DNA of 64,000 nt from assembly GCA_964017185.1 (NCBI GenBank), contig OZ024884.1, positions 19,066,048 to 19,130,047 on the forward strand, in the 5' to 3' direction. Below the pieces are notes generated by a model. The model worked only from the letters and a program-made list of their open reading frames with translations, did no database searches and had not been told where the DNA came from. A program made the translations under genes and the position numbers. The DNA comes from Rugalucina vietnamica (taxonomy: Eukaryota; Mollusca; Bivalvia; Lucinida; Lucinidae). The first letter of the stretch is position 1, and each line of letters begins with the position of its first letter. Shown piece by piece: positions 1-64,000 of this stretch.

Positions 1-314
1 CAATAGAATTGTCATTTGTATTGGTTTAAAAAATCTAGGTCTGATGAAACTAGTAATATATCTGGTAAAGGTAGAAAAGCCTACAACTGCTAGTGTTTCA
101 ACACCTGCTTATTGTCTTGATTATGGTATTGCAAATACTGATGATAAACTGGGGAGATTTATAGATGATTTCATTGCTACTGTTTAAATAGATATAAATT
201 TATGATCAGAATTCTGTTTAGATTGCAATAGGCCTAGTCATGAAATAAATGATTTCGATAGTGCGAACATTGAACATTGCATTGGTGCACTTGCCTTTCA
301 TGTCTTTAGTAATT
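1..314. other. no gene or repeat recognised
   Basis: AT-rich sequence with no long open frame and no repeat shared with the rest of the window that I can see. Confidence 0.4.
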
Positions 315-917
315 GAACCTCAACGCGACAAAATGTACCTTCGGACATTCTGACATTACTGGTCGAAAACAGCAAAAAACGGGAAAATGATGTCATATAC
401 GTTTTAGAAATAACACTGTATTTCTAATCTTTGAACACTGGGCTACCAAATGAATATATTTTAAAACATATTATTGTTCAATATTTGGAGTTATCTGCCC
501 TTGTTTTTTGCCCATAATACACATAATTTTCCTATAATATCGTTAAACGGTAACCATAGCAACCGCATTATCATAAAAATAGACAAAATAATTACGACAG
601 ATTGCCTGTAAGGATGGTATACTTCTGTCTTAACAATAGGTTCTGACCAGTGCTTAAACAGTTTTAAGCAAATGCATCAAGGTTAGTAATTAAGCTCTAC
701 CAACATGCAGAAATGCATTACGCCACTTTGACGTCATTTTTCACGACAATGACGTCTGTAGGGTTCATATAGTAAATAGGTCATAACTCACAAAATAACT
801 GAAATAATCTGGTCAAATAAAGACAAACAAACTCTAGAAATATCATACTTTCAAAGTAACTTTGCTTTTCTTATACTCAAAAAATTGTCCGAAGGTACAT
901 TTTCTCACGTTGTAGCC
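315..917. mobile_element. non-coding inverted-repeat element (MITE-like)
   Basis: The ends match each other as imperfect inverted repeats of about 30 bp. Both contain AAAATGTACCTTCGGACA, near 331 on the plus strand and near 888 on the minus strand, preceded by a CAACG block. AATT sits directly outside both ends and could be a target-site duplication. There is no coding capacity inside. I saw no second copy here, so the family is unnamed. Confidence 0.55.
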
Positions 918-1088
918 CAATTGTAATTCATCAAAAATAAAAAAGATACATACAACCATTGTCATTTGAGCTTGGGAAGCAGAAAATTTTAATCAAAAGG
1001 TTCCTTCAGTTTGTTGATTTCAGAATGCAAAGGTTTTTGGATCTCAGGGTCTTGTGACTCAGAAGAAGGAAATTTGTAAAACAAATAT

Positions 1089-1322
1089 GAGCCTGTGCTT
1101 GAGAAAACCAACAATTTGGGTTTCCGACCAAGTCCGACAGAAACCATGCTGTACAGTCACAGAATAATGCTAGAAGCTTGAAACTTTGGATATAAGTAGA
1201 AGAGGAATTTTACTATCCCTGTGGCGAACACAAAGGCGCTGATCAGCTGTGCAGTTACTGCACAGCTGATCTGCTTCTTTGTTTTGGCATATGCAAATTT
1301 TTGGTGTTCTCATGCAAGGCCC
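1089..1322 (+). mobile_element. MITE family A copy, TGTGCAG-type hairpin
   Basis: The left end is GAGCC and the right end GGCCC (one change from GGCTC). ATAT lies on both sides. The internal palindrome around 1240-1275 has the TGTGCAG/CTGCACA arms. No coding capacity. Confidence 0.8.
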
Positions 1323-2132
1323 ATATATAAATAATGCTGAAAATTGGCACAAAGCAGGGCTTTGAACTTTATAATGGAAGATAATATGATTATAGATTGT
1401 CCCATTTACTGCTGAACATAGGGGTGATTTAAATGATGCTGTGCTCCCTGTGGTTCGAGACATTTGTATACCATCACATGCAACACCTTGCTGTAGTCCA
1501 GTATATGGTCGACGGTCGTAAATATGATACTAGAGATTTTGCTGTCATCCGAGACCTGATACAACTTTAAATATTCTGGGACAACAGCAAGGTTTTGAAT
1601 ATAAATGGTTTACAAATGACTGGGACAACAGCACAGGTAGCATTATTTGAATCACCCCATGTTGAATGTCATTCTTATTGTCATAACTTGGTGCCCTAAA
1701 TAGTCTTTAACTCATTTACTTTTTTGGGACATAGGCAAACAGAATAGCCCCAGATGTGACACTACAGAACGCGGTACTATTCTGTTTGCTTAGAGAATTT
1801 TCATGGAAAAATTGAATAAAATTTAAAAATCACTCCTGATGCCCCTAAAAATGGAAGTGATAATGATGGGAGAATCCATTTGTCAAATATGGGTAAATAA
1901 TTGGAGCCCCCAACCTCTGGATCTTGAGTCAGACAAACTAAACACTAGGCGATCATGCAAGCTCACTTACAAGTGAATTAAAAGAAAACACAAAAGAAAA
2001 CGTGCAAGAATAATTAAAGAGTCTAATGGGGTTTTAAATGATATATCCCCGTGAGGTTCAAGTCTTTATAAAGAAATAGGAACAGGATAATTTACAAACC
2101 ACACATGTGATTGAAGTTGCACTTTTCAGCTG
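1323..2132. other. no gene recognised
   Basis: No convincing exon. The only structure noticed is the short inverted repeat listed at 1734-1789. Confidence 0.4.
1734..1789. repeat. short inverted repeat GGCAAACAGAATAG
   Basis: GGCAAACAGAATAG at the left is answered by CTATTCTGTTTGC at the right. The same left block, continuing into CCCCAGATG, recurs at 20651, so this is a dispersed short hairpin element. Confidence 0.5.
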
Positions 2133-2844
2133 TTAAGCTAGTATCTCACTGGCATGCGAATTCCTCGCGACTGTTTCGCGAATTCAGTCGCGGCAGTTTC
2201 GCACGACATTCGTGCGAGTGTCGTGAGAATTTTCACGTGTCGCGAACTAGTCGCGAACTTGTCGCGAAGGTTTTCAACATGTTGAAAAATTTTATGCGAT
2301 TTTTTTCTCCAAAATATTTCGCAAGACTGTCGTGCGACGGTCGCGCGACGTTCGTGCGAGTGTCGCGAACTTGTCGCCGCGAAATTTTGGCGAATTTACA
2401 ATGCAAAATTTTCGCGACACTCGTACGAATGTCGCGCGAGTGTCGCACGACGGTCGCGCGACAGTCTTGCGAAAACCTCGCGACTATCTGGCGAGAAAAT
2501 AAAACTAAGCAACATTCGTACGAATGTCGCGCGACACTCGCACGAATGTCGCGCGACTGTCGTACGAATTTAAATGAAAATAAGTTACATTTGCGGGAAA
2601 GTCATGAGACACTCTCACGAATGTCGTGCGACTGTCGTGCGACAGTCGCACGACTATCGCACGACAGTCGCGCGATATATTTTCAAAATTAGACCGAAAT
2701 TCGCGAATTTGTCGCATAAATGTCTGTTCAATGAGACTGCAATGTGAAAGTTGTGTTTATATTGTTTATCTTTGTCGCGAAATAGTCGCGAACTATTCGC
2801 GAACTAGTCTCCAGTTGTCGCAATCCAGTGAGATAGGGGCTTAA
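2133..2844. mobile_element. TTAA-flanked fold-back element filled with TCGCGCGA-type motifs
   Basis: The left border reads TTAAGC and the right border GCTTAA. Just inside, TATCTCACTGG on the left matches CCAGTGAGATA on the right, so these are terminal inverted repeats with a likely TTAA target duplication, as in piggyBac- or Kolobok-type elements. The interior is packed with variants of GTCGCGCGAC, GTCGTGCGAC and CGAATGTCGCGCGA, which are self-complementary, so the whole body can fold. Long open frames on both strands here are by-products of the CpG-rich repeat and show no protein signature. The superfamily is inference from TTAA alone. Confidence 0.6.
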
Positions 2845-3183
2845 GAGAGTCTGCTAAACTCTTCAACTTGAATATTTAACAGTTTCAATTCTCTTTGCAC
2901 TGTTACAAGAATAGCATTTTGACCCTTTTTGGAGCCAGCCTCCCTTCAATACAAATTCTGGGGTTAACAATGGTATACTTTTATGTTTTCTCTTTTACAT
3001 TAGAGTTAATGCTGGATGGCACAATTCCAGTAAGCAATCTGGACATAGCAACTGGTTCCTGTCTTGCCTTGGTATTTACAGTACTATGAGGAGCTTAAAG
3101 TGTCTTTTACTCAAGTATCCAACTAAGGACCGCTCACTCTGGAGTCCTTGCTCCGAATCTGAGTCCTCCACTCTGATAATATT

Positions 3184-3389
3184 GAGCCTGTGCTTGAGAA
3201 AACCAACCATTCGGGTTCCTACCAGGTCTGACACAAACCAGCCTGAACAGTCAAAGGAGCAGGCTAGAAACTTGAAATTTTGGAATTAGGAAGAAGAGGG
3301 ATTATTTATACTAATTGTACCGACTGCGAAGCTGATCTGCGTCTTTGTTTTTGCCTCTGCACATTATTGGTTTTCCCATGTACTGGCTC
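3184..3389 (+). mobile_element. MITE family A copy, one hairpin arm partly lost
   Basis: GAGCC left end, GGCTC right end, and the TCTGACACAAACC block typical of the family. The central palindrome is shortened to the CTGCGAAGCTGATCTGCG side. Flanks are TATT and AATT, a possible mutated duplication. Confidence 0.7.
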
Positions 3390-4049
3390 AATTAGTATAC
3401 AGCACTCCTCTGAGCAGTTTTGTACATTGATTTTATTTGTTTTCTATTTTCAGGTGAGTACTATTTTCTTACCCAGTCCAGTGTGTTACTCACAGATAAG
3501 CATATATGGTAATGGTCTGTCACTAGTATACTGCTCATCATTAGGTAGGTGTTGAAAGCTTGAAAACAAGTTATCGATTTGTATGTGCTTTAATAATTTT
3601 TTGTGGTATAAATCTAATTAATAGCACCATCATTGTTCGTAAATATTTGATACATATGTTTATGTTTTAGCATGAGGTCAAACTATAAATTTAGAACCCT
3701 GTTGACCAATATCCATGTATATGACATGGGTTCTAATTGTATTTTAATGGCTTCATTTGTCTAACACTGAAGCTCATGTAGCATTGTGAGATTGCCATCA
3801 TAATTCACCAAAACATGTGAGGGGTCTTGTCCTATTTTTTTTTTGCTTTTTTTTAAATATATGCCATGAGACATCTACTAATGTTTGTTACTAAATGAAA
3901 TCTTATGACCAGCAATTATTAAATGTCAATTTCAGTGACAGATATTTAATCATTTTGTTGTAAAAAAAAAGCATGTTTTGTTGTTGCTGTTGGATAATGC
4001 AGTGGAAGATTGGGGTAGGGGTGGAATTGGTTTTGTCGTTTGTGGTTTA
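3390..4049. other. no gene recognised
   Basis: AT-rich sequence with short A and T runs. I see no exon and no shared repeat. Confidence 0.4.
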
Positions 4050-4077
4050 ATTAGCTCACCTGAGCCAAAGGCTCATA
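4050..4077 (+). mobile_element. solo 5' terminus of element family E
   Basis: TTAGCTCACCTGAGCC followed by AAGGCTCA matches the first bases of the long E elements at 21896 and 52273. The rest of that element does not follow, so this is a short fragment. Confidence 0.5.
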
Positions 4078-4913
4078 TGATGTAGTAGGATAGGATTAAG
4101 ACAATATCAAAAAGTACATTATTGTTATATAGCTATGTAAACAGTGTCCAATGGTAGAAACAATGCATTTGACATCAATTCAAGGAAACGGGCCGCCACT
4201 GTCACGTTAGGACAGCATCGAGGAAATTAAGTCACTCAAAGTACAGTATTGTACTTTATAGGTTTCGTCACATTTTATGGAACTGATTTTGACAGCCTGG
4301 TACAATGATTTCATGACAAAACACGCCATTTGTACTCATTTGGTCAGCTTTCACCGTGCATTATGACGTAATTCGGTACCATCCTACAATGCTGTACTTG
4401 TCATTCCAGTTCCGCTGTATTTTTCGTCTTTTGTTGTCGTCATTTCTCAAAGGGGATATTGTTTTTATCATTTTGTTTCTGTTCTGAAATAATATTCTAT
4501 GTTTTAATGAAGCAATGAGCATTACAGCAGGTAGTTACAGTCAATTCATAGATGCATGGTAATAAGGCTATGCCATTTTTCACACGAACAGGTAAATAAC
4601 AAGAAACAATATAATTAGTACCAATGCATTCTAGCACCCTGGATAGCATTGCATGTTGAAATAGGCAGTAATGTTTAAAATTTTGTGGTAAATATGCTGT
4701 AAACCCTAAAATGCAGATGAGTCAATTTTCTTTGTTTATAATGGTTTCCTTAGATCTCCAAAAGATCTATACCAGATTGGTAGGTTGAAAAAATGAAGCA
4801 AAAATGGTTCAATAGTGGACTTACTGAACTCACTCAACTTGTTCAAGGTTTTGCCTGACAAACTGCCTCCCCCACCCCCTTCTCAGATTTGCATTTCAGT
4901 GGAAGTAATCTGG

Positions 4914-5115
4914 GGAGCAAGGTGGCATAGTGGTTGAGCATCGGACTCCAAAATCCAGAGGTCCTGGGTTCAATACCCAAAGGCGGCAGTGTAGTGTCCT
5001 GGAGCAAAGCACATTGACTTGTGTGACCAGAGTACTGGTTAATACCCAGGAAGCAGTGGCCTTGTCACGACATGACTGAAAAATTGTTGACTGGGAAAAC
5101 TTTAAAACAAACCAT
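4914..5115 (+). mobile_element. tRNA-derived SINE
   Basis: The head resembles a tRNA gene: an A-box-like GTGGTTGAGCAT near 4931 and a B-box-like GGTTCAATACC near 4976. A body follows that recurs in other copies (GTGTCCTGGAGCAAAGCACA, then AGTACTGGTTAATACCCAGG and CACGACATGACTGAAAA). This head-plus-conserved-core layout is that of core SINEs known in bivalves and other marine animals. The exact family would need a Repbase comparison. Confidence 0.75.
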
Positions 5116-6631
5116 CATATAAATCTGGAGGAAAATGTTTTCTCATGCAAATGAAGTTAGTAATATCTCAGTGCAAGTCAGTGTAATCAATGAATGAAAT
5201 GTGTTTTACGGTTAATATTATGATACAGACTGCATCTGCGCATCTGTTAAATACTTATCTGTGCTCAGAGTCAGGGCTGTGACAGAACTTTGTACGCCAT
5301 AATCAAATTTTATTTGACTTCTGATTGTTAAATGAATATGTACTTCAGTACCAGTTGCAGTATGAAGTTGTCATATAAAAGAAATCATCTTTTTTTTTTT
5401 TTTACAATCAACAGACAGAAGAAAACACTTGCATACCTGGCCTGTCTTGTCTCTGATACCTTTTCATTATGCACTACTCATTTGTTACCAGCCCCTCCCC
5501 CTCCAGCCAGAAAATAGTAGAGACATTTGTCAAGCAAAGCCCTGCTTAAACCACAACACTGCTGGGACAGTCAGAAATCATAGCAGTTTTCCCTACACAG
5601 TCAGCTATGTTTACATTCCATTACCCAGAATAGAAATGCCTGAATAATACAAACACTGGAACATGGTTGCAAATCACTGGTGCATTATTGCAGATACGTA
5701 TAGGCACTTTACACTGTATTAAAAAATTGGTAATATTTTATTTTTTAATTATTTTCAGTGCTCCCATATTTTATGGTAGTTTAATAACTGCAACAGCTGG
5801 TCTCATCATAGATATGGCCAGGAAACCTTAGTTTTAAAGTTCACTTTATTTGATATGGATAGTTTTACAGTGCTTGTAGTCTCTATTGTATACATATAAA
5901 TGTACATATATTGTCCTGAGATATATACAGTGAAACATGGACTTGACCTGATCTTCACATCTCCATCTGAATGACCACACCATCTTTACAATAGTCCTAT
6001 CATCTCATCTTGCTCTTTGTGCAATTTTTCAGAGTTTGGGCTGCATGATGCCATCATTTTCAAAGTCTGAAAAAATATTGGGGCTGTAAAGCCAAAGAAG
6101 ACTCAATACTTTGGCTTTTAAATGTAAAGGGGTAATACATGGCTTTTAAATGTAAAGGGGTAATACATACTATCTATTAGTTTTTGTTGCTTTTGTCTCT
6201 TGTAAAGGCAAAAAAGTTGTTTTCTTGTCACATTATCTTATGAACCAGTATGTTTCTCTCACCACAGAACATGTTTATCCGTGTTTTTGTCTCTTGTTGA
6301 TGTTCTTTTCTAATGGAACAAGGTAATGGCATATTTCTTGTGGCAAAGCAACATATGGTAACATCCATGTACTTATACAGCAATATTTTGTTAAAATGAT
6401 AAGTGAAAATACTGTAAACCAACTTTTTTGGTGGCTATTTATTTTCATGATTTTAGCAACCTGGACATTTTCGCAGCCATTGTTTTCGTGGAAGTGATCA
6501 GGAAAATAATTTGGTATCTAAATTTCATGTCCATGTTAGCCTGATCTGATGTATTTCTTCACCAATGCAATAGATAATAGGAGCTGAGAACATATGATTG
6601 ACTTCTGGTGATATCTTAGCCAATACTAAAT
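5116..6631. other. no gene recognised
   Basis: AT-rich with a T17 run near 5390. The only structure seen is the 28-bp duplication at 6112-6167. Confidence 0.4.
6112..6167 (+). repeat. two tandem 28-bp units
   Basis: An exact 28-bp unit, beginning TGGCTTTTAAATG and ending GGGGTAATACA, is present twice head to tail. The identity suggests a recent local duplication. Confidence 0.8.
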
Positions 6632-6865
6632 TGATATTTTGGTAGAAAACCAGATTTTTTGCCTATGCCAAAACAGAGATGCTGATCAGCTGTGCAGTAA
6701 CTGCACAGCTGATCAGCATCTTTCTTAGCTACACAGATAGTGCAATTCATCCTCCACATTAATCTAAAATTTCAAGCTTCTAGCCTTCTTCTGTGACTGC
6801 ACAGACTGGTTTGTGTTGGAGTTAGTAAGAAACTCTGAGAACTGGTTTTCATGCCTGGTGGCTCA
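6632..6865 (-). mobile_element. MITE family A copy, TGTGCAG-type hairpin
   Basis: The right end is GGCTC and the left terminal bases are eroded before GAAAACC. The internal palindrome near 6680-6715 has TGTGCAG/CTGCACA arms with centre TA. AAATTGAT occurs on both sides, longer than the usual 4-bp duplication. Confidence 0.75.
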
Positions 6866-7096
6866 AATTGATCTGAGTTGGTTATTTGTCGGTTATTTGT
6901 GGTGGTATTTAAATCTATAGAAGAAGTATCCTTATTAATTGACCTAAGTGGACAACAATAGGACATATCCATTGAAATAAGTATTGAAGTAACTTACTTA
7001 TGGTTTGATGTACAATATGACTATCTTAGTGAAGTGTATGGAAATTGAAGATGAGCAAAATCGGTTTAAAAAAGGTCAAGAGCTAAATACGGAAAT

Positions 7097-7321
7097 GAGC
7101 CATGGTATGAGGAAATGAACAATATGTATATGCGAAAACAAAGGCGCAGACCAGCTTTGCTGTTACCACGAAGCTGCTCAGCGCTTTTTGTTTTGGCTAC
7201 AATCCCTCTACATTGTACATCCAAAATTTCCAGCCTGTAGCCATCTCCTGTGCTTAAACAGCTCAGTTTGTGTCGTACCTGGTCGGAAACCACATTGTCG
7301 TTTTTTTTCATGACGTGGCTC
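7097..7321 (-). mobile_element. MITE family A copy, decayed hairpin
   Basis: GAGCC and GGCTC ends are flanked by AAAT on both sides. The internal palindrome has many mismatches, indicating an older copy. Confidence 0.75.
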
Positions 7322-9199
7322 AAATGATACGTCCATTCTGAGTGAGCTACTTGTAGTTGTGACGCAATAGCGACAAGTCAATATGCTAAAAACAAACTAT
7401 CGTGGTGATGATATTAATTAGATACAATATAAAATGAGGCTAATGGAGCATATTTGTGAGAGTACAGTCAGATATCATATGTTTATTGATCCCCAATATA
7501 GTCGCATCCACAGCGGCAAGAGTTAACACTCGTATGTGCTAATTAGATTTCTTGCCGATTTGTCACTGTGAACAAAAATTTTGATGATTTTAAAGCATCT
7601 GTGGATTATTGAACAGAATTGTGTGTGATTTGTGGGATATTGGATTTAAATTTTAAAAAAATGTGCAAGATTTTGTGAGTGTATTGAAAATGCTTGGTAA
7701 TAAGAATGAAAATGATTGTTTATTGGATTGGTTTGACAAATTGCTTTCGAGAAAGGTTTGCTGAATTTTGAGTAGGGGTTGGGGTTGCTAATATTATTTT
7801 GTTTGTTTTTATATAAGAATCATATTTAGTAGTTCATATATTATGAATTGTCTTTTCCAAACAAAAGTTCCATATTCTATTTTAAAATTTATAACTAATA
7901 GAGTATATAGCATAAAGTAAATTTATACCTATATATAGCATAAAGTATGTAGCCGATTCTTTACTTAAAGCTTTGTTTTCCCTGGGGCCCCAAATCCATG
8001 AGCCAAATTATAATCAAGCATTGAACATTTATAAACATGTCTGTAAAATGCATTGCCTTAAACCCCAAATTTGTTATGTGACTGTAAATTTGGGTGTATT
8101 TCACTTTTTTGTACTCAAAAACATAGAGGTTCCTTATAGAATACATATAGTCTCTAACTTGATCCTAAGCAAAAATATAAAAAATTTATCAACTTTAAAG
8201 ATTGTTGTACCCTATATCTTATGCTGTAATGAGGCCCCAAAATCTCCAGACCTAAATGACCCATTGAACCATATCTCTAAGAACTGTCATGAAAATGGTA
8301 AATCATTGAAAATAAACCCCAAGATAAAAATCAAAAATCATAAACTCAATACCTCCAAGTTGTAAAGCAAATAATACTTATGGTTAAGTAATGGCTGGCA
8401 ATAAATTAAAGTGCCATTCAGATTTTTAAACAGAGAGAAAAATGGGTTTTTGGTACATAAAGTACCTATTCAGAGGCTCAAAGAAGTATTAAAACATATT
8501 TTTAATAGGTTTTAATAGAATTTCAAAATATAAAGACTTTGAATGCAAGCTAAGTTCAAAGCTTTATTAGAGAATAGTTTAAAATAATGCAGCTTTTGCA
8601 GTCATTTGTAACCACTGTCCCCCCCTCCCTCACCTACGGGGAAAGTTAGGGTAGGGTATAGCCGGGCTAAAGTATGGGGCAATTACAATTACTTCTTGAT
8701 TGTCCCCGGAGGGGAAATGATAGGGTTTTGACAGAAGTATCCTTACTCAAGAGTGATTAAAAGGCAGGGCATAGAGCAATATTTTTACCCTCCAGTTTGT
8801 CCCCTGGGGGCAGGGGCTTATAGCCGAAAGCTGAAAAGTCATGATCCCTGCCCTTCCCCTTAGGTGTGTGTGTGGGGGGGGGGGGGACTGGGGCATTTAC
8901 TTGTACAAGTCACTTGAAATTCTCATTTCATCCTTAACTCATGCCACTTTGGTACGTCAGCATCATTGTTTTGGGGTTCACTCCTCTGTGACATCACAAT
9001 GATGTCATATGCCTGTCAGTGACATCATGCATAATTATTTACATGTAAGCTACTTATACCAGATAACCAGTAATTGGTGCACATTGATTGACATACACCT
9101 CTTTAAGAGAGGATCCTCGAATAGGCAAAAAATTATTTTTGTGACCAACTCTTAATAAAAGAAATATTCTGGATGCCGTACTGCACTTCCATACAATTC
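7322..9199. other. no gene recognised
   Basis: AT-rich. An open frame of 130 codons at 7973-8365 has no recognisable domain or splice context and is not called. Around 8600-8890 there is C- and G-rich low-complexity sequence including a G run near 8875. TGACATCA-like motifs near 8990-9030 could be CREB-type sites but have no gene context. Confidence 0.4.
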
Positions 9200-9397
9200 T
9201 GGGGGTGGTTGCCTAGTGGTAGAGCGCCAGACTTTGAATCAAGAGGTCCTGGGTTTGATCCCCACCTGGGTCACCATATGTATTTATTAAGTGTGTCCTT
9301 GAGCAAGACACATTCACTCCCAAGAATACTGGTTTATAATACCCAGGAAACAGTGGCTCCGTCCCGACATGACTGAAAATTTTGGACACCAGGCCTG
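9200..9397 (+). mobile_element. tRNA-derived SINE whose tail leads into a tandem array
   Basis: The head has an A-box-like TAGTGGTAGAGCGCC near 9214 and a B-box-like GGTTTGATCCC near 9252. The core reads GTGTCCTTGAGCAAGACACA and then ACTGGTTTATAATACCCAGG, as in the copies at 4914, 14506 and 20785. The last core bases (CATGACTGAAAATTTTGGAC) merge into the first unit of the 43-bp array, so the SINE tail probably seeded it. Confidence 0.8.
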
Positions 9398-10122
9398 TTC
9401 ACTCCCATTTGTTATTAGCAAATTTTGGACACCAGGCCTTTTCACTCCTATTTGTTATTAGCAAATTTTGGACACCAGGCCTATCCACTCCCATTTGTTA
9501 TTAGCAAATTTTGGACACCAGGCCTGTCCACTCCCATTTGTTATTAGCAAATTTTGGACACCAGGCCTGTTCACTCCCATTTGTTATTAGCAAATTTTGG
9601 ACACCAGGCCTATTCACTCCCATTTGTTATTAGATAATTTTGGACTCCCATTTGTTATTAGCAAATTTTGGGCACCAGGCCTGTTCACTCCTATTTGTTA
9701 TTAGCAAATTTTGGACACAAGGCCTGTTCACTCCCATTTGTTATTAGCAAATTTTGGACACCAGGCCTGTTCACTCCTATTTGTTTTATTAGCAAATTTT
9801 CGACACCAGGCCTGTTCACTCCCATTTGTTATTAGCAAATTTTGGACACCAGGCCTATTCACTCCCATTTGTTATTAGATAATTTTGGACTCCCATTTGT
9901 TATTAGCAAATTTTGGGCACCAGGCCTGTTCACTCCTATTTGTTATTAGCAAATTTTGGACACCAGGCCTATTCACTCCCATTTGTTATTAGCAAATTTT
10001 GGACACCAGGCCTGTTCACTCCTATTTGTTTTATTAGCAAATTTTGGACACCAGGCATGTTCACTCCTGTTTGTTATTAGCAAATTTTGGACACCAGGCC
10101 TGTTCACTCCCATTTGTTATTC
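9380..10122 (+). repeat. 43-bp tandem repeat array (about 17 units)
   Basis: The unit runs from ATTTTGGACACCAGGCC through TTCACTCCCATTTG to TTATTAGCAA. Most units are 43 bp. Two shortened units lacking the ACCAGGCC part lie at about 9632 and 9877, each following the same variant unit, so a block of roughly 245 bp has itself been duplicated. Open frames through the array merely read the repeat. Confidence 0.9.
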
Positions 10123-10398
10123 GCAGGAATCTCAGATTTTTCTTACAACGGATGACAATGCATAAGCCACAAAAGTTTGTAACATTGATACTGGTATTGA
10201 CTTAAACATCATTGATGTCACAATAAGAATTGGAATTCTTTGTTGATTACCATATTCTGTCTTTTGAGACTGGTTTTGTCTTGATTACATTTAAATGTCA
10301 AAGTTCGTTTAAACGGAGGCGTTTCCTCTCTTAATGCATTGTATGAAATAAATGCATGCATGTTATTGGTTTGATTCCATGTAAATTAAGGTCACAGC

Positions 10399-10638
10399 CA
10401 TCACGTAAACATACCCATGCATTGAATACCCTCTTATAAACCCCACGTTCATATAGGAAAAATGGGGTATACTGGGGTATACAAATTTGTCTTATTTTTT
10501 ATCCAAAACTAGATGGTGGGTACACGTTAGAACTGCCTTGGTGAGGCGGTTCTAACGTGTACCCACAATCAATGTTTTGAGCAAACATATTGAAAAATCA
10601 TTTTGAATTTTCAATTATGACTGCTGAAAAAATTGTGT
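10399..10638 (+). mobile_element. MITE family B copy
   Basis: The left end CATCACGTAAACAT resembles other B termini. The internal palindrome has GGTGGGTACACGTTAGAAC opposite GTTCTAACGTGTACCCAC. The right end is eroded. Confidence 0.65.
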
Positions 10639-11820
10639 AAGGCCAAAAAAAACAATAAAAAATTGTTTCTCAGGCCCCTCCCTCATCTGTTTTAACTACC
10701 CCTCATCTTAGATCGGCTGGCTAATTGTCACTCCGCTCCACTTCGGTACCTCGTTCCACTTCCCTGACAGCTTAGCATAGTTTGCATTTAAACCAATGTC
10801 GAACTGATTGCGGATTTCGTAAGCGACTTGCAACTATGTTATTTTGCTATTTATTGTATTATTTTTGTTATGGATTTGCACCAGTGCCGAAGATCTTCCA
10901 GTTAACACATAAAATTGCCCAAAACATTTAAGTTAATGTAGAAAAACAAATTTTTTATCAACTTTGAATCGCTAATTCTACAGTAGTCTCCCCTGATCTA
11001 TTTATAAATATCTTTAAAATATTCCATAGAAAAAAAATGAATTATTTTATGATTCTGCGTACTTTCACAACTAGAATATTTATAATTTAATTGTCATATA
11101 TGCAAGAAAATAATCTAACATAAGTTTGGATAACACAGTTTTGCAGTATTGCTGAATTTTCATTTTCGACCAAGGGCTGCGAATATATCCCATTTCCTAT
11201 GAGAGGTGCAACGGGAAACCGATGGAAATATTCCGTCTACCCTCATCTGCCTTTTTTTCTGGCTCAAATAAATGAAAATTGGCCTCATTTTTTTTTTGAT
11301 GTCAGTTTTGAAATTTAAATTTTATTCCATGTGTTTAAAAGCTTTCTGGCCAAAAGTATATAAAAGGTGTCAAAATAAACCATTTCCATAATTTGTATGT
11401 ATAGATTCCTTCATATACGGTTCACATGTGATAAATTGTAGTAGTGTATACTTCGTAGTGACCATTTTGCCAAAAATAAAATAAAAAAGTGGCCTCATTT
11501 GATTTTGAAGAAATAAAAAATAAAATAAAAAAACCCTGCCTCCCTCATCTGTGTGTTTTTTTTTTTTTTTTTTTCTTCTTCTTCAAAAAGTGCCATGAGA
11601 AACAATTATATTAATTTGTTTGGCCTAATGCATGCGCAAGCCAATTTTCCACAACAGCCAGTGCAGTTGGTTCAGCGTTCTTGACTATGTTTTTTCATAG
11701 CCGAAATATGACGTAAAATCGGAAATTTCATGACTTGTGCAAATGACAGCTCATGCTGAAATACAAGCATTGGTTTGGGTGCTAATGTTTGTGCATGATC
11801 AACCGACTTGACTTTTTAGT
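10639..11820. other. no gene; fragments of an AT-rich repeat
   Basis: GGCC followed by an A-rich tract, GTTTCTCAGGC and a C-rich CTCATCTG segment recurs near 10640, 11490-11640, 12240-12400 and 16560-16690. This suggests a decayed dispersed repeat. No exon is visible. Confidence 0.35.
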
Positions 11821-12061
11821 AGGGAGCGACCATTTAAATTTTTATGGGTAAGTTAGGGGGACTGGAAGATTTTTTTTAAAAAGTTCCAGGACCGAAATTT
11901 GCCCCTGCCAAAAATATCTAGGACAATAAAGGTGAATTCTATTGTATGTATTGTATTATATACACCGCAAAGACAGGCTCACGGCACGAGTGAAAAAAAA
12001 TATCCAGGCCCGAAATTATCTTCCAGCTCCCTGCCCCCTAAAAATAAAATGATTGCTCCCT
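11821..12061. mobile_element. MITE family C copy with long inverted ends
   Basis: It starts AGGGAGCGACCATTT and ends AAATGATTGCTCCCT. The inverted similarity continues inward for about 70 bp through GGGGG, CTGGAAGAT and CCAGGACCGAAATT. A second member is at 51158-51288. Confidence 0.7.
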
Positions 12062-14136
12062 GAAGTTAGCCACATCTCAGATGGAAACTTGCTTTAGCTG
12101 TGGTTTTGGGGTCATTATTAAATACCAAGTGGGTCCACTTTTGATTACAAGGATGTACATTGACTTAACAAGATATAAGTTGCTGGAGCAAAAATAAAGA
12201 AGAAAATGAAAAAAAAAGCATGAAAATTTCTGAATTAGGCCAAAAAAAAATAAATAAATGTTTCTCAGGCACCGCCGCATCTCTTTCAGACCCACCGCAT
12301 TACCCTTTTTTATTGCTCAAAATAAAAAAAAATACAGAAACCACCGCATTTGTCTTGAAACCTTCACAATTGTCACTTTTCCGCTCGCGGTTTTCAGAAA
12401 AACGACTGCGCATGCAGTCTGCGCATGACGGCTAGTAACACGGTATTCGTTGTGACGCGGTTCCGGGACATTTCGAGCCTTCACCAAAGGACCGAACTGC
12501 TTCGTCATGATGTGCAGGTACAGTACAGCATATGGTAATGTCTGTTAGAGGTATTCAATTTTTAGTCAAAAACACATAGGGTCTAGGTAGCAATCCCGCG
12601 TTCTATTGTCCATGTACAGTTTACGTACGAACTTTAGTTGGGCTAAATTACATGCGGTCAATATTCTGATGCTTGTTTCAGCTGTTTATATCATAAGGTT
12701 TAGGATAGCCACTGGATAATTGTATTGAACATGTAGACACCTGTACTGCTATATAGTCTGGTAAACCAAAATTTCATCCACCCAAATATCGCGACGGCGG
12801 CACCAAGGCGCCGTTTTACCCTTGTGTTCCTTTATACTAATTTATTTATGTGCAAGTAAAAAATCAAAACTCGCGGAGAGGAAAAATGAAATATCGTTTT
12901 CCGGGCATTCGCCAAGGCTCAGTTTTCTTACAGTTTCTCTTTTAAGTACTTTAAAAATGAATAAACACATTTGAAACGGAAAATTGTGTTTTTGATAGCC
13001 TAATGTGTATGAATCATGTCGTCTGCTCAAAATTCGTGTATACTCACGAGTGATAATTGTCATCTCACTAATGTTTAGGTGACACAATCCATTGCTCGCG
13101 AAGCGTGAATGACACTCAAATTATATTAATCCATAATAGTTTTGAAAATAAGCCGAGCCATACACGTTATCGCACTCGTGACTATGGGATTATTGGTAGA
13201 CCGTAACGTTACCGTAAACATTGGGTTATTATAGGCTATTGATGACACGTTGGTCAATGATTTCGTCAACAATTATTGTGGTCCAAAACATTAGGACACC
13301 TACATTTAATATTCGCGATTGAGAACGGTAATGTCCGGGAAGGTATGTAAAAGTTTGCGCTGAAAAATAAAATGTGATTTCTTTACTTTCCCGCTGGGAA
13401 AATGAGTGTTTTGAGCATCCGCAAGAATCCTTTGTGGAATAATATAATTAGTCATGCCATGTATGTTGTATGTTTGTATAGTGTTCCGCCGCTGACTTAC
13501 CGGCACACCTCGTTTTAACCCCGAGTAAGGGTATTGCAATCACCAGACTCTAATCATCTAATGATAGAACCAAGGACCGTATATCGATATACTGTCCTTG
13601 ATAGAACTAAACTGCCCGTCACCAACCACCACCTCAATAATTGTACTCCCATCACGGAAGTTATCTTTTTGGGAGAAGAGATGCCAGTGCTTGCTTTATG
13701 AATGATGAGCGCCAAGCTAGCAAGGTATTTTTTGGTACCATTTTTAACGTTTTTGGTATCACGCGGCCCGGGATCCAACCCGATACCTCCCTTGCCCGAA
13801 GCGAATGCTCTAATCATTTCGCTATCATATGATCACCGATGTGTGATCGGTACAATGTTCAAACTTTCATTCGAGTGAAATTAGAAAATAAGGACAAGAA
13901 TAGAATGTGTTACTTGCTGACACAACATACAGTGGATTTCGATTCTTTTCCGACAAGTTATAAAATGTCTTGACAATAATTACTAATTGACGTCGTCATT
14001 CGCTATCTCATGGGCCAATGGGCGGAGATTATGACTCGTGTTGAGATGTACTCAGAGAGCGTGATAATCATGATAATTGAGGGGAACTCGTGCTGACTGA
14101 TGTTCTCAAATCTATTGTTATCGGATTAAGTGATAG
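12062..14136. other. no gene recognised
   Basis: Open frames are short and unremarkable. A perfect-looking hairpin AAGGACCGTATATCGA...TCCTT lies at 13571-13598. A minus-strand tRNA-like fragment (TTAGAGCATTCGC, then GGGTTGGATCCC) lies at about 13745-13832; it lacks a matching acceptor stem and is probably an old SINE head. Confidence 0.35.
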
Positions 14137-14505
14137 CTCCCTCATGAATAAAAAATTCTGAATCAAGCTGAATCGGTCTGAATTTTTCTGAAACTTGTCT
14201 GAATCAGTCTGAATGATTATTACTCCATCTGAATCTGACTGAATCAGTTTAACTGGTCTCTGAATCCATGCTGAATCCATCTGAATCTTTATGATTTGAT
14301 TCAGAAGAATTCAGATGATCTGAATCTGTCTGAATCTATTCTGAATATTACTTGAGATCTGAATCGGTCTGAAACCATTTCTGAATGATTCAGACTGATA
14401 TAAATGTTAAATTACTTGAAGTAATTAGTTATCTGAAGTCTGAATCTGTCTGAATTGACAATCCTGATTGATTCAGATTAATAATGGGCCTTATTGTAAA
14501 TAACG

Positions 14506-14716
14506 TTTGCTTGTTTGTTTGTGTTGAGGCTTAACGTCCCAGCCAATAATTTTTCAGTCATGTCGGGACAGAGCAAATGCTTCCTGGGTTTAACCAGTAC
14601 TATAGGGAGTACATGTGTCTTGTTCAAGGACACAACATGGTGACGCCTGTGGGAATAGAACCCAGGACCTCTCAATTCGGAGTCTGCCGCTCCACCACTA
14701 CGGCACCACGCACCCT
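14506..14716 (-). mobile_element. tRNA-derived SINE
   Basis: Read on the minus strand, a tRNA-like head (GGTGGAGCGGCAGACTCC, then GGGTTCTATTCCC) is followed by the shared core TGTGTCCTTGAACAAGACAC and CTGAAAAATTATTGGCTGGG. It lies inside the fold-back element at 14137-16338. Confidence 0.75.
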
Positions 14717-15629
14717 TGTATAAATAATGTAACATTAATTTTAAGGTATCTTAGGTCTGAATCTTTATGAATCCTCTCCAAATTATTCAGTTTATGCATT
14801 GGTTATGAATGTGTGTTACCAGCCCCCCCCCCCCCCATACAAACACACACCCAGACCTGGGATACCAGGGAGTTTGACTTTTCATCCAGCAAGCTTTGCT
14901 TTTCACTGGGGGGGGGGGGGGGGGGACAGTCATTTAATGATGACGGGTAAAAACCCTGCTAATTCCCCACTAGTCTGTTAAGTTTTCATTACACTGCCAA
15001 ATTTATATAGCAAACCCTTTGGTAGGATGTCATAAAACCTCTAATCAGTTTAAAGTAAAAATGCTTTATGATACATGTAAGTTGTTGTCAAAGTGTGGGT
15101 AAAAGGAAATTATACAGCAGTAAAACATTTTTGACAACTGTATTCTATATTTTAAACTCTAGCCCCACCCAAGCCAAGGACACAAGGACCACATGACCAC
15201 AATAGCTCTTTGCAGTGCAGTCGAGCTTATTTACACTTCTCTCTTATTTTCTGAACTAAGCTTCTGGATTCTGTCTGAATCTGTCTGAATCATCTGAATC
15301 TTTCTGAATCATCTGAATCTGTCTGAATCATTCTGAATGATTCAGAAGGAAGTCATGTGACTTTAAGGCATGCTGGGACTTGTCCTTTTCTAAATGTCTT
15401 CTGCAGAAGAGAGGTCAAACTCAACAGAAATCTCTATTTAGTAGGCTTTTACTTAATCTTAAGATCTGACTGATGAGGGAAACTAACAGAAACATGTCAA
15501 GAACATGTTTAAGAATTAAATGGCTGCTTGAACATACCTATTATGCATGCATTGCTCTGAAATTCATTTTTGTACCTAAATATCCTTACCCCACCCACAT
15601 CAAATACATGTTATATGCTTGAATATCAG

Positions 15630-15905
15630 ATATCTTTTGAACCAGTAGTTGGATTTTTACCAAACTTTCACAGATACATGATTGAGAGAGGGGAAAGAGT
15701 TGATTAGATTTTGATGACCTTGACCTAATTTTCAAGGTCACCAGCTCATGAAAAGTATTTGAATCAGCTTTTCTGAGCGGATATCTTCAGAATAAATGGA
15801 TGGATTATGACCAAACTTGCAGAGAAACATTTTTTGAGAAGACTAGAGTAGATTAGATTAGGTAGACCTTGACCTAATTTCCAAGGTCACCAGCCCATTG
15901 AAAAT
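15630..15905 (+). repeat. two diverged ~145-bp units with AAGGTCA motifs
   Basis: Two related segments each run GATATCTT..., then GACCAAACTT..., and end TGACCTTGACCTAATTTYCAAGGTCACC. The phrase resembles the unit of the E elements and suggests an old relative. Confidence 0.5.
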
Positions 15906-15965
15906 AATACGCTGATGAGGGTCAGACGTCTGAATCTTGTCTGAATCTTTCTGAATTTTTCCCTA

Positions 15966-16320
15966 TTTCAGCAAAGATTCAGATAAGCAATGATTTGATG
16001 ATTCAGACAAATTCAGAATGGATTCAGACAGATTCAGAAGAAGATTCAGATGTCTGAATCTGTCTGAATCTGTCTGAATATGTCCCAATTTCAGCAAAGA
16101 TTCAGACATGCAGTAATTTGATGATTCAGACAAATTCAGAATGGATTCAGACAGATTCAGAAGAAGATTCAGACAAGATTCAGACAAGATACAGACAGAT
16201 TCAGAGGTCTGAATCTGTCTGAATCTGTCCCAATTTCAGCAAAGATTCAGACATGGATTCAGACAAATTCAGACATGGATTCAGACTGATTCAGAAGATG
16301 ATTCAGACGGATTCAGACAT
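15966..16320 (+). repeat. tandem units of about 123-145 bp in the right fold-back arm
   Basis: TTTCAGCAAAGATTCAGA begins at 15966, 16089 and 16234. Each unit has GATTCAGACA runs followed by the inverted TCTGAATCTGTC run, so each unit is itself a hairpin. Confidence 0.7.
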
Positions 16321-16526
16321 GATTTTTCCATAAGGGAGACCAATAGGTATGATATTCATTTGTCTCCGAATTACTAATGCTCAACCAATTTTGGCAATCA
16401 CAAATTAGATGTGAAATATCGATCATTAAATAAACGAGAGTTACCGTACGGTGACTCGGGCATAGATCGCCGGAAGCATATTGTCCGTTTATCACTCACT
16501 CGCCATATCTCCATACCGACCCTACA

Positions 16527-16527
16527 C

Positions 16528-16552
<25 letters not shown>
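16527..16552 (+). repeat. poly-C run of 26
   Basis: Uninterrupted C run. Length is likely uncertain in the assembly. Confidence 0.9.
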
Positions 16553-16559
<7 letters not shown>

Positions 16560-17363
16560 GGTTTAAAAAAAAAAATATGCCGCCGCCCGCATTCGTTTTT
16601 GTTCAAATAAAAATTAAAATAAAAAACCTGCCGCCCGCATCTGTTTCTTCAAAAAGTGGCCTGAGAAACAATGGTATTATTTTTTTTGGCCTTAATTAAA
16701 AAAAAACGCATCCTTGTAGTGAAAAACATCATCTTAACATTACAAAACATAGCTCGATATGATAATTATTTGGCATATCTTTAAAATGTTGTAATCAGTA
16801 GTTTATTTTTGTACAAAAAATTTTGACAGGTGTCTGTCAGCCTGTTAGCATTTCCTGTCAGATCACTTTATTACATAATTTGGGAAGAAACAGGATTCAT
16901 GCATCAGGTTGAATAAAAGATGCAATATCTCTGGGAAATACTGTAACTTCAGAAATGTTCACGAGAACTTAATTTTCATGAATATTCGCGAATTTGATGC
17001 CTCACGAATTCAAGGTTCTCTCTAATTCAGAATCTCTACAGGCCTTAAAGATTGCATGAATACTCATTCTTGGATTCAAAACCTTGTGAATAATTCGGAA
17101 ATAAAAAAATGGGGAAATAAATGATATGCGAAAATTTGTACAGTACATGTATATGTACATGTACAAAATGTGAACATGGCAACATTTGGCATGTCAGATG
17201 AATATGATCTGAATCAATAGACTGTAAAGCTATACAGCAACCGAAAATGTTTTGTGAACAAGTGAAGAAAGGAGGATGACAAAAAACTTTTAAGCTCGGC
17301 TTTGACTTTCTCCTCAGTTTCGATTGGGTGGTGGGAAATTCTGAGAGTTGATGTTAATTTTTT

Positions 17364-17644
17364 AATTACGAAAACATGCCCATGCAATATACAGAAATTT
17401 TTAAAGTTGTAAAAAATGAAAGTTTTTAGTAGAAATTTTTTTTTGCTATTTTTCTTATTTTTGCTCAAAACATAGATTGTGGGTACACGTTAGAACCGCC
17501 TCGCCGAGGCGGTTCTAACGAGTACCCACAATCTATGTTTTGGAGCAAAAATAAGAAAAATAAGTATACCCCTGCATACCCCAGTTTTGCTGTATAAAAG
17601 TGGGGTTTGAGGGGGTACATATTTCACGGACATGTTTTCCTGGT
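17364..17644 (-). mobile_element. MITE family B copy, intact hairpin
   Basis: The ends ATTACGAAAACATGCCCATG and CATGTTTTCCTGGTG are inverted repeats. The centre is a long palindrome: CAAAACATAGATTGTGGGTA on the left arm, loop around GCCTCGCCGAGGC near 17500-17512, and the matching right arm. No coding capacity. Confidence 0.8.
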
Positions 17645-17678
17645 GAATGCTCTTAGGTCAATGGCGATGACAATAAAT

Positions 17679-17873
17679 GAGCCGCCTCATGGGAAAACCA
17701 ACAATCTGCATAATGCGAAAACAAAGACGCAGATCAACTTACACGGATAGTATAATCCCTCTACTTCCTAAATACGAAATTTCATGCTTCTAGCTGTCTT
17801 CTGTTACTGTGCAGTCCGGTTTGTGTCAGACCTGTTCGGAAACCACATTGTTGGTTTTCCCACGAGGCGGCTC
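17679..17873 (-). mobile_element. MITE family A copy lacking one hairpin arm
   Basis: GAGCC and GGCTC ends. After GCGAAAACAAAGACGCAGATCA the sequence jumps to ACACGGATAGTA, so the second arm of the palindrome has been deleted. The TIR type is GGGAAAACCAACA. Confidence 0.75.
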
Positions 17874-18068
17874 ATTAATGGCAGTCTATACAGCTTGTAG
17901 CTGGGTTGCTTTCTTGGACATTTTCAGGGGTAAAATTGAAATGTCAGCTCAAAATATAATGAAACGGCAGGTTACAAATGACTTTTGCATTATTTATTTT
18001 ATTATGTCTAGTGCAACAACTTGCATACAAGGCGGAGACATGAATTATTCTAGACTCTCGCATCATTT

Positions 18069-18284
18069 GAGCCACATCAGGAGAAAACTGACTTTTTGTC
18101 TATGCGCTATGCGAAAACGAAGATGCAGATCAGCTGTGATCAGCACCTTTGTTTTCGCTCCATGGATAGTACAATCCGTCCTCTTCTTATGTCCGAAATT
18201 TCAAGTTCCTAGTCATTTTCTTTGACTGTACAGGCCGGCTTGTGTCGGACATGGTCAGAAACCGACATTCTAACTTCGGGCCTC
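18069..18284 (-). mobile_element. MITE family A copy, shortened hairpin
   Basis: ATTT flanks both sides. The central palindrome is reduced to GATCAGCTGTGATCAGC, a symmetrical contraction of the usual arms. Confidence 0.7.
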
Positions 18285-18385
18285 ATTTTATTCCAACATC
18301 GGAACTTACAGTGAACAATTTGAAAGGCGTCAATTTGTTCTTGAATTATCAATAATCTAACATGTTTTTTCTGGGGAAAACAGTT

Positions 18386-18615
18386 AAGCCTCGAGGCCAG
18401 AAAAGCTATTTTCAGGGTTTCTTCCGACCAGCTTTGACACAAGCTGGCCTGCACAGTCACGAATCTTGAACTTTCCGGTTTAATAGAGGAGGTACGGCAT
18501 TTTACTATCTGTGTAGTGAAAACAAAGGCGCTGATGAGCTATGAAGTTACTGCACAACTGATCTGCGCCTTTGTTTTCGCATAGGCAAAAATCCAGCGTT
18601 CTCATGATGCGGCGC
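18386..18615 (+). mobile_element. MITE family A copy, decayed
   Basis: Ends AAGCC and GGCGC are mutated versions of GAGCC and GGCTC. The family blocks GACACAAGCTGGCCTG and GATCTGCGCCTTTGTTTTCG are clear. Confidence 0.65.
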
Positions 18616-18950
18616 AATTATTCCTGTTTTCGATGACAGCATGGTTTACTGTTATGGTTATGGTTCTGACAAGTTTTGCTTAATTTGATCTTAAACGATC
18701 TGGCTGTGTTTTGGCTGTATTTTTATCCTGGTTTTTCCCCTCTTTAAGTGTACTTTAAGTATTGAATGTTCTTTTCTTTTGTTTTGGTATTCCCCGATTC
18801 CCTGATTTGCATGTCTGAAAAAGTGAAAGAAATTTTAGTCAACAGGGCAGTTACTTGTCTGTTTGGCTGCCTTTAGAAGGGATTTAGTTGAAAATTGAAA
18901 AGTGTCTTTTCTTAGTATAATTTAGGATTGATACCATAACTTTGACATTT

Positions 18951-19179
18951 GTTCCTCGAGGTGAGAAAACTGGCCGGGGTTTCCGACCAGGTCTGACACA
19001 AACTAGCCTGTACTGTCACAGAAAAAGTTTAGAAGCTTGAAAATCTGGATTTAAGAAGAAGAGAGATTGTACTTTCCGTTTAGCATAAACAAAGGCACTG
19101 ATCAGCTGTGCAGTTGCACAGTTGACCTGTGTCTTTGTTTTCCCATATGCAGGTTGTTGGTTTTCTGGTGCGGCGGCTC
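18951..19179 (+). mobile_element. MITE family A copy
   Basis: The left end is altered to GTTCC and the right end is GGCTC. The hairpin reads GATCAGCTGTGCAGTTGCACAGTTGACC, a shortened TGTGCAG-type centre. Confidence 0.7.
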
Positions 19180-19352
19180 ATTAAATATTTCTTACAATCA
19201 ATAAAATGTAAGTCACATTAACCTACATTTCAAGGTCACTTCATAACCATTGTTCATTCATTGGGCATGCTTAGTTAGTAGTCTCAGAGTTCTAATCCGA
19301 ATTTACTGTTATTTTTTTCCGCTACTGTTCGGAAGGTCGGTGTGTTTTATTT

Positions 19353-19575
19353 GAGCCATGCTTTCAGAAAAACATATTTTTGCGCATGCCAAAACAAAGA
19401 CAAGGTAACTGTACAGCTGATCAGTGCATTTGTTTCCTCCTCACAGATAGAAAATCATTGTTCTACTGAAATCAAAATTTTTGTGCCTCTAGCCTTCTTC
19501 TGTAACTGCACAGACCAGTTTGTGTCAGACCTTGTCGGAACCCCCAAATAGACAGATTTTCTAGCTTCGCAGGTC
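19353..19575 (-). mobile_element. MITE family A copy, decayed
   Basis: GAGCC left end and ATTT on both sides. The right end is reduced to AGGTC. The body matches the reverse of the family consensus with part of the hairpin missing. Confidence 0.65.
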
Positions 19576-20247
19576 ATTTTGATTTGACAGCAAACATTGC
19601 ATGATGAGCCTCTGTTTTGCATACAGTAGCCAGACTTGGTGGACCACCATTAACTAAGGTGTTTTCCAAGAAAAATTGAATGTCACTTTTCCTTTCAGGA
19701 ATGCGGCTTTCTCAGACTCATGAAATTCCATTTAAAGAGGTATTTTAATGGACATAAGGTGCAGGAAATTAAAATGGTGATCTTGTTGGGCTTATAGGCA
19801 GTAAAATTAAGGTTGATTTGCAGTTTCTTCTAATGCATAGATGTCTATCTAAGGTGTTTTTTGCTAGTTGTGGCTCAAAATGTAATTTTCCCTGTCTGAT
19901 CCTGTGGCTGTCTCATTTATTTCACGCCAGAAAAAAAATATTTCTGTACCCAGCATAGCCTCATATCATTCTGGGTTAGTTTAGTCTAAATTAGCCGAAT
20001 TTGGCCAAATAGGACCCACATTTGTTTTTAGGACAGTGAACCTGGTCTGGCAGTCATTTTAGGACTGATTTAAGGCTGATTTAGGACCGTTTCATAGACA
20101 AGAGATACACAAGCTCATTTTTTGTGTCACGGCTCATTTATATCTCGGAGACGCACGAAAATCCAGCGTTAATTGGGCAAAATGTCCAACTAAATACTGG
20201 TGAAGACGGCATTTCATGGTTTGAATTTCTTAGATGTCTAGCTACAC

Positions 20248-20513
20248 ATCAGGAAAACATTACCGTGAAATGTATACCCCCTTAAACCCCGCTTTTATAT
20301 AGCAAAACTGGGGTATGAAGGGGTATACTTATTTTTCTTATTTTTGCTCCAAAACATAGATTGTGGGTACTCATTAGAAAACCGCCTCAGGGAGGCGGTT
20401 CTAACGTGTACCCACAATCTATGTTTTGAGCAAAAATAAGAAAAATATCAAAATTTTTCAGCTGAAAATTTTCAATTTTTGAAGGTTTATTGCACGGGCA
20501 AGTTTTCGTAATG
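20248..20513 (+). mobile_element. MITE family B copy, intact hairpin
   Basis: The left end ATCAGGAAAACATTACCGTG and right end CACGGGCAAGTTTTCGTAAT are inverted repeats. The central palindrome spans about 20345-20435 with GCCTCAGGGAGGC at the loop. Confidence 0.8.
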
Positions 20514-20650
20514 ACATTTCTATTTTAACCCATTTAGTGACAAATAGACTTGCCCATTATTATCATTTGGATGAATCTTGACTATCATTTTTAGGATCAT
20601 CAGAAGTGCGATTTCAAATATTTATTCACTTTTGCGATAAATTTTCTCTC

Positions 20651-20695
20651 GGCAAACAGAATAGCCCCAGATGGAATGCTGTCACAACTGTTTGC
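20651..20695. repeat. short inverted repeat, second copy
   Basis: GGCAAACAGAATAGCCCCAG matches the element at 1734. The right side ends GTTTGCCCATGTC, which inverts the GGACATAGGCAAAC context of the first copy. Confidence 0.45.
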
Positions 20696-20784
20696 CCATG
20701 TCTCATAAATAGGATGCAAGGCTGAATATGATTATGATATATTTATTTTAAAAGATTACATACACAAAAAACATAGGGAGGATA

Positions 20785-20975
20785 TGGTGGCATCCCCCGT
20801 GGTTAGTGCCTCATACTTTGGATCAAGACATTGGGGATTCAAAACCTCACAGGCGCTGGGTTGTGTCCTTGAGCAAGACACACTAACTTCCCAAAGTACT
20901 GGTTGATGCCCAGGAAGCGGTGACTCCATGAAAAATTGTTGACTGGGATGTAATACCTCAAAACAAATAAACAAA
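20785..20975 (+). mobile_element. tRNA-derived SINE, decayed head
   Basis: A weak tRNA-like head (GTGGTTAGTGCCTC, then GGGGATTCAAAACC) precedes the well conserved core GTGTCCTTGAGCAAGACACA and AGTACTGGTTGATGCCCAGG. It ends CAAAACAAATAAACAAAC. Confidence 0.7.
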
Positions 20976-21016
20976 CTTATTTGCAGTATAGGCTGTTTAT
21001 AGTCTGTTTCACCTAA

Positions 21017-21261
21017 GATGCAAGCAAATTTTTTATAGCGCAGATTGATGCAACATCATACAATAATGGAGTGGGGAAATTGGAAGCCTTATTGATTAGG
21101 CAACAACCTACAGTGAATCAATGTAGATTTAGCATACAGTATAGCAATGAACTCTCCACTGTAGGCTGTCGCCCAATCAATCAAGCTTCCAATCACTGCA
21201 CTCCATGTTGTCCTGTGTGATATTGCATCAGTCTGCACTGTAAGAAATTTGGTTGCATCAT
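21017..21261. mobile_element. MITE family D copy with ~100-bp arms
   Basis: The left arm (GATGCAAGCAAATTT...GCAGATTGATGCAACATCA...TGGAGTG...TTGGAAGCC) is repeated inverted on the right (GCTTCCAATCACTGCACTCC...GCAGTCTGCACTG type blocks...GGTTGCATCA). Two other copies are at 43688 and 44475. Non-coding. Confidence 0.75.
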
Positions 21262-21393
21262 ATGTACATAGTGTATGCTAGTCTTCAACCTACACTATAA
21301 CATTGAATTCTCACACCAAATTGTCTCTTGTTGACACCTACTTCTGAAAAATGGTAATCTAATCATGGTCCCGAGAAATTAGTAGGATTAATT

Positions 21394-21634
21394 GAGCCAT
21401 GCCACTGAGAAAACCAGATTTTATCTTATGCAAAAACAAAGACACAGATCAGCTGTGCAGTAACTGCACAGCTGATCAGTGACTTTGTTTTCGCCACACA
21501 GATAGTACAATTCCTCTTCTTCTCAAATCAGAAATTTGAAGCTTCTAGCTTTCTTCTGTGACTGTACAGGCTGACTATATAAATGTGTCGGACCTGGTCG
21601 GAAACACCGAAGACGGTATTCTTGTGTCCCAGAT
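21394..21634 (-). mobile_element. MITE family A copy, TGTGCAG-type hairpin
   Basis: GAGCC left end and a well preserved palindrome TGTGCAGTAACTGCACA near 21447. The right terminal bases are eroded. AATT flanks are plausible. Confidence 0.75.
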
Positions 21635-21843
21635 TAATTTATCTAATTTCCTGACCAAGTCTTTTAGAGCATTAGGATTAATTGTGATGATAGCGCTGGA
21701 ATTAGGTGACACTATTTACTAGAACTGGACAAGGTTTTGTGTTAGACTTGCAGGAAGAAAAATCTTCTTTTGCAGCTGCGATCATTTTGAACCTGGTTTC
21801 GATTGTTTAAGTTTTCTGGGTGTACTAAGGAAGTGATTAGGAA

Positions 21844-21895
21844 CATCACTAAAACATGTCCATGTGATGTATACCCCCTTGAACCCCACTTTTAT
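21844..21895 (+). mobile_element. left stub of MITE family B, cut by element E
   Basis: CATCACTAAAACATGTCCAT followed by TATACCCCCTTGAACCCCAC and TTTTAT matches the left end of B copies. The match stops where TTAGCTCACCTGAGCC of element E begins. I did not find the right half after 26690. Confidence 0.65.
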
Positions 21896-22522
21896 TAGCT
21901 CACCTGAGCCGAAGGCTCACAAGGTGAGCTAATAGGATAGCCATGATCCGGCGTCCGTCCGTCCGTCGTCCGTCGTCCGTCGTCGTCCACAATTTCAAAG
22001 ATCTTCTTCTCTGAAACCGCTTGGCCGATCTAGTTGAAATTTTATGTGGAGCCTCCTTGGGTAGTGGCATTTCAAGTTTGATCGCAAAATCCAGGTCATA
22101 TGACCAAGATGGCCGCCACGCCCATATATGGTAAAAACCCTTCAAAAATCTTCTTCTCCAGAACCGGTGGGCCGATTTCCACGAAACTTGGCATGTAGTA
22201 TCGGGGACTTCAGCCCATCATAGTTTGATAAAATGATGACCCTTGGATGACCTTGATCTATTTTACGGCAAGGTCAAATTTGGAAACATAGGCTTTTACA
22301 TGAGAAAAAGTGAAAACTATGGATTTTTGAAAACTATTGCAGCCTGAGGCCTGAAAAGTGGTAGATGCAAACAACTAATGGAGTAGATGAAGGTATGTGA
22401 TTAATATAGGTCAAGGTCATCTCTTGACCTTGGCCAGTCTGTTGTCCATACACACTTTTCAAAGATCTTCTTCTCTGAAACTGCTTGGCCAATCAAAGTG
22501 AAATTTTATGTGGAGCATCCAT

Positions 22523-24322
22523 AAGTAAGTAAGTAAGTAAGTAAAGTCTTTATTTATAGAGGGTAACAACATTTAGTAGTACAACTAATCTTCCATGAGG
22601 CCCTCATATAATAAATATGCAAATATATACACAAAATACAAACAAAACAGTTTAAGCATAATTCAAATGTATCAGAATTCATATTAAATGTATAATGGTG
22701 AAACTAGCTGTGTAAATACAATAATCATATCAACTGTCTTTATGCATGTCCATACAGCAAGGCAGTAAATTGAAAGAGGCTTTCTTGCATCCGCCAGTGC
22801 ATGATAAACAGTAGTAATATAGATAACTGTACTAACACAACATTATATCCATTATATCCATTGCACCTTAACCAAAACGAAATGAGAAGGTACTCATAAA
22901 GGAATTGAATAGAGGCACCATTAATAAATATCAATAATGATACATATTAAATTTCATGCATGACTTAGTGCACATATAAATTTGAACAAGCTATGTAGAA
23001 TAAGAATGAAACAGTTTACAAACATATATATAATATACAATACTACACAATTATGAAAACATGAAGCAAGAAAATTGGTACAGAATACCAATAAATAATA
23101 TGAAAAATGGAAAGTAAAAAAAAAAAAAAAATTGCAATACGAACAATACTATAGGACTAAGCGATCATCTTCCATGACATTAAGCTTTAGATAGTAACTA
23201 CCCTTCAAGTAACCATTTTACACATCGGTTGTGAAAAGACCCCAAAGTATCTGCCTTCTTGATTGTTTCTGGCAGGCAGTTCCATATCATGCATCCAGAA
23301 TAGCGCATACTCTGCTTGAAGGCTTCAGTACTAGGCTTTGGGGGAACATAACATTGTGCTGTGGCTGACCTTAAAACTACTGAAGTGTTCACATTGCTGC
23401 GCAGCTTAAAATTTTCTGTAATATATACAGGTGCCTTTTCGTGGAAAACTTTAAACATGAATTTAGCTTTCCTTAGAAATACCCGATCATAAATAGAATG
23501 AATATTTAGAGATTTCATAGCTTCCGTGGAGTCATCAACATTGTAGTCTAAAATTACACGGCATGCACGTTTCTGCAATCGGTAGATCATCATTTTGTTA
23601 GCTTCTGAAGTACTACCCCACACTATATTACAGAAGTCAATATGTGGTTGGATGTAGGATTTGTAAAATTGTACACGGTGTTCTTTTGACAGAAATGCTT
23701 TAATTTTTGAAAGAAGCCAAATATTTGATGTAATTTTCTTTGTGACATGCTTCACATGTCCAGACCATGTTAAGTTGTTATCTACAAAAACCCCTAGAAT
23801 CTTGTCATTATTGATTGCTTGCAATTCCTCATTATTGTAAAAAAGTTTAAGTTTATCATTATTCAGCCTTTGTCGTTTTTGATTAGTTGTTACAAACATC
23901 ACCTTGGTCTTTGCAGAATTAAGGATCATTCCATTATTTTTACACCAAAGTTGTAATTCATTTAATGCAGCCTGTAAATTTTGCTCAATTATTTCTTGAG
24001 AAGTATGTATAAAATATAAAGTTGTATCATCTGCATATAAATCAATAAATACATTGTTTATACATAAAGGTAGGTCATTTATAAATATAAGAAATAAAAG
24101 GGGCCCTAAGATAGAGCCTTGGGGCACGCCACATGTTACAGGCTTAAAAGAAGAATTGCTATTATTTACTTTTACTTGTTGCCGTCTTTCAGTCAAATAT
24201 GAGGTGAACCATTGTAGTGCTTCATTTTTTATACCATACATCTCCATCTTACGTAATAGTATCTTGTGATCTACCAGGTCAAATGCTTTTTTAAAATCCA
24301 CAAGGACTAATCCTACCATTTG
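22523..24322 (-). mobile_element. 5'-truncated CR1/Jockey-type non-LTR retroposon, recent insertion
   Basis: This 1.8-kb insert interrupts the second E unit exactly at the phrase GGAGCATCCATGGGTAGGGG, which is intact in the other units. TCCAT occurs immediately outside both ends (22518-22522 and 24323-24327) as the target-site duplication. On the minus strand the element has the distal part of a reverse transcriptase ORF, a ~650-bp 3' untranslated region (23197-22546) and a (CTTA)n tail at 22523-22544. A short-repeat tail with 5' truncation is typical of CR1-like elements. Confidence 0.9.
23198..24319 (-). CDS. reverse transcriptase fragment of non-LTR retroposon
   Basis: An open frame of 373 codons without internal stops encodes the central and C-terminal part of a CR1/Jockey-type reverse transcriptase. 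Visible motifs are the first catalytic block LVDFKKAFDLVDH (residues 6-18, catalytic Asp at 8), the GVPQGSILGPLLF block (64-76) and the active-site YADD (95-98). A thumb and C-terminal region follows, including GVFVDNNLTW near residue 180. The endonuclease domain and the N-terminal part of the RT are absent because the insertion is 5'-truncated at this point. The Met at the start is simply the first ATG after the truncation, not the native start. The copy cannot retrotranspose by itself. The intact frame indicates a young insertion. Confidence 0.92.
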   Translation of the reverse strand: MVGLVLVDFKKAFDLVDHKILLRKMEMYGIKNEALQWFTSYLTERRQQVKVNNSNSSFKPVTCGVPQGSILGPLLFLIFINDLPLCINNVFIDLYADDTTLYFIHTSQEIIEQNLQAALNELQLWCKNNGMILNSAKTKVMFVTTNQKRQRLNNDKLKLFYNNEELQAINNDKILGVFVDNNLTWSGHVKHVTKKITSNIWLLSKIKAFLSKEHRVQFYKSYIQPHIDFCNIVWGSTSEANKMMIYRLQKRACRVILDYNVDDSTEAMKSLNIHSIYDRVFLRKAKFMFKVFHEKAPVYITENFKLRSNVNTSVVLRSATAQCYVPPKPSTEAFKQSMRYSGCMIWNCLPETIKKADTLGSFHNRCVKWLLEG

Positions 24323-26745
24323 TCCATGGGTAGGGGAGACGAAAGTTTGATACCGAAATCCAGGTCACATGACCAAGATGGCCGCCACGCCCATATTTGG
24401 TAAAAACCACTCAAAAATCTTCTTCTCCAGAACTGGTGAGCCGATTTTCACGAAACTTGGTATGTAGCATCAAGGACCTCAGCCCATCATAGTTTGATAA
24501 AATGATGACCCTTGGATGACCTTGACCTATTTTACAGCAAGGTCAAATTTGGAAACATAGGCTTTTACATGGGAAAAAGTGAAAACTATGGATTTTTGAA
24601 AACTATTGCAGCCTGAGGCCTGAAAAGTGGTAGATGCAAACAACTAATGGAGTAGATGAAGGTATGTGATTAATATAGGTCAAGGTCATCTCTTGACCTT
24701 GGCCAGTCTGTTGTCCACACACACTTTTCAAAGATCTTCTTCAATCAAAGTGAAATTTTATGTGGAGCATCCATGGGTAGGGGAGACGAAAGTTTGATAC
24801 CGAAATCCAGGTCACATGACCAAGATGGCCGCCACGCCCATATATGGTAAAAACCACTCAAAAATCTTCTTCTCCAGAACCGGTGGGCCGATTTTCACGA
24901 AACTTGGTATGTAGCATCAAGGACCTCAGCCCATCATAGTTTGATAAAATGATGACCCTTGGATGACCTTGACCTATTTTACGGCAAGGTCAAATTTGGA
25001 AACATAGGCTTTTACATAGGAAAAAGTGAAAACTATGGAATTTTTTGAAATCTGTTGCAGCCTTAGGCCTGAAAAGTGGTAGATGCAAACAACTAATGGA
25101 GTAGATGAAGGTATGTGATTAATATAGGTCAAGGTCATCTCTTGACCTTGGCCAGTCTGTTGTCCATGCACACTTTTTAAAGATCTTCTTCTCTGAAACT
25201 GCGCTACCAATCAAAGTGAAATTTTATGTGGAGCATCCATGGGTAGGGGAGACAAAAGTTTGATCGCGAAATCCAGGTCACATGACCAAGATGGCCGCCA
25301 CGCCCATATATGGTAAAAACCACTCAAAAATCTTCTTCTCCAGAACTGGCTGGCCGATTTCCACGAAACTTGGTATGTAGCATTGAGGACTTCAGCCCAT
25401 CATTGTTTGATAAAATGATGACCCTTGGATGACCTTGACCTATTTTACTGCAAGGTCAAATTTGGAAACATAGGCTTTTACATAGGAAAAAGTGAAAACT
25501 ATGGATTTTTTGAAAACTATTGCAGCCTGAGGCCTGAAAAGTGGTAGATGCAAACAACTAATGGAGTAGATGAAGGTATTTGATTAATATAAGTCAAGGT
25601 CCATACACAGTTTTCAAAGATCTTCTCTGAAACTGCGCGGCCAATCAAAGTGAAATTTTATGTGGAGCCTCCATGGGTAGGGGAGACGAAAGTTTGATCG
25701 CGAAATCCAGGTCACATGACCAAGATGGCCGCCACGCCCATATATGGTTAAAACCACTCAAAAATCTTCTTCTCCAGAACCGATGGGCCGATTTCCACGA
25801 AACTTTGTATGTAGCATTGGGGAACTCAGCCCATCATAGTTTGATAAAATGATGACCCTTGGATGACCTTGACCTATTTTACGGCAAGGTCAAATTTGGA
25901 AACATAGGCTTTTACATAGGAAGAAGTGAAAACTATGGATTTTTTGTAAACTATTGCAGCCTGAGGCCTGAAAAGTGGTAGATGCAAACAACTAATGGAG
26001 TAGATGAAGGTATGTGATTAATATAGGTCAAGGTCATCTCTTGACCTTGGCCAGTCTGTTGTCCATACACACTTTTCAAAGATCTTCTCTGAAACTGCTT
26101 GGCAAATCAAAGTGAAATTTTATGTGGAGCATCCATGGGTAGGGGAGACGAAAGTTTGATCGCGAAATCCAGGTCACATGACCAAGATGGCCGCCACGCC
26201 CATATATGGTAAAAACCTTTCAAAAATCTTCTTCTCCAGAACCGGCAGGCCGATTTTCATGAAACTTGATATGTAGCATTTGGGACTCCAGCCCATCATA
26301 GTTTGTTGAAATGATGACCTTGACCTATTTTACGGCAAGGTCAATTTTGGAAACAGGATTTCACATGGGAAAAGGCGAAAACAAACTATTGCAGCCTGAG
26401 ACCTGAAAGTTGCTAGATGCAGACAACTTATGGAGTGAGTCAATGAAGGTAAGTAATTATTTAAGGCCAAGGTCATGTCTTGACCTTGGCCCAAGGTCAT
26501 TTAAATATCAAAATTAAAATGATGGTTTTCTCAGAAATCACTGGGTTTGGAAACTATTGCAGCCTGAGACCTGAAACTTTGCAGATGCAGACAACTTATG
26601 AAGTCAATAAAGGTGTGTGAGTATTCAAGGTCAAGGTCATTTCATTATGACTTAATACTCCAAGATCAGGCTTCAGGTGAGCGTTCTCAGGACCAAAAGC
26701 GTTCTCAGGACTCAGAACAAACAGCTAAGGAAGTATAGTTCCCGG

Positions 26746-26868
26746 TCGATCAGAGTAGACTTTTGTCACAGGTTTACCGTTATACATATGAATGAAATGA
26801 ATGTATTTGACCAATAGGAACAGGGATGTCATTCATATTTAAATCTGTGACGAAAGTCTACTACGATC
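26746..26868. mobile_element. short MITE with ~30-bp inverted ends
   Basis: CGATCAGAGTAGACTTTTGT on the left matches, inverted, ACGAAAGTCTACTACGATCG on the right, and similarity continues through CACAG and TTTA. No second copy was noticed. Confidence 0.6.
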
Positions 26869-28179
26869 GTTGGGGATCTATAGATATATAATTGTTCTAC
26901 TTAAGTCTGTCTATTTTGGTATACTTTACATCTTTCTTTTAAAGACCACTGTTATTAGCAAGCAGGCTTGGAGACAAAATTGTAATTGTGTTACAGGACT
27001 TGAATATATAGAAGAACTTCAAGTAAAGTCGTGCAATGTTATCGTTGCCTCTCAGTGACCTGCATTGTCCAGTTTTAACTGTTTTAAGATAACGAAACAT
27101 GGAACCAAAATGACCTTTGATGCCACATGTTTACAAAATCGCATTATATATCTTGGTTTCTTTTTGTAAAATACTGTTTACAAGAAATTTAAACAATTAA
27201 AGTACTGGTTTATGTGACTTTTAAATAAGATAAACATCTGTGACACTGTAAACAGTTTGAGCAGTGAAGCAAAAAATAAATATTAAGAGGTATATAGATA
27301 TAAAAATATAATAAATGTCACAGAACTGTATGGCACTTTTGCAGGTTATGGGCTCCGTTCTTTTAGATTCACAGATTATATGTTTGCTCCAAACTTTATA
27401 ATCAAGCCTATACTAGCTGTCCATCTTCAGCCAGTTTTCAACTTCTGATTTTTTCACATGACAATTTTTTATCATTTGCATTTATTGGTAATGACCTAGC
27501 TCTGAACCTTTCTTTATAGTAAAACAACCATAAACAGCCTTAAATTGAAACATATGTTACAATTCAAAACTATAAACAAAGTACTCCAGTGAATGCTTCT
27601 ATAACAGCATTATTCATGTGCGGATCCAGAAAGTTTCACCACGAGTGTCCAACAAAAGTGTCAGTTTTTGTCTCATATCCACAACAAGGATTGAGGGCCC
27701 AACCCTCAAAGCTGTCCTAAAATGACATTTTTAAGTGTAAAATATGTCTGATTCCAGAAACCAAATCAAAACCTGTCAGCAGCATAAAGTAAAACCAGAA
27801 CTTCTCAACATTAAGGACTCATTGTCTTCGTTTTTCCAGTCAGTGTTTTACAGAGTGGACTCAAAGAAAATTGTGAAATAATTAAAAGTCAGGCTAAAAC
27901 TTTTGAACTTTCAGTATTATTAAGTGCAAGAGTCCTAGGATATTGAACTCAAAATGAGGATAAAAATTATTTAATTTCAAACAGACTACATGGGATGAGT
28001 TTAGTATAATATGCCATAATAATATTGTCATAAAGCCTGGGTTAAATGTGTGGAAATAAAGCTGAGGCTTATAATTGTATTGTCAGTTGCTTGGCAGATT
28101 ATGGTTCAGTATTTTTATAGCCAGTATTTTGGGTGTCAAAAGTATTATCATTGTTGTCTGGTGGTTCACTAAGCTGCTA
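26869..28179. other. no gene recognised
   Basis: AT-rich, with no exon-like frame and no repeat shared with the rest of the window. Confidence 0.4.
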
Positions 28180-28408
28180 CATCAGGAAAACATGTCTGTG
28201 AAATATGTTTTACCCCATCAAATCCATTCTTTATAAATAAAACTAGGATTTACAGGAGTACACAATTTTTGATCCAAAACATAGACTGTGGTAGTTCTAA
28301 CCTGTACCCATAATCAATGTTTTGAGCATAAATATATATATTTTTTTTTCCAAATAAAATTTTCAATTTTGTCAGCTGAAAATATTGCATGCGCTAGTTT
28401 TCGTAATG
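28180..28408 (+). mobile_element. MITE family B copy, decayed hairpin
   Basis: The left end CATCAGGAAAACATGTCTGTG and right end CTAGTTTTCGTAATG are inverted. The palindrome is worn: CAAAACATAGACTGTGG, then TACCCATAATCAATG, with the GC-rich loop deleted. Confidence 0.7.
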
Positions 28409-28989
28409 AATTGTCCTTTGAAATATTTCTGTTCGGTAACACCATATTCCTTTTAAGCACCCAGGATGCTGAAATACACACAGTAATATAGGGATCAAAC
28501 ATGATTTTCCCAGTAATGAGCATAAGTAAAAGCCATGTATTAACAGCACATGCGCGTGTGAATTGCAATATTAATGCATGGCTTTCTCTTCATTAATAAA
28601 CGGCTGTTAATATCGTGTGACACGGGTATTTATGCAATAATACAGGTTAGCATGCTTTGATCAATTGAATCAAAGTCTGTGAATGTCTTTGACAGCCAAA
28701 ATGCACAGACTAGCAGCTGATGGAAACTGCATAATCTGTGATTCCACTATTATAGAGAAAGTGTTGTAAATTGTGTGGGTGTTATTGAACAGAACCCGGC
28801 TATTGCAATGAATTTATTCAACATTTATTAAATTTGTTCAGGATTTAGGAACTTAGCTTTATTAAGTTCATATCAAAAATTAATAGACTTATTTAGAATA
28901 GTGAACCCCACACATAGTACCCTAATCCAGCATCAAAATGGTTGTAGATAGCAGCTTGAATGACAAATTTAATGAGATGGTTCCTATTT

Positions 28990-29223
28990 GAGCCACCTCG
29001 TGGGAAAACCAACAATGTGGTTTCCGAACAGGTCTGACACAAATAAGGCTGTACAAACACAAAAGATTGCTAGAGACTGGAAATTTTGGATTTAGAAAGT
29101 AGAGGAATTGTACTATCCGTGTAGCTAAAACAAAGGTGCTGATCAGCTTCGCGGTTACCGCGAAGCTGATCTGCGCCTTTGTTTTCGCCTATGCAGATTG
29201 TTGGTTTTCCCATAGGGCGGCTC
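28990..29223 (+). mobile_element. MITE family A copy, TTCGCGG-type hairpin
   Basis: GAGCC and GGCTC ends, ATTT on both sides. The palindrome TTCGCGGTTACCGCGAA is perfect at 29148-29164. TIR type is GGGAAAACCAACA. Confidence 0.85.
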
Positions 29224-29858
29224 ATTTCTCATTTTGTCCTTATATTGTCATCAATTATGTTCAAAATAACTCTCTGATGCCTAGGTTACATTTGCTCGGC
29301 AGGGGCCATACAATTTTTTGGTCTTCAATATTTCCTATGGCAAGCCAAATGTGACTATTCCTCCGTATTGGTCAAATGGATACCTAATTTACGATTTCAC
29401 AAGGAAAACATATTTCTCAAGGAACAAATGCATCACATATGGAAGATTTTACCTCTGCATAAAAATAAATTTCGTTTAGCAATAATTAATGATTCCTTCA
29501 GTAAAATCATCAAGGGTGTCTTATTCATGTCTATATCTTTTTTTTGGCCTCTTAAATCTCTTAAATCATTACATTTTATTGCTTTTTGTTTCAAGGCATG
29601 AAGATATTTTTGGTAAATATTTATTTCAACTGTTTATACTTGATAGGCAGCAGCATGCGAGAAAATGCAGTTTTTGCCCAATATGCACAGGTTTGTGGTC
29701 TCATCAAGACTCCCAAGTGATAGAGACTTGCCTTTGAAGTCAGATCTATAGTACAAGAGCAAGATGGCACAGGATGATCATAGTCTGCTTTCACAACAGT
29801 TTATACTGCAGCTTCTCCTGAGCTTTAAGGACAAGTTTGCACAGAAGAAAAAAGAAAT

Positions 29859-30092
29859 GAGCCACCTCGTGGGAAAACCAACAATGTGGTTTCTGAACAG
29901 GTCCAACACAAATCGACCTGTACAGTCACAGAAAAGAGCTAGAAGCTTGAAATTTCGGATTTAATTAGTAGAGAAACTGTACTATCCGAGTAGCGAAAAC
30001 AAAGGCGCTGATCAGCTTCGCAGTTACTGCGAAGCTGATCAGCGCCTTTGTTTTCGCCTATGCAGATTGTTGGTTTTCCCATGTGGTGGCTC
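29859..30092 (+). mobile_element. MITE family A copy, TTCGCAG-type hairpin
   Basis: GAGCC and GGCTC ends, AAAT on both sides. The palindrome centre is TTCGCAGTTACTGCGAA, intermediate between the two main types. Arms extend outward to GCGAAAACAAAGGCGC and its complement. Confidence 0.85.
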
Positions 30093-30319
30093 AAATATAC
30101 ATAGTATCCTAACTTTGGTTCTCGCCTTTCCCTGCTTTTTTTTCTAGGACCTTTAATCTTATCTATCCCAGCTTCTGAAGTTGCTAGCTTGTCAATGTGG
30201 GATATCTTCATCCATTTTGGCAATTTAGGATTGGTCTCAATTTCTGATAGATGGTTTCTGATGTATAACAGTTACTGTTGTTTTATATTTAAGGGTGTAT
30301 GATAGAATACCAATGCCCT

Positions 30320-30546
30320 CTGTCTGTCTGTCTGTCTTACAGCCCTCTTCACTTGAGCTTGCAGTTAGAGCATTTGTATTACACAAGAGCATTTGTATTA
30401 CACAAGAAGGCCATATGTTCATGTCTGTCTGTCTGCTATTCATGTGCCTGTCCATCCGTCCATCTGTCTGTCTGTCCATCCATCAATCTGCCCACCCATC
30501 CATCCATCTGTCTGTCTGTCTGTCTGTCTCCATCCCTCTGTCTGTC
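30320..30546 (+). repeat. (TGTC)n and (CCAT)n microsatellite block
   Basis: Interrupted TGTC repeats at 30320-30335 and 30422-30546, mixed with CCAT repeats. Cys/Ser-rich open frames through this block are by-products. Confidence 0.9.
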
Positions 30547-31135
30547 AAGTTAGTTCAGGTTAACAGCAACTACAGCCACTCTGAACAATATGGCATGCAT
30601 AGAGAAAATCTAGAAAGCATAAAGCATAACAAAATGTAAATTGCTTTCAGACAAGTTATGACAAATAGGTAGGTGATCATGCTCACATTAATCAAGGTCT
30701 TTTGATCTTGGCATTTACAGGTATGGAAAGCACTGTAACTGTCAAACATGATTTGCAACTTTTAATTTATTTATAAATGGAAGAAAGGTCAATGGAAAGT
30801 TTAGCAGGCAGCTGCTTTTTCTCCAATAGATTTATATGGTTTAAATACTGTTGATCAGCAAAATGGTTCTGATTTGGAGATTAAGAATGTTGGAGGATGT
30901 TCTTTTATGAATTAAGAAGTAAAGTTCTGATTTTCTTATGCTTACAAAATGTAAGCTCTTCAAAGGAGCTTTTGCTAAAACTTTAGGCTTGTCCCAGGCA
31001 TGCCTGTGGAGGCATGCTAAGGGTTATGCCTGATGGACTACTCAAACCTGAGGTGCATGGCTTATCTTTTGACTGGTCACATGCTAGTTAAGCATTGTCT
31101 AATCTGGGTCTACTTTGATATAGCCATATAAAAAT

Positions 31136-31372
31136 GGGCCTGTGCGTGAGAAAACCAACAATTTGGGCTTCCGACCAGGTCTGACACAAACCAGGCTGTA
31201 CAGTCACACAATAAAGCTAGAAGCTTGAAACTTTGGATATAAGTAGAAGAGGAATTGTACTATCCGCATGGCGAAAACATTAAAGGCGCTGATCAGCTGT
31301 GCAGTTACTGCACTGCTGATCTGCGTCTTTGTTTTGCATATGCAAATTGCTGGTTTTCTTATGCGAAGGCTC
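31136..31372 (+). mobile_element. MITE family A copy, TGTGCAG-type hairpin
   Basis: The left end GGGCC is one change from GAGCC, the right end is GGCTC, and AAAT lies on both sides. The palindrome is TGTGCAGTTACTGCACT with one mismatch. Confidence 0.8.
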
Positions 31373-31628
31373 AAATTTAATATAATTCATTAAAGATTTT
31401 ACAGATATACCATTAGTACCAGTATAAAGATCTTGATTCCTGAAAATTCTGCCACTGTTGAAATGTTCTCTGGAACTCTGTCAACTGTGAATCTGCAAGA
31501 GATACCAGGAATTGCTGTTATTAGGCAAATTGACTGGAATTTGGCGGAGAAATCTTGGCTAAATGATTTGTTACATCCTACTGGTTTATTCTTAAATCAA
31601 CACATTAAGCTTAACCAGGAGGTCTTTA

Positions 31629-31684
31629 TTTTTTTTATTTTTTTTTTTTTTTTTTTGTTTTTTTTGTTTTTGTTTTTTTTTGTG
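31629..31684 (+). repeat. T-rich low-complexity tract
   Basis: Near-continuous T with scattered G, followed by a G-rich GTGGGGTGGGGGG segment. Confidence 0.85.
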
Positions 31685-31745
31685 GTGGGGTGGGGGGTTG
31701 GGTGGAGTGGGCACACTTATGAGGTTGTAGTGTCAGCCTTTGAGG

Positions 31746-31870
31746 TGGGGGTGTGCATTGTATAGTGATAGAGTATAAGACTTTGAATGAAGAGATTGCA
31801 GTTAATCTGTATTTCTCAAGTACACTAACGTCAGTGGGTTTTGAACCCCATGGCCGATTGTTCTTACATG
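31746..31870 (+). mobile_element. possible SINE head, decayed
   Basis: ATAGTGATAGAGTATAAGAC with following TTTGAATGAAGAGATTGCAG resembles the head of the SINE at 9200. The conserved core is not recognisable, so the call is weak. Confidence 0.3.
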
Positions 31871-32259
31871 TATCCAACAGTCTCTTCAAAAGGCAGATTT
31901 AGAGGGGGGTTCAGGGTTGTTGGCTCAAACCCCTATCTGCAACCAAATCATTTCATTTTCTTGTGAAAATTAGAGAAAATATTGCTAAAAATATGAAAAC
32001 GAACCCCCTAAAAAGATTTGAACCCCCTGTCCAGAAATCCTGGATCCGCCACTGTTTTCCTTTTTGTCATGACTGCATCAGAAACTCTTCTTTGAATGTT
32101 GATGTAAGAGATTACAGCAATAATGATTAACATATAGAGCAAAACAATAAAATTTTATGATTTTGTCTTTTCTACAATCAACTTTTCCAATGATGGTAAC
32201 TATGTGTAGTAACTTGATGCCGAATAAAATCCATGAAATAAGAGTCGTACTGATGTCAG

Positions 32260-32482
32260 AAAACTGCCTTTTTGCCATTGTTTTCAAAAACAAAGACGCA
32301 GATCATCTGTGCAGTATTTGCACAGCTGATCAGCGCCTTTGTTTCACTATAAGGATAGTACCATTCCACATTTTCCTACATGGGAAATTTCAAGCCTCTA
32401 GCATGGTTTTGTGACTGTACAGGCCAGTTTGTGTCGGACATGGTCAGAAACCCCAAAGTCCGATTAACTCATATCGTGGCTC
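32260..32482 (-). mobile_element. MITE family A copy flanked by 24-bp direct repeats
   Basis: The right end is GGCTC and the palindrome TGTGCAGTATTTGCACA lies near 32310. A 24-bp stretch beginning AAATAAGAGTCGTACTGA lies just left (32236-32259) and just right (32483-32506) with a single mismatch, unlike the 4-bp flanks of other copies. Confidence 0.75.
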
Positions 32483-32822
32483 AAATAAGAGTCGTACTGA
32501 CGTCAGTACTTCGCAAAGAAAGCCATAAATCTACCATGCTGCGAAGACTCTGAATAAAAATAATTAAATTACCGATACTACAGCATTTTTTCCAAGAAAT
32601 ACAAGAACATGAATAGACGATTGAGCCAAATCGAAAAAATAACGAGCATGTGGGAATTCAACAGTAGGCCATTGAGCGATATTGATAGCGATAATTAGAC
32701 TAATCATTTCCTCTAAAGCAGCAGAAGCTATTTGCAAAATTCTTGGTATTATCTAGGCTAATAATTGTATTGAGAAAATATTGGGTTGGTTAATAAAACT
32801 TATTGGAAAAATTAATTTTCAT

Positions 32823-32934
32823 AAAAAAAAAAAAAAAAAAAAAAAAAATGATCACATGATATCCAGGTCAGAATAGTGCCGTATCCTTGATGTTAGGGGG
32901 GGGGGGGGGGGGGGGGGGGGGGAAGGGGGGGGGG
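32823..32934 (+). repeat. A26 run followed by G27 run
   Basis: A run at 32823-32848, then a G run at 32896-32922, AA and another G10. It directly abuts the partial SINE downstream. Confidence 0.9.
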
Positions 32935-33055
32935 CAAACCCCACATAGCAATTGGTTGTGTCCTTGAGCAAGACACATTAACCCCCCATAGTACTGGTTT
33001 ATACCCAGAAAGCAATGGTGCCATATTTACATGACTGGGACTTTATACAGCAATC
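32935..33055 (+). mobile_element. partial tRNA-derived SINE lacking its head
   Basis: The core GTGTCCTTGAGCAAGACACA, AGTACTGGTTTATACCCAGA and ACATGACTGGGACTTTATAC is present. The tRNA-like head is replaced by the poly-G tract. Confidence 0.65.
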
Positions 33056-33679
33056 TAGACCAGAGACTATTGGCACCCTACTCTCTATAAGAGTATGTCA
33101 TTGTTAAATTTTCTTTTTGGATAAGTGCAGCCTTTTACTTAAAAGAAAGATTCAGGCCTTCAACTGCATCAGAACAAAGCTACAGTCAGTTTGTCCTACA
33201 TGAACTGCATAGGAAGAACACTGGGATTTTAAATGCCAGGAGTCGATTTTACCATTTATTTTACTGCTTAAACACACAGAACATGGTTTTATGTCCCATT
33301 GCATGATTTAGGTCTAGTTTCTATTGATTCCTCTACATTTTCAAGCCATCTTACTAGAAAATCTTCTTTCCGATTTGACAAGGTTCAAAACAGTATCAAA
33401 AGTTTTGAGAAAGTGCTTACTTGTAACTGTCTACCTCTGCAAACAGCAAGGCTGCTCACTGTGATGACTATGATCAGATTGTGCTGACGACTGTACATAC
33501 TGATCAGTATTTTTATAGTAGATATGAACTTATTGTATGTTTCAACATGACCTTGATCTGTGTTCCTTATAATTAATAGGTTCTGTTTTTGGCAAAAATA
33601 AAATTATTGTATTAATTTTACATCAAAATATCAGTGACTCATTTAGGAGTACAGCTTATTTCATTTGAGAGGGAAGTGC
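33056..33679. other. no gene recognised
   Basis: No exon-like frame or shared repeat noticed. Confidence 0.35.
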
Positions 33680-34340
33680 GTTTCCACTCAGCTAACTCTT
33701 GTAAAAAGTGTAAGGTTTCTGGTTTACCACACATTAGTTAATTAGTCTTATCAGAAATACATTTCCACACAATTTGCTGACTCTTAATATCAGAAGTATA
33801 TGTCCACACATTAGCTAACTGCCTCATCAGAAGTACACTTTCACACATTAGCTAACTTGTATTCAGAAGTACATTTCCACACATTAGCTAACCTTTTCAT
33901 TAGCTAACCTAATATCAGAGTTCATTTCCACACACTAGCTAACCTTATCAGAGTTCATTTCCACACTATCATTGTTCATTTCCACACATTAGCTAACCTT
34001 ATCAGAGTTCATTTCCACACATTAGCTAACCTTATCAGAGTTCATTTCCACACATTAACTCACCATATCTGATTTCATTTCCACACATTAGCTTACCTCA
34101 TCCGAGTTCATTTCCACACATTAGCTAATCTTATCAGAGTTCATTTCCACACATTAGCTAACCTCATCAGAGTTCATTTCCACACATTAGCTAACCTCAT
34201 CAGAGTTCATTTCCACACATTAGTTTACCCTTACCAGCAGTTATAAGGTTTCCACACATGATTTTGTTTTGGCCTTATTAGAGGTACATTTCCACACAAA
34301 TCAAAATGCCTGATCAAAAGTGCATTGCCACACATTAGCT
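33680..34340 (+). repeat. 33-bp tandem repeat array
   Basis: The unit is AGTTCATTTCCACACATTAG followed by CTAACCTCATCAG. Units near 34000-34220 are nearly identical and those at both edges are diverged, the usual pattern of an array homogenised in its middle. Confidence 0.9.
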
Positions 34341-34493
34341 ATAACTCTTTGTCACAGTGTCCCAGATTTGAGATGACATACAACATTGTAGACAACAACA
34401 ATTCCATTCACGGCAGGGGATGCATCGCTGCAAGCCACATCTTCGCTAATTCCAAGCTCTCAATTCCCACAATTGTAAGGCCATGGATTAATT

Positions 34494-34713
34494 AAGCCAC
34501 ATCATGAGAAACCCCAGTTTTTTTTCCTATATGAAAGTAAAAGTGCAGATCAGCTATGCAGTAACGGCACAACTGATCAGCTCCTTTATTGTTTGGCCAC
34601 ATAGATAAATTCAAAATTTCAACCTTCTAGCTTTTTTCTGTGACTGTATATGCTGGTCAGTCTTGGTGTCTGGGTCAGACACCATGAAGACCTGCTTTCT
34701 TGCGTTATGGCTC
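34494..34713 (-). mobile_element. MITE family A copy, mismatched hairpin
   Basis: Left end AAGCC, right end GGCTC, with AATT on both sides. The palindrome reads TATGCAGTAACGGCACAAC, so the arms are no longer complementary. It separates the 33-bp and 70-bp arrays. Confidence 0.75.
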
Positions 34714-34799
34714 AATTGAAGGTCTCTCCTCTGCTGACAGGTAATTTCAGTGTCGTTAATTGCCTTCCTGCTTCCGCGACACGGAATACCACAACAGTG

Positions 34800-35474
34800 C
34801 TGAGATTTTTAATGAACTAAGACCTGTCTTAAGACATGGCAAGGTCTTGCATGGGCTGCCACAACAATGCTGATACTGCTAATGAACTAAGACCTGTTTT
34901 AGACTTGGCAAGGTCTTGCATGGGCTGCTGCAACTATGTGGAGACTGCTAATGAACTAAGGCCTGTCTTTAGATAGTGCAGCAACAATGCTGAGACTGCT
35001 AATGAACTAAGAACTGTCTTAAGACATGAAAAGGTCTTGCATGGGCTGCAGCAACAATGCCAAGACTGCTAGTGAACTACGACCTGTCTTCTGATGTAGC
35101 AAGGTCATACATGGTCCGCAACAACTATGCTGAGACTGCTAGTGAAGTAAGACATGTCTTAAGAGTTTGCAAGGTCTGGTTTGAATTGCTGCAACAATGT
35201 CATGATTAAGTCTTACATGGGCAATGCTGAGACTGCTTATGAACTAAGACATGTCTTAAGATGTGGAAAGGTCTTACAAAGACTGCTGCAACAATTTGCT
35301 GAGACTACTTATGAACTAAGACCCGTCTTAAGACATGGCAAGATCTTGCATGGGCTGCCACAACGATGCCCAGACTGCTAATGAACTAAGACCTGTCTTA
35401 AGACATGGCAAGGTCTTGCATGGGCTGCTGCAACTATGCTGAGACTGCTTATGAACTAAGACCTGTTTTAAAGG
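34800..35474 (+). repeat. ~70-bp tandem repeat array (about 10 units)
   Basis: Each unit contains GCTAATGAACTAAGACCTGT, CTTAAGACATGGCAAGGTCT and TGCATGGGCTGC, with CAACAATGCTGAGACT between. Units vary by substitutions and small deletions. The array runs directly into the left border of the fold-back element at 35475. Confidence 0.88.
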
Positions 35475-37993
35475 GGCACCTCCCATACCAAAATAAAGTA
35501 CAAAATAGGCACAATTTCTGGGTACAAAATAGGCACAAAATAGGTATACCTATTTTGTACAAGATTGGCCCACTGACTGAAACTGGGCCAAACTGATACA
35601 AAATAGGTACATTTATACAAATATAAGAGTGTACCTATTTTGTACTTGAAATTCACTGTATCTATACATGTGCCTGCAATGTACCCTTTGTACCTGTAAC
35701 GTGCCCAGTGTATCTTTAATGTGCCTGGTGTACCTGTTATGTGCCTATATACCTATCTTGTGCCTATTGTATCTTTTTTGTGCCTATGTACCTACTGTAC
35801 CTAAACTGTGCCCAGTGCACTTTTTATGTGCCTGTGTACCTAATATGTGCCTTTTGTACCTAAAGTGTGCCCAGTGTACATATTTTGTGCCTATGCACAA
35901 GATAACAATGTGCTTATTGTGCCCTGGTAGTTACATTTTGTACCTATAATGTGCCTAGTGTACCTAATATGTACCTAATGTACCTCATATGTGCCTGATG
36001 TACCTAATATGTGCCTGTTTGCTTCTAGGGGTACATTTTAGGTACCATACCTTAGTTCTTGAAAACAGCCAATCATATTGCAGTCTTCAGGTACATTATA
36101 GGTACGCAATATAACCCCCCCCACCCCCACACACACACTTTAAAAAGCCCCATTATCAGAAAACATGCCTTTCGTACATTCGAAAACAGCTCTAGGCTCA
36201 GATCAGTTATACAAAAAACTGTAAGCTCACAACTGATCAGCACAATGTACTACTTTTACTACATAGAACCCACCATTTAAAAAAAAAGAAAAAAAAAAAA
36301 AAAAAAAAAGAACCCACCATTTAAAAAGAAAAAAAAATTGAAACCATTTTTGTGGCAGCAACACAGCCTGGTTTATATCAGACCTGGTCAGAACTCCTAA
36401 GCCCGGCCATCCCATTCTCCCATTTTGAGCTGCTCAATTAAACATATTGTAATCAAAATAGCTTACCTGTGGCCAAGTGGGTAAGAGCCCTTATTTCATT
36501 ACCGTGACTAACCATCCGATCATCTTAGCTGTGTGTCACATGTTCAGCTTGTGGATGTACCAGGTGGTTCTTCTTGGGGTTCTCCTGTTTTCGCCTCACC
36601 TAATAATTGACCTGTCTAATATGAACTGAAATTATCTTGAAAGGGACATAAAACTGAATACAAAATAGCTTTAAATATCACCAACATCTGCAGTTACATG
36701 TGACATAAATCATCTATTGTCAACAAGAAGCTGAATCTCAGTATGGAGTCGGAATATTCAGATATTTACCAAAGTCAAAGAGACAGTACATATTACGGGA
36801 GGTTTAACTCAGCATACATTTATGATAAAAGTATAATTCTAAACAAACAAATTATTCAGCTGATATAATTAAACAGTAAGTTACAGTTTTATTTGTTTTA
36901 AATATAAACTTCAAACAGATTGAAAAAGTGTAGCGGCAAAAGTGCAAATCTGATAAAAATACCAGAAAATATGTGTAATCACACCTAGTGTATGAGAATA
37001 AAAAGTCAAATTCTTACTTTCTATATTCTATTAATTCCTTGCATCCACATGTTAACTGGTGTATGCCTCTCTATAAACTGCAGATTTTTGCACAGATCTT
37101 GGTGGTTTGTGTACAAGTCAGTGGTCATAAATCTCATTTTACACAGAAACTGGGTTGTGCATGAGATAAGAGTCATTAGAACGTCATTAAGTGGCTCATA
37201 GGCACATTTTAGGTACATCCAGATGCCATTGTCATTAGATACATGAATAATAATGTTATGACATATTATAGAATTACTGATAAAATAACATAAGAAAATA
37301 AATATAAGAAAACAGAACAAAATCATTGTGATTCATTTTATTTCATTCTGGAAGTGAAATATTTCTTTTAGTTCCATATTATCAGAAACAATTCATTACA
37401 AATTAATTTCATAAATGTTATGAGTTGGCTCCTCATTTGTTCTGAGAAGACTTAGTACAGCCTAGGATGAAATTAAGTTGTTGCTTAAATCTCATGAATT
37501 AAGCCTGATTAAAATGCAGCATGTTTTTAAAAAAGATAATATGACCATTTTCATGATTTTTATAATGTCTCTTTATACTCTATTGTTTTCGATCCATATG
37601 TCCTTCTGGCTGATTTTAGTCCAAAAATATTACAAGTCTGTGAAGAGGCACAAAAAAGGTACACCTAAAAATGGCTAAGTCCAAAATACAGGCAGAAAAA
37701 TCTAAGTTCTTCAAAAGTACATAAAAAGCACATCAAAAAATGACTAAGTCGGAACTAGGTATAAAATAGGCACATGAAAAAATGACTAAGTCCTGAAAGG
37801 CACAAAATAGGTATAGGCAAAAAAGTCTAAGTCCGCAAAGGCACATGAAAGGCACATGTAAAATTTCTAAGTTCTCAGACTGGTACAAAATAGGTATACC
37901 TATTTTGTACCTAAAATGAAAAGGCACATAAATGGTACAAAAAAGGTACAAAATTTTGTGCCTATTTTGTACCTGATTTCGGTATGGGCTGTA
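35475..37993. mobile_element. 2.5-kb fold-back element with TGCCTATTTTGTACCT arms
   Basis: The left border CCCATACCAAAATAAAGTAC and then AAAATAGGCAC matches, inverted, the right border GTGCCTATTTTGTACCTGAT and TTCGGTATGGG. The left arm (35480-36025) carries dozens of degenerate copies of a GTGCCTA/TTTTGTACCT motif. The right arm (37640-37980) carries the same motif inverted. Both arms contain an AGGTATACCT palindrome. The middle (36440-37640) has no recognised gene; a family A fragment sits at 36145-36435. AAAGG lies close to both ends. Transposition is inference from symmetry. Confidence 0.6.
36145..36435 (-). mobile_element. MITE family A copy, strongly decayed
   Basis: CAACTGATCAGCAC, TCAGACCTGGTCAGAACTCC and the GAGCTGCTC right end identify it. 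An A-rich direct repeat (AACCCACCATTTAAA at about 36267 and 36311) interrupts the body. Confidence 0.55.
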
Positions 37994-38495
37994 CTATAAA
38001 AGGCTGAATTAGGTGTCTTATCTCAGTTTTTGCTTAGACACCAACCTGAGGTCTCCAATATACAACACTAGCAATAATCAATTCTGATCGGCTATTGCTT
38101 CAGTGAGAAAAGTTACTGAATCTATTTTTTGCCTATGAAAATTTATTTCTTTGGAGCTTTAATAGTAGGCCTTCAAAAGAAATATAGCAAACCTAATAAG
38201 AAACTCGTAATAGCTTGCAACAATATTCAATACTGCTTTCAAATTGAACAGACCAATGAAGTGGAAAACAGGATTATCCTGTGTGAAACATATTCGGTAT
38301 TGACCTACTTTACTAAACTTTGACCTTTTACACTAATTGGCATCCGAGACGGAGCAATTTCAGGAAGTAAAATTGGCTGTCAACGAGAGAAATTGAAGTT
38401 TACAGTTACGGAGAAACCATCTAAGACAAAGGAATATTTTAGCTGTGACTCGATGCAAGAAAACAGTTAACGTTGTTGAGGTTTCCAAAACATCT

Positions 38496-38739
38496 GAGCC
38501 ACCACATTGGAAAACCAACAATCTGCCTAGGCGAAAACAAAGGTGCAGATCAGCTTCACAGTAACTGCGAAGCCGATCAGCGCCTTTGTTTTCGCTACTC
38601 GGATACTACAGTAACTCACTGTTCCTCTTCTACTTAAATCCGAAATTTCAAGCGTCTAGCTCTTTTCTGTGACTGTTCAGGTCGGTTTGTGTCAGACCTG
38701 GTCGGAAACCACATTGTTGGTTTTCCCACGAGGCGGCTC
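38496..38739 (-). mobile_element. MITE family A copy, TTCGCAG-like hairpin
   Basis: GAGCC and GGCTC ends. Palindrome TTCACAGTAACTGCGAAG has one mismatch. TIR type is GGAAAACCAACA. ATCT occurs on the left and a few bases in on the right. Confidence 0.8.
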
Positions 38740-38759
38740 ATATCTGACATAGACGGCCA

Positions 38760-38915
38760 AATCAGCTTTAAATTTTGGATATAAGTAGTAGAAGAACCTT
38801 CTTAACTACATGTATGTAGCAAAAACAAAGTCGCTCAGATCAGCTGTGCAGTCTTTGTTTTCACATATGCAAAAACCTAACTTTTGGTCTGATTAATTTT
38901 GTCTCATTTTATTCT
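38760..38915 (+). mobile_element. MITE family A fragment
   Basis: TTTGGATATAAGTAGTAGAA, ACAAAGTCGCTCAGATCAGC and CTTTGTTTTCACATATGCAA match the right two thirds of the element. One hairpin arm is deleted. Confidence 0.45.
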
Positions 38916-39059
38916 GGTTTTACAGATCTCTGCAGTGTTGTGGTAAATCAAAAGCTTTTCCCATGTAAAAAAGGGGAACTGATGATGTGTCACATTACTG
39001 GAAGTAGATGTGCATTGAAACATATGAGAGGACTGTTATGAAGCCAGGTTGGAAATTGT

Positions 39060-39340
39060 ATTACCAAAACATGCCCATGCAATAATATACAGAGATTTTT
39101 AAAGTTGTAAAAAATTAAAATTTTCAGTGGAAAGCGTTTGATATTTTTCTTATTTTTGCTCAAAACATAGATTGTGGGTACATGTTAGAACAGCCTGGCC
39201 GGGGCAGTTCTAAAGAGTACCCACAATCTATGTTTTGGAGCAAAAATAAGAAAAATAGGTATAGCCCTGCATACCCCAGTTTTGATGTATAAAAGTGGGG
39301 TATAAGGGGGTATTTATTTCACGAACATGTTTTCATGATG
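39060..39340 (-). mobile_element. MITE family B copy
   Basis: Ends ATTACCAAAACATGCCCATG and CATGTTTTCATGATG. The hairpin arms CAAAACATAGATTGTGGGTA and the matching right arm are present, and the loop reads AGCCTGGCCGGGGC. Confidence 0.78.
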
Positions 39341-39488
39341 GGAAAGGTCTGATTTACTTGGAAGCAAATCATTACTTAGCAAGTTGTTGTTTCCATGTTT
39401 CGATGCCTAATAGATGTTATGCATGAAAATTGCTCGTTCAGATGGACAGTATGTTGATTGATCCCGTGTCATTAACATTGTATGATAG

Positions 39489-39635
39489 GAGCCTCGTCAC
39501 GAGAATTTTTGACTATGAGAAAACAAAAGGCGCAGATCAGCTGTGCAGTTACGTGCTGATCGGCGCCTTTGTTTTCGCAACATGTACAGTACAATCTCTT
39601 CTTCTTAAATCCAAATATACGAAATGCCAAGTCTG
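39489..39635 (-). mobile_element. MITE family A copy, truncated
   Basis: GAGCC end and GGCGCAGATCAGCTGTGCAG with a shortened centre TTACGTGC. The match is lost after ACGAAATGCCAAG, so the far end is missing. Confidence 0.6.
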
Positions 39636-39716
39636 AAGTGACATTCACCGGGCTTGCTAGTTTGAAATGAATGATTCAAAGACCGGTTTATAGATGACGT
39701 GTATCATGTATAATGT

Positions 39717-39951
39717 GAGCCGCATCGTGAGAAAACCGGATTTTTGCCTAGGCGAAAACAAAGGCGCAGATCAGCTTCGCGGTAACCGCGAAGCTGATCA
39801 GCGCCTTTGTTTTCGCTACTCGGATAGTACAATTCCTCTTCTACTTAAATCCGAAATTTCAAGCTTCTAGCTCTTTTCTGAGCTTGTACAGGCCGGTTTG
39901 TGTCGGACCTGTTCGGAAACCCCGAAGACCGGTTTTCTCGCGTCGCGGCTC
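39717..39951 (-). mobile_element. MITE family A copy, TTCGCGG-type, near-consensus
   Basis: GAGCC and GGCTC ends with ATGT on both sides. The palindrome TTCGCGGTAACCGCGAA with long outer arms is perfect. TIR type is GTGAGAAAACCGG. The good preservation suggests a young copy. Confidence 0.88.
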
Positions 39952-40019
39952 ATGTGATTGTCGCTAATGCTGTTAGCATAGTGTCGCTACCATTGTTGAC
40001 CTAATTATTAATCAACTTT

Positions 40020-40241
40020 GATGCCGGAAAACCGGTGTTTGGGGTTTCTGAACAGGTCTGACACAAACCAGGCTGTGCAGTCACAGAAGATGGTTAGAGG
40101 CTTGAAATTTCAGATTTAGGAAGAAGAGGGAATGTAGTAGCTGTGTAGTGAAAGTGCAAATCAGCTGTGCACTTACTGCACAGCTGATCTACATCTTTGT
40201 TTTCACACAGGCGAAAAGCCAATTTTCTCATGGCGCGGTTC
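40020..40241 (+). mobile_element. MITE family A copy, left end worn
   Basis: GGAAAACCGG at the left, GGTTC at the right. Hairpin TGTGCACTTACTGCACA has one mismatch. Confidence 0.7.
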
Positions 40242-40389
40242 TTATCGTATTGGTCTTGTTGTGTTGACGTCATAGCGGATCATAAGTCATTATTATTATC
40301 GTGACTTCAGCGTGAAACTACGGTTTTACTGGATTGCTTTTGCTTCATAAATAGTTGACCTTTGACCTTTGGTACAATGGACATCGAAA

Positions 40390-40790
40390 CATCACTTAAT
40401 TTTAGAAACGTAATTGACACTACCATCCAAATCTTACTTATTTGTAGCAAATTTAATTAATTTAATTAATTAAGTGACATTTTACACAGGATTGGTGTTT
40501 TTGACGTAAATAAATGACCTTTATCAAAATGTAGTTTGTGGACATACCATTGCTTATAAGAAAGCATATAAAATTTAATGCTACCATCCAAATCTTACTT
40601 ATTTTGGGCAAATCAAATGAAGAACTTAATTAATTTACATGTAAGTGATTACAGAATTAGTGTTGAAAGATTCATTAATTTCTTAACATTCAAAAATATC
40701 TTAATTGAAGGAATATGAATAGACCCATCAAAATCTTACTCATTTTTGGTATATTTTATATTAATTACTTTTTCTAGAATGACGTCTTGA
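40390..40790 (+). repeat. three diverged ~160-bp tandem units
   Basis: Phrases CATCCAAATCTTACTTATTT (near 40425 and 40587) and CATCAAAATCTTACTCATTT (near 40728) recur with AATTAATT and ACAG(G)ATT(A/G)GTGTT between. Confidence 0.55.
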
Positions 40791-40923
40791 AAATCAGCAT
40801 TATAGAAAATGGGTTCAACTGCATGATTTTGGTATTTTCTGTAAATATAAATAGTGAAGATGCTACTGATGGCATGTCTTGTTCAGCTTTCCCTTCCAGT
40901 GCTGCCAAGAGTAAACCTGTAAC

Positions 40924-41180
40924 ATTACGAAATATGGAGATTTTTTTTTTTTTTTTTTTTCAGAAGAAAAATAAAATGAAAATTTCATTCGGAAAAAAAA
41001 AAAGATTTTTTTTTTAATATTTTGGTTCAAAACAAACATTGTGGGTCTAATGAGTACCCACAATGTATGTTTTGGATCAAAAATAAGAAAATTAGGTATA
41101 CCACTGCAAACCACAGTTTTTTCTTCATAAAAGTGGGGTTTACGGGGGTATTCATTTCACGTAAATGATTTCCTGATGAT
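40924..41180 (-). mobile_element. MITE family B copy with reduced loop
   Basis: ATTACGA at the left and CGTAAATGATTTCCTGATGA at the right. The hairpin centre is contracted to GTGGGTCTAATGAGTACCCAC. Confidence 0.65.
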
Positions 41181-42215
41181 ACAGCTCCTTTCACTCGAGT
41201 TTGCCGTTTGAGCATTTAGGTCAGTCAAATTTGTTCACTCAAGTTTACCGTTTGTTTGTAAATCAGGTAACTTTTATTCTATTTTAGAACTGAAACAGTG
41301 TCCCAGGTGCCAGGTGTTCTTAAAATCTATTCAGCAATGACACCTCTTCTGATAAAAACATTGTTATTGTTTGGTTAAAGCACATTTCTATTTCAAAATT
41401 TTTTGCACAAACATATACAATGCATATTAAGAAAACACATTTCTAACAGGATAGAAACAAAAGCAGTTTTTTATCAATTTAAGCAGTTACCTGATCAGTA
41501 TCTACATGGCAAAAATTCCACATAGTAAGTTAAAAATTTCACTCGTTTGCCGTTTAATTTAAAGGACATTTAGTTTAAAACTGTCACTCAAATCAGCAGA
41601 TCAATCAATCCAGATGTCTTTGTGGACAACATGAAAAGAAACTCAGATCTTCGGAACACATGGTCTTCTTGTGTGATGCAAATGCTCAAATGGCAAACTC
41701 GAGTGAAAGGGGCTGTAAGACACATTTTTAACATCACATAGGCAGTACATTTCAACCCTACCTAGTTTTGTGAATTCAGTTTCAGACTTTGTCAATCTGA
41801 TTGAAAGCTTCATGTTGATGTGTCGACGTTGAAGCTGTCCTCACGATTGTTGTTCTGTTGGACGACGACTTGTCTCTCGAGATTTACATTGGAAAGTCTT
41901 TCTCGCTAGAATTCGAAAGTCTTTCTTGCTAGATTAAATTAGCATTAGATGCAAGCTAGACAGGTTTCATGTCATCGTTTTCAGACACCAGAGCCGAAAT
42001 GTAGAAGCTTGCTGAAAATTTTGTTTCACCAGATATGGGTTCAATTATTTTAATTCGATAAAGGGTTATTTAATAAAGTTGAATTACAATCTTACGACTT
42101 CTTCGTTGATTCAAGTAAATCCTGACATTATGACATCGAAATGGAAAAAAATGTGTCATTGGCACTTGCGTTTAGTTTTTTTTTTGTTTTGTTTTGTTTG
42201 TTTTTTGTTTGTTTT
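41181..42215. other. no gene recognised
   Basis: Short frames only. CACTCGAGTTTGCCGTTTGA at about 41192 recurs inverted near 41697 (CAAACTCGAGTGAAAGGGGC), so the stretch may itself lie between inverted repeats of a further element about 530 bp long. Confidence 0.4.
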
Positions 42216-42512
42216 GTGTTAGTGTAACGGACCCAGTATCTCAGTGTGTGAGAGGCCCTGGGTTTGAGTCCCGGTCGGGCTACTTTCATTTTTGCCCCTG
42301 TTACATGAGATTTTGGTTTTGTTTTGTATCATCCCAGTCAGATTTTCAGTCAAAGATGTAGACATCCCTTACTGGGTAGTATTAACCAGTACATAGGGAG
42401 TTAAAGTGCCTTGCATACTACTTAAGGACACAAACGGGTGCCAGTTAGGATCAAACCCCAAGCCTATCTATCTGGTTTGTGACCTGCTTACCACTGAGGC
42501 TGCCATGCTCTT
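42216..42512 (-). mobile_element. SINE copy next to a second tRNA-like head
   Basis: At 42330-42512, read on the minus strand, are a tRNA-like head and the core AAGTAGTATGCAAGGCACTT and ACTGGTTAATACTACCCAGT. At 42225-42290 on the plus strand a separate B-box-like GGGTTTGAGTCCCGG follows CAGTGTGTGAGAGGC. The two heads face each other. Confidence 0.55.
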
Positions 42513-42683
42513 ATTAGTTTAAAATTGTGCAAATAATTAATCTTGCAGCCAGTATTTTGTTCTTTTGCACTTTTCTCTGACTGTGAGATACATATCTATA
42601 TTGACAATATCGATTGCATTGACAGCACTTAATTCTTGTCCTGAACTGAGCAGTCTAATTAATTTAGCCTCATTGTATAAATT

Positions 42684-42910
42684 GAGCCACACCATAAGCA
42701 AACGGGATTTTTTGCCTAGATGCAAAAACAAAGGTACTGTAGTACTGCACAGATGATCAGTGCCTTTGTTTTTGCTACATGGATTGTACAATATCTCATC
42801 TACTTATATCCAAAATTCCAAGATTCTAGCTTTCTTCTGTGACTGCACAGACCAGTTTGTGTCAAACCTGGTCGGAAACCCCAAAGACTGGTTGTCTATC
42901 GTCATTGCTC
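42684..42910 (-). mobile_element. MITE family A copy, shortened hairpin
   Basis: GAGCC left end, right end worn to TGCTC, AATT and AAAT flanks. The palindrome is reduced to TACTGTAGTACTGCACAG. Confidence 0.7.
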
Positions 42911-43687
42911 AAATGCGCATAATGATGAAGTTGATCTTATTGGTTGCTTATAGCAAATGTATTCCCTAGATGTCTAGTGTGACGTTTGTATAAAAAAAAA
43001 TCTCCAAAAATGTTGGGCATCATTCTGTTAATGCTACAAGTCACACTGGTTATCCAGAGAAAACAAACATGACTGAGAAAAAAAAAAAAAACAAAAAACA
43101 ACGGCAAAATCAATATGCAATGATAGGGAGCAAATACCTGCGTTTGGTCCATAGAAAGTTGTTCCCGGAAATGTATTTGCATCCTAAAGCCTGAGCCATA
43201 CATGTATACTTTGGGCTTCACCCTTGTTTGTTTCTCTGAATAACTGGTGTGCCCCAGTGGCTTCAGAAACTCAGTGCAGAGATAGAGTAAATAAGGAAAT
43301 GAACTGTATCATGCATGCATTTACAGGATGAAAGAACGGCATTGAAAAAATATGGATGCACTGATAAATGAAGGGCAAGCCTTTTATCTTAATGAAGTTA
43401 GAAGTATCTTTGATGAGGTTTGGCATGTTCATTACACTTTTATTGCCAAATCATGAACATATACTAAAAGAGTAATTTTAGTCTAAATTAATTCCATCAC
43501 AATTTGCCAAAATAACAGACCTGAAGATCATGGATTATTGAGTTGTTTTGGGAGGTGAAAAGTACATAATGACTGTACAGATCACATTGATTCCTCCCCA
43601 ACACTTTGTAAACTATATAGGAGACATTAGTTATTTGTGATGATTTGAGTCTAGTCCATGTTTTAACTTCCACCCTTTGTGTCTGTG
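42911..43687. other. no gene recognised
   Basis: AT-rich with an A14 run near 43080. No exon or shared repeat seen. Confidence 0.35.
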
Positions 43688-43935
43688 GTGCAACCAAATT
43701 TCTTACTGTGCAGATAGCAACATCACTGACACATGACAAAATGGATTGTGTTAATTTGAAGCCTGATTGATAGGGCAACAACATACAGCAAAGCAATGTA
43801 GAATTTGCAAACACATACAAGCAAGGCAATGAACTCTTCGCTGTGGGATAAAGCCCAATCAGTCAGGCTTCCAATCACTGTGCTGCATTTTGTCACATGT
43901 CGTGTGATGCTGCATCACTCTGCGCTGCAGGAATC
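43688..43935. mobile_element. MITE family D copy
   Basis: GGTGCAACCAAATTTCTTAC at the left end and GATGCTGCATCACTCTGCGC near the right. TGAAGCCTGATTGATAGGGC is opposed by GCCCAATCAGTCAGGCTTCC. Confidence 0.7.
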
Positions 43936-44474
43936 ACATGTATATAGGGTGTGAATATGTTAGGCATTTAATACAGGTCTGAGTTTCACAAAATTGTAGC
44001 AGTCAATGTGCTAGACAACCATGTTTCATACCAAAAGCCTTATATGGTTAATGATATTTCATGGTATTAGTGTGAACATCAGACAAAATACATCATCACC
44101 AATTCCTAAGCCTATCTTTAGACTCAGCACAGACACATGGCATGACACTATAGATTTTAGATAAATAAAAATTGTCTTGAGGCTTGATTCTGTTAGCTTT
44201 CTAGAGTTTTACATTGTCACGGCATGCCATTATGATGCATGGGACATTTGGGAGTGTCTCAGCCTTAATGTACAATTTCTGAGCATCTTGGATTTAAATG
44301 GGCATTGTTTAGGATGCAACTGACAGCCAGTGTCTTGAATACCTAAGTCCTTAAAGTTTCAGATCCATTTTTCAGATTATTGAAAAAATGATACAACTGC
44401 ACAGGGGCATTAAAACCTTTTCCCCCCGTGTTCAGTTTGAATTTCTGACCATCTAACAACACCCTATATACCCA

Positions 44475-44702
44475 TGATGCAACCAAATTTTCTTACATTG
44501 CAGATCAATGCAACATCATGTGACATGTTGAAATGGAGTGCAGTGATTGGAAGCCGGATCAATTTAGCAACAATTTACTGCAAGGCAATAATCTCTATAG
44601 TGTAGGTTGTTGTATCAATCAATCCAGCTTCTAATCACTGCACTCCATTTCAAGAAATGTGTGATGTTGCATTTGTCAGCGCTGTAAGGAATCATGTTGT
44701 AT
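44475..44702. mobile_element. MITE family D copy
   Basis: GATGCAACCAAATTTTCTTA at the left. GGAGTGCAGTGATTGGAAGC is answered by GCTTCTAATCACTGCACTCC, and the right end reads AATCATGTTGTATCA. The CA/TG-rich ends are shared with the copies at 21017 and 43688. Confidence 0.72.
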
Positions 44703-44994
44703 CACATTTATTACGGTGTAACAATTGACCAGTAGCTCATAATGAGTGAAATAATCATGATAGACCATAACAATGCAGTGAAAAACTAAATTGAAGCTCT
44801 GGAATCAGTCTTCTTATTTATAATCAAGATTTTCTACCATAAAGGATGCAATGACATAAAAAGCTATGAGATTATGCATGATCTTATTGTATAATGGTTA
44901 TGCAAATTCTGAAAAATTCTTGGAATAGAGATCATGTCATTGTACTCTTCTTACTTAAAGTACTGACCAGTTTTCTTGGCATAATTGCAGGAAT

Positions 44995-45735
44995 TGCAGA
45001 CTGACATTAAGACCAAATAATGCAGCTTCTAAACAGTGCTGTAACATATTGATAACTTATAATAGAACTAGTGCATTTAGATAATTCTTACTGGCTGAGG
45101 AAAGAAAAATGATATAAACTCTCTTCGAATGTTCTTTGAACCACTTAAAAGGATTAAATGTGAAGAAATGCTTTTACTTCGGCCTCTAAACGGTGCTATA
45201 ACATCTTATTGATACCTATAGTACAGAATAGATACTTCTTACTGGCTGAGAAAAAAAAAATGATCTGGCAAAAGAGAACTTTGTCAGTGTGCTCTTATAG
45301 TCTTACAATGATTAAATGTGAAGAAAAATGGTTTAAGTGCAGCCTCTAAACTGTGATGTATCATATGAGCCTCGACGCGAGAAAACCGGTCTTCGGGGTT
45401 TCCGACCAAGTCCGACACAAACCGGCCTTTACAAGCTCAGAAAAGAGCTAGAAGCTTGAAATTTCGGATTTAAGTAGAAGAGGAATTGTACTATCCGAGT
45501 AGCGAAAACAAAGGCGCTGATCAGCTTCGCGGTTACCGCGAAGCTGATCTGCGCCTTTGTTTTCGCCTAGGCAAAAATCCGGTTTTCTCACGATGCGGCT
45601 CATATTATACCTATAGTGCAGATAGATACTGGCTTAGAAAAAAATGATCTGGCAAAAAATGATATAAACTTTGTCAGTATGTTCTTAGAACCTCTTACAT
45701 TAGGATTAATATGTGAAGAAAGATGCTTTCAGGAA
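44995..45735 (+). repeat. ~155-bp tandem repeat (about 4 units), split by a MITE
   Basis: Units share CAGC(T/C)TCTAAAC, then TAACATNTTATTGATA, CTTACTGGCTGAG, AAAATGATCTGGCAAA and TTAAATGTGAAGAAA. Starts are near 45005, 45178 and 45340. The last unit resumes after the family A insertion at 45367-45601. Confidence 0.7.
45367..45601 (+). mobile_element. MITE family A copy, TTCGCGG-type, near-consensus
   Basis: GAGCC and GGCTC ends with ATAT on both sides. The long palindrome around TTCGCGGTTACCGCGAA is perfect. It sits inside a tandem repeat whose sister units provide an empty-site comparison. Confidence 0.88.
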
Positions 45736-45979
45736 GAGGGAAATAATTAAAGATAATTAATATGATTCAAAGCAGAATATAGGTGAAAAGTGAAGCTCTA
45801 GTGAATCAACGGATTATGAATGAAGTAGAATTCTGTTATTTCAGAAAAAGAATCTTCGAGAATTTAAGGATTAAGAAATTTTAGAACGGAAGTATGATTA
45901 GTTGAAATGCTTTAAAAAACGTAGAATGGCAATTCTAATGGATTTTAGGTGGCATTTTAGGTAACTAGACTCAGATCTG

Positions 45980-46170
45980 ATTTGTTTGTTTTGGTTGCTT
46001 AACATCAAAGACAACAGCATTAGTCATGTTGGGAGCCACAACTTATTGGATACTTATAACCAGTACTGTGGGGGCTTGTTAAAATGTCTTGCTCTTGAAG
46101 GACAATGACATCACACAGTACTACTTGGCTTACTCCAGAGTTTGCTTATTTACCTCTGAGACCATTTCTT
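45980..46170 (-). mobile_element. tRNA-derived SINE, decayed
   Basis: On the minus strand, TTGTCCTTCAAGAGCAAGAC and AGTACTGGTTATAAGTATCC are recognisable core blocks. The start of the head is unclear. Confidence 0.5.
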
Positions 46171-46457
46171 GATTATAAATTGCTTGTTTTAACATTTTTC
46201 TAACAGACTTTTTAAAAAGACCAAAACCAGATCAAACCATTGTTCAAAGCAATCATGTATAATGCTTTTGTGTTTTAAAATGTCAATTATAGTTGCTGCA
46301 TTTGGTTGAATTCATAACAATTTCAAAGATGATCATTTTCTCTATGCACCACAAGAAATGCTAATAGTAGGCCCTTTTCTTTGCCAAAATATCAGACATA
46401 ATGGAATGGAATTATGTCATAGTGCATTCTGCAATAACATATATCTGTCTCCATATC

Positions 46458-46737
46458 ATTACAAAAACATGCCCATGCAATATTATACAGAGATTTTTTA
46501 AGTTGTTATAATTCAAAATTTTCAATAGATTTTTTTTAAATATTTTTCTTATTTTTGCTCAAAACATAGATTGCAGGTACATGTTAGAACCGCCTCGCCG
46601 AGGCCGTTCTAACAAGTACCCACAATCTATGTTTTGGAGCAAAAATAAGAAAAATAGGTATACCCCTGCACCCCAGTTTTGTTATATAAAAGTGGGGTTC
46701 TAGGGGGTACACATTACACGAACATGTTTTCGTGATG
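46458..46737 (-). mobile_element. MITE family B copy, well preserved
   Basis: Ends CATTACAAAAACATGCCCAT and ACATGTTTTCGTGATG. The hairpin loop is CCGCCTCGCCGAGGCCG with one mismatch, with CAAAACATAGATTG arms. Confidence 0.8.
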
Positions 46738-47011
46738 TTCTATTGTATCCTATTGTTGATCATTTCTCGTAGCCATTATTTCTGGCAATTGCCGCCATTT
46801 TTCATCAGAAATATTACAAATGCTGTCAAAATATTGCCAGACTTCCTCAGCTTATTCCCAAGGCTGTCAAAACAAATTTATATCCGACCTTGGTATTAAT
46901 AATTGTCCAGTCAAAAAACATGGTGAGAGGTTTTTGGCAATGTCGACTGCCAGGTCATGATTTTCTGTCTGACCTGTTTTGTCAGAATTGCTTTGTCTTT
47001 CCAATATATTT

Positions 47012-47244
47012 GAGCCACGTCATGAGAAAACCAACAGTGTGGTTTACGAACAGGTCCGACACAAAGCAAGCTGTTTAAGCACAGAAGATGGCTGAAGGCT
47101 GGAAGTTTTAGATTTAGAAGGTAGAGGAATTGTACTATCAGTGAAGCGAAAACAGAGGCGTGATCAGCTGTACACTTACTGCGAAGCTGATCTGCTCCGT
47201 TGTTTTCACCTATGTAAAATGTTGGTTTTCTCATGACATGGCTT
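47012..47244 (+). mobile_element. MITE family A copy, mixed hairpin
   Basis: GAGCC left end, right end GGCTT, ATTT on both sides. The left arm is TGTACAC and the right arm CTGCGAA, so the arms belong to different types. Confidence 0.75.
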
Positions 47245-48924
47245 ATTTTACGTTGTTGAAGACAGAACAATACATGTAGTTTTGTGTGGGAATGGATAGT
47301 TTGCTTGAAGGTCGGCGAGCGCTGTTGCTTTGCCATGTTCTTCATACAAAATTAACTTGTTTTGCACCTTTTTGTTTATTTTTTTTTAAAGGGATGGAGG
47401 TGTCTAGCTCAGGTATGATATAAATTGAAACAATGATAATTTTATTTGAATTGATTCGTTTATGTAACTTTTCAAATGAATCCTGTAATTGATCATGAAG
47501 AAGTAAATCGAAAGTGTCTTTCCAACAAATAATCTTAATGTATAAATTCTTTTTTTTTTCTCTCTCCAAATTCATTTAAGTTTTTAAATCTTATTCATCC
47601 CACTTCTGACACCATCTAATGCATTTGTAATAGGTCATTTTGCAAATCACACCATGCATTGTAACCAATCAGATTATAAACATGGATATTTTCATGATGA
47701 TTTTCATGACAGTTCTCAAAAAATTATACAAACTCTACATGGAAAAGTGTTTATTTGTGTTTATCATATGACGTCAGTGTTTTCCAGTGGATAACGTCAT
47801 GTCATAAAAATCGTATGACCACACGTGTATAAACACTTTTGCGGGAATACATAACCTCGTTACGTCCGTAACAGCAATGTAAATTTTCATTGAAAATATG
47901 TCCACTTCGAAGGCGATGAAATCCTATTTTAAAAGTCATATGATAAAACAAATCTTACATGTAGTCATTTCATATAAAATTTATTAAACCTGCCAAAGGC
48001 TCATTTAATAAATTTCATATGAAATGACCACTCGTGTAAGATCCTCTATTTAAGGTCAATTATGATCATTTGAATAAATAGATAAATAAATAATTAAATA
48101 AACAAATAAAATGAAAACAAAATATATTGCACCCCCACTCCCCACCCCTAGTATGATAAAGCCTATTTTCTTCTCAGAATTATTGTATGACAAGAACCCA
48201 TTGACAGTGCAAGAGTTATGGAACTTAATTGTACTCTGACAAGAACAAATTGCTGAATAGCTGAAACTGTGATATTTGTTGTAATTTAAATTGAACTCAG
48301 TTGTTGAATTAACTCTGTGATAATTAACTAATTTCTAGAAGAAAAACAGTCTCAATCTTTCTGGAAACGAGACTTTGAAAGAGTCTGTTTAATGCTTCCC
48401 TAGTAATTAAACCAGATCCAGTTAAAAAGATAATTCAAACAGTTACCAGAGTTTTAAATTAGAAAGATGTTGTTTAAATCGGGAAAGATGTGGCGCTGGT
48501 AAAATCTGGTTGAAAACAAACCATGGATTATGAGGCTCTTGATGGATGGAATGTTCAGAGGACAGATATTTGGGTTTTGAGAATATCAAAGATGAATATT
48601 TTGACAGAAAAGTCAATCTAAAAAATTGCTTCATGACAAAGCCAATTAAGAAACTGCAAAGCAGCAGAACAATATAAGCTAAATAAAATAGACATTGTCA
48701 GGGAATACTCAGCGAAATTCTGCATACTGTTAGAAATTCTGAAAATTGGTTTGATGTATTCAGGGTTGAAACTCCGCATGAATGGGAAGTTTAATTAATT
48801 AAGGTTTGGAGACAATGCAATACGAAGTAGGCTATGTGAGACCACCTACGATTGATTAGTTTTATTCTTATTGACTTTGATATACATATATAACGTCATC
48901 GTGACGGTGACTGAACAGTCATTT
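47245..48924. other. no gene recognised
   Basis: AT-rich. Only the palindromic segment at 47950-48045 stands out. Confidence 0.35.
47950..48045. repeat. imperfect palindrome, ~40-bp arms
   Basis: CTTACATGTAGTCATTTCAT with AAATTTATTAAA on the left is answered by TTTAATAAATTTCATATGAA and ATGACCACTCGTGTAAG on the right. Probably a MITE. Confidence 0.6.
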
Positions 48925-49270
48925 ATCTGGAAGTCAGTGATTTGGGTTTAGAAGTAGAAGCTACAAGAAGAGTATTTAAAAGTGTGGAAGCTGTTATACA
49001 TGTATGTGACATCAAAATCAAACCATTGAAACATATATAGTCATTAATCTTGAATATAGTGATTTGGATTTAGAAATAGAAACATCAAGAATTGAGTATA
49101 AGAAAGTGAAGAGACTATTTTAGATGTCTGTGATACAGAAGTCGGGTCTTTGACAGGGACTGTATGTGTATGCATTTATTTCAATGCTGGTGATTTGGAT
49201 TTAGAAATAGAGGAATCAAGTAAAAGTATTGTAGAAGCATATGAAAGTGAAGAAGTTGTGATAGATGTTT
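48925..49270 (+). repeat. three diverged coding-like units of ~125 bp
   Basis: GTGATTTGGRTTTAGAARTA occurs near 48938, 49068 and 49190. Each is followed by a related stretch ending in GT(A/C/T)TGTGA(C/T)AT. In frame they read as variants of a short acidic peptide (SDLGLEVE, SDLDLEIE, GDLDLEIE). The first two are interrupted by stops and only the third is open into the coding unit downstream. Confidence 0.5.
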
Positions 49271-49485
49271 GTGATATCGAAATTGTGATTCGACATAAAA
49301 CTATTCCAATGGTGTGTGAACAGGAATATGGAGTAATTTCCGCGCGTTTTGACAAACTTAAAAATCAAGTGTCTTCCAAAAACCATAACCATGACTTAGG
49401 CAAAGAGGGTGTGAGCCCTAGTTGCTGTAGAAACTCACATAGCAATATCAGAAATCTGCTGAAACTTCTGTCATTGGATATAAAA

Positions 49486-49612
49486 ATGGCGTTTCAAACA
49501 AAGAAAGTGGACATGAAGAACTTAACACCGGCGCCTGATCGTCCCCGGATATTTATGTCAAACAAAACCAGCAAGGTTGTCGTTGTCTTCCCAAATGGAG
49601 AGGTAGTCGAAG
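49486..49612 (+). CDS. exon 1 of the small two-exon unit
   Basis: Ends in phase 1 at a strong donor (AAG then GTAAGT). The frame remains open upstream, so the true 5' boundary is uncertain. Confidence 0.5.
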
Positions 49613-50151
49613 GTAAGTTATTAATAGATTGTGATTTATTTTTAGACAATTGCCAAGACTTTGTTGACAGGGCACGATGGCTCTGTAGGTGACGTCTAAT
49701 TCATATTGAAGCAGACCCCGCAATCTAAACTCACATGTGACACATTCTTTTTTTTTTCATTTCTACGTGCAGCCAAGCTTCCCTTTCTGCTGACTTATGG
49801 AAAAATGTGGCTAGGATAATTGACCTTACAAAGCACATATGTATATAACCATGTAAATATGTTTTACTCTTCAGAGGACCATATGTGAGATTAGTTTTTG
49901 TACTAAATATGTCATCCTCTTTAAATAAAGACATTATTATTATTATTATTATTATTATCTTCAAACATAAAATATACACAGTTTATACATCTCTTCACTG
50001 TTTCATATAAGTAGTGTACAGAACCAAGCAAAGGGATTTAAGTGTTTTGCATCTTGCTTTCTATGCAGTTGCTGAGCAGGATGAAGAACCACTAAATCTC
50101 AAATTTGATGCTCTTCTCAGAGCTAAACTTGATTACAGAAGTTCAATATGA
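49486..50151 (+). CDS. small two-exon coding unit, function unknown
   Basis: The model joins 49486-49612 to 50069-50151 and encodes about 69 residues. The proposed start has a favourable context (AAAATGGCG). The first exon ends at GAAG followed by the consensus donor GTAAGT at 49613. The second begins after the acceptor CTTTCTATGCAG at 50068. The split codon (G plus TT) restores an open frame that runs to TGA at 50149. The predicted peptide contains a hydrophobic strand-like KVVVVFPNGEVVE and a charged tail ending KLDYRSSI. I do not recognise the family. The frame is open upstream to 49150, so this could instead be the 3' end of a larger gene starting before 49486. Intron length is 456 bp. 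Confidence 0.5.
49937..49961 (+). repeat. (ATT)n microsatellite
   Basis: Eight ATT units inside the intron of the small two-exon unit. Confidence 0.9.
50069..50151 (+). CDS. terminal exon of the small two-exon unit
   Basis: Pyrimidine-rich acceptor TTGCTTTCTATGCAG, 27 complete codons and TGA. A family A MITE starts 68 bp after the stop. Confidence 0.5.
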
Positions 50152-50218
50152 GGATATGAATCTATTTTTTGCATGGTTGATCTCAATCTGAGAGCAGCGA
50201 TTGCCTCCATAATGAAAT

Positions 50219-50453
50219 GAGCCGCGACGTGAGAAAACCGGTCTTCGGGGTTTCCGACCAGGTCTGACACAAACCGACCTGTACAGTCACAGAAGATGGC
50301 TAGAAGCTTGAAATTTCGGATTTAAGTAGAAGAGGAATTGTACTATCCGTGTAGCGAAAACAAAGGCGCTGATCAGCTTCGCGGTTACCGCGAAGCTGAT
50401 CTGCGCCTTTGTTTTCGCATAGGCAAAAATCCGGTTTTGTCACGATGCAGCTC
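50219..50453 (+). mobile_element. MITE family A copy, TTCGCGG-type, near-consensus
   Basis: GAGCC left end, right end AGCTC, AAAT on both sides. The perfect palindrome TTCGCGGTTACCGCGAA extends out to GCGAAAACAAAGGCGC. TIR type is GTGAGAAAACCGG. Confidence 0.88.
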
Positions 50454-50721
50454 AAATTAAGGGATTCCTATGTTCTTTTCCGCTTCACTGATTTTTTCCT
50501 GGTTTCCTTATATTTTCTGCTTCATGTTAATTATGCAGCAGCAAAATTTGATCCACATGGGGAGGAAACATTTTTCTTGCACACCAGACAGAAATTGCTA
50601 CACTTTTTGCCTGGGTGATAAAATTGCATCTCACCCAGGTGTTCTCACCCAGGCTAAGTGCACCAAAAAATTACGCAAAACCTTGAAATAAACCATATTT
50701 GGGTAGTTGTTGTGCAAGAAA

Positions 50722-50875
50722 AAGAATCTAATATGGTGTTCTTTTCTAGATGGAAGTTTCCAACCCTCGGGATGACCGTGCTGAGCGGAACCTCTGCAGA
50801 GCCTCGGTTCCGCTCAGCATGGTCATCCCTTGGGTTGGAAACTTCCATCTAGAACAGAACCCCATATAAGATTCT
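50722..50875. mobile_element. near-perfect 154-bp palindrome
   Basis: Arms of about 70 bp run from AGAATCTAATATGG at the left, through TCTAGATGGAAGTTTCCAAC and GCTGAGCGGAACC, to a short loop near TCTGCAGAGCCTC, and back through the complements. Only a few mismatches separate the arms. It looks like a hairpin MITE without further copies here. Confidence 0.75.
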
Positions 50876-51157
50876 TATATGTTGCTATATGAAAAAACAG
50901 GGACAGTAGATTGTATTATAGATCACTGGAAAAAAAGAGATGTACACTTTTCGACATAATCTCAATTGTCCAGCCCATACTCCTTTGGCTATCAGGAGTC
51001 AGCAGGGAAGACAGGTTTTAGTGTGTGTTGATTTTTCTTGGATGAGAGAGTACCTACTTACTGTTGTTGATTAAAGCAAGTAATTGTTAATTATTGTCTC
51101 TATTTAGTATACTGTTCACAGAAAATAAGGACCACATTTGTTGCTTCAAGCCTGATA

Positions 51158-51288
51158 AGGGAGCAACCATTCGACTTTTAGATTTTTTTTCGGGCAAAAT
51201 TCAGTCCTGGAAATTTTTTCCAAAAAATCTTCCAGCAGCAACGCCCCCCCCCCCCCCCACCCCAATAAAAATAAAATGGTCGCTCCCT
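51158..51288. mobile_element. MITE family C copy
   Basis: AGGGAGCAACCATTCGACTT at the left and AAAATGGTCGCTCCCT at the right. CAGTCCTGGAAATTTTTTCC, AATCTTCCAGC and a C-run are shared with the copy at 11821. Confidence 0.7.
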
Positions 51289-52089
51289 AATATGATAAGT
51301 TTACTTAGGATGAGTAAACCTCTGCAGTACCCTAAAGCATTAGTCTTGCAAACTAACTGATGGGAGAGTGTATGGTAGATATTGAATACAATGGAGCCCT
51401 GGTATCCTGGTCTACCTATTGTTGGTTTGGTTTTTTCCCGCCTCTGTTTTTGGAGTGGGAATCTTTTTCTGATTGCACCTTTTCCTGATCTTTGCCTACT
51501 TGTACCTTTTTTCTAAATATAAAGCATGGCGTTGTGCAAAAGAAGGACAGTCATATCAGTATACATGCTCAAATGAAACTGGTTATAAGTTAGAGAAGAA
51601 GCCATATATATTATGTTTAGTTGTATATTTTCTAACTGAAAAAGAGAAAGTTTTCAAAGGCCAGATTGAGCTCAAACTGGTAACATAAAATACTGCACTG
51701 ACCTTATTTAATTATATAGAGCTAAATTAATGCCATAAAAATCTTGATTGGAATGTTTGAAGGGGTAATTCAATTGAACCTAGCCTATCCAGTCTGAACA
51801 GTGGCAAATGGTGGCAATTACAGGAACTTGAGTGCCTCTGATAGTCTACATATTGTGCAGAAAATGGAAACAGTAATTGAGTTTTCGAGAGATTTCATAT
51901 TGAACAGTAGGGAGAAATTTCGACTTAATTGCGATAGACATTAAACAACCGATAGACATTAAACAACCGGGTGAAAATTAACAAGTATTTTGCTGCTTTG
52001 CATTCATTGATGAAGCCCAGCAAAATGATTAAAAGCATTTATAGCTTTAAACCTAAATGCATCAGGATAGCATCTGCCTGTAATACAAA
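51289..52089. other. no gene recognised
   Basis: A 71-codon frame at 51473-51688 has no recognisable motif. A 19-bp direct repeat (CGATAGACATTAAACAACC) lies at about 51933 and 51952. Confidence 0.35.
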
Positions 52090-52272
52090 CTGTATATACC
52101 TTATAACCTACTTTAATTTATATAGCAAAACTGGGGTATGCAGGGGTATACCTATATTTCTTATTTTTGCTCCAAAACATAGATTGTGGGTACTCGTTAG
52201 GCAAGGTGGTTCTAACTTGTCCCTACAATGTATGTTTTGAGCGAAAATATTTAAAAAGCATTTTTATTTTTA
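52090..52272 (+). mobile_element. left part of MITE family B, split by element E
   Basis: AGCAAAACTGGGGTATGCAG, the hairpin arm CAAAACATAGATTGTGGGTA and the decayed right arm ATGTATGTTTTGAGC are present. The sequence then breaks at the E terminus. Confidence 0.7.
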
Positions 52273-53815
52273 CTCACCTGAGCCGTTAGGCTCACAAGGT
52301 GAGCTTATAGGATGGCCATGATCCGGCGTCCGTCCGTCGTCCGTCCATCCGTCCGTCATCCGTCATCCGTCCACAATTTCAAAGATCTTCTCCTCTGAAA
52401 CCACTTGGCCAATCAAAGCCAAATTTTACATGAAGCATCTGTAGGAAGAGGGAACCAATGTATATATAAATAATCCAGGTCACATGACCAAGATGGCTGC
52501 CAAGCCCATATATGGTAAAAACCCTTAAAAAATCTTCTACTCCAGAACCGATGAACTGATTTCAATGAAACTTGGCATGAAGCATCTATGACCCAAGTAC
52601 TACTATGTATATATAAATCATGACCCTGCGATGACCTTGACCTATTTTACGGCAAGGTCAATTTTGGAAACATTGGCTTTTACATGTAAAAAGTGAAAAC
52701 TATGGATTTTTTGAAAACTATTGCAGCCTGAGGCCTGAAAAGTGGTGGATGCAAACAACTAATGGATATGATGAAGGTATATGATTAATGTAGGTCAAGG
52801 TCATCTCTTGACCTTGGCCGGTCTGTCGTCCATACACACTTTTCAAAGATCTTCTTCTCTGAAACCACGTGGCCATTCAAAGCCAAATTTTTTATGAAGC
52901 ATATATAGGAAGTGGGAACCAATGTGTATATAAATAATCCAGGTCACATGACCAAGATGGCGGCCATGCCCATATATGGTAAAAACCCTTCAAAAATCTT
53001 CTTCTCCAGAACTGGTGGACCGATTTCAACGAAACTTTGCATGAAGTATGGATGACTCAAGTACTACAATGTATATATAAATCATGACCCTGTGATGACC
53101 TTGACCTATTTTACGACAAGGTCAACATAGGTCACCAATGTATTTGGATGGGGAAAACTTTTAAAAAGTCATTTGAGGTGAACATCTTGCAGGAAATGGG
53201 TAGTAGGACTGAATATTAATGATTCTGAAATAAATTTGACCCAAGGGCTTATATGCCCCCACCCCGGGGTAATATACATGTATATTACCATAATATTCAA
53301 ACATCTTCTCCTCTGACACCACTTGACCAATTAAAACCAAATTTTATGTGAAGCATCTATAGGATGGGGGAACCAATGTATATATTTATAATCTAGGTCA
53401 CATGACCAAGATGGCCGCCATGCCCATATATGGTAAAAACCCTTCAAAAATCTTCTTCTCTGAAACCAATGGACTGATTTCAATGGAACTTGGCGTGAAG
53501 CATTGATGGCTAAAGTACTACAATGTATATACAAATCATGACCCTGTGATGACCTTGACCCAGTTTATGGCAAGGTCAACATGTGTTGCCTATGCATTTG
53601 AATGGGGAAAACTGTTAAAATGTCATTTGAAGGGGAAAACCAGCGGGAAATTGGCAAATGGACAGAATATTGATTATTCTGAAAAAAGAAAATAAAAGCC
53701 CAAGGGCTTCATCTGCCCCTGCACTGGAGTTAAATTCCATAATAGTATTCAAACATGTTTATTGGTATATGCAGCAGATCTCATGTGAGCGTTTACAGGA
53801 CCATTGGTCCTCTGG
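52273..53815 (+). mobile_element. element family E, three-unit copy inserted in MITE B
   Basis: It starts CTCACCTGAGCCGTTAGGCT, then a GTCC/ATCC-rich tract. Three ~460-bp units have CAAAGATCTTCT-type starts near 52380, 52844 and 53297. The last bases include CATGTGAGCGTTTACAGGAC followed by the hairpin AGGACCATTGGTCCT. A 3' hairpin near a CT-rich end is reminiscent of Helitrons, but I could not define the exact ends. Confidence 0.75.
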
Positions 53816-53896
53816 GGTTTTTTTTCCAATGGAATTTTCAATTTTTTCTCCTGAAAAAATCTATGTATATTGCATGTAGGGCAAGGTTTTGTAATG
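53816..53896 (+). mobile_element. right part of the split MITE family B
   Basis: AATTTTCAATTTTTTCTCCT, ATTGCATG and AAGGTTTTGTAATG match the right end of intact B copies such as 28180-28408. This shows where element E inserted. Confidence 0.65.
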
Positions 53897-54131
53897 TAAA
53901 GGTATGCTTTAAACCTAAATGTACAGCATGACTCCATGCTTCTGCAGCCACAATAATTCCCAAAACAGATTCGTTTTAATAGGCACTCGTTTTAATAGGC
54001 ACTCGGATTTAAAACCCCTTACACATGGACAATTTTGCAGACTTCAGTAAATGTATTGACACCTGTTTACTTAAGAAGCTTCGCATATGGTGGTTGAGCT
54101 TTTGCCATTTGGTTTTGTTGGTTTGATTTAA

Positions 54132-54299
54132 GAAATAATTTTACTTTACAGTGAATTATCGTGATTATTGCGGGATGTTGGAGGGCAGATTGCGATGTAT
54201 TAATTCACGACGGCGCATCCGGAGTGAATTAAATATCGCATCTGCCCGACAACATCACGCGTTAATCAAAGATAATTCACCGTAAAGTAAAATTATTTC
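54132..54299. mobile_element. 168-bp palindromic MITE
   Basis: GAAATAATTTTACTTTACAG with TGAATTATC is opposed by GATAATTCACCGTAAAGTAA and AATTATTTC. Inner blocks TGCGGGATGTTG...GGGCAGAT and ATCTGCCCGACAACATC also pair. ATTCTAACACGAC just to the right recurs inverted at 54491-54504, hinting at a larger structure. Confidence 0.65.
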
Positions 54300-54504
54300 G
54301 ATTCTAACACGACTAATAAATAAATTCTTACATTTCAAAATGTTTTCCAGTGGACTCATTCTCTGCGGACATGAATGTTTATGTGCGACGTCACAAAAAC
54401 GCCACCTTACACACGTTATTTTGTTTATGGTGAATTATTGTTTATTTGCATACGGTGACGTTTCCATTAGGTTCAGTGGGAAAGACGATGACGTCGTGTT
54501 AGAA

Positions 54505-55143
54505 TTTGGTATGATTTGCTCTGTATTATGTTTCTTCACCCAGGGCTTGGCTACTATTAATAGATAAACTTATGGTACCTAAACGCAGAAACCATCAGGA
54601 ATTTTATACTAACCTCCATTAGCTTTTAAGCCAAAGAGAGTCTGTCAGCAGGAGTAAACTTTAAGCTATAAATTCTCAGTAATAAAATAGTTCCAGGTAA
54701 TAATTAAGATGTTACATCAGTTGATCTATATTGGAGGTAATAAATATTGATTTTATTGGCCAAACAGGTGGCTGCTGGTAATAACTCAGTTACCTGCCTC
54801 AATCTACATCAAAGCCACTTATATCTTCAACAAAAATCAAAGCCCCTAACAACATAAACAAACTTGTAAATAGAAATTTAGGTTATGTGCACCATGTTTG
54901 ATGTTTCGAAATTGGTGCAGTTGGCCAGGGGGTGGGGGGATTCTAGAATTAAGAATCTGGTTACATGGTTAATTATGTTATTAGTTATGGAGACAAAGTT
55001 ACGTGTCATTTGATTTTTTTTCCATCAATATTTTTTGCTAGAATTCCTAGTGCCTTCGAACATGAACAGCAACAGCAGCACAGCTGAAGCGTGATGCTAG
55101 TCAAAAGCCATGCAGAGTACCAGCTGAGATTTAAATGTCAAAT
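54505..55143. other. no gene recognised
   Basis: AT-rich. No exon or shared repeat seen. Confidence 0.35.
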
Positions 55144-55250
55144 GAGCCATGGTTCAGGGTATCAGATCAGGTACAACACAAACTGGTCTGTGCAGTCACA
55201 GAAAGAAAAGGGTTAGCAGTTGAAGATTTTGGCTTTAAGAAGACAGGGTG
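55144..55250 (+). mobile_element. MITE family A left fragment
   Basis: GAGCC, then CAACACAAACTGGTCTGTGC and AGTCACAGAAAG match the left part. The hairpin and right end are missing. Confidence 0.5.
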
Positions 55251-55990
55251 ACAAACCTACGTCACAGTCACGTGGGTAATTGATTCGGAACACACGAAAA
55301 TATAGAAAAACACCCTTCGAGAGAGAGAAGTAAACAGGTAAATATTTTAGGTCACAGCTTGTTGGCAAAGTATTCCGATGATCCAGCTACCCCAGAAACG
55401 GTTCCGAAACAACCACTGATTTTCCTAGCAGATGACATCAGCCCGTTCTAGAGCTTGCTTCGAAAAACCAGATTTTTTTCTGTGGATGGGAGCACACCAT
55501 TTTCCGAAACAACATAGACATCTGACAATTGTGACGTTTCTCTGAGGTTTTAATGTACTTTGACAAGCACGGTTGTCTCAAATGGCATTTATTATTTAGT
55601 CCCATGTAAAAATGCCCTGTTTTTCGACAGACCGATTTATATTGTAAAGCCAGTGCAAAAATAAGCAAAAAAAAATCCAGATAAGGAACACACCGAATTT
55701 ACATCCATCAGTGTGGAATTAATAAAAGTTTTGTTACCCTTTGTCTGTCAAGCACTGTTTACATTTGGAATGGTTATACGTGTTTTTTTTATGATTCAAT
55801 CCTAATTTGAGGTTTGACTGACCAATCAAGAATGTTAGGGTAATTATTGCCCAGTGATAACAAAAGTGTTTTGAATCCTGGGTGGCGTGTACAGCGCTTT
55901 TTTTTAAATTTCAAATCCTAGACCTAAGTACAAGTATATTTTTCGTTTGTTTTTGCATGATTCATTACCGTAAACTTTTCTTTGTTCCAG

Positions 55991-56262
55991 CAATGGATCC
56001 TGGCGTATGCAAGTACTGTGGACGCGTATGTTCGAGCCCATCCACTCTCCGACAACACGAACAAAGACATAAAAAATCCGGACCATACTCGTGCTGTGAT
56101 AAGATCTTCTTCTCAAAAGCCAATCTGACAAGGCATGAATGCCATGTGCATGAAAAGACCAAATCATTCTTATGTACGCAGTGTGGGGCTGCCTTTGCCG
56201 TTAATTGTTATCTTAACAGACACATGCGCCGCCATACAAAAAAAACTCAAATAGTCTTGTGA
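55991..56262 (+). CDS. zinc-finger exon, part before the frameshift
   Basis: Contains fingers 1-3. The frame is also open upstream of the acceptor to 55882, but the strong acceptor at 55990 and loss of zinc-finger character argue that coding begins after it. Confidence 0.6.
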
Positions 56263-56422
56263 TATTTGCCAGACAAAATTCGAGACACGAGCGTCACTCA
56301 AGGATCACATTAGCATGCACGAGGACGACTATAAACATACGTGCAGCGAATGCGGAAAGAAGTTCCGCTACAAGACAAATCTTTCACGCCATGTGAGGAC
56401 CCATCATAAGCAGCGGGATTGA
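56258..56422 (+). CDS. zinc-finger exon, part after the frameshift
   Basis: 54 codons plus stop. Two well formed fingers separated by a HEDDYKHT linker, ending shortly after the last histidines, so this is probably the protein's C-terminus. Confidence 0.6.
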   Translation, partial: CDICQTKFETRASLKDHISMHEDDYKHTCSECGKKFRYKTNLSRHVRTHHKQRD

Positions 56423-56552
56423 GGCAGATGTACCTACTTGTACCTTTTAGTGGTATTGCTGAAAAAATCCACGGAGACCTTTGATGAATAATCAAGCAAT
56501 TTGTTGTGTTTCTAGTCAAGTTCAATGAACCACCTTTTGTTTCTTTTTGTTT

Positions 56553-56558
56553 AATAAA
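56553..56558 (+). promoter_or_regulatory. polyadenylation signal AATAAA
   Basis: AATAAA about 130 bp after the zinc-finger stop, in a T-rich context. It fits a 3' end for that gene. Confidence 0.5.
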
Positions 56559-56655
56559 CTAGTAGTTTTCTTTTATTTTATAACTTGTTCTACTGAGCAG
56601 GAAGCTCTCACATTTGATTAAAAATAATTGACATTCAGTTGTTCATTTCACTTTT

Positions 56656-56687
56656 TCTCCTCCTCCTCCTCCTCCTCCTCCTCCTCC

Positions 56688-56760
<73 letters not shown>

Positions 56761-56761
56761 A
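56656..56761 (+). repeat. compound (TCC)n(TTA)n(TAG)n microsatellite
   Basis: Three trinucleotide blocks follow each other without interruption: TCC, then TTA, then TAG. Low-complexity Ser/Leu/Val frames here are by-products. Confidence 0.95.
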
Positions 56762-57042
56762 AGTTGTAGTTTTTATAGTCATTTCAAGACTCTTTCACTC
56801 ACTTGAGTTTTAGGGTGGGAATTCGGTTCTGATTGCGGTAGTTCCTGGTCATTGTTTACCTTTAACTTTTCACTCATATCGAGACAAACCTATGAGTAGG
56901 GTGGCTGAGAACGGGAGTAACCCTGCACACTGCCGATATTTCGACGGCCATGATTTCTCTTCCAGCGCTGTTATCAGTAAAATGCACAGTAAGGAGTGGT
57001 CATTTTCTTCCGACACTAAGAGACACGGTATTGCTAAGATAT

Positions 57043-57215
57043 GAGCCTTCGATTGAGAAAACCAACACTTACCAGGCCCGACACAAGCCAGGCTGTGCGG
57101 CGATAGAAGATAGCTAGCTAGAAATTTGTATTTAGGAATTAGAGTGATTGTTCTACCCATGAAACGAACACAAAATCACTGATACCGCACTTTTGTGTTC
57201 CCATATTCAAAACAA
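57043..57215 (+). mobile_element. MITE family A copy, decayed
   Basis: GAGCC left end, GAGAAAACCAACA, GACACAAGCCAGGCTGTG and TTGTTCTACCCATGAAACGA match. The hairpin is largely lost and the right end unclear. Confidence 0.55.
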
Positions 57216-57294
57216 TAATCAATGCAATGATCGTTCTGAAATGGCCTCAGCCGTTACCAAGGATGAAAAGCACCACATACAGCACCCAAAACTT

Positions 57295-57433
57295 TTTTAA
57301 ATCGCGTCATGAGAAACGCTGTGATTTTGCACACGTGAAATTTCAAGCCTCTAGACATATTCAGTACCTGTACAGTCCAATTAGTCTCCAGTCCTGGTCA
57401 GCAATTCTTAAAGTATTTTGTTGCCGCGGGTCA
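57295..57433 (-). mobile_element. possible MITE family A remnant
   Basis: GTGAAATTTCAAGCCTCTAG, CCTGTACAGTCC and CCTGGTCAGCAATTCTTAAA resemble the reverse of the family. Both ends are worn. Confidence 0.35.
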
Positions 57434-57509
57434 TTTGTATATTGGATAGTTTCTCACATTGGCTTTTATTTGTGGTGCTACTTTGGATCTGAGTCTGTTA
57501 CTTCCTGGT

Positions 57510-57726
57510 CATTATGAGGATAACATGTCCGTGTAATGTGTACACCCAGTAAATCCCACTTTTATATATATTAAAACTAGAGAACACAGGGAGATACCTA
57601 TTTTATTATTTTTGCTATAATACATAAAGTGTGGGTACTCGTTAGAACCGCGTAGCAGAGGCGGGTCTAACATGTACCCATAATCTATGTTTGCAAAGTG
57701 AATTGCAAAGGCGTGTTTTCGAAATG
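57510..57726 (+). mobile_element. MITE family B copy, decayed
   Basis: CATTATGAGGATAACATGTC at the left and GGCGTGTTTTCGAAATG at the right. Hairpin AGTGTGGGTACTCGTTAGAA, loop CGCGTAGCAGAGGCG. Confidence 0.7.
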
Positions 57727-57893
57727 CTGTTTATGGTCTTTCTGCTAGCGCTAAGATTGACCAAATGCCCTAGAGAGTTTGGAATGGAATCAAAAGCCAA
57801 CACAATATGTATGTACGTATGCACCATTGTAAGAGTTAGCACAGGCTACACACATGTATATCCATGTGAAAAAGCTATAGAAAGTTGATAAAT

Positions 57894-58131
57894 GAGCCGC
57901 CTCATGAGAAAACCAACAATCTGCATATGCGAAAACAAAGACGCAGATCAGCTTCGCGGTGACCCCGAAGCTGATCAGCGCCTTTGTTTTCGCTACACGG
58001 ATAGTACACTTCTTTTTAAATCTGAAATTTCAAGCCTCTAGCTCTTGACTGTGACCGTACAGGTTGGTTTGTGACGGTCCTGTTCGGAAACCACATTGTT
58101 GGTTTTCCCACGAGGCGGCTCAAATGCAATT
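57894..58131 (-). mobile_element. MITE family A copy, TTCGCGG-type hairpin
   Basis: GAGCC and GGCTC ends, AAAT on both sides. Hairpin TTCGCGGTGACCCCGAA has one mismatch. TIR type is GAGAAAACCAACA. It ends 169 bp from the stop codon of the YqaJ gene. Confidence 0.82.
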
Positions 58132-58299
58132 TTACCAAATTAAATTGTATTTGAGTTCACGGAGTAGAACTCGTACTGAGTAAAATATGCTGGTGAAATT
58201 TACTTTTAAAATTGCCATTCGATACCGTAAAGTCCACTTTTAAAAATGGCACTATATGCTATTATGGTCCGGCATATATTTCTGTAAATCTTTGAACAG

Positions 58300-58509
58300 T
58301 CATGGACCATTTAAACAACGCACAAATCCCTCATCATCAACATTAAGTCCCATTCTATCTGTCGGAAGTAACTTTGATTCATTTCGTCTTGCTTTCTCAT
58401 ATCGAACCCCAAGAGTACCCCTCTCAACAGCATTTCTCTCGAAAGACATAACTGCCTCCTTCTTCTTTCCTTTCAACCGTTTTCTCTCTTGATGGTCGAA
58501 GAAGTGGTC
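58300..58509 (-). CDS. YqaJ gene, terminal exon
   Basis: Acceptor ACTATTGCAG; starts KDHFFDHQERKRLKGKKKE and ends RCLNGP then TGA at 58300. Basic and probably nuclear. Confidence 0.8.
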   Translation of the reverse strand, partial: DHFFDHQERKRLKGKKKEAVMSFERNAVERGTLGVRYEKARRNESKLLPTDRMGLNVDDEGFVRCLNGP

Positions 58510-61500
58510 TCTGCAATAGTAATTGTGTATTAAAACATGTCGTGAAAACATACCCAGACTCGTGCGTTTTAGAAACATTATACATGTACTTGCCAATTTC
58601 ACTTCTATAACCATGTCTTTTCTGTTATAATTGCGAGATTTGAGCAAAACAAATAGTTCTCTACTACAAAAAAAATCTCTAAAGGGCCAGAAACATTACT
58701 TTTTATTTAGATGCAAAGCCACAATTGCAAATGGTATAGATTGTATTCTATTGAAACCGTTTCGATGTCCCATCATCCTTAACATCTCATAACTTACTTA
58801 GTGTCGATCCCTCTGATGATCCTTTCACCATTTGCCAACTTCGGAACCGATGGCTGGTGTGGAACGTCTGTGTAGAATGATGGAATATTCTCCGGCTCTA
58901 CAAGCTTATAGACAGTGCTTCTTGCTGTCCTGTAGGAGAACGTCCTGGAATTAAAATGAAAACTCCATGTACGGTTAATGTTTGTCAGTCAATGCTTAAA
59001 ACAAATGTACCTGCCTCTCTAGGCTAGACTGACTGTACTATATGAGCCACCTCGTGGGAAAACCAACGATGTGGTTTCCGAACAGGTCTGACACAAACTG
59101 GGCTGTACAAGCACAGAAGATGGCTAGAGGCTGGAAATTTTGGATTTAGAAAGTAGAGAAATTGTACTATCCGTGTAGCGAAAACAAAGGCGCTGATCAG
59201 CTTCGCAGTTACTGCGAAGCTGATCTGCGCCTTTGGGTTTCACATAGGCAGATTGTTGGTTTTCCCATGATGCGGCTCATATAATAAGCATTATAAAATA
59301 AAGAAAAGAAAGCACAGGAATGGACATGATTAAATTCAAAATTCCAACCCAGACGCAAAATGTGAAACAAAACTAAACAAAACAAGACGGATAAAACAAT
59401 ATGACAATACATAATAATGAAGAGTAAGATGACTAGCTCTTTTCTAGACAGGTAGCCATCAGGCTAACTACAACTAAAACAAAATTTGCGTATACATGTA
59501 CAACAAAGACGTAGACAAACTAAACATTCAAAGTAAAGAACCGCCTCTGTATGGTCAGCAAAGAATTTCTGGAGGATTTAATGTCTAAAATCATTGCATT
59601 ATAAACAAGATAAACAAACTAACATTACTTGTAGGATTAAGCAATAAAAAGAAAACTGAGATCCTTTAAGAGCAATGAGCGTATTGATGAGATAAGGGAT
59701 GGGCCATACATGCAGTTAATGCATTTCTGACAAAATCAGGTTTAGAATAGGGCCCAACGATCAATGTCTGAAATCGGGGATATGGCGTTTGCCATCACCC
59801 TTAACCTTAACAATATTGTAATTAAAAAAGTGTATGGAATTATGCGTGTGTGGACAGTAAAGATTTTTTTTTACTTTTTAAAGATAAGGAACACACAAAC
59901 CTTAAAGATAGGGAACACAGCAGATGTGTCTATACAGAGTTAGTATTCATACAAAATAAATAAATAAATTGGTAAAAGAAGTATCTCTACGTTGTGTAAG
60001 AACATTTGTTAATCATGCTTACCTGTTAGGGTCCAGGCGTGTGTAAAGTTTCTCAGTGGCTGTGCCTATGAACCGTCCAAATTCCATGGTTGTGACAGTA
60101 CCATGTCCCTGTTTGTCATACTGTGTTAATTCGGAGAAGAACGTCTCTCCCATCATAGAGCTGAAGGCTCTGACATTGTAAGTTCCTGTTTCACATAATG
60201 CGTACAAGAGAGACTTGGCATCTATATTGGCTATCAGAGCCTCCCATAATTGTAGCGGCCACCCACGAATGTTCGTCGTTGGTGGAGGGAACACACTAAA
60301 GTCTATTTCATCAAGTAGCCTTTTTCTCAACCGTTTTCGCATCGCTATTCTGTCTTTGGCTGGAATTCCTGGATCGTCTTCACTCTTCCACCATTCACGT
60401 ATATCTCGACATAGGTCTGCGGCATCCACGTCACCGTTCTGTCTCATTTTTCTTTCCACAGGTTCGCTGAAATGGGTGACTGCCATGGAAACTGACATAG
60501 GTTCTGTGATTTCCTCTATCATTACTGGCGAAAGGAAAGTGGTTTTCGACTTTGCAACTGTCAGCCATGGCGTGTTTGGAAGACCATGTAAGCCTCCCTT
60601 ACAACATTTTCTGCGGGCACTTCCGACACTCTTCGGAGAGTTTCCGTATTGAGAGAGTATCCCTTTGGAAACCAACACACCGGGGCACATTTTATACTGT
60701 CTTTTGTCCATAATCTATCCAAATCACAACACAGATAAACTATTGCTTCTGACGCCTTTTCTCTACGAAGGTTGTATGAACGAATTAGCAATGTCTTAAT
60801 GTCACTGAGTACAGATATAAGGTCCTTTGCATTGATTGATTTTGAGTCCGACATATACGTGTTATCCACAGACCTATCGTTGACCGCTGATTCAAACAGC
60901 CCTATGAGTTCAACATTTGAGCTTTTGTATTCTATTTCTTCTTTCAAAGCTTTCACCTCTGTTGATAATTTTGTTGGCTTCTTTGGATTTTCATTCCCAT
61001 AAATGTGTTTCGCTAACTCATAACTCCTTTCAAACAAATCGCTGTCCCTGTTTAACTTAAACACTGAGGAAGTATCAGGTCTCCATGACAAGTACAACAA
61101 ACTGTCAACGTTCAAAGCCTCAATTTCTGCCAAGCATTGTAAGAGATACCGAGGTGGAAGTTTTTTATGCATTTGCTTTACAGGACATTTGAGTTCAATT
61201 GCTGCTGTAGTTGAATCAAAACTATCTGCCCGTCTCAAACTGCCATCCGGGGAAACAACCATAAACGAGCCATCTAGCTCAACACAGCCTTCCTCGTAAA
61301 AGCGCACACTTGGTTCAATAACAGGTAATACCTTCCCAACCATTGTCGCAACGGCGTTTTGTTCATTGATTGTCCCGTAGTCCAACATTTCTTGCACGGC
61401 TGCAGAAAACGGCTTTGGTGGCACGTGGCAAATCACTTCCTCAAAATGTTCCTTTTCCTTTTGTAATCCGTCGAGTCCAATCGCTTTGAAAAATGTGCTA

Positions 61501-63106
61501 CCCGTAATTTTTGCCTTTTCTCGAATTGCTTTCCACTCGTCCGTTCTTTGTTTCACCATCCTTGTGTCAGAGCTGGATGACACACCTTCTGCAAGCTCTT
61601 GAAAGTTAGCACATTGGTCAATGTTCACTTTGTCTCCGAGTGTGTATTTGCTGTCCTGCATATATGCCAAGTAAAGACAGATCGTTTCTCTCAACTTTTC
61701 AAAAGCTTGCAGGAAGTCATCTATATCATGTATGAAAGCTATTATACCACTTATGGCGAATACATATTTGCTTTTTCGCCAGTTTTCTTCTCCTCCACGC
61801 TCAATTAATTTCTTCTTAGAATATTCTTTTTTCTCTTTAATGTCTTGAATAGCAATCACGCTATATGACAAGTCTTTAAGGGCAAATTGCAGGGACTTTA
61901 CACTATTTTCACTTGCTTCTGGTGACAGTGCCTTAATATCAGCACAACTTTCTAAACATTCAAGATCCTGCACTGACTTCTCAATCACACTTATCTTCTT
62001 TTTTAATTCTTCCTGTCGCTGTTCTAGGGACATACCGTCCTCATGGCCTAATATATCGACATCGCCAGAGTTTTCCGTTAACCCTTGCTTAATTTTCTTC
62101 CCATCATAAGTGAGGCATGCTGATTTCGATTTTAAAGCGTCAGCCAGAGAATACATCGCATCAGTGAGCATACCTGGAGGACGTTCTCGTGTTTCAGATT
62201 CAGAATACGGTGTGAAGTTCCGTAATATATCGACAGACGGAACAGCAAAGTTGATATCCGAGTTTATGGGGGAAAATTCTCCTTTCTTTGTTTCACCTAA
62301 GACCACCTGAGAAGTGTTCTTATATCCACTCATGAAATTAATAAATTTTCCACCAAAGACTCGCCATCCAAGTTTCCAAAACTTTTTTGTTTGGTCACTG
62401 TAACGCATTGACGATGTGTTTTCCATTGTGTACCACTTAAGAACCTCAACCCACAGGAGATATGCAATATTGTCCAATGGGAAGTTGTTAGAATGAACAA
62501 GTCTGCAGAAATCCAAAAAGGATTTCTTTGTTCCGGATTCTTCGAGAGTTTTCAGTACATTAGGCAGTATGTCATTCATTTCCTGAATGTCTTGTTCAAG
62601 CGCAGTTTGAGATAGTGAAAACGACTGCAGAGTATCTGATGTAAGAGAATCTTGTAGATAGTTCCTACTCTCCTGACTACTTGAATTTAATCCCCTGACA
62701 TCAGCTAATGGTTCGGCTGTGAACTCTAATGGAAATGCTTCATATGTATCGTCGCCTGACTCGGGCGTAAACAGTGACCGAGCTGAACTACCACGTATTC
62801 GTTTGGTTGCTGGTGACTTTGATGGTGTTGGCCGAAACTTCTGCCGTCTATGGGACGTTCCCTTACTCAGTGGGGAACCTGGTGACCTTGACCATAATTT
62901 TCTTTTCCTATCTGTCGATTTAATGGGCGATGAATCTTGTTTTTTCTTTGATGAAATTTGCGGTGAAATTAGAACATCCAAAAGACCCGGCCATTTTACA
63001 CACGAACGAGGAATTTCCAGAGATTTCCTTTGTCTGCCAAGTCTTTGTTGTTTCTTCCGTGACTTAGAGATTTTGATGGTCAGGTGTGTTTTTTTCTTCG
63101 CCATAT
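58300..63106 (-). CDS. YqaJ-type nuclease domain gene, at least four exons, one frameshift
   Basis: Coding exons are 63106-60023, 58944-58798 and 58509-58300; an upstream non-coding exon is implied by an acceptor (TTTATGTTTCAG) directly before the ATG at 63104. The product is about 1,110 residues. Residues 1-110 are Lys/Arg/Ser-rich with likely nuclear signals. A conserved-looking middle (about 190-340) includes MRYSDQTKKFWKLGW and ACLTYDGKKIKQGL. A coiled-coil-like stretch (360-450) follows. The YqaJ/lambda-exonuclease fold is at about 520-680: DEWKAIREKAKITGS, YGTINEQNA (Glu 581), VSPDGS (Asp 620), IELKCP (Glu 637, Lys 639) and YLLQCLAEIEAL. This is the PD-(D/E)XK pattern of a DNA exonuclease. 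Such proteins are multi-copy in bivalves as I recall, and may be transposon-associated or domesticated. A frame change near 60561 divides the first exon. Confidence 0.75.
58798..58944 (-). CDS. YqaJ gene, third coding segment (49 codons)
   Basis: Acceptor TTTTAATTCCAG and donor AA then GTAAGT. Both junctions keep frame: AG plus G before, AA plus A after. It reads TFSYRTARSTVYKLVEPENI and onward without stops. Confidence 0.8.
58945..60022 (-). other. intron of the YqaJ gene
   Basis: 1,078 bp between a GTAAGC donor and a TTCCAG acceptor. It carries one family A MITE (59044-59278) and a pair of GATARGGAACACA repeats near 59885-59920. Confidence 0.75.
59044..59278 (+). mobile_element. MITE family A copy in an intron, TTCGCAG-type hairpin
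   Basis: GAGCC and GGCTC ends, ATAT on both sides. Palindrome TTCGCAGTTACTGCGAA is perfect. It lies in antisense orientation within the YqaJ gene intron. Confidence 0.85.
60023..60560 (-). CDS. YqaJ gene, main coding exon, second frame
   Basis: Continues as WLTVAKSKTTFLSPVMIEE and ends at LDPNR across the donor CAG then GTAAGC (60022). It carries an EF-hand-like FSELTQYDKQGHGTVTTMEF segment near its end, though without clear calcium ligands throughout. The frame is open back to 60711, so the exact shift point lies between 60561 and 60711. Confidence 0.7.
60564..63104 (-). CDS. YqaJ gene, main coding exon, first frame
   Basis: 847 codons from the ATG next to the splice acceptor. It ends at a TGA (60561-60563) just after FQTRHG. 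The following stretch is clearly coding in another frame, so the stop is probably caused by an indel. Confidence 0.75.
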
Positions 63107-63179
63107 CTGAAACATAAAAGATTAGAAATAACAAACTGTATTCAACATGTATCGGGTGCCGTTTTACTATATATTCCCT

Positions 63180-63345
63180 ATTTATGGATATCCAAAATTC
63201 ATTTATGTATATCCAAAATCAATTCATGGATATCCAAAATTCATTTATGGATGTCCATAATTTATGTTTTGATATCCAAAAAATAATCTAGGATATCCAA
63301 AAATAATCTAGGATATCCTAAAATGAATTAAGGACATCCTAAAAT
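63180..63345 (+). repeat. ~21-bp GGATATCCAAAAT minisatellite upstream of the YqaJ gene
   Basis: About eight degenerate units of TTTATGGATATCCAAAATTC, changing to CTAGGATATCC variants. The GGATATCC core is self-complementary. It lies about 75 bp upstream of the first coding exon. Confidence 0.75.
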
Positions 63346-63878
63346 GATGAATGTGTGGTCTATATCATTGTTTTTAATGTGTTCCATATCATGTTATAAC
63401 ACTCTCTAATGAAGCGCAACACTATGACAGCTGAATTGAGTTGAAATGGCTCGGGGGAAGGGGGGCAGGGTAATTTTGGTACGAACGTGCCGCCAAATAC
63501 TTTAAAACATACCACATTCACATACCTTGCCTTCGAAAAATAGGGACCCATTCATCGCGCGTATACTTGATTGTATAAAAGTTTGACCTACTCACATATG
63601 TAGTTTTGGTTTTTATGTTGCCTTCACACAAATTCATACAAAAAATGATACGAACGTTATTTTAGTTCGACTTTATTAGCTGCGTATCTCAGCAAAATGT
63701 GTTTTTAAACATGGATGTCAGAAACTTTTGGTCATTCATATACGAAATATGGGAAAATGGGACCATTCATATACTTTTATTTGAAAAATGAAGACAATTC
63801 ATATACCTAATGAGGCTGAAAAAGGGGGTTATTCGGGCAGCACGTCCGTACTTTGTCTTACATGGATAGATATCACCC

Positions 63879-63879
<1 letters not shown>
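63346..63879. other. no gene recognised
   Basis: CATTCATATAC occurs four times between 63510 and 63805 in diverged surroundings. No exon seen. Confidence 0.35.

Positions 63880-63923
<44 letters not shown>
63880..63923 (+). repeat. poly-C run of 44
   Basis: Uninterrupted C tract, the longest homopolymer in the window. Length may not be reliable. Confidence 0.95.
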
Positions 63924-63924
<1 letters not shown>

Positions 63925-64000
63925 AGTCTAATGGTCATTTTATGGCGGATATGGTTGATAATAGAATTTGTGTGATGCCGGTTTTTCCAATAAAAACGCA

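Follow-up and report, generated by a model that had tools for sequence, protein, structure and literature searches.

Sola2 elements have 4-bp target duplications (TSDs) of the AWWT type (PMC3627910), and template switches described in RNA stems, with source and target in opposite halves of the stem, convert a mismatch into a Watson–Crick pair in a single event that sometimes inverts the loop as well (Monttinen and Loytynoja 2022, PMC8794818). MITE A, which recurs throughout the window (the whole stretch of 64,000 nucleotides analysed here), is about 240 bp long, with inverted ends (GAGCC...GGCTC, accompanied by inner matching stretches in the window alignment) and 4-bp target duplications. Its palindrome of 65 bp, composed of two 32-bp arms flanking one centre base, lies about 170 bases into the element and is thus off-centre, not 'central' as the first-pass annotation had it. 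Arm pair 16 is a resident T.T mismatch, and a single strand of the palindrome, folded as DNA, reaches -40.6 kcal/mol (z -14.5).

Identical 4-mers flank 67 of the 88 MITE A copies having both canonical ends (copies without both ends were excluded and purposely fetched young copies included). These point to Sola2 because 60 of the 67 are AWWT (ATAT 40, ATTT 12, AATT 5, AAAT 3), the others being ACAT (3), GTAT (2), TTAT (1) and CTAT (1). MITE A is probably mobilized by a Sola2-type transposase, a class read from the AWWT TSDs, and no transposase was seen. AT-rich AWWT 4-bp TSDs and short inverted ends are common to MITE A and to Sola2 with its non-autonomous derivatives, while the 65-bp internal palindrome is not among the Sola2 features described in the part of the source available to us (PMC3627910). 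The footprint of the RNA-stem switches, mismatch correction with loop inversion, is seen in MITE A too; the RNA cases concern RNA genes under selection, in which loop inversion is extremely rare (PMC8794818), whereas the MITE A palindrome is mobile DNA and present tens of thousands of times.

As in MITEs generally, MITE A combines short length, AT-rich duplications of constant length, inverted ends and a very high copy number, and it is non-coding by length alone. Unlike them, it contains a long, almost perfect palindrome in its interior, and its mosaic structure, in which the ends stay matched, has been measured. To our knowledge, the bacterial REP/BIME palindromes are prokaryotic and lack a TIR/TSD anatomy of the MITE A kind. 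They are likewise abundant small palindromic repeats, an analogy at most and not a membership. In the open-licence PMC literature, we found no recognized treatment of template switching in MITE palindromes or of linkage in MITE families.

A profile search of the window gave 30 matches, 26 of them exceeding 150 bp, where the first reading had named 11 copies. The density over 20 spaced stretches of contigs C1–C3 is 49 matches per 200 kb, which extrapolates to about 267,000 copies genome-wide if these stretches are representative.

Symmetric states of the palindrome

The three symmetric states proposed for the inner palindrome were borne out, the exact 17-bp inner palindrome being present in all nine named copies. 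The TGTGCAG state is carried by the copies at 1087..1319 (+ strand; palindrome 1224-1288, centre 1256; TSD ATAT/ATAT), 6644..6866 (- strand; centre 6699), in which the T.T position is paired and further paired changes occur at pairs 19 and 20, and 21393..21634 (- strand; palindrome 21430-21494, centre 21462). The TTCGCGG state is found at 28988..29224 (+ strand; palindrome 29124-29188, centre 29156; TSD ATTT/ATTT), at 39716..39953 (- strand; palindrome 39752-39816, centre 39784; TSD ACAT/ACAT in element orientation), a copy near the young subfamily, at 45364..45602 (+ strand; palindrome 45502-45566, centre 45534; TSD ATAT/ATAT), which belongs to that subfamily and whose first 132 bases recur at at least 39 other places with 98-99% identity, and at 50217..50454 (+ strand; palindrome 50354-50418, centre 50386; TSD AAAT/AAAT). 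The TTCGCAG state is that of the copies at 29858..30093 (+ strand; palindrome 29993-30057, centre 30025; TSD AAAT/AAAT), where all 32 pairs are perfect, the mismatch is corrected and the centre base is T, and 59042..59279 (+ strand; palindrome 59178-59242, centre 59210; TSD ATAT/ATAT). The positions first given for the copies are low-coordinate element ends, 66-167 bp away from the palindrome centres. The two copies cited as decayed, at 34494 and 47012, are indeed both asymmetric: the palindrome of 34493..34715 (- strand) is decayed, and 47010..47245 (+ strand) has unlike arms, the left close to the TGTGC state and the right to the TTCGC state. A further copy, 17678..17874 (- strand), has lost the left arm and the centre of its palindrome.

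When pairs 3, 6 and 7 are left open and every other letter is fixed, the pattern has 50,686 matches genome-wide. Among the first 100, which all fall in 3 Mb of contig C1 and whose states were counted by hand, 91 are symmetric, with 60 TTCGCGG, 26 TTCGCAG and 5 TGTGCAG, and 9 are asymmetric. The three named states also account for 110 of the 127 copies having no more than one gap across the 64 arm sites. These 127 come from 151 aligned copies, which were retained from 178 matches by profile coverage and length; L001 was dropped as a duplicate of the window.

For the window itself, 27 of the 30 matches were aligned (three short ones were left out) and a fragment at 39489 was then excluded, leaving 26 copies to be tested. 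Watson–Crick cells make up 84.5% of pairs 1-32 except 16, compared with 27% for randomly re-paired arm columns. The 34 covarying cells (re-pairing mean 8) were matched in 0 of 2000 re-pairings and the 12 covarying pairs (mean 5.9) in 7 of 2000. Under tree-based nulls, the 34 cells were matched in only 0 or 1 of 200, and the 12 pairs were unremarkable (null means 9.7-11.0; matched in 40-91 of 200). An R-scape-like test of the window copies gave no significant pair over all 27,495 column pairs, and a best E of about 0.05 when limited to the 32 arm pairs. The window-only covariation is therefore a matter of few pairs (3, 6 and 7). A plain covariation test misleads here, because the copies recombine, so that no single tree fits, and because one change inherited by thousands of copies counts many times. 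An Rfam gathering search of the window gave no match, nor did one exact pattern each in the viral-contig and other genome-contig collections.

Linkage, recombination and matched ends

The linkage tests (r2 by distance, clusters and terminal–terminal comparison) excluded L049-L087. For 61 copies not selected by state, r2 averages 0.22 at distances below 20 bp, 0.04-0.05 at 40-160 bp and 0.32 at 180-200 bp; with 112 copies, the same classes give 0.25, 0.08-0.12 and 0.30. Clusters at r2 of at least 0.5, found blind to pairing, join arm positions (-7, -6, +6, +7; -3, +3) and the left with the right terminal repeat. Terminal–terminal r2 is 0.33 (bootstrap 0.23-0.42), compared with 0.045 (bootstrap 0.05-0.085) between the left terminal repeat and the interior. 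The arms and the terminal repeats, the latter about 200 bp apart, thus stay matched, and the intervening sequence is near linkage equilibrium.

Both left-end types are found with all three states, and for the 113 copies with a symmetric named state an AU test rejects a single clade per state. The states behave as short inherited haplotypes, spread across subfamilies by recombination. Gene conversion between copies, swapping the inner palindrome as a block, is as a spreading route compatible with the account that we favour, and we regard its part in it as evenly poised. It fits the scatter of TTCGCAG on the flank tree, as if at random (15 changes; shuffled mean 16.0), the r2 of at most 0.17 between pair 3 and any marker except its partner (34 copies), and the clean chimera L086, which is identical to the young subfamily left of +20 and of another subfamily beyond, with ATAT on both sides. 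Such conversion can carry existing states to other copies but not give rise to new ones, and it makes no prediction of loop flips coupled to mismatch correction. The count of state changes on the tree (21) was discarded as confounded by recombination.

There may also be selection at the source, multiplying mainly symmetric variants, with the arms acting as half-sites for a dimeric protein (a transposase or a host factor) or having to pair for amplification (the latter an option of the first-pass annotation); this is possible, if somewhat doubtful, and compatible with template switching. The terminal repeats matched over about 200 bp despite a shuffled interior speak for it, as do the end types, which agree in 91 of the 93 copies typed at both ends (2 mixed; 58 of 151 untyped). 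So does the variability of the unpaired centre base, far above that of a paired arm base in otherwise intact variants (2062 vs 123). Divergence is highest among asymmetric copies and those with deletions, which would also fit selection, yet decay after insertion predicts the same. On the other side, the consensus of all three states retains the T.T mismatch, perfectly paired copies have not displaced mismatched ones, the loop flips (see below) are left unexplained, and mixed-end copies exist (L086 with intact TSDs, L099, and L135 beyond the 93). A requirement of hairpin pairing for amplification is not established by these data.

Decay and probable copying of the arms

After insertion, MITE A arms decay nearly independently. 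Joint change of the two arms is true of the subfamily states and not of private changes, of which 17 are double (10 Watson–Crick) against 13.3 expected in the 127 copies; ordinary decay is close to independent substitution, with a modest paired excess. Of the 127 copies, 122 retain the resident T.T mismatch, and arm copying must therefore be rare or its tract short.

A footprint such as arm copying would leave is nevertheless found at this mismatch. Copies with A.T or T.A at pair 16, where the mismatch is corrected to a proper pair, occur in number, and we fetched 40 of the 70 A.T and 20 of the 67 T.A copies among the matches listed, every fetched copy being from contig C1 or C2 (one of them, L115, was oriented by a weak flank score and a reading of its ends). 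The loop base is flipped in 17 of these 60 (A.T 10/40, T.A 7/20), compared with an estimated 557 of about 31,000 uncorrected T.T copies (1.8%), a denominator taken from 60 of 100 listed matches of the 50,686-match pattern, with a few end positions differing. Flipped copies also have longer perfect arms: pairs 17-32 are perfect in 10 of 17, compared with 12 of 43 corrected copies without a flip, 5 of 20 C.T and 2 of 20 T.T centre-A copies (one-sided p for mismatch counts 0.009, 0.031 and 0.003, respectively). The closest two copies inside each flipped group are at no distance below 0.039. Flipped centres could also come from inversion of already perfect copies. The unflipped corrected copies have more mismatches over pairs 17-32 than C.T copies (2.30 vs 1.55), and all corrected copies together have no fewer at pairs 17-21 (p 0.44). 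Double decays of CpGs favour pairing, numbering 330 and 183 in the paired and 185 and 169 in the unpaired classes (odds ratio 1.93, z 4.7, counts that take no account of clonal spread). The paired class of 183 equals the unpaired ones, and the excess is not assignable to one class from double counts.

Two other signals were set aside. Raw A at the mismatch (left 70, right 67 and control 45 per 100 matches listed, counted by hand) does not provide a strong T-to-A excess, as copies with a flipped centre on the other strand fit the A.T and T.A patterns too; with flipped copies removed in the measured proportions, only a weak excess is left, with odds ratios of 2.1 on the left (p 0.017) and 1.86 for the two sides together (p 0.021). 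General loop inversion among uncorrected copies is not supported, the T.T copies having no centre-A excess (27 A, 61 C and 12 G; n = 100, by hand). Arm-to-arm copying seems to occur, rarely, and it does not keep most copies symmetric. The first interpretation survives for the symmetric states and for copying at a low rate; the independent private changes, the persistence of T.T and the spread of haplotypes by recombination speak against template switching as the keeper of symmetry. Since copies recombine, correction and loop flip are not assignable to one branch.

Descent and recombination only, each state having arisen once by ordinary mutation and been amplified with no arm-to-arm process, is in our view an unlikely origin of the states. 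It agrees with the near-expected number of private doubles and with the shuffling of states across subfamilies, and since the inner pairs are separated by 6-14 bp, a distance at which linkage is tight, today's arm concordance needs descent only. However, independent mutation is unlikely to have changed the two arms in matching ways at pairs 3, 6 and 7, and neither the CpG odds ratio nor the coupling of correction and loop flip is expected.

Parallel decay of mirror-placed CpGs, with pairs 3 and 6 within CpGs and mirror CpG doubles plentiful, is very improbable as the main cause and ruled out as the origin of the states: TTCGCGG, the state richest in CpGs, has diverged least (mean within-state pairwise divergence 0.135 vs 0.233 and 0.240, means by which TTCGCAG and TGTGCAG cannot be told apart), pair 7 (T.A to G.C) is outside any CpG, pairs 4 and 5 have nine single-arm private changes each and no double, pair 3 has only seven beside the 110 symmetric copies, and unpaired CpG doubles are as frequent as one paired class. 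Nearest-neighbour ages (0.054, 0.107 and 0.138) were set aside, as they lean on purposely fetched copies.

With modest confidence, we favour an account in which MITE A is a Sola2-type MITE, its haplotype states were made by arm copying and its matched ends are held by recognition. As the hairpin was replicated or repaired, template switching there would have turned single-arm changes in source copies into symmetric states, these would then have been amplified, and transposase recognition may hold the terminal repeats matched. More tentatively, the MITE palindrome may be a natural template-switching assay, with tens of thousands of near-identical hairpins, each bearing an asymmetric loop of one base and a single mismatch, where one event copies an arm, corrects the mismatch and flips the loop; the family would be a recombining population with mainly inverted-repeat partners linked, new states being made by switching and kept by recognition.

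Covariation is usually taken as proof of selected RNA structure. The symmetry of MITE A is mostly inheritance and recombination, with a small measurable share of arm copying, although most of the copies are presumably inactive. A process that is usually deduced from individual cases can be counted in the hundreds in MITE A. Moreover, this linkage map of a mobile element shows matched ends on either side of a shuffled interior, so that the cause of matched terminal repeats becomes directly testable.

MITE A and the other features of the window

The window (G000:C16:19066048-19130047, in an assembly of 1.09 Gb and 47 contigs) contains 30 matches to the MITE A profile, 26 of them longer than 150 bp, which together occupy 10.0% of its sequence; 20 spaced 10-kb stretches from three other contigs (C1–C3) hold 49 matches, or 4.9% of their sequence. 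The element is about 240 bp long, starts with GAGCC and ends with GGCTC, and its inverted ends of about 25 bp occur in two main versions, with an inner part AAAACCAACAAT/ATTGTTGGTTTT or AAAACCGG/CCGGTTTT. Identical 4-mers flank 67 of the 88 copies with both canonical ends (60 of the 67 are AWWT). Judged from the TSDs only, our best guess is that the transposase would be of the Sola2 type; bivalves are named among the hosts of Sola elements in a passage of PMC10294476.

About 170 bases into the element lies a palindrome, in which 32-base arms flank one T and a T·T mismatch occupies pair 16, counted outward from the centre. Folded as single-stranded DNA it reaches −40.6 kcal/mol, compared with a mean of −10.6 for shuffled sequences. 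Among copies that agree with the pattern at every other position, the unpaired centre base (as at 45534 and the other palindrome centres) is far more variable than a paired arm T: it has 2062 single-base variants across the genome, mostly T to C among the matches listed, against 123. Alignment places deletions that start or end inside the palindrome in the copies at 17678, 18068, 19352, 42683 and 57041, as expected of unstable palindromes.

The window also carries direct repeats with TTCAAAGATCTTCTTCTCTGAAAC, spaced by roughly 434–466 bp, in two places (22054–26431 and 52368–53684), a 43-bp minisatellite with a higher-order period of 245 bp (9377–10125) and imperfect short arrays of 11–23-bp units (TCGCGCGAC-like) and approximately 10-bp units (resembling TCTGAATC in either orientation) at 2156–2809 and 14157–16324. 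A 388-aa open frame on the minus strand (23198–24364) matches the Pfam reverse transcriptase family PF00078 (E 6e-27). A second minus-strand frame of 885 aa (60561–63218) has no Pfam match at E 0.001; by eye, it may resemble YqaJ-type nuclease proteins.

Symmetric states and their decay

The first-pass annotation had described at least three symmetric states of the inner arms, TGTGCAG, TTCGCAG and TTCGCGG, which differ at pairs 3, 6 and 7. All nine copies that it assigned to these states do carry them; its coordinates mark element ends. Arm cells are paired in 84.5% of cases in the window copies, and covarying cells exceed both the re-pairing and the tree nulls, but through a few pairs only. 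Depending on the tree, 19 or 13 double changes fall on the same branch, compared with re-pairing means of 6.7 and 5.9 and maxima of 18 and 14 in 5000. Genome-wide, a pattern left open at pairs 3, 6 and 7 has 50,686 exact matches and its reversed control has none. The three states account for 91 of the first 100 matches listed, all at the start of contig C1 (our 100-match letter tallies were made by hand, with a small error, on the first matches by contig order and not on a random draw). The states have a small number of independent origins, with at least two transitions.

Measured against the consensus of each of the three states, the 127 complete copies show 243 private changes in a single arm and 17 in both, where 13.3 doubles are expected from independent arms with all sites alike; the pair is restored in ten of the 17. 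Decay therefore breaks symmetry, as the annotation had anticipated. Outside the palindrome, within-state pairwise divergence is 0.135 for TTCGCGG, 0.233 for TTCGCAG and 0.240 for TGTGCAG, values that do not separate the latter two by age; it reaches 0.315 for asymmetric and 0.305 for deleted copies. CpG decay is ruled out as the origin of the states, since the CpG-richest, TTCGCGG, is the least diverged.

Mosaic structure and linkage along the element

In 61 copies from the window and the spaced stretches, sampled without regard to state, common variants less than 20 bp apart show a mean r2 of 0.22, which falls to 0.04–0.05 at 40–160 bp (0.022 when shuffled) and is 0.32 at 180–200 bp; in 112 copies, a larger sample for which similarity was part of the selection, the mid-range values are higher (0.08–0.12) and r2 is 0.30 at 180–200 bp. 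This long-range linkage joins the left terminal repeat to the right one. Clusters formed blind to pairing consist of the terminal variants on the left with those on the right, the arm sites of pair 3 and of pairs 6/7, and two pairs of sites in the interior. The bootstrap ranges of r2 lie apart for terminal–terminal (0.23–0.42) and left terminal–interior comparisons (0.05–0.085); the point value of the latter, 0.045, is itself lower than the bootstrap range, an effect probably due to inflation of r2 by resampling. The pattern persists when the spaced stretches (0.355) or, more weakly, the window (0.241) are analysed by themselves.

Both left-end types occur with each of the three states, the CCGG type being thinly sampled once young copies are excluded (one TTCGCAG and three TGTGCAG copies). 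On a flank tree of 113 copies, a single clade per state is rejected for all three (AU p 2e-7, 2e-53 and 0.007), and the distribution of TTCGCAG over the tree looks random; state changes counted on the tree do not equal that many mutations. One copy (L086; G000:C1:11911279-11911559) is a fresh chimera, with sequence of the young TTCGCGG subfamily as far as the right arm and then that of another subfamily. Its left end is of the CCGG type and its right end of the GTTGG type, with intact, identical ATAT TSDs; mixed-end recombinants of MITE A therefore do arise, apparently rarely. Two further MITEs, L099 and L135, also have unlike ends.

Footprints of probable arm-to-arm copying

Among copies that fit the 35-base pattern everywhere else, 313 have lost the left T of the T·T mismatch to another base and 167 the right T, whereas the control, a paired T in an identical CTG context, is changed in 123; the share of A among the first 100 matches listed for each is 70, 67 and 45, respectively. 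Corrected copies, in which the mismatch has become a proper pair, also fit the pattern on the other strand when their centre is A. A fair T-to-A comparison is therefore confined to centre-T copies, and in these the excess is modest (p 0.017 for the left T, p 0.021 for both sides).

The centre base is flipped relative to the element in 17 of 60 corrected copies fetched with their flanks (10/40 A·T and 7/20 T·A), and in an estimated 557 of about 31,000 T·T copies, the denominator also being an estimate (Fisher p 5e-16 on these figures). Within either corrected group, the flipped copies are not near-identical to one another. Pairs 17–32 are perfect in 10/17 flipped and 12/43 unflipped corrected copies, compared with 5/20 C·T copies, changed but still unpaired, and 2/20 T·T copies with a centre A. 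As a counterpoint, pooled corrected copies have no fewer mismatches at pairs 17–21 than C·T copies (p 0.44), which assigns the long-arm effect to the flipped ones. In a passage of Monttinen and Loytynoja (PMC8794818), correction combined with loop inversion is the case expected to provide the best evidence one could have for a template switch, and it is described as extremely rare in their rRNA data. The flipped loops could also stem from inversion following mismatch correction; A·A at pair 16 is absent among the 127 copies, so whole inversion of T·T palindromes is rare.

In either arm, decay may turn the CpG of pairs 5/6 into TG or CA. Genome-wide pattern counts give 330 (TG,CA) and 183 (CA,TG) double decays that pair, compared with 185 (TG,TG) and 169 (CA,CA) that do not: an odds ratio of 1.93 (z 4.7), independent of the four single rates, with copies counted regardless of kinship. 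The earlier proposal that template switching may copy one arm onto the other receives support at a low rate, from flips joined to mismatch correction and from the CpG doubles, and not from ordinary private changes, which are nearly independent in the two arms.

Matched states, mosaic structure, matched ends and, at a low rate, the joint footprint of correction and flip characterize MITE A. We propose that a source copy would acquire a change in one arm, which hairpin extrusion and a template switch would transfer to the other, in tracts usually shorter than 16 bp, since the T·T mismatch persists. The new state would be amplified and then carried between subfamilies by recombination, while transposase recognition would keep the terminal repeats matched. 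Source-level selection on half-sites, which can co-occur with switching, accounts for most of the data just as well, the loop flips being the exception, and switching may likewise be accompanied by gene conversion between copies. Our confidences in switching, half-site selection and gene conversion are accordingly non-exclusive, and these processes may act together on the element.
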